A stretch of 64,000 bases of DNA, taken from positions 7,502,001-7,566,000 of the forward strand of contig NZ_CP120210.1 of NCBI RefSeq assembly GCF_029369745.1, read 5' to 3'. This document shows positions 1 through 64,000 of this stretch, one piece after another. This stretch comes from Amycolatopsis sp. QT-25. GTDB lineage: Bacteria; Actinomycetota; Actinomycetes; Mycobacteriales; Pseudonocardiaceae. The position numbers and the translations under genes were made by a program. Positions within the stretch are counted from its first letter, which is position 1. Each line of letters starts with the position of its first letter. The notes under the pieces are model-generated. The model did no database searches. It saw nothing but the letters and a program-made list of their open reading frames with translations, and was not told the origin of the DNA.

Positions 1-496
1 GCAGCGTCCAGAAATCCCACTGGATGTCGTGGTCGCGCAGGTGGTTGTCGGCGCGGCGCTTCTGCGAGTGGATGAAGTCGGGGAACTTGATGGGGTCGCG
101 GATGAAGAACACCGGGGTGTTGTTGCCGACGAGGTCGTAATTGCCCTCGGCGGTGTAGAACTTCACCGCGAAGCCGCGCGGGTCACGCCACGTGTCGGGC
201 GAGCCGGTTTCGCCGGCGACCGAGGAGAAGCGGGCCAGGCTCTCGGTGCGCACACCGGGCTGGAACAGGGCGGCCTTCGTGAACTGGCTGACGTCTTCGG
301 TGACCTCGAGGAACCCGTGCGCGCCGCCGCCCTTGGCGTGCACGACGCGTTCCGGCACGCGCTCCCGGTTGAACTGGGCGTTCTTTTCGATCAGGTAGTG
401 GTCCTGGAGCAGGATCGGGCCGTTGGCGCCCGCCGTCAGCGAGTCGTTGTCGCTCGCGACGGGGATGCCCACGTTGTTCGTGGTCGGCAAACTCAC
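1..496 (-). CDS. katA: Catalase, N-terminal part (cut by window edge)
   Basis: Haem catalase converting hydrogen peroxide to water and oxygen in the cytoplasm. About 165 codons are visible; the gene runs off the left edge. The start is a GTG at 496 preceded by AGGAGG. The protein opens with a short tail, then the catalase core: [18 protein letters not shown] contains the distal haem histidine, followed by [24 protein letters not shown] and [18 protein letters not shown] with the essential distal asparagine, then HSQKR. This is the small-subunit monofunctional pattern. It is divergent from the MFS gene at 646, leaving 149 bases for both promoters. Only the haem-binding tyrosine region is missing, because of the window edge. 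Confidence 0.95.
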
Positions 497-645
497 CCAG
501 TGCCTCCTGGTTCGTGGTGGTGGAGCGATCAGCTGCCTCCACTCTCCCGCGTAATCTGGAATCAGTCAAGAAAACTTTCAGGCCGGATGACCGAGACCGA
601 GAAAAAAGTTGCAAACGCTCACTAAGTTACGTTCTCATCGGACGT
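497..645. promoter_or_regulatory. Divergent promoter region of catalase and MFS exporter
   Basis: 149 bases lie between the divergent catalase and MFS starts. The segment is more AT-rich than its flanks around 575-625 (AAAACTTTC, GAAAAAAGTTGCAAAC), as expected for a promoter. I could not assign a specific Fur- or OxyR-type site. Confidence 0.4.
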
Positions 646-1842
646 ATGGCCCTCGCTCCGTACCGTCGCGTGTTAGCCGTGCCCGGAGTTCCCAGCTCGA
701 TGCTGTTGATGTTCCTGGCCAGGCTCCCGATGACGGCCATGGGCGTGACGATGACGCTGTATGTGGTCGACGACCTCGGCCGCGGCTACGGCGCGGCCGG
801 GCTGGTCGGTGCCGCCACCACGCTCGGCAGCGCGATCGGGGCACCGCTCGTCGGCCGGTACATCGACCGCTACGGGCTGCGGCCGGTGGTCGCGATCTGC
901 GGGCTGGCCTCGTCGGCCTTCTGGATCAGCGCCCCGTATCTGCCGTATCAGGCGCTGCTGGCGGTCGCGCTCCCCGCGGGGGTGCTGTCGGTGCCCGCCG
1001 GAACGCTCGCGCGGCTGGTGCTCACCGCGCTCGTGCCGCTGGAGCAACGGCGGGCGGCCTACTCACTGGACACGATCCTGGTGGAAGCGTCGTTCATGAT
1101 CGGACCGGCGGCGGGGATCATGGCGATCACGCAGCTGCCCGCAGTCTACGCCCTCACCGGCATCGGGATCTGCTTCGTGATTTCGGCGACGCTGATCTAC
1201 CGGCAGAACCCGCCGATCCGCGCCGAAGCCGACACCGAGGTGCACACCGGGGAGCGGCCGACCGTGCGGAGCTGGCTCACCGGACGGCTCGTGATGGCGA
1301 TGTTCATCGCCGCCGGCGCGCTGTTCTGCCTGATCGGCATGGAACTCGCCGCCTTGGCGACGCTGCGCGCGAGCGGCGACATCGGCTGGTCCGGGCTGCT
1401 GATCACGCTGATGTGCGTGGCGTCGGTGCTCGGCGGCGCGATCCACGGCGCGGTCCGGAGGTCGCTCTCGCAGGGCACGCTGATGCTGCTGCTCGCGGTG
1501 CTCACCCTGCCGGTCGGGCTGATCACCGAGCCGTGGTGGCTGCTGGCGATCGTGCTGTTCCCGAGCAACGTGCTGTGCGCGCCGACGCTCGCGGCGAGCA
1601 CGGAGACGGTCAGCGCGGCGGCGCCGCCGCGGGTGCGCGGCGAGGCGATGGGCCTGCTGGACGCGGCCAGCCGGATCGGGCTGGCGATCGGGAGCCCGAT
1701 CATCGGGTTCGTGATCGACCGATCCGGCCCCGGCTGGGGTTTCGCGGCCGCGGCGCTGGGCGCGCTGGCGATCGCTTCGGTCGGCTTGTTCTGGCGCCGC
1801 TCCCGCACCCCCGCCCGGGTGCCCGCGCTCACTTCCTCCTGA
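646..1842 (+). CDS. MFS transporter
   Basis: Major facilitator superfamily membrane transporter of 398 aa with about twelve hydrophobic segments. The loop between helices 2 and 3 reads GRYIDRYGLRPV, an MFS motif A-like signature, and the second half repeats a related loop (GFVIDRSGPGWG). The start is the ATG at 646 (MALAPYRR), directly before the first membrane helix; the open frame extends upstream to 514 but that part is polar, low-quality coding and lies in the promoter region. The substrate cannot be read from sequence; a drug or metabolite exporter is the usual role. It is convergent with the lipoprotein gene. Confidence 0.85.
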   Translation: MALAPYRRVLAVPGVPSSMLLMFLARLPMTAMGVTMTLYVVDDLGRGYGAAGLVGAATTLGSAIGAPLVGRYIDRYGLRPVVAICGLASSAFWISAPYLPYQALLAVALPAGVLSVPAGTLARLVLTALVPLEQRRAAYSLDTILVEASFMIGPAAGIMAITQLPAVYALTGIGICFVISATLIYRQNPPIRAEADTEVHTGERPTVRSWLTGRLVMAMFIAAGALFCLIGMELAALATLRASGDIGWSGLLITLMCVASVLGGAIHGAVRRSLSQGTLMLLLAVLTLPVGLITEPWWLLAIVLFPSNVLCAPTLAASTETVSAAAPPRVRGEAMGLLDAASRIGLAIGSPIIGFVIDRSGPGWGFAAAALGALAIASVGLFWRRSRTPARVPALTSS

Positions 1843-1873
1843 CGCAATTCGGCACCTGGTTGCGGGAGTGAGG

Positions 1874-2245
1874 TCAGGCGCAGACCTTGCGGAGGGCGTC
1901 GACCCGGTCGATGTTGCGCTTGGTCCAGTCCGCGATCTTGCCCGCGTCCTGGATGTTCTCCTTCTGGACCTGCAGGTACGAGTCGGCCATGCCGGTGAGC
2001 GCACCCGCCACGTTCTGCTCGCCGACGCTGTTCGCCAGCTCACGCAGGCGCTTCTCCTTGTCCGCGGCCCGCTCCTTGATGGTCGCCGGGTCCGGGTTGA
2101 GGTCGACGAGGCTGAGCGCCTCGGCGCACGCGCCGACCTTCGTCGCGGCCTTGTTCGTCTGATCGACCGCGTTCGTGACCTCGCTGCAGCCCGCCAACGC
2201 GAGTCCGGCGGCCGCCAGGAGCGCCGCGAATCCCCACCTCTTCAT
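1874..2245 (-). CDS. Small lipoprotein
   Basis: 123 aa. It has a classic lipoprotein signal: MKRWG, a hydrophobic stretch and the lipobox LAGC with the lipidated cysteine at residue 20, so it should be anchored on the outer face of the membrane. The mature part is charged and helical (for example KERAADKEKRLRELANSV) with two further cysteines. I do not recognise a family. It lies just downstream of the rtcB 3' fragment on the same strand, beyond that gene's terminator, so it is probably transcribed separately. Confidence 0.8.
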   Translation of the reverse strand: MKRWGFAALLAAAGLALAGCSEVTNAVDQTNKAATKVGACAEALSLVDLNPDPATIKERAADKEKRLRELANSVGEQNVAGALTGMADSYLQVQKENIQDAGKIADWTKRNIDRVDALRKVCA

Positions 2246-2322
2246 GACTTCAATGTAGCCAGCCAGGCGAAGTTTGTCCGTTGAGGGCGGCGGCGGACGG
2301 GGTCCGGGGTAGCGAGGAACAT

Positions 2323-2356
2323 GGGTGGTGTGCCGGGTTCCTCCGGCACACCACCC
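2323..2356 (-). terminator. Terminator of rtcB
   Basis: Perfect 14-bp inverted repeat (2323-2336 with 2343-2356, 6-base loop), starting a few bases beyond the rtcB stop at 2361. There is no strong U-run, which is common for high-GC actinobacterial terminators. Confidence 0.6.
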
Positions 2357-2360
2357 CGCT

Positions 2361-2750
2361 TCACCCCTTGACGCAGATGACCTGCTTCAGGTGCGCGACC
2401 ACCTCGACGAGGTCGGTCTGCGCCTTGATCACCGTTTCGATGTCCTTGTACGCGGCCGGGATCTCGTCCACCACACCCGAGTCCTTGCGGCATTCCACCC
2501 CGGCGGTCTGCGCGGCGAGGTCTTCGGTGGTGAACAGCTTCTTGGCCTTGTTCCGCGACATCCGGCGGCCCGCGCCGTGCGACGCGGACTGGAAGGACGA
2601 CGCGTTCCCGAGGCCGCGCACGATGTACGAACCGGTGCCCATGCTGCCCGGGATGATCCCGAGGTCACCCGAACCCGCGCGGATCGCGCCCTTGCGGGTC
2701 ACCAGCAGGTCGACGCCGTCGTAGGTCTCTTCGGCGACGTAGTTGTGGTG
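2361..2750 (-). pseudogene. rtcB: RtcB RNA ligase, C-terminal fragment split off by prophage
   Basis: The C-terminal 126 codons of RtcB (from NYVAEE onward) plus the att core. It contains the SHGAGRRMSR motif, whose histidine is the residue guanylylated in characterised RtcB proteins, and ends VVAHLKQVICVKG. The rest of the gene is 36 kb away at 39076-39888. The reading frame continues into prophage DNA up to a possible start at 2909, so a phage-headed fusion fragment could be made, but it would lack all the N-terminal metal ligands and is unlikely to be active. Joining the two pieces across the 11-bp core gives an uninterrupted protein of about 396 aa, normal for the family. Confidence 0.93.
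2740..2750. other. attL: attL core
   Basis: TAGTTGTGGTG, identical to 39077-39087. On the minus strand it reads CAC CAC AAC TA, the His-His-Asn-Tyr codons of RtcB. Sequences on both sides diverge immediately, so the shared core is 11 bp. Confidence 0.9.
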
Positions 2751-2787
2751 GGTACAGAACCGCGCTGACCAGCACCGGAGCCCCGAT

Positions 2788-2809
2788 TCTGGGGCAGATC
2801 TGGGGCAAA
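2788..2809 (+). promoter_or_regulatory. Integrase arm-type sites, left prophage arm
   Basis: Two adjacent copies: TCTGGGGCAGA (2788-2798) and TCTGGGGCAAA (2799-2809). The same 11-mer occurs as a cluster near the other prophage end (38894-38935). A GCCCC inverted half-site lies just upstream at about 2780. Shared short repeats on both sides of the core in a tyrosine-integrase prophage are best explained as arm-binding sites for Int. Confidence 0.55.
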
Positions 2810-2810
2810 A

Positions 2811-4001
2811 ATGCTCGCGTTCGACCTCTACCGGCCGCATATTCGGCCGGCCTTGGCTGTCGTCACCGACCCGCCGGTCGCCCGGTTCACGCGGGCGCCG
2901 TACGTGCACGCCGTCGCGGCCTATCTCGTCGTGCGGGTCCTCGGCGTGGCGATGCTCGCCGTGATGGCGGCGCCGCGCGACCTGCCGCTGCTCGAGCGGT
3001 TGAGCGCGTGGGATGGCTGGTGGTACCTGCAGATTGCCGAGAACAACTACACCGGCGTGCCCGGACCGCTCGACGCGGCGGGCGAGTTTTTCCCTGCCGC
3101 GCCAATGGGTTTCTTCCCGCTATACCCCGGCGCCATGCGGGTGCTCGGCGAGCTTGGCGTGCCGTTGTTGGCAGCCGGGCTGATCGTGTCGACGGTCGCC
3201 GGCGTCGTCGCCGCGTGCGGCCTGCAGCGCATCGGCGAACGGGTCGGTGGGCAGCGCGTGGGCCTGGTGCTCGTCGTGATGTGGGCGGGCGCGCCGATGT
3301 CGATCACGCAGTCGATGGTGTACACGGAAAGCCTATTCGTCGCGCTCGCCGCGTGGGCGTTGGTCGGGGTCCTCGAGCGCCGGTTCGGCATGGCCGCGGT
3401 ATGCACGATGTTCGCCGGGCTGACCCGGTCGACCGCGGCCGTTCTGGTCGCCGTCGTCGTGGTCGCCGCGGTACTCGATGCCGTGCGCGGTCGCGGCCGC
3501 GGCCGGTGGCGGCTGCTTGGATGGGCGGCGATCGCGCCGTTGGGATTGGCCGGCTACTGGGGATTCGTCGCGGCGCGCACGGGCAGCCTGACCGGGTGGC
3601 AGGACATCGAACTACGCGGGTGGGGTGTTCGGTGGGACTGGGGTCGTGAAGCGGCCGAGTACACGGTGCAGCTGCTCACCCAGGAAGGCAGCCGGTTCGA
3701 GACGCTCGTGTTGGCCGTGACGGTCGCTGCGGTGGTCCTCGGCGTGGTCATGATCGCGCAGCGATTGCCGTGGCCGCTGGTCGCGTACGGGATCGGCGTC
3801 GCCGTCCTCGCGATCGGTACCGCCGGATTCCCTCAAATGCGGGGACGTTTCTTGCTGCCCGCGTTCGTGCTACTGCTGCCCATCGCCGTCGGCCTGGCGA
3901 AACGTCGCCCCTCGACGGCAGTAGCCGTGGCCGGGGCGTTCGTCCTGTTCGGCTGCTGGTACTCGGCGTACTCGCTCACCGCGTGGCAGTACGGCATCTA
4001 A
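2811..4001 (+). CDS. GT-C family mannosyltransferase-like membrane protein (PIG-V type), prophage accessory gene
   Basis: 396 aa, polytopic. After a first membrane helix (about 31-55) comes WDGWWYLQIAENNY (67-80), the first-loop aspartate signature of PIG-V-like GT-C enzymes, then FFPLYP (101-106), also typical, followed by about eight more hydrophobic segments. Family members use polyprenyl-phosphate sugars to glycosylate lipids or cell-wall polymers outside the membrane; the sugar here is a guess. The ATG at 2811 abuts the integrase arm sites, making this the outermost prophage gene. Position and plus orientation, opposite to the late operon, mark it as a lysogenic-conversion gene, for example one altering a surface receptor. 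Confidence 0.75.
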   Translation: MLAFDLYRPHIRPALAVVTDPPVARFTRAPYVHAVAAYLVVRVLGVAMLAVMAAPRDLPLLERLSAWDGWWYLQIAENNYTGVPGPLDAAGEFFPAAPMGFFPLYPGAMRVLGELGVPLLAAGLIVSTVAGVVAACGLQRIGERVGGQRVGLVLVVMWAGAPMSITQSMVYTESLFVALAAWALVGVLERRFGMAAVCTMFAGLTRSTAAVLVAVVVVAAVLDAVRGRGRGRWRLLGWAAIAPLGLAGYWGFVAARTGSLTGWQDIELRGWGVRWDWGREAAEYTVQLLTQEGSRFETLVLAVTVAAVVLGVVMIAQRLPWPLVAYGIGVAVLAIGTAGFPQMRGRFLLPAFVLLLPIAVGLAKRRPSTAVAVAGAFVLFGCWYSAYSLTAWQYGI

Positions 4002-4026
4002 TCGAGTCTGTTCCTTGGAGGACGCT

Positions 4027-4263
4027 ATGAAAATTCGTATCGAGGGCACCACGCACGAGACCGAGGCGGCCGCAGAGTTGCTGCGAGAGGTGTTCGACGT
4101 CCGCGAGGTCAGCCGGTTCTACCCGAACCGCGGCCGGTCGACCCTCGGCCGGGTCTATGTCGATGTCGAGTTCGCGCGCCCGATCTCGGTCCGAGCGACC
4201 GCGACGCGCGTCGAGTACTCCGACCAGCAGGTCACAGGGAAGCGACCGAAGCAGCTGCGGTGA
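4027..4263 (+). CDS. Hypothetical 78-aa prophage protein
   Basis: Starts at ATG 4027 behind a GGAGGA site (MKIRIEG...). The protein is small, basic and soluble, alternating strand-like segments (MKIRIEGTTHETEAAAELL, VYVDVEFARPISVRATATRV) with no cysteines or membrane span. It lies 25 bases after the mannosyltransferase-like gene, probably in the same transcript, and just upstream of the palindrome at 4282. Not recognised. Confidence 0.65.
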   Translation: MKIRIEGTTHETEAAAELLREVFDVREVSRFYPNRGRSTLGRVYVDVEFARPISVRATATRVEYSDQQVTGKRPKQLR

Positions 4264-4281
4264 GATATCGCGACTCTCTGT

Positions 4282-4304
4282 CACGATACTTGTGCAGTAT
4301 CGTG
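4282..4304. promoter_or_regulatory. Perfect palindromic operator upstream of XRE regulator
   Basis: Arms CACGATACT and AGTATCGTG, 9 bp each, with a 5-base centre. It is AT-richer than its surroundings and lies 86 bases before the regulator start, so it is a good candidate autoregulatory operator. There is no U-tract, which argues against a terminator. Confidence 0.6.
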
Positions 4305-4329
4305 GTGTTGTACCTCTTCGCGGAGGGAA

Positions 4330-4352
4330 GCCCCCGGCTGATCACCGGGGGC
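4330..4352 (+). promoter_or_regulatory. Leader hairpin of XRE regulator gene
   Basis: GCCCCCGG and CCGGGGGC arms with a 7-base loop, located between the operator and the ribosome binding site of the regulator gene at 4390. It could limit read-through or stabilise the leader. Confidence 0.35.
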
Positions 4353-4389
4353 ACGCGAAGGGGTCGACTCCGCGAATGAGGGATGCAGC

Positions 4390-5631
4390 ATGTCCGACTC
4401 GACCAGATTTGACGGCCAGTCTGACGAACTCCGGCGGTTTGGCGCCCGAGTCCGAGAGATTCGAAAATGGCGTGACCTTAGTGTCCGCACGACTGCTGAT
4501 CTTGCCGGGCTCTCCTATGGCTTTGTGGCCAAGGTAGAGCGTGGCGAGAAACCGGTGAACAACCGGCAAACGCTGGAGGCACTGGCCCTAGCGTTGCGGG
4601 TAGACCCCGGCGAATTCACCGGCGTTCCCGAGAAAGCAGGACGTGCGACAGTCGATTCGTACGATGCCGCGAACACGCTAGGCGACCTTCTTAGTGGCTG
4701 GTGGGTTGGCGAGGTTCCGGACGCTCCCGGTCGACCGTTGCCCGAGGTTCTATCCGGACTGATGGAATTTCACGCCTCGCGGAATCGTTCGGGAAAGTCT
4801 GGCGCTGGTGACTATCCAACCCAAGTCGCGAAGCTGGCACCGCTGATCCGTGATCTGCTCGCGATCGCGGCCGACCCGGTGGTCGGCCGCCAGGCTCTCG
4901 CGCCGCTGCTGACCGCGTACCACGTCGCGGGCTCTATCTCCGCGCGGCTTCGGGTGCCGAGTATGCCGTCGATGGCCGCGGAGCGTATGAAACAGGTAGC
5001 CGATCTCCTCGACGATCAGGTGTGGCAGTCGGTCGCGGCTTGGGGTCGAGCACATTTCATCTCGTCCACAGACCGGCCGCGACAGTACGCACTCGCCGTG
5101 TCGGCTGCTGATGCGGCACCGCCGGATCGGTTGGAGACGCGAGGAATGTCGAACCTCACCGCCGCTCTGGCCGCGGCCGCCCAGGGTAAGGGCGATCTCG
5201 CCGAGACTCATCTGTCGGAAGCTGCTGCGCTCGCTGAGCGAATCGAGCCGGACGTGTCGCCGTGGCCTGCAGGGATCATGCAGTTTGGCCGAACGAATGC
5301 CGGCATCTTCCATGTGTCGATCGGCGTCGAGCTAGGGTATGGCCCTCGTGTCGCTGAGATCGCGGCGACGGTACGCCCGGAGACCATCTCGGCCGCGCGG
5401 GCGTCGGCGTTCTGGACAGACTTCGGACGGGGTCTGATGGAGTCCCGTAAGCATCGAGATGCGGGAGTCGACGCGTTGCTGCGAGCCGAGTCGCTAGCGC
5501 CGTCGCAGGTGTACCGCAACCAGTTCGTGCGCGCGGCGGTATCGCACGCTCTGCCCACGGCGCATCGAGACGCGACCGGCCGAAATCTGCGAGGTTTGGC
5601 CTGGCGTATGGGGCTTGCCCCAACCGGGTGA
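4390..5631 (+). CDS. XRE-family regulator with large helical C-terminal domain
   Basis: 413 aa. Residues about 15-70 form an XRE helix-turn-helix (FGARVREIRKWRDLSV, TTADLAGLSYGFVAKVERGEKP, NRQTLEALALALRV). The remaining 340 residues are alanine-rich and helical with TPR-like character, as in many actinobacterial regulators that sense a peptide or small ligand. The start is the ATG at 4390 behind GAGGGA. It heads a run of five small overlapping genes and has palindromes on both sides (4282 and 5638). It is separate from the CI/Cro switch at the other end of the prophage, so a second regulatory circuit is likely. Confidence 0.8.
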   Translation: MSDSTRFDGQSDELRRFGARVREIRKWRDLSVRTTADLAGLSYGFVAKVERGEKPVNNRQTLEALALALRVDPGEFTGVPEKAGRATVDSYDAANTLGDLLSGWWVGEVPDAPGRPLPEVLSGLMEFHASRNRSGKSGAGDYPTQVAKLAPLIRDLLAIAADPVVGRQALAPLLTAYHVAGSISARLRVPSMPSMAAERMKQVADLLDDQVWQSVAAWGRAHFISSTDRPRQYALAVSAADAAPPDRLETRGMSNLTAALAAAAQGKGDLAETHLSEAAALAERIEPDVSPWPAGIMQFGRTNAGIFHVSIGVELGYGPRVAEIAATVRPETISAARASAFWTDFGRGLMESRKHRDAGVDALLRAESLAPSQVYRNQFVRAAVSHALPTAHRDATGRNLRGLAWRMGLAPTG

Positions 5632-5637
5632 AGTAGA

Positions 5638-5666
5638 CCGTTTGTGTCCCAGCGGGACACAAACGG
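5638..5666. promoter_or_regulatory. Perfect 13-bp inverted repeat (operator or terminator)
   Basis: Arms 5638-5650 (CCGTTTGTGTCCC) and 5654-5666 with a 3-base centre. It starts six bases after the XRE gene stop and ends 28 bases before the next start. The tiny centre and lack of a T-run fit a protein-binding site better than a terminator, but both are possible. Confidence 0.5.
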
Positions 5667-5693
5667 GCGCCATTCACTCTTAGTTTCTCCGCC

Positions 5694-5927
5694 GTGACTA
5701 CACGGGGATGGCGAATCGAGCGGCCGCAGCAGATTAAGGACGTCAACGGACGACCTGCCGTGATCACGGTCGGTGTCGTGCGGGATCACTCCGACCATTT
5801 CCGGGTGGCTCTCGCACTGAACGACGGGCCAACGCTGCTCCTCAAGTCCGACCAGCGCGACGTGTTGGTCGGACACCTTGACGCTGCCCGCAACGCGGCG
5901 GATCGCCTCGAGCGGAACGACCGGTGA
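5694..5927 (+). CDS. Hypothetical 77-aa protein
   Basis: GTG start at 5694. The protein reads MTTRGWRIERPQQIKDV, then alternating strands (AVITVGVVRDHSDHFRVALALNDGPTLLLKS) and a terminal helix (VGHLDAARNAADRLERND). It looks like a small soluble alpha/beta protein with no cysteine or membrane segment. First gene of the small-gene train after the second palindrome; its stop overlaps the next start by 4 bases (GTGA), indicating translational coupling. Not recognised. Confidence 0.65.
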   Translation: MTTRGWRIERPQQIKDVNGRPAVITVGVVRDHSDHFRVALALNDGPTLLLKSDQRDVLVGHLDAARNAADRLERNDR

Positions 5928-6172
5928 GCGTCAGCACGCAGCCCGCCATGAAGGGGCGGCGGCATCTTCGGGAGTTGGCCGGTGTCGGCCTGACCGGGCA
6001 GCGTGTCGACATCTTGACCGGTGTGGTTGAGACCCCGTCGTCGGGCCTGTCGCCCGCGCTGCTGGTCGGGGTGTGCGGGCTGGTCGTCGACGAGATGCTC
6101 GTCGAGGGCCTGGTGACTGCACTGCAGCAGGCGGCCGAGGACGCGCGCCACGGTGGTGAGCCGCTGTGGTGA
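5924..6172 (+). CDS. Hypothetical 82-aa protein
   Basis: Coupled to the preceding gene by a GTGA overlap. The N-terminus is basic (MKGRRHLREL), the middle mildly hydrophobic (SPALLVGVCGLVVDEMLVEGLVTALQQAAEDA). The hydrophobic part could pack as a helix hairpin rather than a membrane span. Not recognised; context suggests a joint role with its neighbours. Confidence 0.6.
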   Translation: MSVSTQPAMKGRRHLRELAGVGLTGQRVDILTGVVETPSSGLSPALLVGVCGLVVDEMLVEGLVTALQQAAEDARHGGEPLW

Positions 6173-6528
6173 GGCATTCCTTGGCGACGCGGCGCGGGCT
6201 GGTCGGTCGGCGACGTCGCGTCCCGACGCAGCACTCGGTGGAGGTCCCGTGTGTCGCGGATGAGTACGAGTGGCGGCAGTTCGCCGGAACGTCGCACCTG
6301 TACCTGACTGCACGACTCGCGGACGAATGGGCAACGACTGTGGTTGCGTGGTGCGAGCGGCGGCGGCCGTGGCCTGTCGGTCACGAGCGTGGCGAGGTCG
6401 GCCGTATGCGCCTCGACGCGCGGCACCGTGCCGTGGTGGGCAGCTGCGAGGACTGCGAGCACCTGCAGCGGTTGGCGCACATGGACGCGCGGCACCGCGC
6501 ACGGGAGGCGCGTCGTGCACGAGCGTGA
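6169..6528 (+). CDS. Hypothetical 119-aa protein with CxxC-type pair
   Basis: Starts at GTG 6169 in a GTGA overlap with the previous stop; GTG 6166 is one codon upstream and less likely. Arginine- and tryptophan-rich, with GSCEDCEHLQRLAHMDARHRAREARRARA at the C-terminus. The CEDCEH segment could bind zinc, with a further C and H upstream (WCERRRPW). Probably a small nucleic-acid-binding protein; not recognised as a family. Confidence 0.6.
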   Translation: MRHSLATRRGLVGRRRRVPTQHSVEVPCVADEYEWRQFAGTSHLYLTARLADEWATTVVAWCERRRPWPVGHERGEVGRMRLDARHRAVVGSCEDCEHLQRLAHMDARHRAREARRARA

Positions 6529-6766
6529 CCTAAAGCTGCTCGCCGGGTTGGCGCACGTCAACGCGGAGATTGGGGATGTGACTATCGCCCTGCTCGTGAC
6601 GCAGCCGGACGAGGCGGAGTATGCCGCGGCGCTTCGCCAAGTCGGTACCGACCTTGCTCGGGTAGGTGCGTCGTTGATGTACCGGGCGCACGAACTCGAC
6701 GGCAGGCTGATCGATCCCGGCGACACCCTGACCGACCCTGCAGCGCAGGAAGGCAACCCGCCGTGA
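6515..6766 (+). CDS. Hypothetical 83-aa helical protein
   Basis: Read from GTG 6515, which overlaps the previous gene by 14 bases. Earlier in-frame starts exist (from 6344) but sit inside the upstream gene and give shadow sequence. The protein (MHERDLKLLAGLAHVNAEIG...) is helical and acidic (TQPDEAEYAAALRQVGTDLARVGASLMYRAHEL). Coupled to the next gene by a 4-base overlap. Not recognised. Confidence 0.6.
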   Translation: MHERDLKLLAGLAHVNAEIGDVTIALLVTQPDEAEYAAALRQVGTDLARVGASLMYRAHELDGRLIDPGDTLTDPAAQEGNPP

Positions 6767-7020
6767 CCGCGGTCGAGGTGGGCAGCTTCGAACACTTCCT
6801 CGCCGAGGTCGGCGCGGGGCGTGTGTGGGTTCTGGGGTTGGGCGCCGGCGCCGGGTCCGCCGAGATCCTCGTCAGCAAGGGTGGGATCAACGCGCCGGAA
6901 TTCGAGGATCGCGGCTACCTGTACCGCGCCCTCGACGACGGCGACGTGCGAATACACGGCGGCCGTGTGGTCCTTGCTCGACCGGTGGCGGGCCGCGGCG
7001 AGATGTCCTCACCGGCTTGA
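6763..7020 (+). CDS. Hypothetical 85-aa protein
   Basis: GTGA overlap with the preceding stop. The sequence MTAVEVGSFEHFLAEV is followed by a glycine-rich strand-turn region (RVWVLGLGAGAGSAEILVSKGG) and a second set of strands (YLYRALDDGDVRIHGGRVVLARPV). Last of the tightly coupled small genes; not recognised. Confidence 0.6.
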   Translation: MTAVEVGSFEHFLAEVGAGRVWVLGLGAGAGSAEILVSKGGINAPEFEDRGYLYRALDDGDVRIHGGRVVLARPVAGRGEMSSPA

Positions 7021-7074
7021 CCACCACCTGAAGAAACTCCCGGCGTCGCGCAAACCCTCGAGCGACGTCGGGCC

Positions 7075-7117
7075 GCCCGGTCAGTCTCCCTCCCCAAGGG
7101 CTATGGGCTGACCGGGC
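7075..7117. repeat. Inverted repeat after the small-gene train
   Basis: GCCCGGTCAG (7075-7084) and CTGACCGGGC (7108-7117) with a 23-base spacer, 54 bases after the last coupled gene. It could terminate the train. Confidence 0.4.
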
Positions 7118-7222
7118 ACCTAACGCCCCGTCGTTGGCCGTGTTCCTGACGGCGGGGGCCTGGTATCACCGGGCCGGCAACTGCCCGTCGCCACTTCCCA
7201 GGCATGTGATTCGGCGGCGGGC

Positions 7223-7257
7223 GCCGGGGGCGGGGCGGCAAGTGCCCCGCCCCCGGC
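7223..7257 (+). terminator. Strong GC hairpin between 7020 and 7282
   Basis: Perfect 14-bp stem (7223-7236 with 7244-7257), 7-base loop, no T-run. It lies between the small-gene train and the 50-aa gene, so it is either a terminator or a leader structure of the latter. The rest of 7021-7281 shows no credible gene. Confidence 0.5.
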
Positions 7258-7281
7258 AACCCCCACCGAAGGAACGAAAGG

Positions 7282-7434
7282 ATGCATGTGGCTGACCGGG
7301 CAGAACAGGCGAAGGCGAACCTCAAGAAGGCGTTGGAAGAGGAGAACCTCGAAAAGATCATCGTCGCGGCGAACTTGAAGAAGTGGGCCGAAGAGGCTGA
7401 GGCAGAGAAGAAGAAGGCGGCCGAGAAGGACTAG
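7282..7434 (+). CDS. Tiny highly charged helical protein (50 aa)
   Basis: ATG at 7282 with a purine-rich GAAGGAACGAAAGG site directly upstream, stop at 7432-7434. Lysine, glutamate and alanine make up most of the protein (KANLKKALEEENLEKIIVAA, WAEEAEAEKKKAAEKD), so it should be one long amphipathic helix or coiled coil. It is followed at once by a strong terminator, which supports a real transcript. Not recognised. Confidence 0.6.
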   Translation: MHVADRAEQAKANLKKALEEENLEKIIVAANLKKWAEEAEAEKKKAAEKD

Positions 7435-7452
7435 CGAGACTCCGCGACGGAC

Positions 7453-7485
7453 CGGGCCCGTACCTGATTGCCAGGTGCGGGCCCG
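7453..7485 (+). terminator. Terminator of the left-end plus-strand block
   Basis: 14-bp stem (7453-7466 with 7472-7485, one G-U pair), 5-base loop, 18 bases after the stop at 7434. Confidence 0.65.
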
Positions 7486-7531
7486 TCGTCTGCGGTCGAT
7501 CGACGAGGTCAGCCACCGGACACGGAAGAGT

Positions 7532-7573
7532 GGCCGCCCCCCGTGCCCGTCGGGGCGGGCACGGGGGGCGGCC
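7532..7573 (-). terminator. Terminator of the minus-strand late operon
   Basis: Perfect 18-bp stem (7532-7549 with 7556-7573) and 6-base loop, 9 bases past the last late gene. Together with 7453-7485 it insulates two converging transcription units. Confidence 0.75.
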
Positions 7574-7582
7574 GAGGGTGTA

Positions 7583-7921
7583 TCAGGGGCGTGGCGGGGG
7601 CGGGTCGTCGAGGACGTTCTGCGGCCGGCCTGGCTCGTCGCCTTGGGCGGCGACGTGGGCCTGCAGGTCGCCGAGCCACTCGGCGAGGTCGGTCGTGTTC
7701 CGCGGTGCCCGCCACGTTCCGATGGCGGCGAGGACCAGGGCGATACCGGCCGCGCCTTGCGGGCCGACGTCGACCCCGACGGCGTCGAGGATGGACGCGA
7801 CCCCGACCCCGGTAGCGCCACCGGCGACGGCGCCGATGAGTTTCCAGAACCGGCGGGCGGTCGCGGCGAGCCGGGCGCCGAGACCGGGTTCGTCGACCGG
7901 GCCGCCGTGCTGCGCGGTCAC
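7583..7921 (-). CDS. Putative holin
   Basis: 112 aa, read from GTG 7921, which overlaps the endolysin stop as GTGA; upstream in-frame codons lie inside the endolysin gene. Two close hydrophobic segments (FWKLIGAVAGGATGVGVASIL and GAAGIALVLAAIGTW) are followed by a charged, proline-rich tail. This is the usual build of actinophage holins, and the gene is the last of the late operon, next to the endolysin. Holins open the membrane so the endolysin can reach peptidoglycan. Confidence 0.7.
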   Translation of the reverse strand: MTAQHGGPVDEPGLGARLAATARRFWKLIGAVAGGATGVGVASILDAVGVDVGPQGAAGIALVLAAIGTWRAPRNTTDLAEWLGDLQAHVAAQGDEPGRPQNVLDDPPPPRP

Positions 7922-8676
7922 GCGATCGCCTGAATGAACACCGACACGGGCGAGGCACACGAGTACCGCAGGTGGACCTTGGTCGTGCCGCGCGGAATCG
8001 GGATCACCTCGCCTTCCTTGATCTCGGTACGCCACCGAACCGGGTCACCGCCGGTGCCCTGACCAGGAACGGCGCTCCAGTTGTAAATGTGACCGCCGTG
8101 GATCACGGACTTTGACGCGAGGATGAGACTCACGTCAGCGTTCGGCGGGACGGCGAGAACTTCCTCGGTCTCGCCCATCGCAGCGGGAAGGGTTGCCATG
8201 TTGTCCTCCGTCATCAGAATGCGGCCGGTGGGCCGGGGTGGTGTGGGCGGGTTCGGGGCGCCGGCGGCGCCGAGGTTCCACAACACGGTGGAGTCGGCGC
8301 GGGATCCGGCGACGACGGACACGTGCACGTGCGAGGTGTGCGGGTTCTGTCCGTTGTAGGGCCTCCATCCGCTGCCGGGTGTCCAGATGCGCCGGTTCCA
8401 GATCACGTACTTGAGCCGCGGGTCGGCGTGCGTGGTGAGCCGGTCGACGAGCCACTGCCCGTCAAGGTCGCCGGGATCGTGGGTGAAGTCCCGCGCGCAC
8501 ACCTGATACCGCCCGGCGCTGTTGCGGTAGTCGTTCGGGTTGTGGTCCGAGAGTCGGGCCGAGTGGTCAGCGTCGCCGATCGATCCGTCGGACGCGCGTG
8601 AGCGGTTCGGCGCGATGGCGTCGACCTGACCGAGCAGGATGTCGAGCCCGTAGGCGGGATACCAGGGTTTAGCCAC
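7918..8676 (-). CDS. Endolysin, M15/VanY-like peptidase
   Basis: 252 aa. The N-terminal half carries a zinc peptidase M15 signature: ARLSDHNPNDY (His45), VCARDFTHDPGD (Asp63) and NPHTSHVHVSV (112-121, with the histidine ligand). Such enzymes cleave peptide cross-links of peptidoglycan. A proline-rich linker (APNPPTPPRPTGR) joins a C-terminal domain of about 100 residues, probably for cell-wall binding. No signal peptide, so it needs the holin encoded next door. A 6-base gap separates it from the collagen-like gene. Confidence 0.8.
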   Translation of the reverse strand: MAKPWYPAYGLDILLGQVDAIAPNRSRASDGSIGDADHSARLSDHNPNDYRNSAGRYQVCARDFTHDPGDLDGQWLVDRLTTHADPRLKYVIWNRRIWTPGSGWRPYNGQNPHTSHVHVSVVAGSRADSTVLWNLGAAGAPNPPTPPRPTGRILMTEDNMATLPAAMGETEEVLAVPPNADVSLILASKSVIHGGHIYNWSAVPGQGTGGDPVRWRTEIKEGEVIPIPRGTTKVHLRYSCASPVSVFIQAIA

Positions 8677-8682
8677 AGGTCC

Positions 8683-9531
8683 TCACTTTCTGGAAATCGA
8701 GGGGAGCGACGGGGTCGTGCCGGGCGGCGGGGTGCTCGGATAGGTGGTCACGACGCAGGTGAAGACGTCCGCCGTGCCACCACCGCCGGTGGACACGGCC
8801 AGTTGCGCAAACGTTCCGCCGCGCGGACACAGCGCGTCCGGGTTGTCGCGCAGGTAGGCGGCGAACGCGGAGTGAATCTCCTCGGCGGTGGGTGGGCGGC
8901 CGGGGTCGCCCGGATCCCCTTTCTCGCCCTTCGCCCCCGGCGAACCGGGCTCACCGGCTTTCCCCGGTTGGCCTGGCTGCCCGGTCTCGCCTCGCGGACC
9001 GGCGGGGGGCGGGCTGGTGGCCAGATATCCAGCGACCGCGGTGGAGATCTGCAGCGGCGTCGGGCCCGGCGGACTCAGCGGGTTTGCCGCGAAATACCGG
9101 GCGATCGCACCACCGAGGTCAGCCGCGCTCGGACGGGTATCGGGCAGTGACGCCAACACCCGCGCGGTGGCGGCTCCGACGATCACGTCCGTGTCCGGGG
9201 CCTGCCCTGGTTGCGGGATCGCGACGGTCGCCTGCCCGCGCGCACGGAGTTCGGCATTGGCGCGGTCGCCGGCGGACTTCGCTTCGTTGGCCTGCGTGCG
9301 CAGAACCGACACCGCCGCATCCGTGCTCGCCTGGTAGTCGTACAGCCCCGTCAGGGCCCACACCGCACCGGCGGAGACCACCAGCGACAGCAGCGCTACC
9401 GCCACGGCCAGCCGCGGCCAAGAGTGGCGCCACACCTCACGCCGCGCGGTGACGGCGGCGGACTCGTCCGCGCCTTCACGCACAAGCGCCAAACCCTCGG
9501 CGAGCTTGTCGTCACGCTCCTGACGCGTCAT
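8683..9531 (-). CDS. Membrane-anchored collagen-like protein in the lysis cassette
   Basis: 282 aa. Cytoplasmic N-terminus of about 40 residues, one membrane helix (41-61), a coiled-coil-like part (70-100), and about 36 residues of Gly-X-Y repeats (178-213: GPRGETGQPGQPGKAGEPG and onward). Three related helical segments, each ending A-x-YL/YF-xx-NP or similar, lie at 138-151, 162-174 and 218-231. The C-terminal part contains paired cysteines (C235, C259). The topology suggests an exported rod. Placed between a coiled-coil membrane protein and the endolysin, it may help lysis or form a virion or cell-surface fibre; which is unknown. Confidence 0.65.
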   Translation of the reverse strand: MTRQERDDKLAEGLALVREGADESAAVTARREVWRHSWPRLAVAVALLSLVVSAGAVWALTGLYDYQASTDAAVSVLRTQANEAKSAGDRANAELRARGQATVAIPQPGQAPDTDVIVGAATARVLASLPDTRPSAADLGGAIARYFAANPLSPPGPTPLQISTAVAGYLATSPPPAGPRGETGQPGQPGKAGEPGSPGAKGEKGDPGDPGRPPTAEEIHSAFAAYLRDNPDALCPRGGTFAQLAVSTGGGGTADVFTCVVTTYPSTPPPGTTPSLPSISRK

Positions 9532-9875
9532 GGCGCCAACCTCCCGTCCCAGCCCCGGCGGTGCAGCTCCGCCTCGAGTTGCCTAATCCGCTCCTGCAGT
9601 TGATCGATCCGCCCCAGTAGTAGGTCGTTCTTCTGTTCGGCCTCGTCCAAGTCGGCTTGGGTGGCGTCGCGCCACTCACGCAGGATGGATTCACCGGCCG
9701 AGGTCTTTTCCACGGTCGGCGGTGGATCGGGCGCTTTCCCGATCCGGCCTTTGGCCTTCTCGACCCACACGGGACTTTTCGCGGCGACGTAAGCGACCAG
9801 CAAGGTAACCAGGCTTGTCGCGGCATAGACCCACCACGGCAATCCCGGCGGGATCGCTTCAGCAGCAACGGACAC
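9528..9875 (-). CDS. Small membrane protein with coiled coil
   Basis: 115 aa. One N-terminal membrane helix (PWWVYAATSLVTLLVAYVAA) and a long charged coiled coil (WRDATQADLDEAEQKNDLLL, GRIDQLQERIRQLEAELHRR). Its stop overlaps the next start by 4 bases. This build and position resemble accessory holin or spanin-like lysis proteins, but a specific role cannot be shown. Confidence 0.65.
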   Translation of the reverse strand: MSVAAEAIPPGLPWWVYAATSLVTLLVAYVAAKSPVWVEKAKGRIGKAPDPPPTVEKTSAGESILREWRDATQADLDEAEQKNDLLLGRIDQLQERIRQLEAELHRRGWDGRLAP

Positions 9876-9901
9876 CGCACCCCCTCGACCCGTAGATCAT
9901 G

Positions 9902-10660
9902 TCACTGTCGCATGTAGACACTCTCGACTTGACAGAACGTGGCACCCGCGCCACCGGTATCGAGGGAGCACGTCAGATCCACGGTGACGTCGTTCTGATC
10001 AAGGAATGCCGAGATGTCGAATGGACCCTGCGTGTTCCCGGAGTAGCCGGTTTGCGTCCACGTCCCGACGGTGGTGTTGTTGAACTTGAGCCGATAGCGC
10101 GGAATATGTGTTGTTCCCGCCGCGCGCCCCCACACTCCGGTGATCTGCACGTACTTGTGCAACACGGACGCTTCGCCTCGCCACAGGATCTTTTCCGTGG
10201 CGATTTGGCTGTTGTCTAGCCACATGTCGTTGTAGGTGTAGCCGAGACCGGGGTCGGCCACGTCCTCTTGGTGGGTCACGAACCTGGCATACATCGGGAT
10301 GGGCAGCCACGGGCGCGCCATCCCGCCGGAACCTGCGGCGTTGTCGGAAAACAAGATCACGTTGTTCTGGTCTCTCATCGCGAAGAACGGCTGACCCGCG
10401 AAGAAATTTGATTGCAGGACAACGGATCCGTTCTCACGGTTCAGGTTGAACACCTGTTTGCCGTCGCTGTTCGGCCCGATATAGAGGATCTGCGTTCCCT
10501 GGTCGTCGACTACCTTGAGAAAACTGTCGTCGAGCAAAGTGATGCCGCCTCGGCGGATGATCGCCGAGGTGAGGCCGGACAGTTTGCGGAACGCCTCGAG
10601 CGCGCGCTCGAGCTTGGATACCCGGTCGACCAGGTTCGACGGCTGATTGAGCTGCCCCAC
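9902..10660 (-). CDS. Minor tail protein
   Basis: 252 aa from GTG 10660 (MGQLNQPSNLVDRVSKLERA), preceded by GAAGGGA. A short N-terminal coiled coil leads to IIRRGGITLLDDSFLKVVDD and a beta-rich region (ILYIGPNSDGKQVFNL). The C-terminal part has a jelly-roll feel (RYRLKFNNTTVGTWTQTGYS), suggesting a receptor-binding or tip protein. The long open frame upstream to 11101 is antisense-like shadow inside the neighbouring gene. Follows the Gp37-like gene, as in many actinophage tails. Confidence 0.7.
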   Translation of the reverse strand: MGQLNQPSNLVDRVSKLERALEAFRKLSGLTSAIIRRGGITLLDDSFLKVVDDQGTQILYIGPNSDGKQVFNLNRENGSVVLQSNFFAGQPFFAMRDQNNVILFSDNAAGSGGMARPWLPIPMYARFVTHQEDVADPGLGYTYNDMWLDNSQIATEKILWRGEASVLHKYVQITGVWGRAAGTTHIPRYRLKFNNTTVGTWTQTGYSGNTQGPFDISAFLDQNDVTVDLTCSLDTGGAGATFCQVESVYMRQ

Positions 10661-10677
10661 AGTGTTTCCCTTCGGTG

Positions 10678-11817
10678 TCAGGCGACGTCGTCGAGCAGCG
10701 GGCCGCAGGTGAGCCGCACGGTTTCCTTGTCCTCGCCGGGCGAGATGGACATGCCGATGATCCGCAGGCTGGTGTCGATCCCGGTGGGCACGAAATCGTC
10801 CTCGATGATCACGTGCGCGTCGTCGCCGAGTCCCCATTCGCCGACGATCGGTGACCGGTCGCCGCGCACCTCCAGTTGCGGCAGGACCACCGGCAGACGC
10901 GAGGCGAACAGGTCGGCATCGGCGTGCTGCTGCAGCGTGTCGACGTTCGACACGGTGGTGTAGGCGGTCTCCGATTCGATGAGGGGGAAACCGCCGGCGT
11001 AGCGGCTGGTGTCCTCGGCGACGGCGATCAGGGTTCCGTCGTCGGATCCCTCGCCGGTGGCGTAGCCGCGGGAGGCGTAGCGGGTCGCATCCGATGGCCA
11101 CGTGTAGTCAACCAAGTTGGCGCCGAACTCCCACACCCACGGCGATCCTTGCTGTCCGAGCCACGGTGTTCCCTGCCGGAAAAGCCTTGTGGGCCTGCCG
11201 TTGGTGTCGGGCCCGCCGGAGTCGAACATCATGTCGGCGCCGCCCTCGACCGCGGCGAGCTGCCGCAGCGCCTCCCCCACCCACGGCAGTTCGTATCCGG
11301 CGTACTGGCGGGTTCGGTCGATCAGCGACAGCGACGTGTCGCCGACGATGCCGAGATCGCCGCCGGTGTGTACTTGTGCCGAGGCGACCAGTCCGCGGGC
11401 GATGTCGTTCTGATCGCCGCTGAACGTCAGCCGCAGTTCGGCGATGTCGTAGGCGGGCGCCACCGGAAAACTCAGCAGCGGCACCACCTTGCGGTGATCG
11501 AAGTACGTCCACCAGTCGCCGCACCCGATCTCGACCGTGCGCGAGGTCGAGTTGTATCGGCGGGTCCAGATGATCCCGCCCCACATCACCTTGTCGTCGC
11601 GGTAGACGTACAGGCACCGGCGGCCGGGCATCGTGAGGTCGTACGGGTCGCGCACCTTCCGGAACGGGTTCGTCCGTGACTCGACGGAGAATGCCCCGCG
11701 CGCCGCCCCGGAGTCGTTGAGCCGCTTGGAATACTCCACACCGGACAAGGGGAGTTCGGCGAGCGGGGCGTTGGTCAGCAGGTCGTGCACCATGTAGGTG
11801 TAGAGCGGCGCGGCCAT
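10678..11817 (-). CDS. Gp37-like baseplate/tail-tip protein
   Basis: 379 aa. Begins MAAPLYTYMVHDLLTNAPLA with a strand-rich domain (GVEYSKRLNDSGAARGAFSV), then CLYVYRDDKVMWGGIIWTRR, a pattern seen in siphovirus ReqiPepy6 Gp37-like tail-tip proteins that resemble T4 gp27-type hubs. The final part (IGMSISPGEDKETVRLTCGP) fits the same family. It shares one base with the stop of the next upstream gene, so the two are coupled. Expected role: tail-tip hub contacting Dit and the tape measure. Confidence 0.7.
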   Translation of the reverse strand: MAAPLYTYMVHDLLTNAPLAELPLSGVEYSKRLNDSGAARGAFSVESRTNPFRKVRDPYDLTMPGRRCLYVYRDDKVMWGGIIWTRRYNSTSRTVEIGCGDWWTYFDHRKVVPLLSFPVAPAYDIAELRLTFSGDQNDIARGLVASAQVHTGGDLGIVGDTSLSLIDRTRQYAGYELPWVGEALRQLAAVEGGADMMFDSGGPDTNGRPTRLFRQGTPWLGQQGSPWVWEFGANLVDYTWPSDATRYASRGYATGEGSDDGTLIAVAEDTSRYAGGFPLIESETAYTTVSNVDTLQQHADADLFASRLPVVLPQLEVRGDRSPIVGEWGLGDDAHVIIEDDFVPTGIDTSLRIIGMSISPGEDKETVRLTCGPLLDDVA

Positions 11818-13034
11818 CAGATACCGATGTCCTCGATGAGCAGTTCACGGACCCGGACCGAGTCCACGCTGCCGGTGCCGGAGTTGACGAACGACGAGAC
11901 TCCGAACGTGACTTGCCCGGTAAAGGTCGCGATCCAGTACGACTCGCGGGTCACGGTCCGGAAGGAACCGGGTGGCGCGTCGGTGTGCAGCTGCAGTTGC
12001 GTCGAGCCCGCAAGGTCGATCGTGCCGCCCGCCTTGTACCGGTACTGCACGTTGAGGATGTTCGAGGCGCCCGCCTCGCTGCGCACGTGCGTGACCTTGT
12101 ACCGGCGACCGTTCACTACGGTGCCGGTCGCGGTCTCGGACTGGATCAGGTTCGCCGTCGTGATGCTGCCCGCACCGGTGAACGTGCCGTAGGCGATCAC
12201 ACCGCGCGGGGCCGCGGCGTTGACGAGACTGATCGTGGCGTTCCACGCGGACCCGGTCCACCGGTACAGGACGTTGTCGGTGGTGAGGATCGCCAGTTGC
12301 CCGGCGAACGGGTGGGTGATGTCGGCGAGCGACCCGGTGGTCACGGTGCCCTGGCACTGCCACGTGCCGGTGGTCCCGTTGTAGACCTCGGTCCATCCCT
12401 TGTCGCGGCGGTAGATCGTGAGCCCCGGAACCGCCGGCAGTGCGGCGCGTTCGGTCACGTTCGCGACCGGGACGACACCGCCGAGTGCGACGACGCGCGC
12501 CGGGCGCAGGTCGTCGATGATCGCGCCGGTGATCGTGGTCGCCCCGGCGCCGATCCGGATCCGCGCCAACAACAGATAGTCCGGATACAGCCCGCCTTGA
12601 GTGGGGTCGGGGTCGACCGGGCTACCGGCCGCGGTGCCCTTGACCCGCATCACGGTGTACGCGGTGGAGCCGTCGGCGTAGTAGGTGTCGGTCTGCCGGG
12701 CGATGATCAGGTCGCGCCTGGCGTTGGACGGGTCGGCCGGGTCGGTGCCCAGCACGTTGAGGGTCTTGTCGGCGTCGAGCGTCGCGATGTACGGGCCCAT
12801 GCCGCGGGTGGCCGGGATAGCGGCCTGGAACGCGGACACCTTGACGTTGACGTCCGGGGTCGGCGCGGTCGCGGCGACCAGTCCCGGAGTTCCGGCGGCG
12901 TTGATGATCCCGACGCTTTTCGCGGTCGCGGTCGCGCCGGGCTGCAGTAGCGCACCGAACGCCACGCGGGAATCCTCGGCGTCGACCACGCGGGTAGCGC
13001 CGTTCATGGTCGCCCAGCTATCACGCTCAGCCAC
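11817..13034 (-). CDS. Minor tail / tail fibre protein
   Basis: 405 aa. An N-terminal domain (VAFGALLQPGATATAKSVGI) typical of actinophage tail fibres is followed by repeated strand-rich segments (YRRDKGWTEVYNGTTGTWQC; LYRWTGSAWNATISLVNA) and a C-terminal beta-sandwich-like part. Probably a distal tail protein carrying a receptor-binding domain. The next gene downstream starts in a 1-base overlap; upstream, a plus-strand gene separates it from Dit. Confidence 0.65.
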   Translation of the reverse strand: MAERDSWATMNGATRVVDAEDSRVAFGALLQPGATATAKSVGIINAAGTPGLVAATAPTPDVNVKVSAFQAAIPATRGMGPYIATLDADKTLNVLGTDPADPSNARRDLIIARQTDTYYADGSTAYTVMRVKGTAAGSPVDPDPTQGGLYPDYLLLARIRIGAGATTITGAIIDDLRPARVVALGGVVPVANVTERAALPAVPGLTIYRRDKGWTEVYNGTTGTWQCQGTVTTGSLADITHPFAGQLAILTTDNVLYRWTGSAWNATISLVNAAAPRGVIAYGTFTGAGSITTANLIQSETATGTVVNGRRYKVTHVRSEAGASNILNVQYRYKAGGTIDLAGSTQLQLHTDAPPGSFRTVTRESYWIATFTGQVTFGVSSFVNSGTGSVDSVRVRELLIEDIGI

Positions 13035-13087
13035 GGCGGAACCTCCGTTCTCGTAACGCTCTGGGGTCGAGCGGGGATAGTTGGCTC

Positions 13088-13783
13088 ATGGATCAAAGGT
13101 GGAAGCGCGCCGCACTCGTGGGTGCGGGCGTTCTCGTGCTTGTCGTCGCCACTGTTGTGACATGGGGCGTCCTGCAAGAAAAGAAAGCGGATTGGTTCTC
13201 CGCTTGGGCATCTGGAGCAAGCGCCATCGTTGCCACCTTTGCGTTACTCGCCGCAGGCGTGGCAGCCAACGCAACTATTGCAACGAACCGCAACCAGTCC
13301 GAACAACTAAGAAGACTGGAGGAAACAAATCAACGGGAGCTGGCATCTAAGTTCGGCGTCTGGATAGAGGATAGATATCCTAATTTCGGGTATGTCCACA
13401 GTTGGCGTCACCAAATTCATTACCACAACGCCGGACCTCTGCCTATGTTCGCCGTCGAGGTGCTCATTCATTTTGGAAATCAGACGCTCAAGATCACGCG
13501 CAATACTCTTGCGCCCACCAAGGAGGTAACGGAAATCCAGTCGGCCAGCAACTCAATGCGCGATTTCGTCACTGAAATAGCTGCAGAAAGACTGAAAGAG
13601 TTACGTCCTCAGGAAACTGAGCCCGACGAAATCAGTAGCGAGTGGCAGGATTGGTCCGAAAAAGTTGAGCATTTGAGGACCACTTTACTAAAGTGGACCG
13701 AACTTTCGTTGTCGGTAGAATTTTCCGATGGTGAGTACCGGTGGCGACGAGAAGCCAATGGATCACTTTCTCGTATCTCTTAA
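13088..13783 (+). CDS. Plus-strand membrane protein inserted in the tail operon (moron candidate)
   Basis: 231 aa, encoded against the direction of the surrounding tail genes. Two N-terminal membrane helices (AALVGAGVLVLVVATVVTWG and AWASGASAIVATFALLAAGV) are followed by a soluble domain (WRHQIHYHNAGPLPMFAVEV and LKWTELSLSVEFSDGEYRW). Codon use is clearly less GC-rich at third positions than neighbours (many AAA, GAA, ATT, ACT), suggesting recent acquisition. It has its own short upstream region with GATAGT about 10 bases before the ATG. Such genes are often expressed in the lysogen and alter susceptibility to other phages; that is inference here. Confidence 0.75.
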   Translation: MDQRWKRAALVGAGVLVLVVATVVTWGVLQEKKADWFSAWASGASAIVATFALLAAGVAANATIATNRNQSEQLRRLEETNQRELASKFGVWIEDRYPNFGYVHSWRHQIHYHNAGPLPMFAVEVLIHFGNQTLKITRNTLAPTKEVTEIQSASNSMRDFVTEIAAERLKELRPQETEPDEISSEWQDWSEKVEHLRTTLLKWTELSLSVEFSDGEYRWRREANGSLSRIS

Positions 13784-13811
13784 GAAGACTGCTCACGTCA
13801 TCGGACTGCTT

Positions 13812-14699
13812 TTACTGGTAGGCGTCGTGCCAGGTGGCGCGAAGTTCGGCGGCCGGGTCGTAGACGCCGCCGGTGAACTGGATCCGGGTCGGCTCGCCGG
13901 GTTCGAGCGGTGTCCACTGCGCGACGAACAGCCGTTGCCGCACGCTCACGCCGTTGATCTCGACGGTGCGGGATCCGGGCGCGGTGTCGATCCGCAGTGT
14001 TTGCCCGTCGAGGACGGTCCACGCGGGATCGAACATCAGGATGCGGCCGCCGTAGATGATCTGTGGTCCGGGCACCGGGCCGTCGATCTCGAGCACCGGC
14101 CACGTGGGCACGTGCCCGCCGTTGGTGGCGATGGCCTGCCCGCCGGTGGTGCCGGGACCGAAGTCGAGCCCGCCCCCGCCGAAGTCGAGCCCGCCGAATC
14201 CGAAGTCGAGCCCGCCACCGGCAGGCACCGCGAGCCGCGTGGAGACCGTCTTCTCGGCCACGCTGTAGAGCCGCGGGTCGTTGGCCTCCCAGGAGACCGC
14301 ACCGGCGACGTAGCCGACGTTGGCGTACTTGAGGTCAGTCGGGGTCGACCGGCGCTTGACGCGGGCGTTCACGAGCACGGGTAGCCCGTCGAGCTGGATC
14401 ACCAACGGTTCGTTGCCGGGGTTCTCGCCCGGTGCGGTGATCCGGCGCAGGGTGTCCAGCGCGGCCGGTAGTCCGGGATGGTCGCCGCGGTAGATCCATT
14501 CCCACACGACCTCGCGGTCGGTGGAGAGCAGCTGACCGAGGTAGCTGCCGTGGTAGCCGGGCAGCGCGGTGTTTCCGCCGCGCTGCCCCGGCAGGTCCCA
14601 CACACCCGCTATCCGGGTGGTGCCGAACACGGTGTCGCTGCCGAGCAGGGTGCCGCGCCACTCGAGCTGACCGTCGAGGGTCACCAGCTCGCCCGCCAT
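13812..14699 (-). CDS. Distal tail protein (Dit-like)
   Basis: 295 aa. Starts MAGELVTLDGQLEWRGTLLG and contains phage tail-family features (VVWEWIYRGDHPGLPAALDT; VNARVKRRSTPTDLKYANVG) of Dit proteins, which form the ring joining tail tube to tip. A glycine-rich stretch repeats a GGLDFG unit three times near residues 166-190. The order tape measure, Dit, tip hub is conserved in siphophages and supports the call. It shares one base with the tape-measure stop. Confidence 0.75.
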   Translation of the reverse strand: MAGELVTLDGQLEWRGTLLGSDTVFGTTRIAGVWDLPGQRGGNTALPGYHGSYLGQLLSTDREVVWEWIYRGDHPGLPAALDTLRRITAPGENPGNEPLVIQLDGLPVLVNARVKRRSTPTDLKYANVGYVAGAVSWEANDPRLYSVAEKTVSTRLAVPAGGGLDFGFGGLDFGGGGLDFGPGTTGGQAIATNGGHVPTWPVLEIDGPVPGPQIIYGGRILMFDPAWTVLDGQTLRIDTAPGSRTVEINGVSVRQRLFVAQWTPLEPGEPTRIQFTGGVYDPAAELRATWHDAYQ

Positions 14700-16849
14700 C
14701 AGTAACCCCCGCTCTTGGAAAACCAGTCGAGATCGGCCGCGACCTCGCCGGGCGAGGCGTTCGCGGGCGGGTGGTAGTTCTCGATGTGGACCAGCGACCG
14801 GCCGCCGGATCCGCCGGCGGCCGCGGTCGCGCCGGGCGGGCCGCCACCGGCCGCGCCGTACCCGGCGCCGAGCGTCCCGCCGAGACCGCCCGCACTGGCG
14901 GCGATCGACGGGCCGATCGTGCGCACGAACCCCTGCACGAGACCGAAGTTCTCGACCAGGGATTCGTGAAAGCCGCGCATGATCGCCTCACCGGCGGGCT
15001 GCAGAATCGTCCGGTCATACGACAATGGGCCCTTGTGCGCGGCAATCCACGACGCGATGCCGCCCACGAAATCGGTCACGGCGCCCCACGCGTTCTTGAG
15101 ACCCCGCAGGAAACCGTCGAGGATCGCACGTCCGGCACCGACCAGCAGTCCGCCGAGATCGCCGAGCGCGCCGACGATTCGTCCGGGGATGCTGGCCACA
15201 AAGCTGACCGCTTCATCCCATCGGATGCGGATCCAGCGGGTGACCTCGCCGAACCACCCGGAGATCTTGCCCGGCAAGGAACCGAACCAGGAGATGGCCG
15301 CGGCGATCCCGTCGATGGCGCGGGAGGTCAGCCCCTTGACGAATTCCCAGGCACCGCCGAAAACATCGACGACGAATTTCACGACGGCGCCGAGCAGTTG
15401 CAGGCTGAACGCGTGGAATTGCACGATGTGCCCGAGCAGGAACGTCAGCGCGGGCGCCAGGAGATTGATCAGGAACGCGGCGAGTTCGGCGACCAGGGTG
15501 ATGATCGGCGTGAGCGCGAGGACCAGTTCGGCGATCGGCGGTAGCAGCTGCACCAGCGGTGGTAGCAGCTGCACAAAGGCGCCGATGAGCGCGCCGAGCA
15601 CGGGCGATATCGCTTGCAGGATTTGGAGAATCGCTGTGCCGAGGGTGGACGCGAGCTGACCGAGAACCGGCAGGACCGGCATGATGGCGGCGGCGAGCTG
15701 CCGCAGGGTGTCGGCCGCGAACTGCGAGATCAGGGTCATGATCTGCGAGACGATCGGCACCAGCTGGACCAGGATCGGCGCGAGCGCGCTAGCGAACTGC
15801 GCGGCGATCTCGGCGATGGCAGGCACCAACGGCAGGATCGGCGCCAGCAGCGACAAGAACGCGGGCACCAACGGCGTGACGGCCTGCAGTACTTGCGTCA
15901 GCGCCGGGATCAGCGATCCGGTGAGCAGCCCGCCGAGCTGCGTAAAGATCTCGGTCACGGCCGGTCCGGCTGCCTCGAACACCCCGACCAGCGCGTCGGC
16001 GAGCGGGCCGAGGGCCGTAGCGACCTGGACAAAGACGGGGCCGAGCTGCTGAATGACCGGGATCAGCGCGCCCGCTAGCCCGTCCACGAGGGACACGATC
16101 ACGGGCAGCAGCGCCTCAAGGATCGGGCCTCCTGCTTGGGCGAGGGTCGCGAGGACGGAACCGACCGTGGCGAGGATGTCGCCGAGCGCGGGGCCGAGCG
16201 CCGAGAACGCCTGTCCGACCGCGGAGGCGGCAGGAGCCAGATTCGCCGCGAACTGACCGACACCCGCGCCGAGTGAGGTCAGGAAGTTTGCCAGTCCGTC
16301 GAACACCGGTCCGGCCGAGGTGATCGCGGTCAGCAGCCCCGGCATGGCCTGCGACGCGAAACCGGTGATGCCGTCGGTGAGGGTGGTCAGGTAGGGGCCG
16401 ACCGCCGAGAACGCCTGTCCGATCGACGGCGCCAGTTCGTCGAACGTCCCTCGCAGCTGCCCGGCGATCTCCGCGAAGTACGGAACCAACGGGGCCGCGA
16501 GGCTGGTCAGCTGCTGTTTGACGTGCGAGCCCAGCGAGCTGAACGCCTGCGCGACCACGGCGTTTTCCTTGAGCACCAGGGCGCCGAGACCGGCGAACGC
16601 GAGCGGTACCGCGGCGAGCGCACCACCGGCCACCAGCGCACTCGCCGAGGCGACCGCCCCGAATTTCACGAACGTCTGAGTGAGTCCGAGGATGCTCTGC
16701 GCGTTGCTCTGCGCCATGCCCGCGGTGTACTCACCCGCCGAGCGCATCACCCCCGCCGTGACGAGTGCCTCCCGCCGGATCTCCCGGAACACACTCGACA
16801 CGCCGTCACGGCCGAGGATGTCGAACAGCAGGGACGTATCGGAGGCCAT
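14699..16849 (-). CDS. Tape measure protein
   Basis: 716 aa, by far the largest phage gene. It is almost entirely helical and alanine/leucine-rich with repeating hydrophobic blocks (VPAIAEIAAQFASALAPILV; QIMTLISQFAADTLRQLAAA), as expected for the protein that sets tail length and is threaded through the tube. It lies between the tail chaperones and Dit. The C-terminal part is glycine-rich. By the usual rule of about 1.5 angstrom per residue this predicts a tail of roughly 100 nm. Confidence 0.9.
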   Translation of the reverse strand: MASDTSLLFDILGRDGVSSVFREIRREALVTAGVMRSAGEYTAGMAQSNAQSILGLTQTFVKFGAVASASALVAGGALAAVPLAFAGLGALVLKENAVVAQAFSSLGSHVKQQLTSLAAPLVPYFAEIAGQLRGTFDELAPSIGQAFSAVGPYLTTLTDGITGFASQAMPGLLTAITSAGPVFDGLANFLTSLGAGVGQFAANLAPAASAVGQAFSALGPALGDILATVGSVLATLAQAGGPILEALLPVIVSLVDGLAGALIPVIQQLGPVFVQVATALGPLADALVGVFEAAGPAVTEIFTQLGGLLTGSLIPALTQVLQAVTPLVPAFLSLLAPILPLVPAIAEIAAQFASALAPILVQLVPIVSQIMTLISQFAADTLRQLAAAIMPVLPVLGQLASTLGTAILQILQAISPVLGALIGAFVQLLPPLVQLLPPIAELVLALTPIITLVAELAAFLINLLAPALTFLLGHIVQFHAFSLQLLGAVVKFVVDVFGGAWEFVKGLTSRAIDGIAAAISWFGSLPGKISGWFGEVTRWIRIRWDEAVSFVASIPGRIVGALGDLGGLLVGAGRAILDGFLRGLKNAWGAVTDFVGGIASWIAAHKGPLSYDRTILQPAGEAIMRGFHESLVENFGLVQGFVRTIGPSIAASAGGLGGTLGAGYGAAGGGPPGATAAAGGSGGRSLVHIENYHPPANASPGEVAADLDWFSKSGGY

Positions 16850-16864
16850 GACACCCCCTCTGCG

Positions 16865-17436
16865 CTATGTAGTTTTTTGTTGTGCCTCAATGATTTGGTC
16901 GATGTAGGCACATGCCGCGTGGAACTGCGAGACCGTCAACAGCCCCAGTTCCCACGGTCGGATGTGCAGCACCTCGGCGATTTTCAGGCAGTACTTACGG
17001 CCTTTTTCTTCGAGGGCGCTTTTCCCGCCGGGGCGGGCACCTCGTCCCCCTGGCCCTCGCCGTCGTCGCTCTTGTCAAGCTGCGCCTTGAACGCTGCGAC
17101 CGCGGCACGCCGTTTGTCTTCCGACAGACCGGTCGCGGTCTGCGCGGCGGCGTGCAGCTTCTCCAGCAGCTCACGGCCGAGGATGACCTCGACCTCGCCC
17201 GCACGGAAATCGACGTCGTCGTAACGCAGCTCCTTGTGCTGCTGCCGCAGAACGTGCCACAGCGCTACCCGCTTCGCGCGGATGGATCCGGACATGAGCG
17301 CCTGCTGCAGCTCGTTGAGGCTGCCCTCGTACTTGCGCTCGAGATCCTCGGCCGCGGCGACCCGCAGGTCGTCCGGGTCGAAGTCGTACCGCTGCGCGGG
17401 CCCGTCGTCCGGGCTGTAGGCGATGACAAAACGCAT
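16865..17436 (-). CDS. Tail assembly chaperone, -1 frameshift product (G-T)
   Basis: The zero frame ends at 16984. Slipping by -1 at GGGAAAA (17026-17020, minus strand) opens a second frame that runs to TAG at 16865-16867. The added 51 residues include KYCLKIAEVLHIRPWELGLL and TVSQFHAACAYIDQIIEAQQ, recognisably the second tail-chaperone domain. The product would be about 190 aa. The ratio of short to long forms normally governs tail assembly around the tape measure. The downstream frame has no good start of its own, which supports production only by frameshifting. Confidence 0.85.
16984..17436 (-). CDS. Tail assembly chaperone, unshifted form (G)
   Basis: 150 aa from ATG 17436 (MRFVIAYSPDDGPAQRYDFD). 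A compact helical domain (EGSLNELQQALMSGSIRAKR; WHVLRQQHKELRYDDVDFRA) ends in a lysine-rich tail (PAGKAPSKKKAVSTA) encoded around the slippery site. Position directly before the tape measure is diagnostic. See the frameshifted product for the longer form. Confidence 0.85.
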   Translation of the reverse strand: MRFVIAYSPDDGPAQRYDFDPDDLRVAAAEDLERKYEGSLNELQQALMSGSIRAKRVALWHVLRQQHKELRYDDVDFRAGEVEVILGRELLEKLHAAAQTATGLSEDKRRAAVAAFKAQLDKSDDGEGQGDEVPAPAGKAPSKKKAVSTA

Positions 17437-17441
17437 GGGGT

Positions 17442-17933
17442 TCACACCTTTCGGGAGAGGCGACGCGCGGTGTCGTCCATCGCGTCGACCACGCGGCGGC
17501 GGGCGTCCATTGCCGCGCCGCGCATGGCGTCGTCGAACCAGTCGGGTTTGCCGATCTGGTGGGATTCGGTTCCGTGGTCCCAGTTCGGATGCGACCAACC
17601 GGCCGCGGAGTTCGTGCGCCGGGGCGCGTGGGTGAAGCCGCGGAGCTTGATGATTTTGGTGACGGCGCGGGCGCCGGCTGCTTTGCCGGACATCTTCGCG
17701 ACGACTTGCACTTTCGAGGCGATCGCCGAGCGCAGCGACCGTCCGGGGTGCTTGGTCTGCGAGGGCATCGACCGGATGGCGGCGCGGGCCTGCTGCCGGG
17801 CCGGTTGCAGCGCGGTTCGCAAGTTCTTGGCGAGGTCCTTCCGTAGCTGCTTTCCGTCCTCTTCGGTGCGCAGGGCCCGCGCGATGTCGCGTAACCGCTT
17901 CTCCGGGCCCGACAGGTCCAGGTCGACCGGCAT
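17442..17933 (-). CDS. HK97 gp10-like tail completion protein
   Basis: 163 aa, basic. The N-terminal helices (PEKRLRDIARALRTEEDGKQ; LRKDLAKNLRTALQPARQQA) and a middle region (GRSLRSAIASKVQVVAKMSG) fit the HK97 gp10 / minor capsid-tail completion family. It sits after the two tail-tube-like genes and directly before the tail chaperone, whereas gp10 homologues normally precede the tail tube gene, so the order is unusual and the assignment is moderate. Confidence 0.55.
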   Translation of the reverse strand: MPVDLDLSGPEKRLRDIARALRTEEDGKQLRKDLAKNLRTALQPARQQARAAIRSMPSQTKHPGRSLRSAIASKVQVVAKMSGKAAGARAVTKIIKLRGFTHAPRRTNSAAGWSHPNWDHGTESHQIGKPDWFDDAMRGAAMDARRRVVDAMDDTARRLSRKV

Positions 17934-18344
17934 CTACGACACCGCGCGGGAGACCTGTCCCGACGTCGGCCATTCGATGTCCACTTCGGCCACGGATCCG
18001 ACCTGTCCGGCGATCGGCGCCCACTTCTTGACCATCACCGTGCCGGTGTACTTGGGGTTGGACGGGCCGACCACGCCGTCGGACAGCCGCACCTCGAACG
18101 GCACGTTCGTGCCCAGCAGCGGCCACATGGTCGCGTCGAGCTCACCGGCGGCGATGTCCTGTTTGAACGTCGCCGACAAGCTGCCTTCCTTGAGCCCGCC
18201 GAGTACCTCTTTCCAGCCCAGCGACCGGAACGTCGTCGCGTCCTCGTCGGACACCTCGACACTGAGTTCGATTTTGCTCGAGTGTTCCGACACGTCGGTC
18301 GCGTTGATCGACAGGTACGACGCGAGCAGCACCATGTGCGGCAT
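17934..18344 (-). CDS. Major tail (tube) protein candidate
   Basis: 136 aa (MPHMVLLASYLSINATDVSE...). The region IELSVEVSDEDATTFRSLGWKE is typical of actinophage tail tube proteins. It shares its N-terminal 55 residues recognisably with the next gene upstream (18365-19099): both have VLL, a K-ELS-EVSDE segment and GWKEV-GGL. The shorter paralogue is the better candidate for the main tube subunit because it is compact and adjacent to the tail completion and chaperone genes. Confidence 0.65.
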   Translation of the reverse strand: MPHMVLLASYLSINATDVSEHSSKIELSVEVSDEDATTFRSLGWKEVLGGLKEGSLSATFKQDIAAGELDATMWPLLGTNVPFEVRLSDGVVGPSNPKYTGTVMVKKWAPIAGQVGSVAEVDIEWPTSGQVSRAVS

Positions 18345-18364
18345 GGGGTTTTCTCCTTACAGGG

Positions 18365-19099
18365 TCAGGCGATGCCGAGGGCAACGACGAACAGGAACGA
18401 CGGGGCGGTGCCGGTGATCGTCCATTGGGGACGGAACCACGTGTCGGTGATCGGGCCCGGTGCGCGGATGATCTGCCCGCCGAGCGCATCGGCGGCCGCG
18501 AACGACGCGACGTCGGCCGGGGAGGCGAACGTGTTGTCGACGTCGGACTCGATGCCGAGGGTGATCGACGGCGAGCCGGTGCCCGCGATCGACAGGACGT
18601 GAGCCGCGGCGTAGAGATGCTTTCCGGCGGGGACGGCGCCGACCTGGATCCCGGAACCGGTGCCGGTCGCGGTGCGGGCGGTGCCGGGCGGGTGTGCGAC
18701 CTTGCCGCGGACCAGCGGCCACGACCCCTTGGCCTCGCCTTCCCACGGCGCGACCGCGCCGACCTGGTCGCCGAGCTTGTACTTGCCCGACATCGCCACC
18801 GTGAAGTAGGCGAGCGCGCCGAGGTCGGCCCGGTCCGGGCACGCCGTCCACGGGCCGAGCCCGCCGAGTTCGGACCACCGGGCATCGTCGACCCGTCCGG
18901 GGTCGCCCGCCTCCCACTGGCCCCCGCCGGACAACTCGGTCTCGGCGAGCCCGCCGATCACCTCTTTCCAGCCGCCCGAACCGAAGTTCGTCCGCGCCTC
19001 GTCGGACACCTCGGCGGACAGCTCGAGCTTGTTCGAGGATCCGGTGAGGTCGGCGCCGCCGGTGAACAACCGGCAGTTGAGCAGCACGAAATGCGACAC
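18365..19099 (-). CDS. Second tail tube-like protein (paralogue with long C-terminal domain)
   Basis: 244 aa from GTG 19099. The first half resembles the 136-aa tail protein next to it (LELSAEVSDEARTNFGSGGW, then KEVIGGLAE). The second half is an extra strand-rich domain (KYKLGDQVGAVAPWEGEAKG; LSIAGTGSPSITLGIESDVD). It may be a decorated tube subunit, a terminator-proximal ring or a stalled duplication product. The frame continues upstream to 19786 through neighbouring genes as shadow sequence. Confidence 0.6.
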   Translation of the reverse strand: MSHFVLLNCRLFTGGADLTGSSNKLELSAEVSDEARTNFGSGGWKEVIGGLAETELSGGGQWEAGDPGRVDDARWSELGGLGPWTACPDRADLGALAYFTVAMSGKYKLGDQVGAVAPWEGEAKGSWPLVRGKVAHPPGTARTATGTGSGIQVGAVPAGKHLYAAAHVLSIAGTGSPSITLGIESDVDNTFASPADVASFAAADALGGQIIRAPGPITDTWFRPQWTITGTAPSFLFVVALGIA

Positions 19100-19101
19100 G
19101 G

Positions 19102-19512
19102 TCAGTCCCCCCGCCCGATGATCAGCACGCGCCATTCGGCGCCGTAGAACTGAGTTGCGTTGTGCTCGTACAGCCCATAGCCCGAACAGCGCTGCACCCG
19201 CACGGCGTCGCACACCCCACCGAGCGACGGGTCGGCCTCGAGCGCCTGTTTGACCGAGAGCGGGCCCGCGCCGCGCAGGTAGCCGTCGAGCTGTTCCTGC
19301 CCGGTGCGGTCGGTCGCGTGCGACACCAGCAGGCGACACGTCAGGTAGACGGTGTCCATGCCGCGGCCGAATGTGGTGTCGTACTCGACCTCGACCTCGG
19401 CGACGAACCACGCGGGCGGGCTGATCGCGTCCGGGACGAACGGGAAACAGCGCAACCCCCCGATCGTGCCGACGGCGGCCGCGGCGGCGGTCTTCACTGC
19501 GGAGATATCCAC
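19102..19512 (-). CDS. Tail terminator-like protein
   Basis: 136 aa. An alanine-rich N-terminal helix (MDISAVKTAAAAAVGTIGGL) is followed by strands (PPAWFVAEVEVEYDTTFGRG; DTVYLTCRLLVSHATDRTGQ), consistent with tail terminator or neck proteins, and the gene lies between the connector and tail tube genes. Assignment is mainly by position and length. Confidence 0.55.
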   Translation of the reverse strand: MDISAVKTAAAAAVGTIGGLRCFPFVPDAISPPAWFVAEVEVEYDTTFGRGMDTVYLTCRLLVSHATDRTGQEQLDGYLRGAGPLSVKQALEADPSLGGVCDAVRVQRCSGYGLYEHNATQFYGAEWRVLIIGRGD

Positions 19513-19521
19513 CGATTCCCC

Positions 19522-20121
19522 CTATCCAAATCCGGGGAGCACGAACGGCGAGATCAGCGCGGCGACGTCCGGGTCGGTGCGGCTGACCCGGATGAGTCCC
19601 CACTCGGCCGACCCGCTGATCCCTTCCGGGCTGTCCTTGCGCCGATACAGGCGGGCGGCCTGCAGCAACGTGGCCTGCACGATGTCGTCGGGCACTTCCG
19701 GCCATCCCCACACCGCGGTGACCCGCACGCGCCCGGTCGCGCCGTGCGGCCACATCCGATCCGTGGCCACCCCGGTGTGCGGCCAACCGGGTTCCGGGGC
19801 GAGCGGGGACAACTCGAACTGCGTCACCGGCGTGAACGTCCCGTAGGCGTAGCCGTCCTCGACGACCACCCCGCCGGGTGTGGCGATGTCGCCGGTGAGC
19901 AGCAGGTTGCCCTCGGGGGCGAACAACGTCCGCCCCACGATCGGGAACGTCTTCGCGGTGGCGGTGTCGTCCCGGTAGAAGCGCCGGCCGCAGACCCGGT
20001 CGATCCCGCGCGACGCGGTCGCCAGATGCCGGGCGAGGTCGTCGTCTTCGCTGGTGTCGGTCGCCGGGATGTTGAGCGCCTTTTTGAGCGGCGCCAAGGT
20101 GGCGTAGACGGTCTCGGCCAT
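19522..20121 (-). CDS. Head-tail connector (Ad1 adaptor type)
   Basis: 199 aa. N-terminal helices (YATLAPLKKALNIPATDTSE; DDLARHLATASRGIDRVCGR RFY) match the helical DNA-packaging/connector proteins of HK97-like phages, and the C-terminal helix (DDIVQATLLQAARLYRRKDS PEG) is characteristic. A beta-rich insertion (60-130) is larger than usual. Lies two genes after the capsid, as expected for the adaptor joining portal to tail. Confidence 0.7.
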   Translation of the reverse strand: MAETVYATLAPLKKALNIPATDTSEDDDLARHLATASRGIDRVCGRRFYRDDTATAKTFPIVGRTLFAPEGNLLLTGDIATPGGVVVEDGYAYGTFTPVTQFELSPLAPEPGWPHTGVATDRMWPHGATGRVRVTAVWGWPEVPDDIVQATLLQAARLYRRKDSPEGISGSAEWGLIRVSRTDPDVAALISPFVLPGFG

Positions 20122-20126
20122 CGCGG

Positions 20127-20414
20127 TTACCGGGTCTGCTGACGCTTCGCGGTGGCCGGCTTCGGATCCTTAGGCGCGTCGCCGCCCGGCGGGACCGGTG
20201 CGGCGGCCTCGGCCTCGGCCGGTGCCGTGTACCCGCGCAGCGCGAGTTGCTCGTCGACGGCCTTGACCCGGTCGGCCATGCCGCCCCGACCGGCGTAGGC
20301 GGCGCGTTCGCGCAGCAGCGCGGCGATCATCGCGTCGTCGGTCGCCGACGTGGCGTTGCCCGGCGCGGTGCCCTCCGGCGCGGCGACGGCGGGGGCCTGG
20401 TCCTCGTTGCTCAT
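20127..20414 (-). CDS. Hypothetical 95-aa head-region protein
   Basis: Read from ATG 20414 (MSNEDQAPAVAAPEGTAP), which has an AAGGAA site; an earlier in-frame codon at 20450 lacks one. Low-complexity Ala/Pro/Glu ends flank a short helix (DDAMIAALLRERAAYAGRGG MADRVKAVDEQLA). Genes of this kind commonly lie between capsid and connector in actinophages. Exact function unknown. Confidence 0.6.
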   Translation of the reverse strand: MSNEDQAPAVAAPEGTAPGNATSATDDAMIAALLRERAAYAGRGGMADRVKAVDEQLALRGYTAPAEAEAAAPVPPGGDAPKDPKPATAKRQQTR

Positions 20415-20507
20415 TCCGCTTTCCTTCCTGCGACAGGGTGAAACGCGCAACGGCGAGCACGGTCCGGTATGGACGGTGCTCGCCGCTGCAGGTGGACGGG
20501 GGGTGGA

Positions 20508-21908
20508 TCAGACCCCGGTGAACGCGGGCGTGATCAGCCCGGTGCCGGAGATCTTGCGGGCGTGCGCGTAGCGGGTGTGGGTGAAGGCGTAGTAGCCGTA
20601 GACCACCAGGACGATGCCGAGGGATTCGGCCTTGGCCTGTTCCGCACGGATGAGCACCGGCGCGTCCGGGTCCTCCCACAGGTGGAACTCGTTCTTGTCG
20701 CCGATGTAGATCTCGTCTTCGTTCGTGCCCGCGCCGAGGTTGGTGGCGATGTTGTTGTCGACCAGCACCGGGGTGCCGTTGGGCAGCACGCCGCGGATGC
20801 CGCTGCCGTACCGTTCGGCGTAGTTCGCGCCGAGGGTCTTCTCGACGATGCCGGGCTGCGAGATGAGCGGCCACTTGGTGCTCATGGCGTTCTGCAGCCA
20901 GTACCAGCGGCGGGAGTGCATCACGGCGATGTTCTCGCCGGACGCGACGTCGAGCAGCGAACCCTCGACCCCGGCGAGCGCCTCGGGGATCTTCGGGTAC
21001 AGCTCCTCGGCCGTCGGGGTGGCGTCGGTGTAGGTGACCGGCGTCGCGACCGCGGAGAGACCGACCGTGGCGAGGTTGATCGTTTTCGAGTCGACGTTCG
21101 CGTGATACCGCTTGTACAGGTCCTCGACGATCGTGTCGTCGACCCGCACGCCACGGTCGACACCCTGGCGCGACACGGTCTGACGGCCGGCCGCGGTGCG
21201 AACCGGGAACGTCAGCAGCGTGTCGTCGTAGTCGGTCTCGGACACGGCACTGTTCTCGGTGGCCTGGTCGTCCACGCTCGTGCCGGTGGTGCCGCGGCCG
21301 AGGCTCACGGTCATGCCGGTTTCCGGCAGGTCGTGGTGTCGGCAGGCGTCGGCGAACGGGCGGCCGGTGGTGGCCATCGGCGCGTACATGTCGATGAGGT
21401 ACTGCGGGACCACCAGCCCGGAGAACGCGCCGGTACCGACGGCGCGTTTCTGCGCGCCCTCGAGCTGCGCGCCCCGTTCGACCTGTTCCTCGTTCATGTG
21501 GCGGGCGAGGCGGGCCTGCGCGCCGTAGTCGCCGATGAACGCGGCCGCGACGTCACGGGCGAAACCGGCGCCCTTGCGGTCCTCGTCGGCGCGGTAGGTG
21601 CGTTCCTCGGTGCCGACGCGCGCGGTCTGGTCGTAGGCGGGGCGCGGGGCGCCGGGGTTGGTCTCGCGCTGCAACCGGTCGGCTGCGTCGTCGCGGGCCT
21701 GTTCCGCCTCGAGGTCGGCGACCCGCGCCTGCAGGGCGTCGAGTTCGGTGTCGAGATCGTCCTTGGCCTTGCGAGCTTCGGTGACCTTGACCTCGTCGAC
21801 CGTGTCCTGTGAACGCAGTTCGGCGAGCGTCGAGGCGAATCCGTTGCGCTGCTCCAGTTTGGCGGCCATCTGGCCCCGGAGCTGCGCGATGAGCTGAGCG
21901 AGCGTCAT
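20508..21908 (-). CDS. Major capsid protein, HK97 fold
   Basis: 466 aa. The first ~100 residues are a coiled-coil delta domain (LIAQLRGQMAAKLEQRNGFA; ELDALQARVADLEAEQARDD) normally removed by the prohead protease. The body (GAFSGLVVPQYLIDMYAPMA; TEELYPKIPEALAGVEGSLL-like helix; LVDNNIATNLGAGTNEDEIY; ARKISGTGLITP at the end) is typical of HK97-type capsids. Start is ATG 21908 preceded by GGGAGGACGACG. The upstream 142 bases (21909-22050) show no gene and may hold a promoter or processing site. Confidence 0.9.
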   Translation of the reverse strand: MTLAQLIAQLRGQMAAKLEQRNGFASTLAELRSQDTVDEVKVTEARKAKDDLDTELDALQARVADLEAEQARDDAADRLQRETNPGAPRPAYDQTARVGTEERTYRADEDRKGAGFARDVAAAFIGDYGAQARLARHMNEEQVERGAQLEGAQKRAVGTGAFSGLVVPQYLIDMYAPMATTGRPFADACRHHDLPETGMTVSLGRGTTGTSVDDQATENSAVSETDYDDTLLTFPVRTAAGRQTVSRQGVDRGVRVDDTIVEDLYKRYHANVDSKTINLATVGLSAVATPVTYTDATPTAEELYPKIPEALAGVEGSLLDVASGENIAVMHSRRWYWLQNAMSTKWPLISQPGIVEKTLGANYAERYGSGIRGVLPNGTPVLVDNNIATNLGAGTNEDEIYIGDKNEFHLWEDPDAPVLIRAEQAKAESLGIVLVVYGYYAFTHTRYAHARKISGTGLITPAFTGV

Positions 21909-22050
21909 GTCGACGTCGTCCTCCCTCCCGCGTGGCGGGGATCGTTGTTCTGTCGGATGGCCCTGCGGGCAGCAGGCGGTGACACCCAGACCAGGCCACG
22001 CGGGCGCGGTGCGGGGTTCCTTACGCGAAGCAGCAGGGAAAGCGCGCCGT

Positions 22051-22809
22051 CTATAGGCGGCGCATCCTCGTGTCCTCGTCGGTGATGAGGACACGAGACG
22101 GTGCGGGGGTCGTGGTGAAACGGGCCTGCAGCGCGGCGAGCGCGGCGCGGGCCTGGTCGTCGTCGAGCGCGCGCAGCGCCTCGAGCGGATCCGCGGCGCG
22201 CATCCCGGCGCCGGCGGTGTGCGGGTTGGCGCCGTAGCCGACGATCGCGACGTCGCCGCGGTGCAGGTCGAACGCGTTGATCCGGTATTCGCTGTAGTCC
22301 GGCGACCACTGCCCGGACGTGATCCGGAACTTAAACGACATCTCGTCGACCAGCCCGGCGCGCAGCTTGGGCACGATGTAGGCCACGTCCTGGTCCTCGC
22401 GGTCGAGGTTCGGCGCGAGGACACGCAGCCCCTCGTCGGACTCGGTCAGCTGCAGCGACCCGTTGGTCGTGCGCGCGATGCGGCGCAAGTCCTGGTGCTG
22501 CAGCACGAGCGGCACGTCGAGGTCGGCGCGGGCAAGGCTTTCACTCGCCGCACCGGCGGACACCACTTCCGTGTAGGGACCGTAGTAGTCCCACATCTCA
22601 TAGCCGCGGTCGTACACCGTGGCGAATCCGTCGAACTCGAGCCCGCCACCGGTCGCGGAGTCGCGCAGCTGCAGCCCGCGCAGCTGCGCCGACACGCGCG
22701 GCGGCGTGGTGTCGTGTTCGGCCGCGCGCCGCTGCGAGGGCCGGTCAGCCCGCGCGGCAACGGCGCGGCTGCGTTCGGCGGCCGCGGCCGCGCGAGACTC
22801 GGGGGTCAT
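22051..22809 (-). CDS. Prohead protease
   Basis: 252 aa. Contains FDGFATVYDRGYEMWDYYGP, then VPLVLQHQDLRRIARTTNG with the catalytic-type histidine, and VDEMSFKFRI with the serine of HK97-family (U35-like) prohead proteases. The N-terminal 40 residues are arginine/alanine-rich. It cleaves the capsid delta domain during maturation. Shares a 4-base overlap with the portal gene stop and lies directly before the capsid gene, the canonical order. Confidence 0.88.
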   Translation of the reverse strand: MTPESRAAAAAERSRAVAARADRPSQRRAAEHDTTPPRVSAQLRGLQLRDSATGGGLEFDGFATVYDRGYEMWDYYGPYTEVVSAGAASESLARADLDVPLVLQHQDLRRIARTTNGSLQLTESDEGLRVLAPNLDREDQDVAYIVPKLRAGLVDEMSFKFRITSGQWSPDYSEYRINAFDLHRGDVAIVGYGANPHTAGAGMRAADPLEALRALDDDQARAALAALQARFTTTPAPSRVLITDEDTRMRRL

Positions 22810-23969
22810 GTCGTCGCTCCTGACTCTGCAGTAGTGGGCTGCGTGCGGGGGTTGCCGAACAGCCGGTCGAACTCGGCGAGCTGCTCGTCGGTGAACGGCA
22901 TCCGGTTTTCCAGCGCGCGGGCCTCGGACGGCGCGAGCTGCCGCGTGGCGATCTGCTTACCGATCACCTCGGCGCGGGTCTGCGGGTCCATCCGCAACAG
23001 CGCGTCGCTGTTGAGCTTCACGAACCGCGGCCGCGGCAACAGGTCCGACAGCGCGGACTCGCGACGGAAGATGGCCGGGCCGATATTCATGATGAGCAGC
23101 TGCAGGTTGCGTTGACTGATCGACGCGTACGTGATCGACCCGGTGGCGACCGCGCCGTCGATGACGTCGGCCGGACATCCGAAGAACCGGGCGATATCGA
23201 CGATCCCGAACTGCTGCACCTGCAGGAAATTCGCGTCCGAGGCCATCGCCTGGATCGGCTGGTATTCCCAGTCCTTGCCGTGCACGAACAGGTCACGGTT
23301 GGCGACGGATGCTTTGAACCGCTGCTTAATCGCGGTCGCCTCCACCGGGCTGACCGTCTTCTCGGTGTTGCGAAGTTCGCCGGCGGGGATCGCGCCGTCG
23401 GTGAACCAGTCGAGCGCGAACTGCTGCGCCGAGAGGTACTGACCGATGCTCATGGCCGAGTAGGAGGTCGGCGACAGTCCGATCGGGAGACCGGCGACGG
23501 TGAACTGCTTTTCGTGCCAGATCTGGGCAGGCGTGTACTTCTGCCGACGGATCCGGTAGTGGTCGATCTGGCCGTCGATGATCCGCACGGTGACCTCGCC
23601 GAGGTCGACCAGCTCAATCCGCGCAGGAAGGCCAAGACCGTCGAACGCGGTGATGATGCCGAACGTGTTGCCCGCGCGGTCGAGGTCGACCTGCGTCGAG
23701 TACAGGAACTCGTGCAGCTTCATCCGCTCGCCGCCCGGCGCGACCAGCACGGGCGGTTTCTTCGTCTCGACCTGGATCCCGTCCACCATGCGGTAGGCGT
23801 CGACCGGCATCGTGGAAATCAGGTCGCCGCGCAGCCGCAGGCACGCCCATACCGCACTGTGCTGCATCGCGGTCTTGTTGGTGACCACGGCCGTACCGGT
23901 GCGGCCGGACACCGGCCGTGCGGGGATCTGCGAGTCGTCCACGGTGGACGCGCGAGAGAACAGGCTCAC
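22806..23969 (-). CDS. Portal protein
   Basis: 387 aa from GTG 23969, which overlaps the preceding stop as GTGA. Family features include AMQHSAVWACLRLRGDLIST at the N-terminus, RMKLHEFLYSTQVDLDRAGN, and LLIMNIGPAIFRRESALSDL near the C-terminus (HK97-type portal). It forms the dodecameric channel for DNA entry and exit. The frame extends upstream to 24089 through the small membrane gene, but that is shadow. Confidence 0.88.
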   Translation of the reverse strand: MSLFSRASTVDDSQIPARPVSGRTGTAVVTNKTAMQHSAVWACLRLRGDLISTMPVDAYRMVDGIQVETKKPPVLVAPGGERMKLHEFLYSTQVDLDRAGNTFGIITAFDGLGLPARIELVDLGEVTVRIIDGQIDHYRIRRQKYTPAQIWHEKQFTVAGLPIGLSPTSYSAMSIGQYLSAQQFALDWFTDGAIPAGELRNTEKTVSPVEATAIKQRFKASVANRDLFVHGKDWEYQPIQAMASDANFLQVQQFGIVDIARFFGCPADVIDGAVATGSITYASISQRNLQLLIMNIGPAIFRRESALSDLLPRPRFVKLNSDALLRMDPQTRAEVIGKQIATRQLAPSEARALENRMPFTDEQLAEFDRLFGNPRTQPTTAESGATT

Positions 23970-24181
23970 CGGCGACCACCCCCGCGAAACCTCTGCCACC
24001 ACACGGGCGCGGCGGCCGGCGTGCCGATCCACACCGCGACCCGCGACCCGGCAAGCAGCAAGGCACCGACCGGGCCGAGCGTGGCCCACCCGATCAGCGG
24101 GAACAGCGCGGCACCGATCCCGGCGGCGACCAGCAACAGCCCGGCGAGGTCGAGCAGCGTCGTGACCAGCTCACGCGACAT
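23966..24181 (-). CDS. Small membrane protein between terminase and portal
   Basis: 71 aa from ATG 24181, which has AGGAG seven bases upstream; the codon at 24202 is a weaker start. Two hydrophobic stretches (VTTLLDLAGLLLVAAGIGAALF and ATLGPVGALLLAGSRVAVWI) and a basic tail (WWQRFRGGGRR). Small membrane proteins are common at this site in actinophages; function unknown. Confidence 0.65.
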   Translation of the reverse strand: MSRELVTTLLDLAGLLLVAAGIGAALFPLIGWATLGPVGALLLAGSRVAVWIGTPAAAPVWWQRFRGGGRR

Positions 24182-24195
24182 CCGAGATTCTCCTT

Positions 24196-25716
24196 TCACC
24201 ACACCGAATCCAGCACGTCGTAGTCATCGATCACCAGGTGCGCGCGGCTCTCGTATGCCCACCGGGCAACGGTTCCGCCCACCAGCGGCGCGATATTCGA
24301 GTCGCTCGTGCGGCGGGCCCATGCCCACGCGTCGCCGAGCGGGCGAGTACGTGCGCCGGTCAACGCCTCGTTGAGCGGTCGCTGATTGAGATGACGCAGG
24401 CGGTCGTGCTCCACTGCATCGGCGAACGCGCCGCACGATGCGGCGAACTCCCTAGCCGTCGGGATCGCGAGCTGCCCGCGCCCCGGCTTCATCGGATCCT
24501 TCGGTGTCGTGAATCCGGCATTGTTGAGCGAAACAAGCAGCGACCCGGCGGGCCCTGCCACGTCGAGACCGACCGCGATGGGGTTGTGCCGGTCGCGCAG
24601 TTCGACCAGCCGCTCGACCACGCCGTCGGTGCCGTCGCGCAGCTCGCTCACCTCGACGTGCCCGCGGCCATCCGGGCGGTGCCCGTAGGCCATGATCGCG
24701 GTTTTCTGTCGGTCCGGTGTGATATCGACCGCGAGCGCCACGTCGGCCGCGGTCGATCGCGCGTCGTGCCGGTCCGCCCACCACTTGGTGGGCACGTTCG
24801 GGTCGTCGGCGACGACCACCACTTTCGTGACGTTGAGGTAGGCGCGGTCGAACTCGCCCGCCTCCATCTTGCCCCGCTCGCTGCGCACGGCGGCCTCGGC
24901 GACGGTATGGCCGAGCGCGGGCATACACGACCACCAGGTCGCCGGGTCGTCCCGGTCGTAGACGTCGCCGACGGTCCAGTCGAACACGGCGAACGTGGAC
25001 GGCTCGCCCGCCTCGACGATCGCGCGGCCGCGCTTGCGCTTGCCGTTGAGGAAATGCGACTTCGCGAGCGTGCCCGCGGTGGACACCAACCACTGTTGCG
25101 GTTGCGGCCGCGTGATCATCGCCGGAGAGAACGCCTGTTCCAACCGGGAATCCTCGAGCGCGAACGCCTCGTCAATCGTGCCGTCGTCGAGCGTCTCGCC
25201 GTGGCCGGCGGTCTCGGTGTTCGAGGTGATCCCGTGCCGCGACCCGTTGCGCCACCGGATCGCCTCGTTGCCGTTGACCTTGCGCACGGTGTAGCGGCCC
25301 CGGAAACGCTGCGCAGCGTCGAGCGCGGCCACGTGTTCCTCTTCCCACTTCTTACGGGCCGAGAGACGGTTCTGCGCCGAATAGAGGATGTTCTGCCGCG
25401 GCCACGCGTTCGCCCGCCACACCATCTTGGCGAGCAACAGCGTGGTCTTGCCCGACTGCCGGGGCACCATCAGCAGGATGTCGCGGTAGGCCAGACGTCC
25501 GGTGACGGGGTCGACCTCGAGCGCGACGTCGGCGACGTAGCGCTGCCACGGCATGAACGGTGTCCCGAACGCCTCGGCGATCCGCGCCACCTTGGGCCCG
25601 TAGGTCTTCCGTGACGGGTCGCGCGGCGTTCCCCACCGGGGAACACACCGCAGCCCGTATAGGTCGAGCAGCTGCGCCCTCAGGGCTTCTGTTCGGTCCT
25701 CTTCGGACAGCGGCAC
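24196..25716 (-). CDS. Terminase large subunit
   Basis: 506 aa, GTG start with GGGAGG seven bases upstream. The ATPase has a Walker A (LLMVPRQSGKTTLLLAKMVW) and a Walker B-like TIDEAF; the nuclease domain shows ALAVDITPDRQKTAIMAYG and the terminal TRPLGDAWAWARRTSDSN. It packages DNA into proheads and cuts concatemers. The next gene downstream starts across its stop (15-base gap-free region), indicating one operon. Confidence 0.92.
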   Translation of the reverse strand: MPLSEEDRTEALRAQLLDLYGLRCVPRWGTPRDPSRKTYGPKVARIAEAFGTPFMPWQRYVADVALEVDPVTGRLAYRDILLMVPRQSGKTTLLLAKMVWRANAWPRQNILYSAQNRLSARKKWEEEHVAALDAAQRFRGRYTVRKVNGNEAIRWRNGSRHGITSNTETAGHGETLDDGTIDEAFALEDSRLEQAFSPAMITRPQPQQWLVSTAGTLAKSHFLNGKRKRGRAIVEAGEPSTFAVFDWTVGDVYDRDDPATWWSCMPALGHTVAEAAVRSERGKMEAGEFDRAYLNVTKVVVVADDPNVPTKWWADRHDARSTAADVALAVDITPDRQKTAIMAYGHRPDGRGHVEVSELRDGTDGVVERLVELRDRHNPIAVGLDVAGPAGSLLVSLNNAGFTTPKDPMKPGRGQLAIPTAREFAASCGAFADAVEHDRLRHLNQRPLNEALTGARTRPLGDAWAWARRTSDSNIAPLVGGTVARWAYESRAHLVIDDYDVLDSVW

Positions 25717-25737
25717 GCGGGGACCTCCCCTCGTGAG

Positions 25738-26319
25738 CTACTCCGGGTCGCCGAGGTCGCCGAACTCGTCGTCGTCATCCGGCGCCGTGCGCACGGCTAC
25801 GGCGTCGGTCAGCGCCTTGAGCGTCGCCCGTAGTTCCTTGGCGAGCGGCGGTATCGGGAATTCGTCGGCGCCGCGGTCGACCGCGGCCGCGAGGGCGTAG
25901 GCGAGTTCGGCGAGCGCCGGTTCGGTGTCGGCGAGGTCGCCGAGTGCGGCGATGTCCGCGCGCACCTGCCGCTCGAGCGTGCCCGTTTCCGCCGCGCAGC
26001 GCGGGCACTCCGGGGGCTCGTCGCCGCCGAGCAGCGCGGCGTGCTCGCCGAGCAGACCGAGCGGCGTCGTACCGGCCGCGGCGGCGATGAACCGCAGTTC
26101 GTCGACCGTGACCTCGCGCCGCCGGCGGCCGTCCTTGTCCGGGCGGCCGGTCTCGATGTAGCCGACCACGGCGGCCGAGAACGACTCCGGCGCGCCGCGC
26201 TCCCACGCGGCCGCGGCGAACTCGCCGCGCGTGAGCCCGGAGCGCTTGCGCGTCGCCCTGATCTCAGCGGCGATCACATCGCTCATCGTCGTGATCCGAT
26301 CGGCCGTCAATATGATCAC
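25738..26319 (-). CDS. Putative terminase small subunit / HTH protein
   Basis: 193 aa from GTG 26319, or 182 aa from ATG 26286 (MSDVIAAEIRATRKR); neither has an ideal ribosome site. The N-terminal part is an XRE-like helix-turn-helix (IRATRKRSGLTRGEFAAAAW; VDELRFIAAAAGTTPLGLLG). A CPRCAAE pair follows, then alanine-rich helices and an acidic tail (DDDDEFGDLGDPE). It precedes the large terminase, so a DNA-recognition role in packaging is likely, but the sequence is not a standard TerS and could be a regulator. Confidence 0.55.
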   Translation of the reverse strand: MIILTADRITTMSDVIAAEIRATRKRSGLTRGEFAAAAWERGAPESFSAAVVGYIETGRPDKDGRRRREVTVDELRFIAAAAGTTPLGLLGEHAALLGGDEPPECPRCAAETGTLERQVRADIAALGDLADTEPALAELAYALAAAVDRGADEFPIPPLAKELRATLKALTDAVAVRTAPDDDDEFGDLGDPE

Positions 26320-26455
26320 CCTCCGCCCATGTGTTTTATGCCGGGGAGAAATTCCGGGATGGTGGGCGCGGGGTCTCCCGTGCCCTCACGCCTAAAAAAC
26401 CCAGGTCGGCGCGGTGCACATCGATGAGCGCGGCTGTGTCGCGTGTGGACAGTGG

Positions 26456-26911
26456 TCACCAGTCACGCGACGTCGCGAAGTGCTCGACCGGTTCCGGTTC
26501 CTCCGTGCTGGGCAGGTAGCGGGCGTACCACCGGTGGATGGCGGGCACGCTGCCCGGCGGCCGGCGGTCTGCTCGTGCGCGGCGTATGCACTCGTCGCGT
26601 CCGGGGTCGAGCAGGATCAATTCGGCGCGCAGCCGGTCGACCAGCGCGGCGCGCTGCGCCGCCACCGGCAGGGAGCGCACCACGTACACGATGCCCTCGC
26701 GGGCCTTGGCTATCCGGTCAAGCTCGAGCCGCATCACCTGTTCGGCCTGTCGGCTGTATGCCCTGCTGTGCAGCCACCGGCGCGGGCTACCAAGGGATCG
26801 GGCGATCTCGTCACGATCGAGCACGCGGCCGCCGTTCTTCTCGGCGAGCTTGTGCGCGAGCGTGGTCTTGCCCGCGCAGATCGGGCCCGCGATCACCACC
26901 ACCTGCCGCAC
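26456..26911 (-). CDS. P-loop nucleotide kinase (polynucleotide kinase-like)
   Basis: 151 aa from GTG 26911 (MRQVVVIAGPICAGKTTLAH). A Walker A GPICAGKTT is followed by a DRDEIARSLG element and an arginine-rich lid (GRDECIRRARADRRPPG), the plan of small AAA/PNK-like kinases that phosphorylate nucleic-acid ends or small molecules. No phosphatase domain. It sits between a zinc-ribbon protein and the small terminase, so a role in DNA-end or nucleotide processing during late infection is possible. Confidence 0.7.
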   Translation of the reverse strand: MRQVVVIAGPICAGKTTLAHKLAEKNGGRVLDRDEIARSLGSPRRWLHSRAYSRQAEQVMRLELDRIAKAREGIVYVVRSLPVAAQRAALVDRLRAELILLDPGRDECIRRARADRRPPGSVPAIHRWYARYLPSTEEPEPVEHFATSRDW

Positions 26912-26922
26912 ATGATCACCAC

Positions 26923-27111
26923 CTACGTGAAGTTCTTGCGGAACTCGAACGGTCGCGCGGGCGAGGTGGTCTTGTGCACGGTCCAGACCGCGCCGCACGT
27001 CTCGCATTGCCATTGATCACCAGCGGTCGCGGTGTCCCGAAGCGCGGTGTTGAGGTTGTCCGGCGTCATGCACCGGTGCGGCCTCTGCTTCTGTCGTCTG
27101 ACCCACGGCAT
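26923..27111 (-). CDS. Small zinc-ribbon-like protein
   Basis: 62 aa (MPWVRRQKQRPHRCMTPDNL...). The segment HRCMTPDN together with WQCETCGAVWTVH offers three cysteines and one or two histidines for a zinc site. Lies 7 bases after the HNH gene and 11 before the kinase in the same operon. Small zinc proteins of this kind are common in actinophage packaging regions; function unknown. Confidence 0.6.
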   Translation of the reverse strand: MPWVRRQKQRPHRCMTPDNLNTALRDTATAGDQWQCETCGAVWTVHKTTSPARPFEFRKNFT

Positions 27112-27117
27112 GAACGG

Positions 27118-27480
27118 TCACCACTTCCGCGAAGTCGGCATCGGCGCCTCGTGCGCCCGGTTGCCGCGGCTCGAGTTGCAGGTGCGATGCGCCGGGCGCG
27201 CGTTGTCGAGGGTGTCCGGGCCGCCCCTGCTGCGCGGCACGATGTGGTCGGCGGTGAACGACATCTTGTGCCGGGCGGGCAGGTCCAGGTCGATCCGGTG
27301 CCCGCACAACCCGCACGCCGCACCGGAGGCTGCCGCGAGTTCGCGCAGCTGCGCCGTGACCCGGCGCCACGGGCGCCCGTTCGCCGAGGCCATCCACCCC
27401 ACCCCGAAGAGTTGGGCGGGCCTCGGACACGTGGAGTCCGAACAGCGGCCCGGCGGCGACGGCGCACCCACATCAGCCAT
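27118..27480 (-). CDS. HNH endonuclease (packaging-associated)
   Basis: 120 aa from ATG 27480 with CAGGAG upstream. Zinc/HNH features: CGLCGHRIDLD, SFTADHIVPRSRGGPDTLDN and ARPAHRTCNSSRGNRA, giving the His-Asn-His metal site. HNH proteins beside terminase genes are needed for terminase cleavage in several phages (for example HK97 gp74). It is the first gene of the minus-strand late operon. Confidence 0.85.
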   Translation of the reverse strand: MADVGAPSPPGRCSDSTCPRPAQLFGVGWMASANGRPWRRVTAQLRELAAASGAACGLCGHRIDLDLPARHKMSFTADHIVPRSRGGPDTLDNARPAHRTCNSSRGNRAHEAPMPTSRKW

Positions 27481-27794
27481 GACGTAGATCTCCTGAGGGC
27501 GGCGAAACGAGAGAAGCCCCGACCGGGTTCGGTCGGGGCTTCTTTTGGTGCCGAGTCCGGGCACACTTCGCCTAAGTGCCTCCAGTATGCAGAACGATCA
27601 CGCCGTCTGTCGAACAGGGTTCGGTTACCGCGTGTCGCGCAGTGGCAGGTCGGTGCACGCCGCGGCGATCGCCTCGAGCGCGGTGAACGTCGGACGCCGG
27701 GCCGTCCACATTTGGTCCACAGTCCATGCACGGCATGGTGGAACGCTGGTCAACGACCGCGTCCGGCAGACCGGACCGCCAGGAAAGGAACGAT
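27481..27794. promoter_or_regulatory. Intergenic region between late operon and the 27795 gene
   Basis: 314 bases without a credible gene, lying between divergent starts (27480 minus, 27795 plus). It should hold the late-operon promoter and the promoter of the plus-strand gene. It contains the hairpin at 27513. I could not pick reliable -35/-10 boxes. Confidence 0.4.
27513..27542 (+). terminator. Hairpin with T-run in the late-operon leader
   Basis: Perfect 12-bp stem (27513-27524 with 27531-27542), 6-base loop, followed on the plus strand by TTTT. On the minus strand it lies about 33 bases upstream of the HNH start, so it may act as an attenuator or antitermination target there. Confidence 0.55.
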
Positions 27795-28754
27795 GTGATC
27801 ACCGCCGATAGCTTCCCCACTCCGCACCTCGCCCTACGCGACCCCGCCCAGGAGCAGCGGGTCCGACAGTTCGCCCAGCAACAGGCGAAATTCGCCGAGG
27901 CGATCCGTGTCCGTGTCGGCGCCGACTGGCGGGAACTGTCCCAGCCCCAGCGGATCGAGACCCTGCGCCGCACACGCCGGATCATCACCGAGTGGCGGTA
28001 CGGCCTGGCGGCGGCCGCGCCGGGCCGACTCGGCGCCGGCAACCCGCTCGACCCCGAACGGTTCCGCACCCGGATCCGCGACGGGCAGCCGCGGATCGAC
28101 CGGCTCGGCTACAGCGGGCGCCTCCGCCTCGGCGCGCAGTGGGACGAGGCCACCCGCACTTACGTGGGCGGTGAGACCACGCCCGCACACGAGATCATGC
28201 TGCGCTACGGCCAGGCCGCACACGAGCGGATGGACGCCGCCGGCGCCGGGGACGTCCTGGTCAACCAGGTGACGTTGCCGAACGGCCGCACGCTCGACGG
28301 CACCAGGCTGATGCGGGGCGAACAGGCACAGCGGATCGCCGCCGAACTGGTGGCCAGGTGCGCCGCCCGTGGCCGGGACGTGTCCCGGATGGAGACCGGC
28401 GGCGATCCGGTCTATCTGGTGACCGCGGACGAGCACGCCCGCGCGCTGATGGTCAACCACGCGCTGGCCCTGCTCGCGGCCGATCGGTCCCTCGACCCTG
28501 ATCACGCCTTGCCTGCCGTGCAGGCGGCCTGCTATCTGCTGACTGAGGGACCGGAGATGTACAAGGGCGCCGACGCCTCTACCCGCGTGCCGGTCGTGGC
28601 GATCGGCGCGATACTCACCGGCCGCGCACTGATCCTGGAACAGGACATGGATCTTCGGTGCCTGGTCTACGGGCAGTCCGCGGCGACGGTGATGCCCGCT
28701 GACTTGAAATTGGCTTCGTCGAGGATGCCTCGGCGCGACGCAGATGGCGCGTAA
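27795..28754 (+). CDS. Orphan plus-strand prophage protein, unknown function
   Basis: 319 aa from GTG 27795 with AGGAAAGGA seven bases upstream (MITADSFPTPHLALRDPAQE). Helical N-terminal part (RQFAQQQAKFAEAIRVRVGA; RRTRRIITEWRYGLAAAAPG), then a domain with LRYGQAAHERMDAAGAGDVL and a C-terminal helical region ending SSRMPRRDADGA. No membrane helix, no motif I can name. It is transcribed opposite to both flanking operons and ends 3 bases from the early operon's last stop, the situation of a gene with its own expression programme. Could be lysogenic or anti-host; unknown. Confidence 0.7.
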   Translation: MITADSFPTPHLALRDPAQEQRVRQFAQQQAKFAEAIRVRVGADWRELSQPQRIETLRRTRRIITEWRYGLAAAAPGRLGAGNPLDPERFRTRIRDGQPRIDRLGYSGRLRLGAQWDEATRTYVGGETTPAHEIMLRYGQAAHERMDAAGAGDVLVNQVTLPNGRTLDGTRLMRGEQAQRIAAELVARCAARGRDVSRMETGGDPVYLVTADEHARALMVNHALALLAADRSLDPDHALPAVQAACYLLTEGPEMYKGADASTRVPVVAIGAILTGRALILEQDMDLRCLVYGQSAATVMPADLKLASSRMPRRDADGA

Positions 28755-28757
28755 GCA

Positions 28758-29483
28758 CTACTCGACCACGTCGTCGGGCCGCCCGGTGTGGGTGACCGGG
28801 ACTTCGGATCGGTGGCCGTTGCCCTCGACGCTGCTGCGCAGCCGTGGCCGCTGCGCCTGCTCCACGGTGAGCACGCCCTGCAGGAACTCGAGGTTTTCCG
28901 GCCCCCACACTTGCCCGCAGCCGAGGCAGGTGCAGCCGGTGCGCGCGTCGAGGGCGAGCGCCGGGGCCTGGACGAGTTCGCCGGTACTGGGGTCGAGGCG
29001 CCACACCATGCCCTGCCCGCACGCGGGGCACGCGGCGGCGATGTGCAGCCGCCGGGGCGGGTCGAGTAGTTCCTCGATCCGCTCGACCATGTATCGCAGC
29101 TCGAGCACAGCGGCCGCGACCTGGTGGACGTCGGCCCATCGCCCGGCGATGCCGGCGGCCGCCCGGATCCGGGACACGGCGTCAGCGTCCTGGACCAAGG
29201 TGTTGAAGTGCAGGGTTGCGGCCTCGCGGTCGAGGTGGCGCTGCAGGTCGGCCGCGGCGACCCGGATCGGGGCACCGGGCGAGCTGCCCGATGCCTTGCC
29301 GGTCTCGCCGCCGTGCGCGTGCGCCTGGCGCAGCTGCTCGAGCAACGACGGTTTGGTATGGGTGGTGGTGCTCATGTCGTCGCGGATCACCTTGAGAGTG
29401 ATGGGGTCGGTGAGCTTGGCGGCAAGGGAGACGAGTTCGGTCTGCCACTGCCGCAGGGTCTTCGGGTCGGTCAGGTCGGTCAC
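28758..29483 (-). CDS. Early protein with zinc ribbon
   Basis: 241 aa from GTG 29483 (MTDLTDPKTLRQWQTELVSL), preceded by AGGGGAA. An N-terminal helical part leads to paired CxxC motifs (AAACPACGQGMVWRLD and CTCLGCGQVWGPENLEFL) forming a zinc ribbon. Probably nucleic-acid binding. Last gene of the early operon; 4-base overlap with the preceding gene. Confidence 0.65.
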   Translation of the reverse strand: MTDLTDPKTLRQWQTELVSLAAKLTDPITLKVIRDDMSTTTHTKPSLLEQLRQAHAHGGETGKASGSSPGAPIRVAAADLQRHLDREAATLHFNTLVQDADAVSRIRAAAGIAGRWADVHQVAAAVLELRYMVERIEELLDPPRRLHIAAACPACGQGMVWRLDPSTGELVQAPALALDARTGCTCLGCGQVWGPENLEFLQGVLTVEQAQRPRLRSSVEGNGHRSEVPVTHTGRPDDVVE

Positions 29484-29836
29484 GGGCGGGTTCCCCTCGC
29501 GTTGATCGTGCGCGGCGGCCGAGGCTGCCGGGCGGGTCCGGTGTTGCGGGTACGGATGTGGTCGAGTGCGGCCGCGAACCGGTCGGCGGTGTCGAGGGCT
29601 GCGAGCGCGGGCACGGTGGCCTGCAGCGCCTCGGCGAGCGCGGCGAACGACTGGCCGATGCGGACGGCGGCGACCGCGACTCCGGGCACGATCGCGGCGA
29701 GCGTCGTCCGCGCGATCTCGTCGACCGTTCTCGCGTGGACGAACTGCGTCTCGGCGAAACGGCGCTGCCACGGCTCGAGGTCGACCACGGTCTCGATGAC
29801 GTCGGCCGGGGCGGGGCGTTCGGGTTCGGTGCTCAT
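29480..29836 (-). CDS. Hypothetical 118-aa early protein
   Basis: Reads MSTEPERPAPADVIETVVDL, followed by helices (WQRRFAETQFVHARTVDEIA; AALAEALQATVPALAALDTA-like) with a mildly hydrophobic centre and an Arg/Pro-rich tail. Coupled by 4-base overlaps or near-overlaps on both sides. Not recognised. Confidence 0.6.
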   Translation of the reverse strand: MSTEPERPAPADVIETVVDLEPWQRRFAETQFVHARTVDEIARTTLAAIVPGVAVAAVRIGQSFAALAEALQATVPALAALDTADRFAAALDHIRTRNTGPARQPRPPRTINARGTRP

Positions 29837-30060
29837 TGAGGGTCACGCTTCTGTCGGTGGTGGTCGGCCGCCCGGATCCGTTTCCAGTGGGCGGGGGCAC
29901 GCAGTGGTCGGTCGTCGGGGGTGAGGCACGGGCGGTCGGCGGGCTGCTGGCATTCGGGGCAGTCGACGGCGAGGGCGAGTTCGCGTTCCCGCTCGAGCAG
30001 TTCGCGCGCGGCGAGGTCGTCTAGCTCGCGGGCGTTGAACTGGCCTCGGTAGCGGGTCAC
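29833..30060 (-). CDS. Small zinc-finger protein
   Basis: 75 aa. Contains VDCPECQQPADRPCLTPDDR with the CPxCxxxAxxxC pattern and downstream histidines (APAHWKRIRAADHHRQ), a motif widespread in actinobacterial and actinophage zinc-finger proteins. Overlaps both neighbours by 4 bases. Likely a nucleic-acid-binding accessory. Confidence 0.65.
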   Translation of the reverse strand: MTRYRGQFNARELDDLAARELLERERELALAVDCPECQQPADRPCLTPDDRPLRAPAHWKRIRAADHHRQKRDPQ

Positions 30061-31070
30061 CGGGGAATGTCCGGCGGTTGCGGGGGCGGGGGTGGTGTGG
30101 CGGTGCGGGTGTAGGGGTTGGGGGCTAGTTGGTCGCGGGGTGTGTCGGCGGGGCCCACGGTGGGGCGGTGGCCGTTGGGTCCTGCATCGCCTACGCGGTC
30201 CCGGTAGGTGGTGGGGCCTGTCTGGGGGGCTACCCCGTCCCGTCCCCTACCCGTCCCGGTAGTCATCGGGCCGGTGATTCCGTCGGTGATCATGGGGTTC
30301 TGTGGCTGGTTTTGGGCAGGGTCGGGCCTGGTGTTGGTGATGTTTTCCGCTGGTGGGACTTGGTTTCCGGCCGGGATGGTGTTCTGCGCGGGATCCGGGT
30401 CGGTTTCTGGTCGATCCGGTGATCGGTCGGTGATGGCCGGTTGATCCGGCGTTGATTCGGCGTTGATCGCGGCGAGGTTCGGCGGGGGCAGCAGGATGAG
30501 CCCGGCGGCCTCGGGGGTGCAGTCCTTTTTGCGTCCGTTGCAGCCGCGGCACGCGACGACCAGGTTGTCGGCACCGGCGGCGATCTTCGGGTCGACGTGG
30601 TCGAGCACGCCACCCGCGGGGGTCTTGCGGTCGGCCCACTTCACGGTGATGCCGCAGTACCGGCAGGCCATGCCGTCGCGGGCCTTGACCGCGGCCCGGA
30701 GTTCCTTGTCCTTGAGTTCGCGCGTCTTGGCGCGGTGCACGTCGTTCTCGGCGCGAGAGGGGTTCTCGTCGAGGAAGGCGTGCACCCAGTAGCCGCCGAG
30801 TTCGGCGTTCCACTTCTTTCCCTCGAGGCATCGGCACTCGTCGCCGGGCTGGTGGATCATCGGCGGGCCGTCGCCGAGACGGACGTTGGTCAACGCCTTG
30901 AGTTCGCGCCGTGTGGCGATCTGCCTCGCCTTGAGGGCGGGCAGCCACCCGTCGGTGCGCTGCGCGCTCGCGTACTGCTTGAGGCGCGTCAGGGCCCCGT
31001 ACGCGCTATTGCCGACGGCGTGCACAAGAGGGTCGTCGTAGCCGACGTCGTTGAGCCTCAGCCACGGCAT
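30057..31070 (-). CDS. Replication-type protein with HNH nuclease domain
   Basis: 337 aa. The N-terminus (MPWLRLNDVGYDDPLVHAVG NSAYGALTRLKQYAS) resembles the winged-helix start of phage replisome-organiser proteins. Residues about 125-190 form an HNH domain: KARDGMACRYCGITVKWADR, LDHVDPKIAAGADNLVVACR GCNGRKKDCTPE. The last 140 residues are proline-rich and probably disordered. It heads the second half of the early operon, after a terminator-like hairpin at 31176. Role in phage replication or recombination is inferred from the N-terminal type. Confidence 0.7.
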   Translation of the reverse strand: MPWLRLNDVGYDDPLVHAVGNSAYGALTRLKQYASAQRTDGWLPALKARQIATRRELKALTNVRLGDGPPMIHQPGDECRCLEGKKWNAELGGYWVHAFLDENPSRAENDVHRAKTRELKDKELRAAVKARDGMACRYCGITVKWADRKTPAGGVLDHVDPKIAAGADNLVVACRGCNGRKKDCTPEAAGLILLPPPNLAAINAESTPDQPAITDRSPDRPETDPDPAQNTIPAGNQVPPAENITNTRPDPAQNQPQNPMITDGITGPMTTGTGRGRDGVAPQTGPTTYRDRVGDAGPNGHRPTVGPADTPRDQLAPNPYTRTATPPPPPQPPDIPR

Positions 31071-31147
31071 GAGGCACCGCCCGGAATACGCGCGGAAACC
31101 CGGCGCCGCGCGGGCGCCGGGTTGGCGGGGTCGTGCCGGTGGATCAC
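31058..31147 (-). CDS. Possible 29-aa leader ORF upstream of the HNH protein
   Basis: GTG at 31147 with AAGGAG seven bases upstream, reading MIHRHDPANPAPARRRVSAR and ending at TGA 31058-31060, 13 bases inside the next gene. The good ribosome site and overlapping stop suggest translational coupling, but part of the ORF encodes the 31097-31123 hairpin, so it may simply be leader RNA. Confidence 0.35.
   Translation of the reverse strand: MIHRHDPANPAPARRRVSARIPGGASCRG
31097..31123 (-). promoter_or_regulatory. Leader hairpin before the HNH replication-type gene
   Basis: Perfect 11-bp stem (31097-31107 with 31113-31123), 5-base loop, about 27 bases upstream of the gene start. Confidence 0.45.
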
Positions 31148-31175
31148 GGGGTTTTCTCCTTGTCCCAGTTGGAAA

Positions 31176-31210
31176 GCGGGGCCGGGTCGCCGTAGCGACT
31201 CCGGCCCCGC
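31176..31210 (-). terminator. Terminator inside the early operon
   Basis: Ten-base arms GCGGGGCCGG / CCGGCCCCGC around an inner GTCGC-CGTA-GCGAC stem (one bulge). Reading on the minus strand it ends in TTTCC. It lies 5 bases past the stop of the 38-aa gene and divides the early operon into two transcription blocks. Confidence 0.6.
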
Positions 31211-31214
31211 CCGG

Positions 31215-31331
31215 TCAGCGACCGCCCGTGTCTGCAGGGCGGTCGCCGGGATCGGCGACGTCGTCGTCGGGATAGGGCACGCTGTCGATGTCCTCGCGCC
31301 ACGTGCGCAGCAGCTCCACGGGGTCGGTCAC
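31215..31331 (-). CDS. Hypothetical 38-aa acidic protein
   Basis: GTG 31331 overlaps the previous stop as GTGA. Reads MTDPVELLRTWREDIDSVPY, then PDDDVADPGDRPADTGGR. Tiny, acidic and probably disordered at the C-terminus. The coupling and codon use support a real gene. Confidence 0.55.
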   Translation of the reverse strand: MTDPVELLRTWREDIDSVPYPDDDVADPGDRPADTGGR

Positions 31332-31762
31332 GTCGCCGTCTCCGGTCCCCAGATGGCGTTGAGCCGGTAGACGTCGAGGAACGCGCGCAGGAGGTCGACT
31401 AGGCCCTCGAGCCCCTCGGCGGCCACGTGGCCGGTGACGACGTCCTGCGCGGCCTCGCCGTCGAGGTTCACCTGCGCCGTGATCGCCTTCATCGCGGTCA
31501 ACTCGGTCGGGTCGGGGGTTTCCTCGGCCTCGAGCGCGACCGGGCCGGGAGGGTTCATCAACGCGCGCAGCGTCTCGCCGACCACGACCAGCCCGACCGA
31601 GATCAGCGACCACAACCGGCCGTAGCGCTCGATCGGGTCGCCGGCGCCGAGGTACTCGCCGACCACGACGTCGGCCGCCTCCGGTGAGTCGGCCGCGGCC
31701 GCGCGCAGGAACACGGCGGCCGTGTCGACCACGTCGTCGAGTTGGTTCTGCTGGTCGCTCAT
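31328..31762 (-). CDS. Hypothetical 144-aa acidic early protein
   Basis: MSDQQNQLDDVVDTAAVFLR..., acidic and helical, with one mildly hydrophobic stretch (LWSLISVGLVVVGETLRALM). Coupled by 4-base overlaps on both sides. Not recognised. Confidence 0.6.
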   Translation of the reverse strand: MSDQQNQLDDVVDTAAVFLRAAAADSPEAADVVVGEYLGAGDPIERYGRLWSLISVGLVVVGETLRALMNPPGPVALEAEETPDPTELTAMKAITAQVNLDGEAAQDVVTGHVAAEGLEGLVDLLRAFLDVYRLNAIWGPETAT

Positions 31763-31992
31763 GCCGTCGGCCCCTCACGGTGCGGAGCGGGGTCGTCGGC
31801 GACGACGGCGAGGTCGGCCAATCCGTCGAGCACCACGTTGGCGCGGGGCACGCGCAGCGTGACCTCGGCGGGCTGCCCCGGCGACAGGGAGACCTCGACC
31901 CCGGAGATGACTCCGGAGATGTCGACGCCGTCGACCAGCACGCGGGCGGCGCGGTCAAGCGCGACAATGCGGACGCGTTTCCGGGCGGCCAT
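31759..31992 (-). CDS. Hypothetical 77-aa early protein
   Basis: Read from ATG 31992, which shares one base with the preceding stop (TGATG). Strand-rich: KRVRIVALDRAARVLVDGVD, ISGVISGVEVSLSPGQPAEV, TLRVPRANVVLDG. Looks like a small beta-sandwich. The same layout occurs in many actinophage early regions; function unknown. Confidence 0.6.
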   Translation of the reverse strand: MAARKRVRIVALDRAARVLVDGVDISGVISGVEVSLSPGQPAEVTLRVPRANVVLDGLADLAVVADDPAPHREGPTA

Positions 31993-32372
31993 CACGCGCC
32001 CCCCGCCGTGGCGGTGGGGTCGTAGGTGGCGACCACGGCACGCACGACCTCGGCGAGCAGCCGCGACCACGCGTCAACCGGGTCGGCCGCGTAGACGGCG
32101 GCGATAACGACTTCGATCGGGGCGGCCTGCCAGACCACCGGCCACACGGGGTGTCGGGAGTCGTCGAGGTCGAACCGTTCCGCAGGGCGGGCGAACGCCT
32201 CGCGCACGTGAGCGTCGGTGAGCCCGGCGTGCAGTCGTTTGGTGGCGCCGCGCGCAATGTCCTGCATGGCCTCGAGTTCGCGGTCGGTCGGCGGCCGGTA
32301 GGCGGCCTGCAGGGCGATCGCGTACCGGATCACGGCGTTGGCCGCGTTCGCCTCGGTGACGTTGAGTCCCAT
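31992..32372 (-). CDS. Hypothetical 126-aa early protein
   Basis: ATG 32372 in a TGATG overlap with the previous stop; an earlier codon at 32399 lies inside the upstream gene. Helical (MGLNVTEANAANAVIRYAIA; RELEAMQDIARGATKRLHAG). Not recognised. Confidence 0.6.
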   Translation of the reverse strand: MGLNVTEANAANAVIRYAIALQAAYRPPTDRELEAMQDIARGATKRLHAGLTDAHVREAFARPAERFDLDDSRHPVWPVVWQAAPIEVVIAAVYAADPVDAWSRLLAEVVRAVVATYDPTATAGGA

Positions 32373-32791
32373 CAGGACACCGCCCACGACGCGCGCCACG
32401 CGCGCAACCGCGCGCCAAGTTCGTCGATCCGGCGCTGCGAGATCCAGCCGGTACGGCGGGCGGCCTCGCCGGGGTGGCCGCGCTCGCCGTTGGCGAGGTA
32501 GCCGAACAGCGTCTCGAGCAGCCCATCGGCGGCGAGCAACTGCGCCTGCGCGGCCTTGGTCTCGTCGGTGAGCTTCACCAGGGCGGTGACGGTCTCCGCC
32601 ATGCTGTCGCCCCAGACGTCGACCGCGGCCGCGGCTGCGCCCCGGTACAGCTTCACCACGCGTTGCGGACCGTCGTTGACGATGTCGTCCCAGCGGGCGC
32701 CGGGCACGTTGCGCTCGTACATGGCGCGGGCGAACTTCTCGCGCAGTCCGCGCGAGCCGTCCAAACTGGACAGTCTCGGGGCGGTGGTCAT
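32372..32791 (-). CDS. Hypothetical 139-aa early protein
   Basis: MTTAPRLSSLDGSRGLREKF..., helical, tryptophan-containing (VVKLYRGAAAAAVDVWGDSM; WISQRRIDELGARLRAWRAS). Coupled to both neighbours. Not recognised. Confidence 0.6.
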   Translation of the reverse strand: MTTAPRLSSLDGSRGLREKFARAMYERNVPGARWDDIVNDGPQRVVKLYRGAAAAAVDVWGDSMAETVTALVKLTDETKAAQAQLLAADGLLETLFGYLANGERGHPGEAARRTGWISQRRIDELGARLRAWRASWAVS

Positions 32792-33120
32792 GCTCGTGTC
32801 CTCTCGTCGAGTTCAGGGGTGGTCTGGCGGGATTGCTCGAGTTCGGCGACGGCGGTCTCGGCGGCGAGGGTCTGCGTTTTGAGCGCCTCGCCGAGGCGGG
32901 CGGTCTCGTCGGCCAACACGGCGTTATCGGCCTCGAGTTCGGCGATGTAGGTACGGCAGTCGGCGAACGTCGGGTCGATCACCCGGTGCTGCACGTTGTC
33001 GGCGAGGTAGGCCGCGAAGTCCGGCAGGGGCACCTCGGCGTCGTTGCGGCGGGCCCACTGCTCGGTGGCCTGCCGGATCACGGTGGTGAGGGTCTCGGCC
33101 GTGCGGGGCGCGCCGCTCAC
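32788..33120 (-). CDS. Coiled-coil early protein (110 aa)
   Basis: GTG 33120 in a GTGA overlap. N-terminal helix (APRTAETLTTVIRQATEQWA), then a long heptad-like coiled coil (AELEADNAVLADETARLGEA; LKTQTLAAETAVAELEQSRQ). Probably an oligomerising accessory protein. The frame extends upstream to 33978 as shadow. Confidence 0.6.
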   Translation of the reverse strand: MSGAPRTAETLTTVIRQATEQWARRNDAEVPLPDFAAYLADNVQHRVIDPTFADCRTYIAELEADNAVLADETARLGEALKTQTLAAETAVAELEQSRQTTPELDERTRA

Positions 33121-33779
33121 GGCTGATCCGGATCGGTCGCGTCGTTGTCGGCCTGGTCCTCGCCGGTGCGCGGGCCGCGGATCGCCTCGACGATCGCGGG
33201 CAGGTCGGCGGCCTCGGGGATCACCGGTGGCGTTTTGCTGCCCTCGGCCTCGCCGACCACGCCCCTGCGCCGCAGTTCGTCCATGAGGCGTTCCGCGGTC
33301 TCGCGTCCGACGCGCAACTTCCGGGCGAGCATGGACACCGACGCGAGGTTCGCCGTGATCACCAGGTTGGCGGCCTGGCAAATCAGGTCGACCTCTTCGG
33401 CGGTCTTGCTCTTGCCCGCACCGGGGAATGACATGACCACCCCGGCGCCGTCGCGCAGCAAGTCGCCGGCGGCGTTCGCCGGGGCAGTCTCGACCTTGTC
33501 GAACGGGATCGCCTGTTGCCCGGTGCGCTTCTCGTACGCCTCGCGCCACACCCGGCGAAGTGACTTCGCGTCCGCGCTCGAGCCGGGGAACGCCTCGCAG
33601 GCGACGATGCGCGCGGTTGGGATCACCTCGCCCGACTCGATGTCTTGCGTGACCTTCTGCGTGGTCACGATGGCGACGACCAGGTGCGTGGAGGTCGGGT
33701 CGTCCAGCAGGGCGGCGCCGATCATGCTGATGCCGTTCTTGTCGTCCTTGGGCAGCCGCCCGGACAGGCTCACACTCAT
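33117..33779 (-). CDS. Early protein with C-terminal FtsK-gamma-like winged helix
   Basis: 220 aa. Residues about 130-185 (DLICQAANLVITANLASVSM; LARKLRVGRETAERLMDELR; RRGVVGEAEGSK) match the gamma domain of FtsK/SpoIIIE translocases, including the A-S-V/T-S-M-L-x-R-x-L-R-x-G helix and the RLMD-L---G-VG--EGSK end. There is no FtsK motor or Walker A ATPase. The N-terminal 120 residues form a separate conserved-looking domain (RLPKDDKNGISMIGAALLDD; FPGSSADAKSLRRVWREAYE). A free gamma domain should read FtsK orienting sequences on host DNA. Coupled by 4-base overlaps. Confidence 0.75.
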   Translation of the reverse strand: MSVSLSGRLPKDDKNGISMIGAALLDDPTSTHLVVAIVTTQKVTQDIESGEVIPTARIVACEAFPGSSADAKSLRRVWREAYEKRTGQQAIPFDKVETAPANAAGDLLRDGAGVVMSFPGAGKSKTAEEVDLICQAANLVITANLASVSMLARKLRVGRETAERLMDELRRRGVVGEAEGSKTPPVIPEAADLPAIVEAIRGPRTGEDQADNDATDPDQP

Positions 33780-34390
33780 GGCGTTCCCTTCGTGGTGTCG
33801 TGGTGCTCACCGGGCGGGAGCGCGGTGAACTCGGCTTCACGGGCCGAGGCCGGGGTGCCGCGAGGGTGGAGCGCGACCAGGTAGACCCACCCGACGGCCG
33901 TCCACTCGCGACGGGCGACGACACAGCGCAAGGTGCCGCGCAGCAACAACGGCTGCTCGACCTCGAACCGCGGCTCACTCGCCGGCCAGTCGGACGCGGC
34001 CGCAGCGCCTATTGGTGGTCGCCACCCGGCGGCGAGAATCGCGTCGGCGGTGGCCTCGATGTCTGCAGTCTCAAGACCGGTCAGGTCTTCCGGCAGGCTG
34101 CAGTCGATGAGACCGGCGAGACGCTGCCGCTCCTCGCCTGTAGCGGCCGTATCGGTGATGTGGCCGTAATAGTCGGCCGCGGCCTGCCACGTCAGGTGAA
34201 CCGGGCAGAGTTTGACCTTGCGCCACGCGCACGCGGGGCAGCCGGTGGGATCCGGGTCGGGCTTGTACTGCAGCAGCGGGTTACGCGGGTAGTCGTAGCC
34301 CGACACGACTGTCGTGTCGGTCTTGCGGCGGCGGGCGGGACGGCGGTCGCCGTCGCCGCCCGCCACCGACAGGTGCGAACGCGTGCTCAC
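33776..34390 (-). CDS. Early protein with cysteine cluster (204 aa)
   Basis: Starts with a basic tail (RRPARRRKTDTTVVSGYDYP), then DPTGCPACAWRKVKLCPVHL, a four-Cys/His zinc site. The C-terminal half contains strand-rich sequence (QPLLLRGTLRCVVARREWTA; VGWVYLVALHPRGT). Coupled on both sides. Probably nucleic-acid associated; not recognised further. Confidence 0.6.
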   Translation of the reverse strand: MSTRSHLSVAGGDGDRRPARRRKTDTTVVSGYDYPRNPLLQYKPDPDPTGCPACAWRKVKLCPVHLTWQAAADYYGHITDTAATGEERQRLAGLIDCSLPEDLTGLETADIEATADAILAAGWRPPIGAAAASDWPASEPRFEVEQPLLLRGTLRCVVARREWTAVGWVYLVALHPRGTPASAREAEFTALPPGEHHDTTKGTP

Positions 34391-34833
34391 GCCACGCCGT
34401 TCGCGATGCGGGCGAGTTCGGTGTCGACCGCGGCCTCGTCGACCGCGGCCGCCTCGGCGCCGAGCGGCACCAGCTGCTCGGTCACGTCGAGCACGTTGTC
34501 GATCTCGCTGTGATCGAACGAGAACAGCGACGACGAACAGTTCCGCTCACAGCCGCAGCGCACCGTGACCTCGACCCACTGCGACAACAACGGCTGCACG
34601 AACACGAAACCGTCGGCGCCGACGGGTTCGATCCGGCCGCGGTCGAGCAGCTCGCGCGCGAACCGGAACGCGTACGTAGTGCCGCTGATCTGCATCGTGA
34701 TGGCCCACGGGTCAGTGCGGTCGTAGCGCCACTCGATGCCGATACGGCCGACCCTGGCGCGCGTGCCCTCGCCGAGCTTGCGCACGACCAGCCGCGCATA
34801 GGTGGGGTACGTGACCCCGTCAGCGTCGATCAT
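34387..34833 (-). CDS. SsgA-like protein (SALP) encoded by prophage
   Basis: 148 aa from ATG 34833 with AAGGAAC upstream. The SsgA/SsgB pattern is present throughout: EWRYDRTDPWAITMQI (35-50), FRFARELLDRGRIEPVGADG (57-75), VFVQP (77-81), ILDVTEQLVPLGAE-type segment (112-127: IDNVLDVTEQLVPLGAE) and VDTELARIA at the C-terminus. In Streptomyces, SALPs control septum placement and sporulation-specific division, SsgB recruiting FtsZ. A short cysteine-containing insertion (RCGCERNCSS, 92-101) is unusual for the family. It lies mid-operon between coupled early genes, so expression should start soon after induction. Confidence 0.75.
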   Translation of the reverse strand: MIDADGVTYPTYARLVVRKLGEGTRARVGRIGIEWRYDRTDPWAITMQISGTTYAFRFARELLDRGRIEPVGADGFVFVQPLLSQWVEVTVRCGCERNCSSSLFSFDHSEIDNVLDVTEQLVPLGAEAAAVDEAAVDTELARIANGVA

Positions 34834-35075
34834 GAGGACGTTCCTTCCTGGACAAGAGGGACCCACCCGGCGACCTGGTCGTCGCGGAGGGCCTGCAGGA
34901 CATGAGCGAGGCGGAAACCGGGCGGCACGTAGACCACCGACCACGGGCTGCGCAGGCTGCTACGGCGGTCGCTCCGGATCGCGACCACGCCGTCGAAGGA
35001 CTCGCGCACCTCCAGCCGCGGCGGAACCGGGACGGACTGCGGCGGCGACGGCGAGATGTCGAGGCGGACCGTCAT
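34830..35075 (-). CDS. Hypothetical 81-aa early protein
   Basis: MTVRLDISPSPPQSVPVPPR, then a small beta-rich part (SFDGVVAIRSDRRSSLRSPW SVVYVPPGFRLAHVL). Overlaps the SsgA-like start by 4 bases (ATGA). Not recognised. Confidence 0.6.
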   Translation of the reverse strand: MTVRLDISPSPPQSVPVPPRLEVRESFDGVVAIRSDRRSSLRSPWSVVYVPPGFRLAHVLQALRDDQVAGWVPLVQEGTSS

Positions 35076-35377
35076 CGCTGCACGCTCCGCTCGCCGTCGC
35101 CCCCGGCGGCGCGGTCGGCGCGGATCGCGGCGACCGTGCGATCGAGTTCGCCGAGCAACGTCCGCGTGCGTTCTTCGGGGTCTTCACCGAACTCGCCGCG
35201 CGTCAGGTTCCACAACAGCGACAGCGCCGACGAGAGACCGGCCACGCGGGCACCCTCACGCCACGCGCCGTCCTTCGCGGTCGCCTCGCCCTTATCGCGC
35301 TCCTGCTGCAGCACGGTCGTGAAGTCGGCGAGCGCCTTACGCAGCTGCGCCTCGGTCAACCGATCCGGGGCGGTCAC
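35072..35377 (-). CDS. Hypothetical 101-aa helical early protein
   Basis: GTG 35377 in a GTGA overlap. Two helices dominate (EAQLRKALADFTTVLQQERD; EERTRTLLGELDRTVAAIRA). Not recognised. Confidence 0.6.
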   Translation of the reverse strand: MTAPDRLTEAQLRKALADFTTVLQQERDKGEATAKDGAWREGARVAGLSSALSLLWNLTRGEFGEDPEERTRTLLGELDRTVAAIRADRAAGGDGERSVQR

Positions 35378-35802
35378 GGGCACACCTCGAGACGGATCGG
35401 GCGCGTGAGGTCGATCCGTTCGACCAGGGCCTGCCTGACGGGGCCGTAGGGCTGCATCGCACAGCCGTGGCACACCTGGGCCACCTGCAGCGGGTTGTGC
35501 GGGTCGTGCGGATCCGGGGCGCCGTGCACCCGCACCGTGGTGATCCGGCGCGATCCGGGGCACCAACCGCACTCACGCGGCACGAACTCCGGGTCGAACC
35601 TGACCTCGACGTCGCCGAGCGCGCGCAACTGCATCACCCGCACGTCGGGGTGGTCGATCAGGTCACCGACGGCCGGGAAGATCCGGGTGGCCTCGGCCGT
35701 GGCGCCGTAAGCGCGACCGGTCACCCGGCGGAACCACGTCCGGAACGACGTCGCACACGAGCGGTGGCGGCCGCCGGTAGCGGTATCCTTCGCTGTGATC
35801 AC
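35374..35802 (-). CDS. Hypothetical early protein with CxxC pairs (142 aa)
   Basis: GTG 35802 with AAGAGGAAG upstream. Contains RECGWCPGSRRITTVRVHGA and VCHGCAMQPYGPVRQALV, two CxxC pairs that would form a zinc site. First gene after the tandem hairpins at 35824-35873. Function unknown. Confidence 0.6.
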   Translation of the reverse strand: MITAKDTATGGRHRSCATSFRTWFRRVTGRAYGATAEATRIFPAVGDLIDHPDVRVMQLRALGDVEVRFDPEFVPRECGWCPGSRRITTVRVHGAPDPHDPHNPLQVAQVCHGCAMQPYGPVRQALVERIDLTRPIRLEVCP

Positions 35803-35823
35803 GAGGGCACTTCCTCTTGGTCA

Positions 35824-35873
35824 GGGCCCCTCGGGGCCATGCCCGCCTCACGCCTGCGATGCGTGAGGCGGGC
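35824..35873 (+). terminator. Tandem hairpins with plus-strand T-run
   Basis: A small stem GGCCCC/GGGGCC (35825-35838) followed by a perfect 13-bp stem (35841-35853 with 35861-35873, 7-base loop), with TTTTTT starting three bases later on the plus strand. The flanking genes read on the minus strand, so this either ends an antisense transcript or works as an attenuator in the early leader. Confidence 0.6.
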
Positions 35874-35892
35874 CTCTTTTTTCGGGGGAAGA

Positions 35893-36129
35893 TCAGGAGG
35901 CGACGCGGAACCGGCGGATGCCGCGTGACGGCGGCTGCTTCTCCATCCAGCGATTGGCGTCGTCGATGTGCACGAACCGCTTGCCGTCCGGGCCGGACGG
36001 CTGCATGTTCTTGAGACCGCGTTTGCCGTCCGAGCGGTCGTACTCGAGGCATTTCTGCTGCACGGTCCGGACGTGCATCCGCAGATAGTCCGCGGTTTCC
36101 TGCAGCGTCATCCACGGTGATTCGGTCAT
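35893..36129 (-). CDS. Excisionase-like HTH protein
   Basis: 78 aa. The N-terminal part (MTLQETADYLRMHVRTVQQK CLEYDR) is a MerR/HTH_17-type DNA-binding fold, with a wing-like FVHIDDANRWMEKQP, the usual plan of phage excisionases and small DNA-bending proteins. It overlaps the Cro-like stop by 4 bases, so it is co-expressed with lytic entry, which fits a recombination directionality factor for the integrase. Confidence 0.65.
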   Translation of the reverse strand: MTESPWMTLQETADYLRMHVRTVQQKCLEYDRSDGKRGLKNMQPSGPDGKRFVHIDDANRWMEKQPPSRGIRRFRVAS

Positions 36130-36437
36130 GCCGCGACTCCGGCGTTGTTCCGGCGGGGTCCGGTGGCCGTCTTTGTGGAGGGTGCATCGGGCGGGGCGTT
36201 GGTCGCGAGGATGTCGTCGACGACGTCTCGAATGGAAGCGTCGTGAGGTCGCCGCAGTAACTGCGCGATGACGTAAATCCGGTCGAGGCGCATCGGGTCC
36301 CGTCCGGCAACGGCGTTACGCAGCGTTCCATAGGGGATGCCGGAGAGTGCGGCCAACTGCTTCGCGTCCCTGATGCCCAGTTCCGCCATGCGGTGCCGAA
36401 CGCGCTCCGCGTGCAACTTGTTGGGCGTGGTGGTCAT
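36126..36437 (-). CDS. Cro-like early repressor
   Basis: 103 aa from ATG 36437; a codon at 36452 would overlap an operator. XRE helix-turn-helix: AERVRHRMAELGIRDAKQLA, ALSGIPYGTLRNAVAGRDPM. It is the first gene of the leftward early operon and is divergent from the CI-like gene across the TCTGCA operator region, the position of Cro in temperate phages. The C-terminal 40 residues are polar and alanine/proline-rich. Confidence 0.75.
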   Translation of the reverse strand: MTTTPNKLHAERVRHRMAELGIRDAKQLAALSGIPYGTLRNAVAGRDPMRLDRIYVIAQLLRRPHDASIRDVVDDILATNAPPDAPSTKTATGPRRNNAGVAA

Positions 36438-36445
36438 AAGCACAC

Positions 36446-36634
36446 TCTGCATGGTTCTGCATCATCTTGTCAACGCAGAACAGCGCAAACTTGCATCACA
36501 CCCTTGCTACTCTGCACAACTCTGCATTACTCTGCACCTTCATGAGGGGTACAGCAGAGACGTACCGAGGCAGACCAGGGAAAACCCGAGCAATCAGACA
36601 GGTAGCGCTCTACACCAGTCTGCGGCATTCTGCA
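36446..36634. promoter_or_regulatory. Lysis-lysogeny operator region with 10-bp phased TCTGCA sites
   Basis: TCTGCA at 36446 and 36456; at 36511, 36521 and 36531; and TCTGCG at 36619 with TCTGCA at 36629. Within each group the spacing is exactly 10 bp, so sites face one side of the helix. An inverted CGCAGA lies at 36474 within CAACGCAGAACA, a 12-mer found again at 37714 before the integrase gene. The region separates the Cro-like and CI-like genes. Confidence 0.7.
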
Positions 36635-36637
36635 CAA

Positions 36638-37144
36638 GTGACCCGACGCAGACTGCGCACAGCTGACTACAGCGCGGAAGCACGTAAGCGACTCGGCGAT
36701 GCAGTCGAAGTTGCGCGCAAATCCATCGGGTACAAGTTTCGGCCGGCTTTCGCCACATTCGCGGGCATATCAAAACGCAGCTTGGACGCAGTAGAGAACG
36801 GCGAACCTGGAGTCGGGGAGACGAACCTCCGCGCCATCGGCCGGGCGCTTCCCCACTGGAACGAGGACACTCCGCGCGTGATTCTCGAGGACGGGCCGAT
36901 ACCGCCGGCGCCCGAGCCGACCGCCACGACCAAGGTCGAACGACCACGGGCGCACGAGTGGTCGGCCGCCTTTCGGGCACGGGTCCTCGAGACGTCCGAC
37001 GAAGATCATCTAAAAGAGGCGCGGCGGATCCGCATGGAGGACGGCCGGCTAGCTCAGCTGCGCTACCTGGAAGCCGTGTTCCAGATCAAGGCACAAGCCG
37101 CCGAGGCGGCCGCCGCCATCGAAAACGATCACTCCGCACCCTAA
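36638..37144 (+). CDS. CI-like prophage repressor
   Basis: 168 aa from GTG 36638; alternative starts are ATG 36542 or GTG 36467, which would read through the operator groups. XRE-type DNA-binding region (KRLGDAVEVARKSIGYKFRP; FATFAGISKRSLDAVENGEP; TNLRAIGRALPHWNED), then an acidic linker and a C-terminal helical region (EARRIRMEDGRLAQLRYLEA). No LexA-like peptidase motif, so induction would not follow simple RecA-stimulated cleavage. Two operator half sites end 4 bases before the GTG, pointing to autoregulation and perhaps a leaderless mRNA. Confidence 0.7.
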   Translation: MTRRRLRTADYSAEARKRLGDAVEVARKSIGYKFRPAFATFAGISKRSLDAVENGEPGVGETNLRAIGRALPHWNEDTPRVILEDGPIPPAPEPTATTKVERPRAHEWSAAFRARVLETSDEDHLKEARRIRMEDGRLAQLRYLEAVFQIKAQAAEAAAAIENDHSAP

Positions 37145-37353
37145 AATGGCTGGTCATCCTAGGTGCTTTGCATAGGCAAGCAAGCAAGTTTGTCAACATT
37201 TAACCTATGCACTACTCCGCATGGGTGGTCCCACTACGGATGGTTTACTCCGAACAGGTTGGTGTTTCGTCCTACGTCTAACAAGCGGGCATCGACGAGC
37301 GCTATTCCTTCTGCCAAACGGGTCATCCCCGTAAGCCGAAGGAGGGGGAAACC
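37145..37353. promoter_or_regulatory. Intergenic region before the small membrane gene
   Basis: 209 bases without a gene. It contains an 8-bp inverted repeat TGCATAGG/CCTATGCA around an AT-rich stretch (TTTGTCAACATTTAA), and CTCCGCATGG near 37212, one base off the operator-type CTCTGCATGG at 36444. Probably a promoter for 37354, possibly under the same repressor. Confidence 0.4.
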
Positions 37354-37665
37354 ATGCACCACCACCCGATCCCAGAGCCTGCCACGGTGCCACTGCATCG
37401 CGTGCTGTTCTGGATTGCCGGGTTTTGCGCCGCGGAGCTGACCGCGCACGCGATCGCGGCCCATCTGCTGGGCTGGAGCGCGCCGCTGCTGATCTTGAAC
37501 TGCTCCGCGGTCGCCGTCGTGTGGGTCGCGGCGATCTTGACCATGTGCACGCAGACAGTCGTGGTCGCACTGCGCCACGACCAGCTCGACCAAGTCGGCC
37601 ACGAGGCCGGCGACGCGACCGATCTTGAAATCGCTCGACTGGAACGACGTTTCCGCGGTGCTTAG
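37354..37665 (+). CDS. Small membrane protein next to integrase
   Basis: 103 aa with a strong GAAGGAGGGGG ribosome site. Two membrane helices (RVLFWIAGFCAAELTAHAIA and PLLILNCSAVAVVWVAAILT) and a charged tail (QLDQVGHEAGDATDLEIARL). Lies between repressor and integrase on the plus strand, so it is likely made in the lysogen; a superinfection-exclusion role is plausible but unproven. Confidence 0.65.
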   Translation: MHHHPIPEPATVPLHRVLFWIAGFCAAELTAHAIAAHLLGWSAPLLILNCSAVAVVWVAAILTMCTQTVVVALRHDQLDQVGHEAGDATDLEIARLERRFRGA

Positions 37666-37710
37666 AGCCGGGGGAGAGCGGCGCCACGGTCGAGCCGCTC
37701 TCCCCCGGCT
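37666..37710 (+). terminator. Terminator between membrane gene and integrase
   Basis: Perfect 17-bp stem (37666-37682 with 37694-37710), 11-base loop, followed by TTTG. Begins right after the stop at 37665. Confidence 0.75.
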
Positions 37711-37742
37711 TTTGCAACGCAGAACACATAGGAGGTCGAGAA

Positions 37743-38993
37743 ATGCCTTGGGCCGATCCGTACCCCGGAGGTGGTTTCCGTGGCGGTTACCGCGATAGCG
37801 CGGGTAAGAAGCAGTATGTAAAGGACCTCAACGGGAAGGCCGTTCGTTACGAGACCAAAACAAAGGCAAAGAATGCTGCGAACGAAAAGGAAGTCGACGC
37901 GCGCCGCAAGGCTGCACCTTCCGAAGTGCCGATCGCGGCGACGACCCCGTGGGGCGAATGGTGGGATCGCCTGGCAGAGAAGCGCACCTTTGACGACACG
38001 GACACCGCCTCTACCGAGGCGGGCATTGTCAAGAACTATCTTCTCCCCAAGTGGGGTGACGTCCCCCTAAACGCCATTTCCTTCAAGGCTGTTGACCTTT
38101 GGGTGCAAGAAGGGGATCTCAAGGTGCGCCCCGGCATGTCCCCCGGTTATGTGCACCGCATTTTCAGCGTGTTCAACGTGTCGATTAAGGCAGCGCTGAA
38201 AGCGGAGATCCTCATGGCATCGCCGCTCGCCGGAATTAAACTCCCGAAGAGACACAAGAAGGCCAAACCTTACCTTTCGACCAAGGCGAACACGGCCATG
38301 CGGACGCACCTTCGCGAGGACTACCGAGATGCCCTCGAGTTCGGGCTCGAAACCGGTCTGCGCCCCGGCGAGCTGTGCGGTCTGCACTCCGATCGCGTCG
38401 ACCTGGACCGCGGATGGATGCTGGTCGCCGAGACGTTCGTCAAGCGGCGCGGGATCATCCGCCCGTACCCGAAGGACGGCGACGTGCGGTCGGTGCCGCT
38501 GACCGACCGGGCATGTGAGATCGCTGCACGTCGCATCGCCGCGCGCGACGAAAGCAAGGGATGCGGATTCGTCCATACCGACGGCTTGCCGTGCAGTGGC
38601 GTTCTGGTGTTCTTGACGGTGCGCGGGCGGATCATGCACCCGGACACGATGGGCTACCACATGAAGAACGCCGCAGAAAAGGCCAAGGTGTCCCGGCGCA
38701 GCCCGTACGCCGTCCGTCGAGGATGGGCTACGCGTGCCGCTGAGGGCGGGCTCGATGCGTTCCAGATTGCCGAGATCCTCGGACACTCCACCCTCGACAT
38801 GGCACAGGAGTACGTGCAGCAGACGTCGGCCGCGCGGATGAAACTTACGACGGCGCTCGCCGCATACCCGCAACTCACCGTGCTTGCGGGCGGTCTGGGG
38901 CAGACCTCGAATGCTGGGGCAGAATCTGGGGCAGACGTCGACTCGCAGGCAATCGCACAAGATCGCAAACGGTCGCGTCAATCTGCCGGTTGA
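37743..38993 (+). CDS. int: Tyrosine integrase
   Basis: 416 aa with AGGAGG six bases before ATG 37743. N-terminal arm-binding part (GGFRGGYRDSAGKKQYVKDL), a core-binding SAM-like domain (about 70-170), and a catalytic domain: Arg207 in TGLRPGELCGL, a lysine in KDGDVRSVPL, YAVRRGWATR (322-331), GHS at 347-349 and nucleophile Tyr357 in QEYVQ. Box II normally starts with histidine (H-x-x-R); here residue 322 is tyrosine. A non-catalytic tail of about 50 residues is encoded by the DNA holding the arm sites. It lies 83 bases from the attR core. Confidence 0.9.
   Translation: MPWADPYPGGGFRGGYRDSAGKKQYVKDLNGKAVRYETKTKAKNAANEKEVDARRKAAPSEVPIAATTPWGEWWDRLAEKRTFDDTDTASTEAGIVKNYLLPKWGDVPLNAISFKAVDLWVQEGDLKVRPGMSPGYVHRIFSVFNVSIKAALKAEILMASPLAGIKLPKRHKKAKPYLSTKANTAMRTHLREDYRDALEFGLETGLRPGELCGLHSDRVDLDRGWMLVAETFVKRRGIIRPYPKDGDVRSVPLTDRACEIAARRIAARDESKGCGFVHTDGLPCSGVLVFLTVRGRIMHPDTMGYHMKNAAEKAKVSRRSPYAVRRGWATRAAEGGLDAFQIAEILGHSTLDMAQEYVQQTSAARMKLTTALAAYPQLTVLAGGLGQTSNAGAESGADVDSQAIAQDRKRSRQSAG
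38894..38935 (+). promoter_or_regulatory. Integrase arm-type sites, right prophage arm
   Basis: TCTGGGGCAGA at 38894-38904 and 38925-38935, with GCTGGGGCAGA at 38913-38923. They lie inside the 3' end of the integrase gene and match the pair at 2788-2809. In circular phage DNA both clusters would flank the core in the same orientation. Confidence 0.55.
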
Positions 38994-39075
38994 CCAGGGG
39001 ATACAGTCGCGTAATCTGACACAGACTCGCAGACGCTCGTAAACGTAAATCCGCTGGTCGGCGCGGTGTTGCTAC

Positions 39076-39888
39076 CTAGTTGTGGTGACACGAGATCGCG
39101 TCGTCGAACGTCGTCCGCGGGACGACGTCCTTCAGCGCCTGCTTCACGAGCGCGACCATGGTGGCGCGGTTGCGCGCCGCGTAGTCCTGCGCCCAGAACA
39201 GGTCTCGCCGGTACGCCCGCATCTCCGGCGTGCCCGCGACGAACACGGCGAGGTCCGGATCCGGCAGGTCCGCGTTGTGCGGCAGCTTCCGCGCCACGGC
39301 CATGTGCCGTTCCGCGAGTTCCTTGCCGATGTTGCGCGAACCCGAGTGCAGCATCAGCCACACGCGGCCTTCGTCGTCGCCGCCCTGTTCGAGGCAGACC
39401 TCGATGAAGTGGTTGCCGCCGCCGAGGCTCCCGATCTGACGCGACGCGCGGTCGTGCAGGTCCTGGACGCCGGGATGCAGGTCGCCGAAGGACCGCCAAA
39501 ACGCGTCCCAGCCACCGACCCCGTGCACCTTCGCCGGGTTCACCGGGGTCTTGTGCAGGCCGAAGCCGACCGGGACGGCCGATTCGATCCGGCGGCGGAG
39601 CTTCAGCAGGTCGTCGGGCAGATCGGCGGCGGTGAGCGAGGTCCGTACCGCGCTCATCCCGCAGCCGATGTCCACGCCGACGGCAGCCGGGGACACCGCG
39701 TCGCGCATCGCGATCACGCTGCCGACGGTCGCGCCCTTGCCGTAGTGGACGTCGGGCATGACCGCGACGCCGTGCACCCACGGCAGGTTGGCGACGTTGT
39801 GCAGCTGCCGCATGGCCTGGTCCTCGACCGACGTGGGGTCGGCCCACATCCGGATCGGCACCCGCGAGCCTTCGACCGCCGTGTACAT
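39076..39888 (-). pseudogene. rtcB: RtcB RNA ligase, N-terminal fragment
   Basis: 270 aa from ATG 39888 (MYTAVEGSRVPIRMWADPTS) ending ISCHHN then TAG; the stop arises from the core TA plus a phage G. Contains the metal and nucleotide-binding motifs GVDIGCGMSAVRT, QIGSLGGGNHFIEVC and MLHSGSRNIGKELAERH. The GMP-accepting histidine is missing, being in the fragment at 2361-2750. RtcB joins 2',3'-cyclic phosphate or 3'-phosphate RNA ends to 5'-OH ends in RNA repair. The fragment keeps its native start, so a truncated protein could be made. Confidence 0.93.
39077..39087. other. attR: attR core
   Basis: TAGTTGTGGTG, identical to 2740-2750. Flanked on the left by phage DNA and on the right by the intact rtcB codons for ISC. 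Confidence 0.9.
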
Positions 39889-40030
39889 GACTTTCCCTTC
39901 GTGGAGAACGTTTGCCGTCCTTGAGGATGCCCGGACCGGGTGAACCGGACAAGGCAATAACGATATCCACAGTGGACAGTCGTCGATCGTATTCGAAAAG
40001 TGCCCCGCGCTCACGGGTGCTTCGGGCACA

Positions 40031-40292
40031 ATGGGCGCTCGGTGCCGGGGGTACGTGGGCGGGATCGTGGCGCTCGAGGTGCCGGCGCTGCGGCACGACG
40101 TCTTCGCGGCGGTGAAGCTCGGCCTCGTCACCGTCCCGGTCGGCTGGATCCCGCCGAAGACCCTGTTCACGGTCGAGCGCCCGGCCGAAGACGACCGACA
40201 CCGCGCCGCTGCGCGCGCTGCTGACGGCCGCCGGACGTCACGCGGTGGACCTTCCGCTGGACGGCGCGGCACACATCTTCCCGAGTACGTGA
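40031..40292 (+). pseudogene. Small host gene with apparent frameshift
   Basis: ATG 40031 opens a frame with strong actinobacterial codon bias (GYVGGIVALEVPALRHDVFA; AVKLGLVTVPVGWIPPKTLF TVERPAEDD). At about 40191-40200 the coding signal jumps frame and continues as TAPLRALLTAAGRHAVDLPL DGAAHIFPST to TGA 40290-40292. Either the gene is broken by one base or there is a sequencing error. Its end runs into the palindromic repeat at 40283. Not recognised. Confidence 0.45.
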
Positions 40293-40342
40293 AGGCCCCC
40301 TTCGCTGCGTCTAGCGCAAGGAAGGGGGCCTTCCTGTACTCG
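40283..40342. repeat. Palindromic intergenic element, copy A
   Basis: Arms of about 21 bp containing GTGAAGGCCCCCTTC and GAAGGGGGCCTTC, with two arm mismatches and an 18-base loop. Related to copies at 48882 and 61014; also able to act as terminator between the plus-strand pseudogene and minus-strand asd. Confidence 0.75.
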
Positions 40343-40380
40343 GATAAAGGCAGAGACGCTGGTATCGGGCCGGGTGGGCG

Positions 40381-42686
<2,306 letters not shown>

Positions 42687-42912
42687 GCCCGAACCTCCTC
42701 GACGGGCCGGGCGTGCTCCTGGTGGGCACCGAGGAGCCCCCGCGTCCCTTATTTGAGCGAAGCCTACCGGGGCCGAGCACGCTCGCCACCCTCATAAGTG
42801 GTCCTGACCACCGCTTCGAGGACCCCGGGAAGTAAATCTTCCTTGACACCAACGGAATAGTCGGAGGGCTTTCACTTTAGTGACGGAGAGCACCTCTTGC
42901 TATCGTCCGGCC

Positions 42913-43509
42913 ATGCGCAAACCCGCCGACACGAGTACCCCGATCGCGTCGATCCTGGCCCATCGCTGGAGCCCGCGTGCCTACGACGAGTCAGCGATCG
43001 TCACCGAAGACCAGCTCCGCGCGCTGCTCGAAGCGGCCCGCTGGGCGCCGTCGTTCGGCAACACCCAGCCCGCCCGTTACCTGGTCGGGCTACGCGGCAC
43101 ACCGTCGTACGACCGCATCCTCTCGACGCTCGACTCGGGAAACCGCGCGTGGGCCCAGCGCGCCGGGCTCCTGCTGATCGGCGTGATGGTGACCACGAAC
43201 GAGAAGGGCGACGTCCCCTACGCCGAGTACGGGCTGGGGCTGTCGAGTGAGAACCTCGTGCTCCAGGCCGTCGACCTCGGCCTGATCGCGCACCAGATGG
43301 CGGGCTTCTCCCCCGAAGCGGCGAAGGACTTCTTCGGGCTGCCCGACGAGGTCGTCCCGAAGATCGCCATCGCCGTCGGCTCGCCCGCGGACCCCTCGGT
43401 ACTCGAAGAGGACTGGCGGATCGAGCGCGAGAAGGCACCGCGTGAGCGAGTCCCGCTGGCCGATTTCGCCTACGCCGACGCCTGGGGCACAAGCGCTTTC
43501 CCCGAGTGA
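42913..43509 (+). CDS. Nitroreductase family protein
   Basis: 198 aa from ATG 42913 (MRKPADTSTPIASILAHRWS). FMN-dependent nitroreductase pattern: HRWSPRAYDE near the N-terminus binding flavin phosphate, ARWAPSFGNTQPARYLV, YGLGLSSENLVLQAVDLGLI and a C-terminal IAIAVGSPADPSV. Reduces nitro or quinone compounds with NAD(P)H; the natural substrate is unknown. The frame extends to GTG 42880, but the 11 extra residues are less typical. Its 3' end overlaps the exporter gene by 40 bases, tail to tail. Confidence 0.85.
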   Translation: MRKPADTSTPIASILAHRWSPRAYDESAIVTEDQLRALLEAARWAPSFGNTQPARYLVGLRGTPSYDRILSTLDSGNRAWAQRAGLLLIGVMVTTNEKGDVPYAEYGLGLSSENLVLQAVDLGLIAHQMAGFSPEAAKDFFGLPDEVVPKIAIAVGSPADPSVLEEDWRIEREKAPRERVPLADFAYADAWGTSAFPE

Positions 43510-44939
43510 GGGAGCCATCGCAGGGCGAGCGTCCCTAGTCCGGCGTGCAGCAGGCTCAGCACGGCGACCGCGGCGTGCAGACCCGCGACGAACGCCTCCT
43601 TCGCGTCGACGACGATCGTGGACGCGATACCGGGAAGCTGGAGGGTTTCGCCGAGCGTGGGCGCGAGATCCGGGCCCGCCAGGCGGAACACCAGCGCGGC
43701 CAGCGAACCCATGAGCGCGATGCCCAGCGCGTTGCCGAGCTCGTTGCTCGTTTCGGCGATCGCGCTCGCCGCGCCCGCGCGCTCGGCGGGCACCGCGGCG
43801 ACGGCCGTGTCGGCCACCACGCTGAACGAGATGCCGTAGCCGACACCGGCGACCACCGTCGAGGCGACGTACCAGCCCACTCCGCCGGTGACACCGGTCA
43901 TGAGCAGCAGGGCGAGCCCGGCGGCGATGGAGAAATGGCAGACGGCCAGCGCCGCGCGTTTGCCGATCCGGTCGACCAGCGCGGGCGTGGCGACGCACAT
44001 GATCGTGAGCACGGCCGCCCCGGGCAGGGCCGGCAGTGCCGCGTGCAGGACGGGCAGGCCGAGCACGGATTGCAGGTGGATGCCCGACAGGTACGCCGCC
44101 GCCGACCACGCCGCCAGCGGCAGCAGCCCGGTGACGATCGCGAGGGTGAAGACGCGGTCGCGAAACAGGGAGAAGTCGACCAGCGGGTGATCGAGGCCGC
44201 GCTGACGCCGGGCGAACCACACCAGCAGCACCGCTCCGGCGATCCCCGCGAAGACCGCGCCGACGGACGGACCGTCGGCGGCAGTGTGCTTGATCCCGTG
44301 GATCGCGAGCAAGAGACCGGCGGCGGAGAGCCCCACGCTCAGCACGTCGACACGTCCCTGCCCTGTGGCCCGCACCTCCCGCAGCAGCACCGGCGCGAGT
44401 ACCAGGAACACCGCGATCACCGGCAGGTTGACCAGGAAGACCGATCCCCACGAGAACCGCTCCAGCAGGACCCCGCCGACGACCGGGCCGATCCCGAAAC
44501 CGGCGGCGAACGCGGCGGCGAAGACCCCGATGGCCTGAGCCCGTCGCCGAGGATCGGTGAAGAGTTCGCTCAGCACGGCCAGCGCGGACGGCAGCAGCGT
44601 CGCGCCCGCGAGTCCCGTCAGGGCACGGAACACGATCAGCGTCTCCGGATTCGGGGCGAACGCGGCGCCCGCCGACCCGATGCCGAACACGGCCGCGCCG
44701 ATCATCAGCAGCTTCAGACGGCCGTACCGGTCGCCGATGGCGCCGAAGGCGACCAGCAGCGAGCCGACCGCGAACCCGTAGACGTCCAGGATCCACAGCG
44801 CCTGATCGGCCGTCGGGGTGAGTGCCTGGCTGATCCTGGGCATCGCGAGGAACAGGATCGAGCCGTCTATGGAGACCAGGAAGACCGGGCAAAGGATCAC
44901 CAGCAGGCCGAACCAGGCCCGGGAACGCTGTCGTGTCAT
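43470..44939 (-). CDS. MFS drug exporter, DHA2 type (14 helices)
   Basis: 489 aa from ATG 44939 (MTRQRSRAWFGLLVILCPVF). Fourteen hydrophobic segments. First helix region VSIDGSILFLAMPRISQALT and the loop GDRYGRLKLLMIGAAVFGIG fit motif D1/motif A of the DHA2 (EmrB/QacA) group; motif C-like GPVVGGVLLERFSWGSVFLV follows. Proton-driven export of toxic compounds. The frame extends upstream to 45008 or further through the regulatory region. Divergent from the MmyB-type regulator at 45044, the usual pairing of exporter and regulator. Confidence 0.88.
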   Translation of the reverse strand: MTRQRSRAWFGLLVILCPVFLVSIDGSILFLAMPRISQALTPTADQALWILDVYGFAVGSLLVAFGAIGDRYGRLKLLMIGAAVFGIGSAGAAFAPNPETLIVFRALTGLAGATLLPSALAVLSELFTDPRRRAQAIGVFAAAFAAGFGIGPVVGGVLLERFSWGSVFLVNLPVIAVFLVLAPVLLREVRATGQGRVDVLSVGLSAAGLLLAIHGIKHTAADGPSVGAVFAGIAGAVLLVWFARRQRGLDHPLVDFSLFRDRVFTLAIVTGLLPLAAWSAAAYLSGIHLQSVLGLPVLHAALPALPGAAVLTIMCVATPALVDRIGKRAALAVCHFSIAAGLALLLMTGVTGGVGWYVASTVVAGVGYGISFSVVADTAVAAVPAERAGAASAIAETSNELGNALGIALMGSLAALVFRLAGPDLAPTLGETLQLPGIASTIVVDAKEAFVAGLHAAVAVLSLLHAGLGTLALRWLPHSGKALVPQASA

Positions 44940-44987
44940 GGCATCGACGGTGCGCGCGCGGCACCGCGGCAGCCATCCCCGTGGTGT

Positions 44988-45010
44988 GGGTACACCCGGC
45001 GGGTACACCC
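44988..45010. promoter_or_regulatory. Tandem operator GGGTACACCC
   Basis: GGGTACACCC at 44988-44997 and 45001-45010, start-to-start spacing 13 bp, in the 104-base gap between the divergent exporter and regulator. Probably the regulator's binding sites. Confidence 0.5.
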
Positions 45011-45043
45011 ACGGCGCCGCCCCGGAAACCTAGGCTCGGGGTC

Positions 45044-45883
45044 ATGGAAAGCCTTGGCGTGTACCTCAAGAGCCGTCGCGACCGGGTGACTCCCGCCGAA
45101 CTCGGCCTGCGCACCTATGGCACTTCGCGTCGCGTGCCCGGCCTGCGCCGCGAGGAACTCGCCCAGCTCGCCGGGGTGAGTGCCGGGTACTACACGCGGC
45201 TGGAGCAGGGCCTGGCCGAAACCGCTTCACGGCAAGTGCTCGGCGCGCTCGCCCGCGCGCTCCGGCTCGACGACGTCGAGACCGGCCACCTGCACAACCT
45301 CGCCCGGCAGTCCCCGCTCCCGAAGCTGTCCGACCCCGGCCAGGAAGATCCGCATCCCCGGGTCCTCGCGCTGCTGGAGAATCTCGGCGAGGCCGTGCCC
45401 GCGCTCGTCTTCGGCCGTCGCGGCGACGTGCTCGCGTGGAACCACGCCGGGCACGCGCTCATGGCCGAACACCTCGACTTCGCCGCTCCGGCCGATCCGG
45501 AGCGGCGGCCTTCCCTGCCACGCATGTTCTTCCTCGACCCGCTCACCCGCGACCTGCACCGGAACCGGGCCGAACTCGCCCGCGTCCACGTCGCCTATCT
45601 GCGGCTGACCGCGGGCCGCCATCCCACCGACGCCCGGCTGGCCGCGCTCATCGGTGAACTTTCGATGCGCAGCGACGAGTTCGCGACCCTCTGGGCGACC
45701 GGCGACGTCGCCGACTGCACCGTCGGCGCCATGCATCTCCGGCATCCGACGGTGGGCACGGTGAGCGTCGACTACCAGGTGTGGGTCCAGCCCGACAGCC
45801 CCGACCACCGGCTGGAGATCTACACACCGAAGGATCCGGGCTCCTCCGACGCGCTGAAGATCCTGACGCGATTCGATCGGTAA
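45044..45883 (+). CDS. XRE regulator with MmyB-like ligand-binding domain
   Basis: 279 aa from ATG 45044. The N-terminal XRE domain carries the family signature GLRREELAQLAGVSAGYYTR LEQG. Residues 105-275 are the MmyB-like PAS-type domain (PALVFGRRGDVLAWNHAGHA; MFFLDPLTRDLHRNRAELAR), which often binds fatty acids. Likely controls the divergent exporter through the tandem sites in the shared upstream region. Confidence 0.88.
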   Translation: MESLGVYLKSRRDRVTPAELGLRTYGTSRRVPGLRREELAQLAGVSAGYYTRLEQGLAETASRQVLGALARALRLDDVETGHLHNLARQSPLPKLSDPGQEDPHPRVLALLENLGEAVPALVFGRRGDVLAWNHAGHALMAEHLDFAAPADPERRPSLPRMFFLDPLTRDLHRNRAELARVHVAYLRLTAGRHPTDARLAALIGELSMRSDEFATLWATGDVADCTVGAMHLRHPTVGTVSVDYQVWVQPDSPDHRLEIYTPKDPGSSDALKILTRFDR

Positions 45884-45892
45884 CCTGGGGAC

Positions 45893-46486
45893 ATGGGGGC
45901 TTTACGCAGTCTCGTCCGCAACGAATCACGCACGATGGCGGGCCTCTGGCTCTATCTGAGAGGTCGTAAGGACGGCGTCGGCGGAGACGCCGTCGCGGTG
46001 CCGTACGGCGGAAACGGCAAGCCGATCTTCATCGTCTTGGCCGTGGTGAGCGCCGTCGAAGCTGGCCTGTTCTGGCTGCTCGACTTCGGCCTGATCGTCG
46101 ACCTGCTCCTGCTCGTCCTGGGCGTGTACTCGGCGCTGCTGATGTTCGGGGTCTACGCCGGCACCGTCGTCCGGCCGCACGTGTTCTCGTCTCGTGAGCT
46201 CCGGGTGCGCTACAGCTCGTTCTACGACGTGCGGATCCCGCGGGACAACGTCGTCGGCCTGCGGCAGGTGCAGGAGAGCCACGACCCCGCCAAGACGAAG
46301 GCGTTCCGCGACGAAACCTGGGTCAGCCACGACAACTTCTACGAGACGAACCTGGTCGTCGAACTACGCGAACCGATCACGGTGACCCGGCCGCTCGGCG
46401 CGACCGAGACCGTCCGCGTCGTGAAGTTCCAGGCTGACGACCCGAAAGCCGCTGTCGAGGCCTACGAGCGGCTCGGCGTCGGCTAG
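45893..46486 (+). CDS. Membrane protein, 197 aa
   Basis: Two central membrane helices (PIFIVLAVVSAVEAGLFWLL and LIVDLLLLVLGVYSALLMFG) flanked by a basic N-terminus and a C-terminal PH-like strand region (RVRYSSFYDVRIPRDNVVGL; TNLVVELREPITVTRPLGAT). No enzyme motif. Lies 9 bases after the regulator stop and is tail-to-tail with 46483. Confidence 0.75.
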   Translation: MGALRSLVRNESRTMAGLWLYLRGRKDGVGGDAVAVPYGGNGKPIFIVLAVVSAVEAGLFWLLDFGLIVDLLLLVLGVYSALLMFGVYAGTVVRPHVFSSRELRVRYSSFYDVRIPRDNVVGLRQVQESHDPAKTKAFRDETWVSHDNFYETNLVVELREPITVTRPLGATETVRVVKFQADDPKAAVEAYERLGVG

Positions 46487-46848
46487 CTCGTGCCGCCGAC
46501 GCGACGGATGATCTTCGCGAGGATCCCCGTGACGACCATCCAGAAGATCGCGGCGACGCCGTAGTTGATCAGCACGCGGAGCTTGGCGTCTTCGGGCATG
46601 AAGAGGTCCTTGAAGCCCAGCAGGAGCCCGTCGGCCCAGCCGCGGACGAACGACACGATGCCGTTGTCGGGATTCGCCTCGCCGATCACGAAGACGACGT
46701 GCAGCACCAGGATGGCCGCGAAGATCAACCCGACCCAGCGGACGACGCTCGCCAGTATCCCGGCCGCGCGCCCGCCCCCGGCGCGCCAGTCGATCTTGCG
46801 CAGGGTCTTCTGATCAGCGGTTTCCTTCTCTTCAGCGTGCTCGCCCAT
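46483..46848 (-). CDS. Small membrane protein, 121 aa
   Basis: Charged N-terminus (MGEHAEEKETADQKTLRKID) followed by two membrane helices (GILASVVRWVGLIFAAILVL HVVF and VLINYGVAAIFWMVVTGILA). Converges with the previous gene with a 4-base overlap. Not recognised beyond being conserved-looking actinobacterial membrane protein. Confidence 0.75.
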   Translation of the reverse strand: MGEHAEEKETADQKTLRKIDWRAGGGRAAGILASVVRWVGLIFAAILVLHVVFVIGEANPDNGIVSFVRGWADGLLLGFKDLFMPEDAKLRVLINYGVAAIFWMVVTGILAKIIRRVGGTS

Positions 46849-46896
46849 GCCGGGCAGTGTGGCACGCCTCCTGGTCCGATTGCTACCCGCGAGTAA

Positions 46897-48849
<1,953 letters not shown>

Positions 48850-48881
48850 CTTCTTCGCCCTCGTCGCGACACGACGCCTCG

Positions 48882-48938
48882 AGTACATGAAGGCCCCCTT
48901 CCTTGCGCCCAGGTACAGGAAGGGGGCCTTCATGTACT
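48882..48938. repeat. Palindromic intergenic element, copy B
   Basis: Perfect 22-bp arms (AGTACATGAAGGCCCCCTTC plus CT, 48882-48903, and 48917-48938), 13-base loop. The best-preserved of three copies; placed between convergent leuA and peroxiredoxin genes where it can act as a two-way terminator. Confidence 0.85.
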
Positions 48939-48939
48939 T

Positions 48940-49566
48940 CTAAAGCGCCTTCACGGCGGCCAGGATGTCGGCCGGGGCGGTACGGGTGGTGTAGTCCGGG
49001 TGCACGTCGATGTAGCGGATGACGCCTTCGCCGTCCACGACCAGGACGGTCGGGTACGGCAGTTCCCAGTCCGCCGCGCCGTTGATCTTCTCGACGTCGC
49101 CGATGAGCGTGTCGAAGGCCGGCTTCGTCTCCGGCGCCAGGCGAAACGTGATGCCGAGCGCGCGCCCCAGTCTGTTGTCCACATCGGACAGTACGGCGAA
49201 CTCGAGATCCTTGGTGGACAGTGAGTCGTCCGGAAGCTGCGGGCTGACCGCGACCAGCTTCACGCCCAGATTCTCCAGCTCCGGCACCAGTTCCCGCTGA
49301 TACGCGCGCAAGGCCAGGTTGCAGTACGGACACCACGCGCCGCGATAGAACACGACGACCGCGGGCCCGTCCGCGACCCGGACCTGATCGCCGCCGGCGT
49401 CCGGCAGCATGAGATCCGGCATGGCCGCTCCCGGCTTCGCGGCCGCTTCGACGACCATCCCGACGAAGGTTTCGCGGTCGGCCTTGAGTACTTCGGCCAT
49501 CTCCGCCGGAACGTGGCTCGTGACCGAGCCGCGCAGCTCGGCCAACTCGGTGTCGAGATCCCCCAT
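48940..49566 (-). CDS. Peroxiredoxin-like AhpC/TSA-family protein
   Basis: 208 aa from ATG 49566. Thioredoxin fold with VVVFYRGAWCPYCNLALRAY (CxxC peroxidatic/resolving region), VKLVAVSPQLPDDSLSTKDL and a terminal VDGEGVIRYIDVHPDYTTRT. Probably reduces peroxides or acts as a thiol oxidoreductase. An N-terminal helical extension of about 50 residues precedes the fold. Divergent from a TetR gene with two operators in between, so it is probably controlled by that repressor. Confidence 0.85.
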   Translation of the reverse strand: MGDLDTELAELRGSVTSHVPAEMAEVLKADRETFVGMVVEAAAKPGAAMPDLMLPDAGGDQVRVADGPAVVVFYRGAWCPYCNLALRAYQRELVPELENLGVKLVAVSPQLPDDSLSTKDLEFAVLSDVDNRLGRALGITFRLAPETKPAFDTLIGDVEKINGAADWELPYPTVLVVDGEGVIRYIDVHPDYTTRTAPADILAAVKAL

Positions 49567-49582
49567 AATCGGCTCCCTAGGT

Positions 49583-49625
49583 TGTACTGATCGGTACAGT
49601 GCAGCCGACTGTACTATTCGGTACA
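49583..49625. promoter_or_regulatory. Two TetR-type operators
   Basis: TGTACTGATCGGTACA (49583-49598) and TGTACTATTCGGTACA (49610-49625), both TGTAC-N6-GTACA palindromes 27 bp apart. The second includes the A of the TetR start codon, so bound repressor would block its own gene, while the first sits at the peroxiredoxin promoter. Confidence 0.8.
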
Positions 49626-50230
49626 TGAGTGGTCAACCGGCGAAGACCCCGCGAGGGCGGCTGACGCGGGACGCGATCGTCGACGCGGCCGCCGAACTGA
49701 TGTACGTCAACGGCGTGGCCGGAACGAGCGTCGACAAGGTGCTCGCGGCCAGCGGCGCCGGGAAATCGCAGATGTACCACTACTTCAAGAACAAGGACGA
49801 ACTCGTCGAGGCGGTCATCGCCCGCTTTCTCGAGAAGATCCTCGGCAACCAGCCGACCATCTTCGAGCTGGAAGACTGGGCCGATTTCGACCAGTGGGCG
49901 AGTGAGATCCTGGCCGTCCAGACCACGCCCCAGGGGCCGATAGCCTGCCCGCTCGGCAACCTGACCGGCGAACTCGGTGACGACCCCAAGATGGCGCCAC
50001 TGCTCGACAAGGCCTACCGGGAGTGGGAATCACATCTCGAACGCGGACTGAAAACCCTGCGAGAAAGGGGAAAACTCGCCGACGACGCCGACCCTGGCAG
50101 GCTCGCGCAGGCGGCGATGGCCTGCGTCCAGGGCGGCCTGCTGATGGCCAACGTCCGGCACGACATCACGCCGATCGCCGACGCGCTCGAGATCGCGCTG
50201 GAGCACCTGAAGAGGCACGCTCGCCCGTGA
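49625..50230 (+). CDS. TetR-family regulator
   Basis: 201 aa from ATG 49625. N-terminal TetR helix-turn-helix: LTRDAIVDAAAELMYVNGVA, GTSVDKVLAASGAGKSQMYH YFKNKDELVEAVI. The C-terminal ligand domain (QGPIACPLGNLTGELGDDPK) resembles the TetR_C_6/AcrR-like group that senses electrophiles or thiol stress, with one cysteine in IACPLGNL. The start overlaps an operator, so the mRNA is probably nearly leaderless. The 3' end overlaps the LysR gene by 65 bases, tail to tail. Confidence 0.9.
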   Translation: MSGQPAKTPRGRLTRDAIVDAAAELMYVNGVAGTSVDKVLAASGAGKSQMYHYFKNKDELVEAVIARFLEKILGNQPTIFELEDWADFDQWASEILAVQTTPQGPIACPLGNLTGELGDDPKMAPLLDKAYREWESHLERGLKTLRERGKLADDADPGRLAQAAMACVQGGLLMANVRHDITPIADALEIALEHLKRHARP

Positions 50231-51125
50231 GCACCGCGACCTCTTCGGCGAGCGCGTCGAGCACCTTCGCCACCGCCGGCCGCGAAGACGCACCGAGCCG
50301 GTAGACCGCCTCCACGTGCCGCGCCGCCTTGATCCCGGCGAGCGGACGGCAGACGAGCCCGCTGCCGCGTCGAGTGTCCATCGTGTACCGAGGCAGCAGC
50401 GCGATCCCGTGCCCGGCGGCGACGAGCCGTTCGGTGATGCGGAAATCGTTGATGCGCTGGACGACCTGCGGGCGCACCCCGGTGCGGATGATCAGCGACT
50501 GGAGGATGTCGTCGACCGGGAACCCGGCGTTGACGCTGATCCAGCGTTCGTCGGCCAGTTCGGCGAGCTCGATGCGGCGGCGTTTCGCGAGCCGATGCCC
50601 CGCCGGGAGCGCGACGTCGAGCGGTTCACGCAGCAGATGCCGGGTCTCCAGCCGGTCCGAGCCCAGTGACGGCGCGTGCTCGTCCCGGTGCGCCACCACG
50701 ATGTCGTAGTCCGCGACGAGCGCGGGAACGTCCGGCGGCGTTATGTCGATGTCGCGCACGATGATGTCCAGTCCGTCGAACTCCGCCGTCCGACGCAGCA
50801 GTCCGGGCAGCAGCATCAGCCCGGCCGATTGGAAGATCGCCACCCGGACGCGGCCGCGCGGAGCACTGCGGTAAGTGTCCAATTCGGACTCCGCCCGCTC
50901 GAGGGCGGCGAGCACGTCGTCCGCGCGGGCGACCAGCGCACGGCCCGCGTCGGTCAGCCGCAGCCCTCTGCCGGCGGGTTCCGTGAGCGCGAGACCGACG
51001 TCGCCCTGCAAGGCGCGCAGTTGCTGGGAAACCGCGGACGGGGTGCAGTGCAACGCCTTCGCGGCGGCCGTCACGCTGCCGCGGTCGGCGAACTCCCGCA
51101 GGGTCCGCAACCGGCCGATGTCCAT
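50166..51125 (-). CDS. LysR-family regulator
   Basis: 319 aa from ATG 51125 (MDIGRLRTLREFADRGSVTA). N-terminal winged helix (AAAKALHCTPSAVSQQLRAL; GLALTEPAGRGLRLTDAGRA) and a periplasmic-binding-like effector domain (RVRVAIFQSAGLMLLPGLLR; VVAHRDEHAPSLGSDRLETR). Divergent from the EamA transporter at 51213, which it probably regulates. Effector unknown. Confidence 0.9.
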   Translation of the reverse strand: MDIGRLRTLREFADRGSVTAAAKALHCTPSAVSQQLRALQGDVGLALTEPAGRGLRLTDAGRALVARADDVLAALERAESELDTYRSAPRGRVRVAIFQSAGLMLLPGLLRRTAEFDGLDIIVRDIDITPPDVPALVADYDIVVAHRDEHAPSLGSDRLETRHLLREPLDVALPAGHRLAKRRRIELAELADERWISVNAGFPVDDILQSLIIRTGVRPQVVQRINDFRITERLVAAGHGIALLPRYTMDTRRGSGLVCRPLAGIKAARHVEAVYRLGASSRPAVAKVLDALAEEVAVLTGERASSGAPARSRARRRSA

Positions 51126-51212
51126 GCCGCCAGCATATGTGAAGCCGAACTGAACGGTCGCTGCAAGTATTCTCGCTGGTCCTAAAGGGTCTGCCCACGT
51201 AAGAGTGAGGAC

Positions 51213-52136
51213 ATGCCCGCCCGTGATCGCCTGCTCGCCCTGCTCGTCGCCGTCCTCTGGGGCTGCAACTTCCTCGCCATCCACGCCACCCTCGGCCAGT
51301 TCCCGCCCGTCTTCGCCGGCGGGCTGCGCTTCGCGGTCATCGCGATCCCGACCATCCTGTTCGTGCCGTGGCCGAAGGTGAAGATCCGCCACCTGCTCGG
51401 CTACGGGCTCGGCTTCGGCACCGGGCAGTTCGTGTTCCTCTTCATCGCGATGGACACCGGCATGCCGACCGGTCTCGCGTCGCTGGTGCTGCAGGCTTCG
51501 GCCCCGTTCACCGTCCTGCTCGGCGCCGTCTTCCTGCGGGAACGGGTGTCCGGACGGCAGCTCGCCGGGATCCTGCTCGCCGTCGCCGGGATGGCGACGA
51601 TCGCCTGGCAGCAGGCCGGGAACGCCGCCCTGCTGCCGGTGATCCTGACCCTGCTCGGCGCGCTGAGCTGGGCGTTCGGCAACCTGAGCACCCGGCAGGC
51701 GGCACCGGACAACCCGCTGAACTTCGTCCTCTGGATGTCGGTGGTGCCGCCGCTGCCGATGTTCGCGCTGTCGCTGGTCATGGAGGGCCCCGCCGAGATC
51801 GGGCACTCGCTGAGCACACTCGGCACCCCGACCGGACTGCTCGGCCTCGGCGGGCTCGCCTACGTGGTGCTGTTCGGCACGATCGTCGGCGCCGGGATCT
51901 GGACGTCGCTGATGCGCCGCAATCCGGCGGGTGTGGTCGCGCCGTTCTCCCTGCTGGTGCCGGTGGTCGGGTTGTCGATGGCGTTCCTGGTGCTGGACGA
52001 GCGGCCGTCGCCGCTGGAGATCGTCGCGGCGGCCGTGGTCATCGGCGGGGTCCTGTTCGGTTCGACGAAGCGCCGCGTGCGCGAGGCGGACTTCCTCGCC
52101 GAAGCCGAAACACCTCAGCCCACTGGAGTGCGGTGA
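51213..52136 (+). CDS. EamA/DMT-family transporter
   Basis: 307 aa, ten membrane helices in two EamA repeats (LLALLVAVLWGCNFLAIHAT LGQF; GALSWAFGNLSTRQAAPDNP), typical of drug/metabolite exporters such as amino-acid or nucleobase efflux pumps. Divergent from the LysR gene. Its end overlaps the erm gene by 98 bases on opposite strands. Confidence 0.9.
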   Translation: MPARDRLLALLVAVLWGCNFLAIHATLGQFPPVFAGGLRFAVIAIPTILFVPWPKVKIRHLLGYGLGFGTGQFVFLFIAMDTGMPTGLASLVLQASAPFTVLLGAVFLRERVSGRQLAGILLAVAGMATIAWQQAGNAALLPVILTLLGALSWAFGNLSTRQAAPDNPLNFVLWMSVVPPLPMFALSLVMEGPAEIGHSLSTLGTPTGLLGLGGLAYVVLFGTIVGAGIWTSLMRRNPAGVVAPFSLLVPVVGLSMAFLVLDERPSPLEIVAAAVVIGGVLFGSTKRRVREADFLAEAETPQPTGVR

Positions 52137-52821
52137 GGTTCTTGGGCAGGACCCCCGGTGCGATCTCCCGCCCGCGACCGGTGAACACCCGTCGTACGAA
52201 GTCCTGATAGCGCTCACGATCCGCGTCGTCGACGAGCGGGCGCTCGCGGCGGATCATGGTGAGCAGACCGCCGTCGACACCGGGCTTCGGGCGGAACGCC
52301 GTGGCGGGTACCCGGCCTGCCAGCCGGAAGTCGAACCACGGCCACCACTGCGCGGTCATCATGGTCGCGCCACCGACCCCGGCCCGGCGGCGCGCCACCT
52401 CCCACTGCACGAGCAGCACGGCGTCCGTCCAGGCGGGAGCGGCGAGGACGTGGCGCAACGTCGCGGTCGTCAGGTGGAACGGCAGATTGCCGACCAGTAC
52501 GCAGGGCGTCTCCGGCAGGGGGAACCGCAGGAAGTCCGCGGTGACGATCCGCGTCGGCGGCCGGACGACGCCTGCCAGCCGGGCAGCGCGGCGGTCGTCG
52601 ATTTCGACGCCGGTCAGTGGCCTGCCGAGCCGTTCCAGGGGCAGGGTCAGAGCGCCGTCGCCCGTGCCGAATTCGATGATCGGCCCGCTGGTTCCGGCGA
52701 CGAGCCGCACGACGGTCTCGATGGTGTTCCGGTCGATGAGGAAGTTCTGGCCGAGTTCATGACGGCCAGGGCGTGGTGTGCGCAAGGGATCTCCGCGGCT
52801 TCGAGGGGAGCCGGGCAGCAC
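52039..52821 (-). CDS. erm: Erm-type 23S rRNA adenine-N6 methyltransferase
   Basis: 260 aa from GTG 52821, or 248 aa from TTG 52785, which has GGAG six bases upstream. S-adenosylmethionine-dependent methylation of A2058 in 23S rRNA, giving macrolide, lincosamide and streptogramin B resistance. Motifs: RHELGQNFLIDRNTIETVVR at the N-terminus, IIEFGTGDGALTLPLERLGR (motif I), GVEIDDRRAARL (motif II), TADFLRF, and VLVGNLPFHLTTATLRHVLA (motif IV, N-L-P-F), plus RPKPGVDGGLLTMIRR. In an antibiotic-producing genus it may be self-protection or intrinsic resistance. Convergent overlap of 98 bases with the EamA gene. Confidence 0.88.
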   Translation of the reverse strand: MLPGSPRSRGDPLRTPRPGRHELGQNFLIDRNTIETVVRLVAGTSGPIIEFGTGDGALTLPLERLGRPLTGVEIDDRRAARLAGVVRPPTRIVTADFLRFPLPETPCVLVGNLPFHLTTATLRHVLAAPAWTDAVLLVQWEVARRRAGVGGATMMTAQWWPWFDFRLAGRVPATAFRPKPGVDGGLLTMIRRERPLVDDADRERYQDFVRRVFTGRGREIAPGVLPKNLTALQWAEVFRLRRGSPPRARGASSNRTGPRR

Positions 52822-52884
52822 GAGGCCGGCCCGGCGACGACTCGCTCGGGCGGCGGTTCCTTGCTGGACGCTGGGGATCCGCCG

Positions 52885-52923
52885 CTAGGCGCGGCGGGTC
52901 CGGGTGAACGCGGGAGCACACAT
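52885..52923 (-). CDS. Possible erm leader peptide
   Basis: ATG 52923 encodes MCAPAFTRTRRA then TAG, 63 bases upstream of erm. A GAGGTAGC purine-rich stretch precedes it and a near-perfect 11-bp hairpin (about 52875-52901) overlaps its end. Many inducible erm genes have such leader peptides; this one lacks a known arrest motif except an arginine-rich end, so the call is tentative. Confidence 0.35.
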   Translation of the reverse strand: MCAPAFTRTRRA

Positions 52924-52966
52924 GGCGGTGAAGCTACCTCGGGCCGGCGTACTCCCGCGAACGGTT

Positions 52967-53362
52967 TTACGCGGCGATCCGGCTCGTGCCGAGGTGCTCG
53001 ACCGGTCCGGACGACGCGGGCCTTGACCCGGCGCGCGACGTCGTCGGCGAGCACTTCGGTCTCGCCCTTTCGAGCCCGTCGACGACTTGCCGCGCGACGT
53101 CGCGCGGGTCGTTCTTCGGGACGTCGAGTCCCTGGGTCGGGTCGGTGTCGGTGTAGCCGAGGTGGACGCCGACGACGTGGGTGCCCCGCTGGGCGAACTC
53201 GATCCGGAGCGAGTTGGTGAGCGACCAAAAGGCCGCCTTCGACGCGCCGTAGGCACCCGAGCCCGCCGCCCACGACAGGACGGAATGCACGTTGACCAGC
53301 GCCTTGCCCAGACCGCGCTGCCCACCGGTGGCCAGGACGACGGCGCCTTCGATGGCGGTCAC
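52967..53362 (-). pseudogene. Decayed short-chain dehydrogenase gene
   Basis: Starts like an SDR (MTAIEGAVVLATGGQRGLGK ALV) but jumps directly to the active-site half (SVLSWAAGSGAYGASKAAFW, with the Y-x-x-x-K pair), so about 100 residues including the cofactor/strand 3-5 region are missing. Near the end the good coding moves to another frame (GETEVLADDVARRVKARV) and back (SGPVEHLGTSRIAA), implying two small frameshifts. Non-functional remnant. Confidence 0.75.
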
Positions 53363-53449
53363 GACTTGCTCCTTTGACAGAAGTGTCTGACTTTTGCCTC
53401 TGTGGTCAGGATGAGGACGCGGCGTGACAGAGTCAAGTACGCTTGATCT

Positions 53450-54013
53450 ATGTCATGGACCGCGACCGACCGTTACCGGTTACGCACCGCCCCTTCGGGG
53501 CTGGCGCTCGTTCAGGACTTTCTCAACACGAAGGCGATCAAGACGCACGGCCTCGACCTGCTCAGCGACGCCGACCTGGCGCGGCCCTGGGCAGCCGAAG
53601 CGCTGGCGGAGTGGTCGCGGACCCGGGACGCCGACGTGCCCGAGATCATGGTGGGTCCGAGCGATCTTCGCTCGCTTCGAGAGCTTCGGGAGTCGTTCGT
53701 TTCACTCCTGGACGGCGACGACGTGGCCGTCGAGAAGCCGATCAAGGCGGATCTGGCCCTCCGGGACGGCGTCGTCCGGCTGTTCCCGTCCGGCACCGGA
53801 CGGCAGTGGCTCACTTCGGCGCTGTGGACGGAGACGCTGCTCGCGCAGCAGGCCGGGATCTGGTCACGGCTGAAACTGTGCCGTCTCGACGGCTGCCGTT
53901 CGGCCTTCTATGACGTCTCGCGCAACAACAGCGGGGTCTGGCACGACGTACGGACCTGCGGGAACGTCGCGAATCTGCGGGCGGCGCGGGAGCGGAAGAA
54001 GGCGCTCAGCTGA
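53450..54013 (+). CDS. CGNR zinc-finger transcription regulator
   Basis: 187 aa from ATG 53450. An N-terminal ABATE-like domain (LALVQDFLNTKAIKTHGLDL; DLRSLRELRESFVSLLDGDD) is followed by the CGNR zinc finger: KLCRLDGCRSAFYDVSRNNS, DVRTCGNVANLRAARERKKA. The family is common in actinobacteria and often sits by the gene it controls; here it is divergent from the SDR remnant, presumably its former target. The 3' end overlaps the NmrA-like gene by 8 bases. Confidence 0.88.
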   Translation: MSWTATDRYRLRTAPSGLALVQDFLNTKAIKTHGLDLLSDADLARPWAAEALAEWSRTRDADVPEIMVGPSDLRSLRELRESFVSLLDGDDVAVEKPIKADLALRDGVVRLFPSGTGRQWLTSALWTETLLAQQAGIWSRLKLCRLDGCRSAFYDVSRNNSGVWHDVRTCGNVANLRAARERKKALS

Positions 54014-54647
54014 AGGAGGCCAGCGCCGACGGGATGGGGATCTCCCCGCCGATGACGTCGAACCCCTGCTTCTCGGTGAGCGGCTCTTCCAGCGTGGCGA
54101 CCAGAACAGCGGCGACGTCCGCGCGGGAGACGCGGCCGGGTTCGAGATGACCGGCGACCTTGACGTGCCCGGTGGGATGGTCGTCGGTGAGCGTGCCGGG
54201 CCGGACGATCGTCCAGTTCAGGCTCGAACGGCGGAGGACACTGTCTGAGATCTGCTTCGCCATCAGGATCGACCGCACCAGCCGATCGCCCTGATCCGGC
54301 GCGTCCGCGAACTGCGCGGAAAGCTGCACGAACCGCGAGACACCCGCCTTCTCGGCCGCGCGGATCGCGGTGATCACGCCGTCGCGGTCGACGAGATCGA
54401 CCGAGGCCTGATCCGGATCGGGCGCGCCGATCGCGCTGATCACCACCTCGGAGCCGGCGAGCGCCTCGACGAGGTCGTCCGCGTCGGCGGTGACGTCCGC
54501 GACCACGGTTTCGGCGCCGAGACCGGCGACCTCCTCCGCGCGGCGACGGCTGCGCAGCCCCGCTCGCACCTGATGTCCCCGCCCCCGCAGGAGCCGGACC
54601 ACGTGGATCCCCGTCCGCCCCGACGCACCCAGCACTGTGACCCGCAT
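54006..54647 (-). CDS. NAD(P)-binding protein, NmrA-like
   Basis: 213 aa from ATG 54647. Rossmann motif MRVTVLGASGRTGIHVVRLL at the N-terminus, then DLVEALAGSEVVISAIGAPD and VSRFVQLSAQFADAPDQGDR; LNWTIVRPGTLTDDHPTG is typical of atypical SDR/NmrA proteins. Likely an NAD(P)H-dependent reductase or redox sensor. Converges with the CGNR gene. Confidence 0.85.
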   Translation of the reverse strand: MRVTVLGASGRTGIHVVRLLRGRGHQVRAGLRSRRRAEEVAGLGAETVVADVTADADDLVEALAGSEVVISAIGAPDPDQASVDLVDRDGVITAIRAAEKAGVSRFVQLSAQFADAPDQGDRLVRSILMAKQISDSVLRRSSLNWTIVRPGTLTDDHPTGHVKVAGHLEPGRVSRADVAAVLVATLEEPLTEKQGFDVIGGEIPIPSALASFS

Positions 54648-54685
54648 GACACCGAGTCTGCCCGAAGGCGGCGGCCCGTGCCCGC

Positions 54686-54819
54686 CCACGCAACCAGTCG
54701 CCTACTTGCGGCGGCCGGGATAGCGCGAAAGCCACCTTCGGGGAGTCAGCTGCCCCGAAGGTGGCTTTCGCGATACGGCCACTCCCGACTCTTCCACGCA
54801 ACCAGTCGCCTACTTGCGG
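54686..54819. repeat. 26-bp direct repeats flanking a hairpin
   Basis: CCACGCAACCAGTCGCCTAC followed by TTGCGG occurs at 54686-54711 and again at 54794-54819, 108 bp apart. Between them lies a perfect 20-bp hairpin. The unit looks like a small repeated or mobile intergenic element. Confidence 0.65.
54724..54772 (-). terminator. Hairpin downstream of the oligopeptide ABC operon
   Basis: Perfect 20-bp arms (54724-54743, 54753-54772) and 9-base loop, 59 bases past the ABC operon stop at 54831. Probably that operon's terminator. Confidence 0.6.
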
Positions 54820-54830
54820 AGGAGATGGCG

Positions 54831-55949
54831 CTAGAGGATCTCCGCCGCGGAGCCGACGTCCGGCAGGCCGCCGACGTCGGGGTTCAGCTCTCCGGCACCG
54901 ACGAGTTCCACCTCGACCTCGTGCGGTTTGATCCGCCCGTCGCGGATGTCCTCCGCGTAGTGGCAGGCGACCCGGTGCCCGGCACCGATCTCCCGCAGCT
55001 GCGGGCGGTCGGTGTCGCACAGGCTCTGCTGCTTCCACGGGCACCGCGTGTGGAACCGGCAGCCGGACGGCGGACGCGCAGGCGAGGGCAGGTCGCCGGC
55101 GAGCAGGATCTGCTCCCGGTTGTCCTCCACGGTCGGGTCCGGCACGGGGATCGCCGAGAGCAGCGCCCGCGTGTACGGGTGCAGCGGGTTCTCGTACAGC
55201 GCGTCGGCGTCGGCCTCTTCGACCAGCGAGCCGAGGTACATCACGCCGATGCGGTCGGAGATGTGCCGCACCACCGCGAGGTCGTGCGCGATCACCAGGT
55301 AGGTGAGCCCGAGCTTCTCCTGCAGATCCTCCAGGAGGTTGACCACCTGCGCCTGCACCGAGACGTCCAGCGCGGACACCGGTTCGTCGGCGACGATCAG
55401 GTCCGGCTCGACCGCGAGCGCCCGCGCGATGCCGATGCGCTGACGCTGCCCGCCCGAGAACTCGTGCGGGTACTTCCGCAGCGAGGACTCCGGAAGACCC
55501 ACCGCGGCGAGGAGTTCGCGCAGCCGCTTGGCGGTCGCTTCCTTCTCCTTGGCGAGTCCGTGCGCCTTCATGCCTTCGGTCAGGATGGATTCCACCGACT
55601 GCCGAGGGTCCAAAGAGGACATCGGGTCCTGGAAGACCATCTGCATCCGGCGGCGCGCCTTGCGCAGGGCCTCGCCCTTGAGCACGGCCACGTCGGTGCC
55701 GTCGAAGACGACGTTGCCGTTCGTCAGCTCGGTCAGCCGGAGGATCGCCCTGCCCAAAGTGGACTTCCCGCAGCCGGATTCCCCAACCAGACCGTAGGTT
55801 TCCCCCTTGCGGATGGCCAGATCGACACCGTCCACGGCATACACGTATCCGACCGTCCGGTCGACCACGATGCCGCGTTTGATCGGGAAGTGCACCTTCA
55901 GGTCGTTGACCTCGAGCAGTACTTCCTGCTCCGGTACCGCGTGTGTCAT
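54831..55949 (-). CDS. oppF: Oligopeptide ABC transporter ATP-binding protein (OppF/DppF type)
   Basis: 372 aa from ATG 55949, overlapping the previous stop by 4 bases. ABC motifs: Walker [18 protein letters not shown], signature [20 protein letters not shown], Walker [22 protein letters not shown]-loop [13 protein letters not shown]. The C-terminal cysteine-rich extension ([20 protein letters not shown]) is typical of peptide importer ATPases. About 45 further C-terminal residues are acidic. Couples ATP hydrolysis to uptake with the OppD-type partner. Confidence 0.92.
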
Positions 55950-56947
55950 CGGGCCCCTCCTCGTGCGGCCACGGCCGGGATCACCGGGTTGTGGCAGCGC
56001 AGCAGTCCACCGTGATCGGGGGTCAGCTGCGGTGAAACCTCCCGGCACACGCCGAGAGCGTTCGGGCAGCGGGGCGCGAACGCGCAGCCGCCGTCCCACG
56101 GGATGTTGTCGGCGACGGAGCCCTTGATGGGGATCAGTTTCTCGCCACGGCCCGCGTCGAGCCGCGGGATCGAGGCGAGCAGGCCGTGCGTGTACGGGTG
56201 CCGAGGCTCGGCGAACAGCGCGTGCCGTTCCGCCCGCTCGACGATCTTGCCGCCGTAGAGCACGTTGACCTGGTCGCAGAGTCCGGCGACGACACCGAGG
56301 TCGTGCGTGATCATGATCAGCGCGGTCCCGGTGTCCTGCACCAGTTCCCGCAGCAGCGCGAGGATCTGCGCCTGGATCGTCACGTCGAGCGCGGTGGTCG
56401 GCTCGTCGGCGATGAGCAGCCGGGGACGGCAGGCGAGCGCGATCGCGATCAGCGCGCGCTGCCGCATCCCGCCGGAAAGCTGGTGCGGGTACTCGGAAAG
56501 CCGCCGTGCCGGATCGGGGATGCCGACCTTGTCCAGCAGTTCCGCCGCCTCCACCGACGCCACCTTGCGCGACATCCCGCGATGCCGCTCCAGCACCTCG
56601 GTGATCTGCAGGCCGATCGGGATGACCGGGTTCAGCGAGGACAGCGGGTCCTGGAACACCATGCCGAGGTCACGGCCGCGGCGGTCCCGCATTTCCTTGT
56701 CCGACAAGCGAAGCAGATCCGTGCCTTCGAACGACACCGAACCGCTGACCTGGTTGCCGCGTTTCGCGAGCAACCGCATGATCGCCAGCGAGGTCACGGA
56801 CTTGCCGCAACCGGACTCACCGACGAGGCCGACCGTCTGGCCGGGTTCGACGTCGAAACTGACCTCGTCCACCGCGGTGAACGGCTTCTCACCGCGCCGC
56901 TGGAAAACGACCTTGAGGTCGCGTACTTCGAGGAGTGCCATCTTCAC
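55946..56947 (-). CDS. oppD: Oligopeptide ABC transporter ATP-binding protein (OppD/DppD type)
   Basis: 333 aa. Walker [18 protein letters not shown], signature [20 protein letters not shown], Walker [22 protein letters not shown]-loop [15 protein letters not shown], and the cysteine cluster [20 protein letters not shown]. Partner of the next gene's ATPase; first cytoplasmic component after the permeases. Confidence 0.92.
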
Positions 56948-56948
56948 A

Positions 56949-57884
56949 TCACCGCCTGTTCTTCGGATCGAGGGCTTCCCGCAGGGACTCGCCGAGCAGC
57001 GTGAACCCGAGCGCGACGATGATGATCGCGATCGCCGGGTAATACGCCAGCTCGGGGCGGATGTCGAGGAACTGCCGAGCGCTGCGGCTCAGCATGATGC
57101 CCCATTCCGCCCGGTTCGGGTCCGGGTCGCCGAGACCGAGGAACGACAGCGCGGCCGCCTCGAGGATGGCGGTGGCCAGGGTCAGCGTGGCCTGCACGAT
57201 GACCGGGCCGAGCGAGTTGGGCAGCATGTGCCGCAACACGATCGCCCCGCGTTTGACGCCGAGCGACGTCGCCGCGAGCACGTGGTCGCTGTTTCTCTGC
57301 GCGAGCATCGAACCGCGCAGCAACCGCGCGAAGATCGGCACGCTGACCATCGAGACCGCGACGATCACCGTCCACTGGCTCGGCTTCTGGAACAGCGCCG
57401 CGACCGAGATCGCCAGCAGCAGCGACGGCACCGACAGCATGACGTCGACGAGCCGCATCAGCACGGTGTCGACCCAGCCGCCGAAGGCACCGGCGAGGCC
57501 ACCGATGAGCATGCCGACCACGACGCCGATGATCGTCGCGAGCACACCGACCAGCAGCGTGTTCTGCGCGCCGACCAGCAGCCGCGAAAGGTAGTCGCGG
57601 CCGAAGTCGTCGACACCGAGCGGGAAACCGGGCTGAGCGCCCGGAATGATGCCCTGACCGAGGATGACCTGGCTCTGCAGGTACCGCTCGTAGGGGTCCT
57701 TCGGCGCCAGGAGCGGCGCGAAGATCGCCACGAGCAGGAACAGGCCGGTGATCACCGCGCCGGTGATGGCCACCGGGCTCCGCAGCATCCGGCGCAGCGC
57801 CTCGCCACCGAGGCTGTGCCCCTTCGCCGACGAAGCCGCGAGCTTGTCGATCGGCTCCTTCTTCTTGTTCAGCAAGGTGTTCAT
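56949..57884 (-). CDS. oppC: Oligopeptide ABC transporter permease (OppC/DppC type)
   Basis: 311 aa, six membrane helices. N-terminal extension (KEPIDKLAASSAKGHSLGGE), TLLVGVLATIIGVVVGMLIG, and the EAA loop ILEAAALSFLGLGDPDPNRA EWGIMLSRSA typical of DppC/OppC. A 4-base overlap with OppB suggests coupling. Confidence 0.92.
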   Translation of the reverse strand: MNTLLNKKKEPIDKLAASSAKGHSLGGEALRRMLRSPVAITGAVITGLFLLVAIFAPLLAPKDPYERYLQSQVILGQGIIPGAQPGFPLGVDDFGRDYLSRLLVGAQNTLLVGVLATIIGVVVGMLIGGLAGAFGGWVDTVLMRLVDVMLSVPSLLLAISVAALFQKPSQWTVIVAVSMVSVPIFARLLRGSMLAQRNSDHVLAATSLGVKRGAIVLRHMLPNSLGPVIVQATLTLATAILEAAALSFLGLGDPDPNRAEWGIMLSRSARQFLDIRPELAYYPAIAIIIVALGFTLLGESLREALDPKNRR

Positions 57885-58882
57885 CGGACACGCACCCTCG
57901 GGTCGATGAGCCCGTACGAGACGTCGACCAGCATGTTCACCAGCACGTAGACCAGCGCGCCGAACAGCAGCAGCGCTTGCAGACGCGGGTAGTCACGCCG
58001 TTCGATGCCTTCGGCGAGCAGGAAGCCGAGGCCACGGAAGTTGAACACCCGCTCGGTCAGCACGGCGCCGCCGAGGAGCGCGCCGGTCTGGAGACCGATG
58101 ACGGTGACCACGGGCAGCAGGCCGTTGCGGAGCACGTGACGGCGCCGGACGATCGGCTGGGTCAGGCCCTTCGAGTTGGCCGTGCGGATGAAGTCCTCGT
58201 TCAGCACGTCCAGCACCGAAGCGCGGGTGATCCGCACGATGACCGCGAGCGGGATCGTGGCCAGCGCGAACGCCGGGAGGATCAAGTGGGTGAGCGCGTC
58301 CCAGGCGGCGTCCCATTCCTGGGTGATGATGCCGTCGAGGACCGCGAACCCGGTCACCGTGGTGGCGTCGAGGCCCGCCATCTGACGGCCCTGCGAAGGA
58401 AGTCCCAGCGGGGCGGCCAGCAGATCCTGCATCATGTAGCCGAGGAAGAACACCGGCACGGCGACGCCGACCAGGCTGAGCACGATGATGACGTTGTCGA
58501 CGGCCCCGCCGCGGAAGCGGGCGGACAGGTAGCCGAACGGGATGCCGAGACCCACCGCGATGAGCATCGCGCAGAAGCCGAGCTCGATCGTGGCGGGCAG
58601 GAAATTCCCGATCTCCGACATGACCGGCTGGGCGGAGACCAGCGAGTTGCCGAAGTCGCCGGTGATCGCCCGGCCGAGGAACTTGAAGTACTGGACGAAA
58701 ATCGGATCGTCGAGGCCGAGGAGCTTGTTCAGGTCGGCGATCTTCTCCGGGGTCGCCTTGTCACCCAGGAGGGCGCCGGCGGGGCCACCGGGAAGGGACC
58801 GGAGCCAGGCGAAGATCAAAATGGACAGGATCAAGAGCGTCGGTATCGCTTGTAGCAGCCGACGCACGAGAAAACGGAGCAC
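57881..58882 (-). CDS. oppB: Oligopeptide ABC transporter permease (OppB/DppB type)
   Basis: 333 aa, six membrane helices. MLRFLVRRLLQAIPTLLILS at the N-terminus, FLGRAITGDFGNSLVSAQPV and the EAA-type loop near DVLNEDFIRTANSKGLTQPI identify the OppB/DppB family. Between it and the solute-binding gene lies an 86-base gap with a hairpin at 58917 that may lower permease expression. Confidence 0.92.
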   Translation of the reverse strand: MLRFLVRRLLQAIPTLLILSILIFAWLRSLPGGPAGALLGDKATPEKIADLNKLLGLDDPIFVQYFKFLGRAITGDFGNSLVSAQPVMSEIGNFLPATIELGFCAMLIAVGLGIPFGYLSARFRGGAVDNVIIVLSLVGVAVPVFFLGYMMQDLLAAPLGLPSQGRQMAGLDATTVTGFAVLDGIITQEWDAAWDALTHLILPAFALATIPLAVIVRITRASVLDVLNEDFIRTANSKGLTQPIVRRRHVLRNGLLPVVTVIGLQTGALLGGAVLTERVFNFRGLGFLLAEGIERRDYPRLQALLLFGALVYVLVNMLVDVSYGLIDPRVRVR

Positions 58883-58916
58883 GTGCGTTCCTTTGTTGCC
58901 AGCCCGGGAATGGACT

Positions 58917-58950
58917 TCAGGGGGCGAGCGCGGTAGCGCCCACCCCCTGA
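58917..58950 (-). terminator. Intercistronic hairpin between oppA and oppB
   Basis: TCAGGGGG and CCCCCTGA arms (58917-58924 with 58943-58950), plus inner complementarity. Such hairpins after a solute-binding gene usually protect the upstream mRNA and allow more binding protein than permease. Confidence 0.5.
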
Positions 58951-58968
58951 GCCACTAGTGGTCGAGGA

Positions 58969-60642
58969 TCAGTTGACCGTGACGGTGTAGAAGCGCTCGT
59001 CGGTCAGCGGGCTGGCCACCAGGCCCTTCACCTTCGGGCCCACGACGATCGCCGGGGGGCCGTAGGAGATCGGGATGGCGGGCAGGTAATCCATGATCTG
59101 CTTGTTGACTTCCTGGTACGCCTTGGTGTGCGCCTCACCGGCGGGTGCGGCGTCCGCGGCGGCGAGGGCGCTGAACAGCTCGGCGTTGGCGAAACCGAAC
59201 TCCGCCTTCTCGCGGCCGAAGAACGTGCCGACGAAGTTACCGGCGTCGTTGTAGTCACCGGTCCAGCCGAGCAGGTGCACGTCTTGCTTGCCCGCCTTCT
59301 GGACGTCGTCCTTGTAGCCACCGTTCCACGGCTTGGCGATCGGCTCGACCTTGATGCCCATCGCCTTCATGTCCTCGGACAGCGAGGTGAAGATGTCGGC
59401 CGGGTTCGGCATGTACGGCCGGGTGACCTCGGTCGGGTAGTAGAACTTGAGGGTCATGCCCTCGGCGCCGGCCTCCTTCAGCAGGTCTTTCGCCTTCTGA
59501 AGGTTGTAGTCGTACTTGGTGACGTTCTCGTTGTAGCCGTCGATCGCCTTCGGCACGAACTGCGTCGCGGTTTCGGCGCCCTCGGGGAGCTTCGACTTCA
59601 CGAACTGCTCACGGTTGAGGCCGTAGGCCAGCGCCTGGCGGACCTTGAGGTCCTTCAGCTTCGGGTTGTTCTTCTGGTTGATGCCCAGGTACAGGATGTT
59701 GAACGAGGGGCGGATGAGCACCTGCTCACCGTCGTTGCGCAGCAGGCCGTAGTCCGCGGGCGACGGGTAGTCGTAGCCCTGGATGTCGCCGGCCTTGAGC
59801 GCCTGCTTGCGGGCGTTCTCGTCCGGGATGACCTTGAAGACCAGCTTGTCCAGCTTGGCCGTCTGGGTCGGCGAGTCGGTGGCCTTGACCAGCGTGATCT
59901 CACCCTTGGCCTGGTCCCAGCTCTCGAACTTGAACGGGCCGGTGCCGGTCGGGTGCTTCAGCGCGTACTCCGGGTAGGAGAACGAGTCACCGCTCTGGGT
60001 GACGGCGTCGGCGTTGTACTTCTTCAGCGCGTCCGGGCTCTGCATGGACAGCGACGGAAGGGTGAAGGCCGCCGGGAAGGCGCCCTTGGCCTTGTTCAGG
60101 TTCAGGACGGCGGTGGACTCGTCCTTGGCCTGGCAATCCTTGTAGACCGGGTCGCCGGAAGCGTCGCCCTCGTTCTTGGCGAAGCCCTCGAAGACGTCGC
60201 CGTAGTAGATCATCTGGCTCTGGGCGGCGGCGCCCTTCATGTTGAACATGCGGTTGAAGTTGAAGCAGACCGCTTCGGCGTTGAACGGGGTGCCGTCGTG
60301 GAACTTCACGCCCTTCTTCAGGGTGAAGGTCCAGGTCTTGCCGTCGTTGCTGCCTTCCCACTTCTCCGCCAGGCCCGGCTCGAGGTCCGCGGTCCCCGGC
60401 TTGTTCATGATCAGCGTGTCCATCATCTGGCGGATGATGCGGAAGGTCTCACCGTCGTCGTTGAAGAGCGGGTCGAACGTCTTCGGGTTACCGGCGGCCC
60501 CGAAGACCATGGTGCCTCCCGAGCCACCCCCTGCGCCTTCTTCACGCTTCGAATCGGCACAGGCGGAAATGGAGACCGCGAGTGCGCCGGCAAGCCCGAT
60601 CAGGGCCACACGGCGTGCTCGGGTCACCCGCAGTTGCTGCAT
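58969..60642 (-). CDS. oppA: Oligopeptide ABC transporter solute-binding lipoprotein
   Basis: 557 aa from ATG 60642 with AAGGGG upstream. Lipoprotein signal ALIGLAGALAVSISACADS, with the lipidated cysteine about residue 28. Family 5 binding protein pattern: GAAGNPKTFDPLFNDDGETF, WTFTLKKGVKFHDGTPFNAE, and VRQALAYGLNREQFVKSKLP. Binds peptides or related solutes outside the membrane and delivers them to the permeases encoded downstream. Confidence 0.92.
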   Translation of the reverse strand: MQQLRVTRARRVALIGLAGALAVSISACADSKREEGAGGGSGGTMVFGAAGNPKTFDPLFNDDGETFRIIRQMMDTLIMNKPGTADLEPGLAEKWEGSNDGKTWTFTLKKGVKFHDGTPFNAEAVCFNFNRMFNMKGAAAQSQMIYYGDVFEGFAKNEGDASGDPVYKDCQAKDESTAVLNLNKAKGAFPAAFTLPSLSMQSPDALKKYNADAVTQSGDSFSYPEYALKHPTGTGPFKFESWDQAKGEITLVKATDSPTQTAKLDKLVFKVIPDENARKQALKAGDIQGYDYPSPADYGLLRNDGEQVLIRPSFNILYLGINQKNNPKLKDLKVRQALAYGLNREQFVKSKLPEGAETATQFVPKAIDGYNENVTKYDYNLQKAKDLLKEAGAEGMTLKFYYPTEVTRPYMPNPADIFTSLSEDMKAMGIKVEPIAKPWNGGYKDDVQKAGKQDVHLLGWTGDYNDAGNFVGTFFGREKAEFGFANAELFSALAAADAAPAGEAHTKAYQEVNKQIMDYLPAIPISYGPPAIVVGPKVKGLVASPLTDERFYTVTVN

Positions 60643-61167
60643 CTGGCACCCCTTGAGGAGATATTCGGTGTTAGGCACCGTCGGCGTCGATCGGTCGAAA
60701 CTCGAACTTCGCGGACGATCGGTGTGCCCGCCGACACTAGCGGGAACTCGGCCCGCACTTAAGCACGCGAGGTTACGATCGCGCTACACGACGGCCAATA
60801 CGACCGCAAAGTGTCCGCAATTCTGGACGGAGTGTAATCAATTCCGGACCACTAACGCGCAGAGTGCCGGGTCACTGACTCAACTGGGTGCTTACCGCTA
60901 CGTCCAATGGGTCACTGACGAAACAGGACATCCGTGGGTATCGGGTCGCGGTTCGTGAGTGGTACGGCTGTCCGGCCGGAGACACTTTCGTGAGTGGTAA
61001 AACTTGCCGCTTCAGTACATGAAGGCCCCTTCCTTGCGCCTAGGTACAGGAAGGGGGCCTTCATGTACTTCGGCAGGGGTGGGGGCGGGCTTTGGCGGCT
61101 GCGCCGGTGCGCCTGGAGCGGGCGTGGGGTCACGCGAAACCGCTCCCTCACACCCCACCGGTATGAC
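60643..61167. promoter_or_regulatory. Upstream region of the ABC operon with short repeats
   Basis: About 525 bases without a gene. They should contain the operon promoter. Two direct repeats stand out: GGGTCACTGAC at 60869 and 60909 (40 bp apart) and TTCGTGAGTGGTA at 60952 and 60987. Palindromic element copy C lies at 61014. Confidence 0.45.
61014..61069. repeat. Palindromic intergenic element, copy C
   Basis: AGTACATGAAGGCCCCTTCC on the left arm (one C shorter than copy B) and AGGAAGGGGGCCTTCATGTA on the right (61048-61069). Loop TTGCGCCTAGGTAC is nearly identical to copy B. Lies between the ABC operon and the kinase gene. Confidence 0.8.
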
Positions 61168-61683
61168 CTACCACTCGTGAGAAGTGAGCACTCGGTCCGC
61201 CGCGGCCCTGGTCCCGTCCACGGCGAACCAGCCCCGCTCGAACAGTTGCCAACGCCGCAGGTGCGCACGGGAGTCCTCGCCGTCCCGGCCCGTCGCGCGG
61301 TCGAGGCGTTCGGCCTCGCTGCCGCCGTCGAGCCAGGTCAGCAGCGACAACGACGGCCGGATCCGCGCGCGGCCACTGGAAACACCTTCCAGCACCGCGA
61401 CGTCGGGGACCGGGATTTCGATTTCTTCACCCGGTCGTGGGGTGCCGCCGGCCCAGTCCACCCGCCGGTAGCGGCCGGGCCTGCCCGCGCGCAACGGTTC
61501 CAGTACGCCGGTTTCCAGCCGAGGCCACCACGAAACGGGTTCGTCCCAGGTGGCGAACTCGTCGGTGCTCACCAGCACCACGCGGATCCCGCGGCCGCCG
61601 AGTTCGGCCACGATCTTCCCGGCCAGTGTGGACTTCCCGGAGCCGGACGGGCCGTCGACGGCGAGCACGCGGACGCCGCCCAA
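61168..61683 (-). CDS. P-loop kinase, uridine-kinase family
   Basis: 171 aa from TTG 61683 (read as MGGVRVLAVDGPSGSGKSTL). Walker A GPSGSGKST, DEFATWDEPVSWWPRLETGV, and an arginine-containing lid. Upstream in the same frame TLIDALLAASPRL looks like coding, so the true start may be farther up, overlapping the previous gene by about 40-60 bases; no ATG or GTG was found there. Phosphorylates a nucleoside or related metabolite; the substrate is uncertain. Confidence 0.75.
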   Translation of the reverse strand: MGGVRVLAVDGPSGSGKSTLAGKIVAELGGRGIRVVLVSTDEFATWDEPVSWWPRLETGVLEPLRAGRPGRYRRVDWAGGTPRPGEEIEIPVPDVAVLEGVSSGRARIRPSLSLLTWLDGGSEAERLDRATGRDGEDSRAHLRRWQLFERGWFAVDGTRAAADRVLTSHEW

Positions 61684-61712
61684 CCTCGGCGAGGCGGCGA
61701 GAAGGGCGTCGA

Positions 61713-62150
61713 TCAGCGTGCGCGTGCGGGGCTCACTTCGGGGAGCCCTTTGACGTTGTCGGGCGCGGCCGTCTTCGCTTCGAGCGCGGCGACGCGTTCT
61801 TCCAGATCACGCTGGGCGTCGGCGAGTTCGCAGCGGAGCAGCGCGATCTCCTCGACGGAGGTCCGGACCTCCTCTTCGAGATGCCCGACCTCGGTCGACA
61901 GATGCAGCGCGACCAGTGCGAGCACCACACCGGCCAAGAGGAAGACGAAGTTCGACGGCGTCTGCACGCCGGTCACCCTGGCCAGGAAGTCGGCGGCCTG
62001 CGGAACGAGGGCGAGCACCACCACGCCGACGGCGACGACGAGCCAGACACCCGCGTACTTTTCCCGCAGTTTCCGCCGTCGCATCATCTCGAGGACGACG
62101 AACAGCACGAGACAGGCGACGACGATGCTGAGAATGCGCCAGCCAGCCAT
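61713..62150 (-). CDS. DUF2304-type membrane protein
   Basis: 145 aa from ATG 62150. Three membrane helices (ILSIVVACLVLFVVLEMMRR; VWLVVAVGVVVLALVPQAAD; NFVFLLAGVVLALVALHLS) and a cytoplasmic coiled coil (ELADAQRDLEERVAALEAKT). This family is regularly encoded next to a polyprenol-phosphate glycosyltransferase, as here, and may assist it in the membrane. Confidence 0.8.
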   Translation of the reverse strand: MAGWRILSIVVACLVLFVVLEMMRRRKLREKYAGVWLVVAVGVVVLALVPQAADFLARVTGVQTPSNFVFLLAGVVLALVALHLSTEVGHLEEEVRTSVEEIALLRCELADAQRDLEERVAALEAKTAAPDNVKGLPEVSPARAR

Positions 62151-62162
62151 GATCAGCTCCTT

Positions 62163-62906
62163 TTACGCCGAATCCGACGAGTCGACGGCGGGGCGGCGGC
62201 GCACCAGCGCCAGCAGCAGGGCGAGTCCGGCGCGGCCGAGATAAACGGCCGACTTGACCGGCGAATGGCTCGGCGTTCCGGCCGCCCGTTCGCGCATGAT
62301 CACCGGGATTTCCTTGATCTTCAGTTCGGCCCGGATCGCCATCACCAGCGATTCGACCGTGTCACCGAGGTATTCGGCCGGATAGTACCCCGCGAACAGT
62401 TTGATCGCCTTCGGACCCATCGCCTTGAACCCGGAGGTCACGTCGGTGAGCTTGGTCTTCCCGAGCCGGGAGAAAACGATCGAGAGCGCGACCATCGCGT
62501 ATTTCCGCGGGCCGCTCGCCTTGTACGAACCCTTGCCCGCGAACCGCGAGCCGATCGCGATGTCGGCGTCGTCGAGCGCGTCCAGCAGGGCGGCGACCTC
62601 TTCGGGATCGTGCTGACCGTCCGCGTCCACCTGCACGACGACGTCGTAGCCGCGAGCGGCCGCGTACCGGAAACCGGTGCGCATCGCCCCGCCGACGCCG
62701 AGGTTCACCGCCAGGCGGGCCACCTCCGCGCCCGCCGCACGGGCGAGCTTGGCCGTTTCGTCGGACGAGCCGTCGTCGACGACCAGCACGTCCATACCCG
62801 GCAAGGACTGCTTGACCTGGGAAATGACCGCGGCGACACTGGCCTGCTCGTTCAACGCCGGCATCACGATGAGTACGCGGCGGGTGGTCACGGACGTACT
62901 GGACAC
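62163..62906 (-). CDS. Family 2 glycosyltransferase (polyprenol-phosphate sugar synthase type)
   Basis: 247 aa from ATG 62906. GT-A fold: VLIVMPALNEQASVAAVISQ, VLVVDDGSSDETAKLARAAG, VVQVDADGQHDPEEVAALLD (DXD motif), IGSRFAGKGSY and DVTSGFKAMG. Related to dolichyl/polyprenyl-phosphate mannosyl- or glucosyltransferases that load a sugar on a lipid carrier for cell-wall glycans. Operon-like spacing with the DUF2304 and membrane-protein genes. Confidence 0.88.
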   Translation of the reverse strand: MSSTSVTTRRVLIVMPALNEQASVAAVISQVKQSLPGMDVLVVDDGSSDETAKLARAAGAEVARLAVNLGVGGAMRTGFRYAAARGYDVVVQVDADGQHDPEEVAALLDALDDADIAIGSRFAGKGSYKASGPRKYAMVALSIVFSRLGKTKLTDVTSGFKAMGPKAIKLFAGYYPAEYLGDTVESLVMAIRAELKIKEIPVIMRERAAGTPSHSPVKSAVYLGRAGLALLLALVRRRPAVDSSDSA

Positions 62907-62923
62907 TGGATCACTCTATCTTC

Positions 62924-64000
62924 TTACTGGCCGTGAGCGGTGTCGGACCCGGCGGGTGCGCCGGCGGCGACCACACCTTGCTGACCTTCGATTTCGTAAA
63001 CCGACGCGTCGGGGTTCTGGAAGACGCGTTTGAAACCCGGTGTGATGTCGAGCCGCTGGAGGCCCACCGCGGACTGCGCGTTGACAGCCACCTTGCCCTT
63101 GCCGACGAGCACGTAGCGCACCTTGAGGTCGGTGAGCGCCTCGCGGACGCGCGGCTCGCGGTTGATGTCGTTCAGGAAGACGCTGAGCCAGCCCGCCTTC
63201 GTGGTGAACTCGGCGCCGTAGTTGGTCCACTCGACCGGCTGAACCCCCGAAAGGGCGTACATCCACACCGAGCCGTCGGCCCTGTCGTTCATCACGCGCT
63301 CGCCCGGCACGACGTGCTTGCCCAGCCAGGCGTAGGCCTCTTCCTCGCCCTTGCTGACCGAGGGACCTTCGCCGTAGTTCATCGCGAGCCGCGCGGAGTT
63401 TCGGCCGATGTAGCCGCCCCTGCTCAGCACCGTGACGACCAGGCCGACCACCAGTGCGCCCGCGATGGCCGCGGTGAACGGGTTCAGACCGGGTTTGCGC
63501 TCGCCGAGCTTCTCGGCGATCTTGCCCGACATGGTGTGCACGAACTCGCCGAACGCGACCGCGCCGGCCAGCGGCACGAGCGCGCCGATCCGCCAATGGT
63601 CGTTGTAGAACACGCCGGTCAGGGTGTGGATGAGCGGGGACTCCATCGAGATCGTCGCGGCGAACAAGCCGCCGAGTACGACGTACGCGCCGACCATCCA
63701 GAGCATCCGCCGGTGCTTGACCAGGAAGAACACGCCGATGATCGCCGGGATGCCGATCCACCACTGCGGGAACGAAGCCATCGGCGAGAACGTGATGGTC
63801 TGCCCGAACGCGCCGGACACACTGGTCTCCGACGCCCAGAACGCGCTCGTCACGCCGCCCGCGTTGTAGAGCGCGGGAAGAACTTGAGGCACGCCGAGCA
63901 CGACAGCCAGCCCGATCGTGGCCACCAGCGAAGTGGCGCTTCGGCGCCAGCTGATCTTCTCGAAGCGGAACAGCACCGCGAGCAGGATCAGCAGGAAGTA
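62924..64000 (-). CDS. Integral membrane protein, C-terminal part (cut by window edge)
   Basis: Open to the right edge: the 8 codons before the GTG at 63976 (YFLLILLA) continue the same hydrophobic helix, so the start lies outside. Several membrane helices (LVATIGLAVVLGVPQVLPAL; WWIGIPAIIGVFFLVKHRRM; AIAGALVVGLVVTVLSRGGY) are followed by a C-terminal soluble domain of about 130 residues (GKHVVPGERVMNDRADGSVW). It resembles large actinobacterial membrane proteins found beside cell-wall glycosyltransferases. Function not assigned. Confidence 0.8.
   Translation of the reverse strand, partial: YFLLILLAVLFRFEKISWRRSATSLVATIGLAVVLGVPQVLPALYNAGGVTSAFWASETSVSGAFGQTITFSPMASFPQWWIGIPAIIGVFFLVKHRRMLWMVGAYVVLGGLFAATISMESPLIHTLTGVFYNDHWRIGALVPLAGAVAFGEFVHTMSGKIAEKLGERKPGLNPFTAAIAGALVVGLVVTVLSRGGYIGRNSARLAMNYGEGPSVSKGEEEAYAWLGKHVVPGERVMNDRADGSVWMYALSGVQPVEWTNYGAEFTTKAGWLSVFLNDINREPRVREALTDLKVRYVLVGKGKVAVNAQSAVGLQRLDITPGFKRVFQNPDASVYEIEGQQGVVAAGAPAGSDTAHGQ

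Follow-up and report, generated by a model that had tools for sequence, protein, structure and literature searches.

A predicted temperate siphophage inserted at the His-His-Asn-Tyr codons of the single rtcB gene of an Amycolatopsis-like host

An Amycolatopsis-like host very probably harbours, within its single rtcB, a temperate siphophage that carries its own tyrosine integrase and whose attB is the stretch of DNA encoding the invariant His-His-Asn-Tyr of the active site. In the mechanism that we propose, the integrase would insert the phage into rtcB, the lysogen would lose RtcB activity, and excision would restore the gene; that RNA repair is lost is probably a by-product which the host tolerates and not a regulated switch. 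A single-copy RNA-repair gene would thus join the list of prophage targets. As a target, rtcB is new but of a known kind; what is new beyond it is the meeting of several kinds of insertion machinery on one active-site codon run, namely integrases of two lineages, a serine recombinase, and inteins. This convergence allows a test of whether conserved codons are by themselves enough to determine integration hotspots. To our knowledge the role of RtcB in actinobacteria is poorly known, and natural lysogens, predicted to be RtcB-negative, make it testable by curing the phage. For Amycolatopsis vectors, the integrase and its attB could also provide a new place to integrate.

The window (the whole 64,000-nucleotide stretch of DNA analysed) is part of a single contig of 8,010,145 bases, the 8.01-Mb genome. 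A first-pass annotation of this DNA had proposed that a prophage splits rtcB at the His-His-Asn-Tyr codons and that the two junctions have only TAGTTGTGGTG in common, and both proposals are borne out by the junctions, by the joined gene, and by the empty site in relatives. TAGTTGTGGTG occurs at just two places when both strands of the 64-kb window are searched, it is the longest string common to both junctions (11 bp), and it bounds an element that spans 36,337 bp between the cores. The features at the two ends of the element are:

2361..2750, minus strand: C-terminal part of rtcB, HHNYV... to the stop, carrying the HGAGR His (PF01139 profile 276-426)
2740..2750, plus strand: attL core TAGTTGTGGTG, from junction comparison
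2788..2807, plus strand: two TCTGGGGCA repeats in the left attP arm, possible integrase arm sites
38895..38935, plus strand: three CTGGGGCAGA repeats in the right attP arm, within the integrase 3' end, possible arm sites
39077..39087, plus strand: attR core TAGTTGTGGTG, from junction comparison
39076..39888, minus strand: N-terminal part of rtcB, 270 aa, ending His-His-Asn-TAG with the stop from phage DNA (PF01139, E 8.7e-70)

The window flanks (355-2750 and 39077 onward) were compared with the uninterrupted rtcB of a relative, G137 (locus L164), to which both match with an overlap of exactly 11 bp, corresponding to the core. The same overlap is seen in five other relatives (six were inspected out of 40, G137 included), which indicates that the shared core is not due to chance and that the insertion is clean. 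Site-specific junctions with a common core, together with an empty site in relatives, are as expected of a temperate prophage. We infer that crossover by the integrase occurs within the core, which is short (11 bp) and in which the strand-exchange site is placed by position only; the repeats lying beside the inner ends of the element look like its possible arm sites. A tRNA as the attachment site is ruled out, as there is no tRNA in the window and none in 10 integrase loci.

With the element removed, the joined flanks form an open frame that runs for 408 codons up to the stop and for 396 if counted from the ATG, so that, as sequence, the complete gene of about 396 codons that had been predicted on excision is there. 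The two halves together cover the full-length RtcB family profile (length 426), with the N half matching positions 1-285 with one in-frame TAG and the C half 276-426, and they align to Pyrococcus horikoshii RtcB (1uc2). In that alignment the second His and the Asn of the core correspond to His329 and Asn330, and the HGAGR His to His404 (counted along the alignment); we take the equivalents of these three residues to have the roles known for RtcB, with the HGAGR His as the guanylylated one. The cut falls after His-His-Asn, such that the N half ends ...SCHHN-TAG, the C half reads on from HHNY, and HHN is kept on both. An earlier suggestion that the split parts a metal-binding half from the half with the guanylylated His is almost correct: the HGAGR His is on the C half only, which lacks the earlier RtcB motifs, but HHN stays on both halves.

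The C-half frame is open into the phage DNA, where it runs antisense to the gene at 2811-4001 and contains an ATG (2840) and a GTG (2909), and rtcB fragments could in principle assemble; RtcB activity is nonetheless expected to be absent in the lysogen. A PF01139 search of the whole 8.01-Mb genome matches the two rtcB halves and nothing else, which rules out backup by a second rtcB in this assembly; a second intact copy was the finding named beforehand as removing the physiological consequence. Two further families were searched for as backup: RtcA (PF01137) has no match in the genome, and the one match to RNA_ligase (PF09414) is below its cut-off (25.7 vs 27 bits).

The annotation of the element as a prophage is confirmed by a virion gene set and a tyrosine integrase. 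PHROG matches identify terminase, portal, major head, major tail, and tape-measure genes, which mark it as a siphophage. The prophage genes assigned are:

2811..4001, plus strand: first prophage gene inside attL, its product hydrophobic by eye; searches against PHROG and Pfam at E 0.01 gave no match, and the counterpart in the A. azurea prophage described below is 91% identical
4390..5631, plus strand: HTH transcriptional regulator, candidate repressor (PHROG 5823, PF13560)
10678..16849, minus strand: block of tail genes (PHROGs), made up of the next four
10678-11817, minus strand: minor tail
11817-13034, minus strand: virion structural
13812-14699, minus strand: minor tail/Dit-like
14699-16849, minus strand: tape measure
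18365..19087, minus strand: major tail protein (PHROG 9522)
20508..21908, minus strand: major head protein (PHROG 2263)
22051..22809, minus strand: head maturation protease (PHROG 80)
22806..23969, minus strand: portal protein (PHROG 12)
24196..25716, minus strand: terminase large subunit (PHROG 9)
35893..36129, minus strand: excisionase-like HTH protein, a weak match (PHROG 66, E 1.9e-4; HTH_17 below its cut-off)
37743..38993, plus strand: tyrosine integrase, 416 aa (PF00589, PHROG 1)

The terminase large subunit matches 1711 phage records, every one at less than 60% identity. The integrase gene ends 83 bp before the right core, and its product matches PF00589 with an E-value of 2.7e-19. It has the conserved Arg, RRG, His, and Tyr positions of a tyrosine recombinase catalytic domain: R207, R325, R326, G347, and Y357 are invariant in an alignment of eight rows, and the GH-motif His varies among those rows. 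We take these five positions and the GH His to be catalytic.

Conservation of the site was examined in 40 intact rtcB genes, hand-picked from the listed best matches (20 from the genus of the window, 16 from other genera of the family, and four from outside the family). All 40 contain HHNYV, which belongs to a set of 11 invariant runs at least four residues long. The exact 11-base core is found in 30 of the 40, a frequency reached by 12 of 1178 11-base windows (the core included), and by mean mismatches the core ranks 18th of the 1178. The predicted attB is thus widespread in potential hosts, as had been anticipated. No rtcB match was found in 83 of 390 family genomes, which indicates that the gene is dispensable in the family; among the 79 other genomes of the window's genus, two have no match. 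The codon run hardly varies and so offers attB in many hosts, and a dispensable rtcB lets lysogens survive, which is most likely why this site is used.

The search for integrases flanked by rtcB halves, proposed in the first-pass annotation, identified two further prophages in actinobacterial genomes. One is in the same genus (G091, taken as A. azurea DSM 43854; L013, NZ_MUXN01000017.1), where a related 34.7-kb element lies at the same rtcB junction with a shared core of 12 bp; its integrase is 83% identical to that of the window, and 40 of 52 window-element genes (those wholly inside the element according to a simple gene caller) match it by tblastn at E 1e-5. The other, in another genus of the family (G187), is a distant prophage of 41.2 kb with a shared core of 13 bp, a 45% identical integrase, and its own terminase, head, and tape-measure genes; seven of the 52 genes match it (searched minus its last 1.2 kb). 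A fourth integrase, 48% identical, is encoded by IMG/VR contig 3300044656_000238 (L067/L204), on which GACGTAGTTGTGGTGGCAG, a 19-bp match to the rtcB site, lies 91 bp after the integrase stop codon. There is no rtcB match in the 9-11 kb of this contig that was searched, and GACGTAGTTGTGGTGGCAG is here a predicted attP. The 19-mer is present in 33 IMG/VR contigs, and the other 32 carry it inside an rtcB match.

In the integrase tree (unrooted; the root is for drawing only) the window groups with A. azurea and G187 with the IMG/VR contig, each pair strongly supported, and the two rtcB-targeting lineages group together in none of 200 bootstrap trees. A single inherited rtcB specificity thus appears unsupported, although the strongly supported branches alone would not force two origins. 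Relatives of the integrase are found in 38 of 390 family genomes at E 1e-20, and three of the 12 loci listed are at rtcB (G000, G091, and G187). A scan of genome contigs gave two loci, that of A. azurea at rtcB and one distant (24% identical), and a search with an alignment of the G187 and L067 integrases recovered only L067 and one 41% relative. For eight integrase relatives in genomes (L048-L055), the surrounding 1.5 kb or so contains no match to rtcB. Partial core matches of eight bases at other integrase loci were attributed to chance, as were 18 stretches in viral contigs that match a 16-mer of the attR junction, none of which has a tblastn match to the window rtcB or integrase. Saccharomonospora phage PIS 136 (JX006077) is at the top of the 60 phage records that match the integrase at E 1e-5, with 43% identity to the window integrase over 85%. 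It differs in that the full 11-bp core is absent from the 7 kb searched, in which two partial matches, GTTGTGGTG and TAGTTGTG, lie a short way upstream of the gene for its integrase; PIS 136 was not counted as an rtcB phage.

Other kinds of insert are found at the same place. A 4.6-kb element that encodes a large serine recombinase (PF07508, PF00239) interrupts rtcB at these codons in G711, which belongs to a different family of the class; GTTGTGGTGG is shared there, and G711 is the one genome on which this kind of insert rests. Relatives of its recombinase are found in 36 of 180 genomes at E 1e-30, G711's own being the single one at rtcB among the 12 loci listed, and a viral scan for such relatives gave none. 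Intein-like inserts, each one open frame, lie between Ser/Asn and CHHN in G117, G069, G073, and G076; another lies just before CHHN in G399, where the frame is broken inside the insert, and two more were recognised, that of G1117 just after HHNF and that of G1036 at DIAC. Read by eye, these inserts contain LAGLIDADG-like stretches and, in G1036, HNH-like ones. Ten of the 11 large inserts recognised in rtcB, a set that is not a census, are at or against HHN, the eleventh being the intein at DIAC. A rough calculation gives odds of 4e-4 for five of six lineages meeting in one of the 11 invariant runs, a generous figure that takes an equal chance per run and independent lineages, ignores unequal conservation at the DNA level and kinship among inteins, and draws its runs from the 40 picked genes.

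The genome surveys covered 390, 394, and 376 genomes, which overlap, with follow-ups of 28, 13, and 30. Outside the count of 11 are genomes with only part of rtcB (e.g. G031, G194, G817, G1054, and G1078), those in which extra matches accompany a full-length best match, and further single partials of the phylum survey (e.g. G1016, G1075, and G1076). Split matches that proved to be adjacent pieces or frameshifts (G025, G328, G203, G285, and G964) or deletion-like (G299 and G317) were rejected as insertions, as were pieces that reach, or probably reach, a contig end (G386, G1048, G1068, and G1110), a duplication-like case (G753), and gaps near profile positions 85-140 in several genomes.

It is unlikely that the prophage is fixed or defective and rtcB a plain pseudogene of the strain. 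The family tolerates the absence of RtcB, which would agree with such a state, but the reading frames for integrase, terminase, portal, protease, head, tail, and tape measure are open, both cores are present, and the rtcB halves have no stop or gap. The intact halves also bear on the active lysogeny put forward in the first-pass annotation, in which non-lethal excision under some conditions would restore rtcB and place RNA repair under on/off control by the phage. Precise excision would, judged from the sequence, restore the frame of a single gene, and reversible elements in other genes are described in the available text of PMC5296598. Against this stand the virion gene set of the element, the dispensability of rtcB in many relatives, and the point that a recent insertion would equally be expected to leave undecayed halves. 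In a codon comparison (392 codons, 13 rows) the window halves have six unique synonymous and three unique nonsynonymous codons, versus 0-11 and 0-1, respectively, in the eight nearest intact relatives; G091, also split, has three and none. These values fit a recent insertion, perhaps with slight relaxation, and codons do not separate regulated excision from youth. Reversible active lysogeny is thus not supported; we rank an ordinary temperate phage first and consider active lysogeny quite improbable.

There is a very slim chance that the lysogen gains by the loss of RtcB, for example if superinfecting phages were denied the host tRNA-repair ligase and tRNA-cutting defences worked better. The convergence of several elements on this active site would agree with such a gain, as would the rtcB matches of the 32 IMG/VR contigs and the tRNA-repair role proposed for phage RtcB in the available text of PMC3203893 and PMC13313380; site conservation, however, explains the convergence without any benefit, and inteins at this place would be removed by splicing with RtcB retained, an indication of site conservation and not of loss of the protein. 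A slim chance is likewise given to a broader reading, in which the HHN codon run is a general landing site for two tyrosine-integrase phage lineages, a large serine recombinase, and homing inteins, and the prophage may both remove the host tRNA-repair ligase and integrate into the rtcB of rival phages as phage-on-phage interference. The 32 contigs with the 19-bp site inside an rtcB match suggest that such integration into competing phages may occur.

The ordinary temperate phage that we favour has parallels in several known systems. Prophages in functional genes with regulated excision are known at comK and hlb, where, as here, a host protein gene is split and precise excision would restore it; they differ in their known regulated excision, and rtcB is a dispensable RNA-repair gene. 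RtcB inteins are known in archaea, and they resemble the prophage in being inserted at active-site motifs of RtcB (before CHHN in five of our genomes, after HHNF in one, and at DIAC in one), but they splice out of the protein, whereas the prophage does not.

In the open-access literature, as far as its accessible text extends, rtcB is not named as a host attachment site, which is consistent with the earlier statement that it was not known as a described target, though such a negative is no proof; 'rtcB' is absent from the main text of an actinobacterial prophage survey, whose site table is a supplement. A repair gene as a target has a precedent: the available text of PMC5296598 describes mobile elements with an integrase in a conserved amino-acid motif of mutS, reused across taxa and excising to rejoin the gene in some strains. 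There, too, the target is a gene for nucleic-acid repair and the insertion falls in one of its conserved coding motifs, but the elements lie near the gene start and supply a new promoter and start, such that MutS is made, whereas the cut in rtcB runs through the active site and HHN is followed directly by a stop. The Gifsy-1 prophage, according to the part of PMC9879122 available, controls the Salmonella RNA repair operon via signal generation for the activator RtcR; both prophages would affect RtcB availability, Gifsy-1 through the RtcR signal and that of the window by interrupting rtcB itself.

The head module of the window prophage (20127-24181, minus strand) is divergent from that of the Amycolatopsis azurea prophage at the same rtcB junction (L216/L217). 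The portal proteins are 30% identical, and the window protease and major head protein have no match in the A. azurea prophage at an E-value of 1e-5; the next matched genes on each side of the module are 71–95% identical between the two elements. A divergent head module set between such similar neighbours argues that the two prophages differ here by module exchange, as judged from these sequence comparisons.

Four further genes of the window prophage are listed here:

2811-4001, plus strand: protein directly inside attL, the left prophage junction, with a 91% identical counterpart in the A. azurea prophage
26456-26911, minus strand: P-loop kinase-like protein (PF13671, AAA_33)
33117-33779, minus strand: FtsK gamma domain protein (PF09397)
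34387-34833, minus strand: SsgA-like sporulation/cell-division protein (PF04686)

The protein inside attL is without a Pfam or PHROG match, and the PF13671 protein is possibly a nucleotide or nucleic-acid kinase. The SsgA-like and FtsK gamma domain proteins are, to our knowledge, unusual phage cargo.

An integrase relative in genome G110 (L062, G110:C4:3962813-3964073) is present as pieces 77 and 84% identical, in two frames; no rtcB lies within the 8 kb fetched around it, and the genome has one strong rtcB match. We take this to be a remnant of a related phage, situated elsewhere. In Saccharomonospora phage PIS 136 (JX006077, L063), the rtcB core pieces GTTGTGGTG and TAGTTGTG are found at 2750-2830 of L063, upstream of the integrase gene; they may be coincidental or represent a diverged attP.

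In 32 IMG/VR stretches (L181-L203, L205-L213), an rtcB match, either whole or truncated where the stretch ends, comes with an exact copy of the 19-bp attachment site in rtcB. An element insertion in the rtcB of genome G753 (L124, G753:C2) was considered and rejected; this locus appears instead to carry a partial rtcB duplication, with the middle part repeated.
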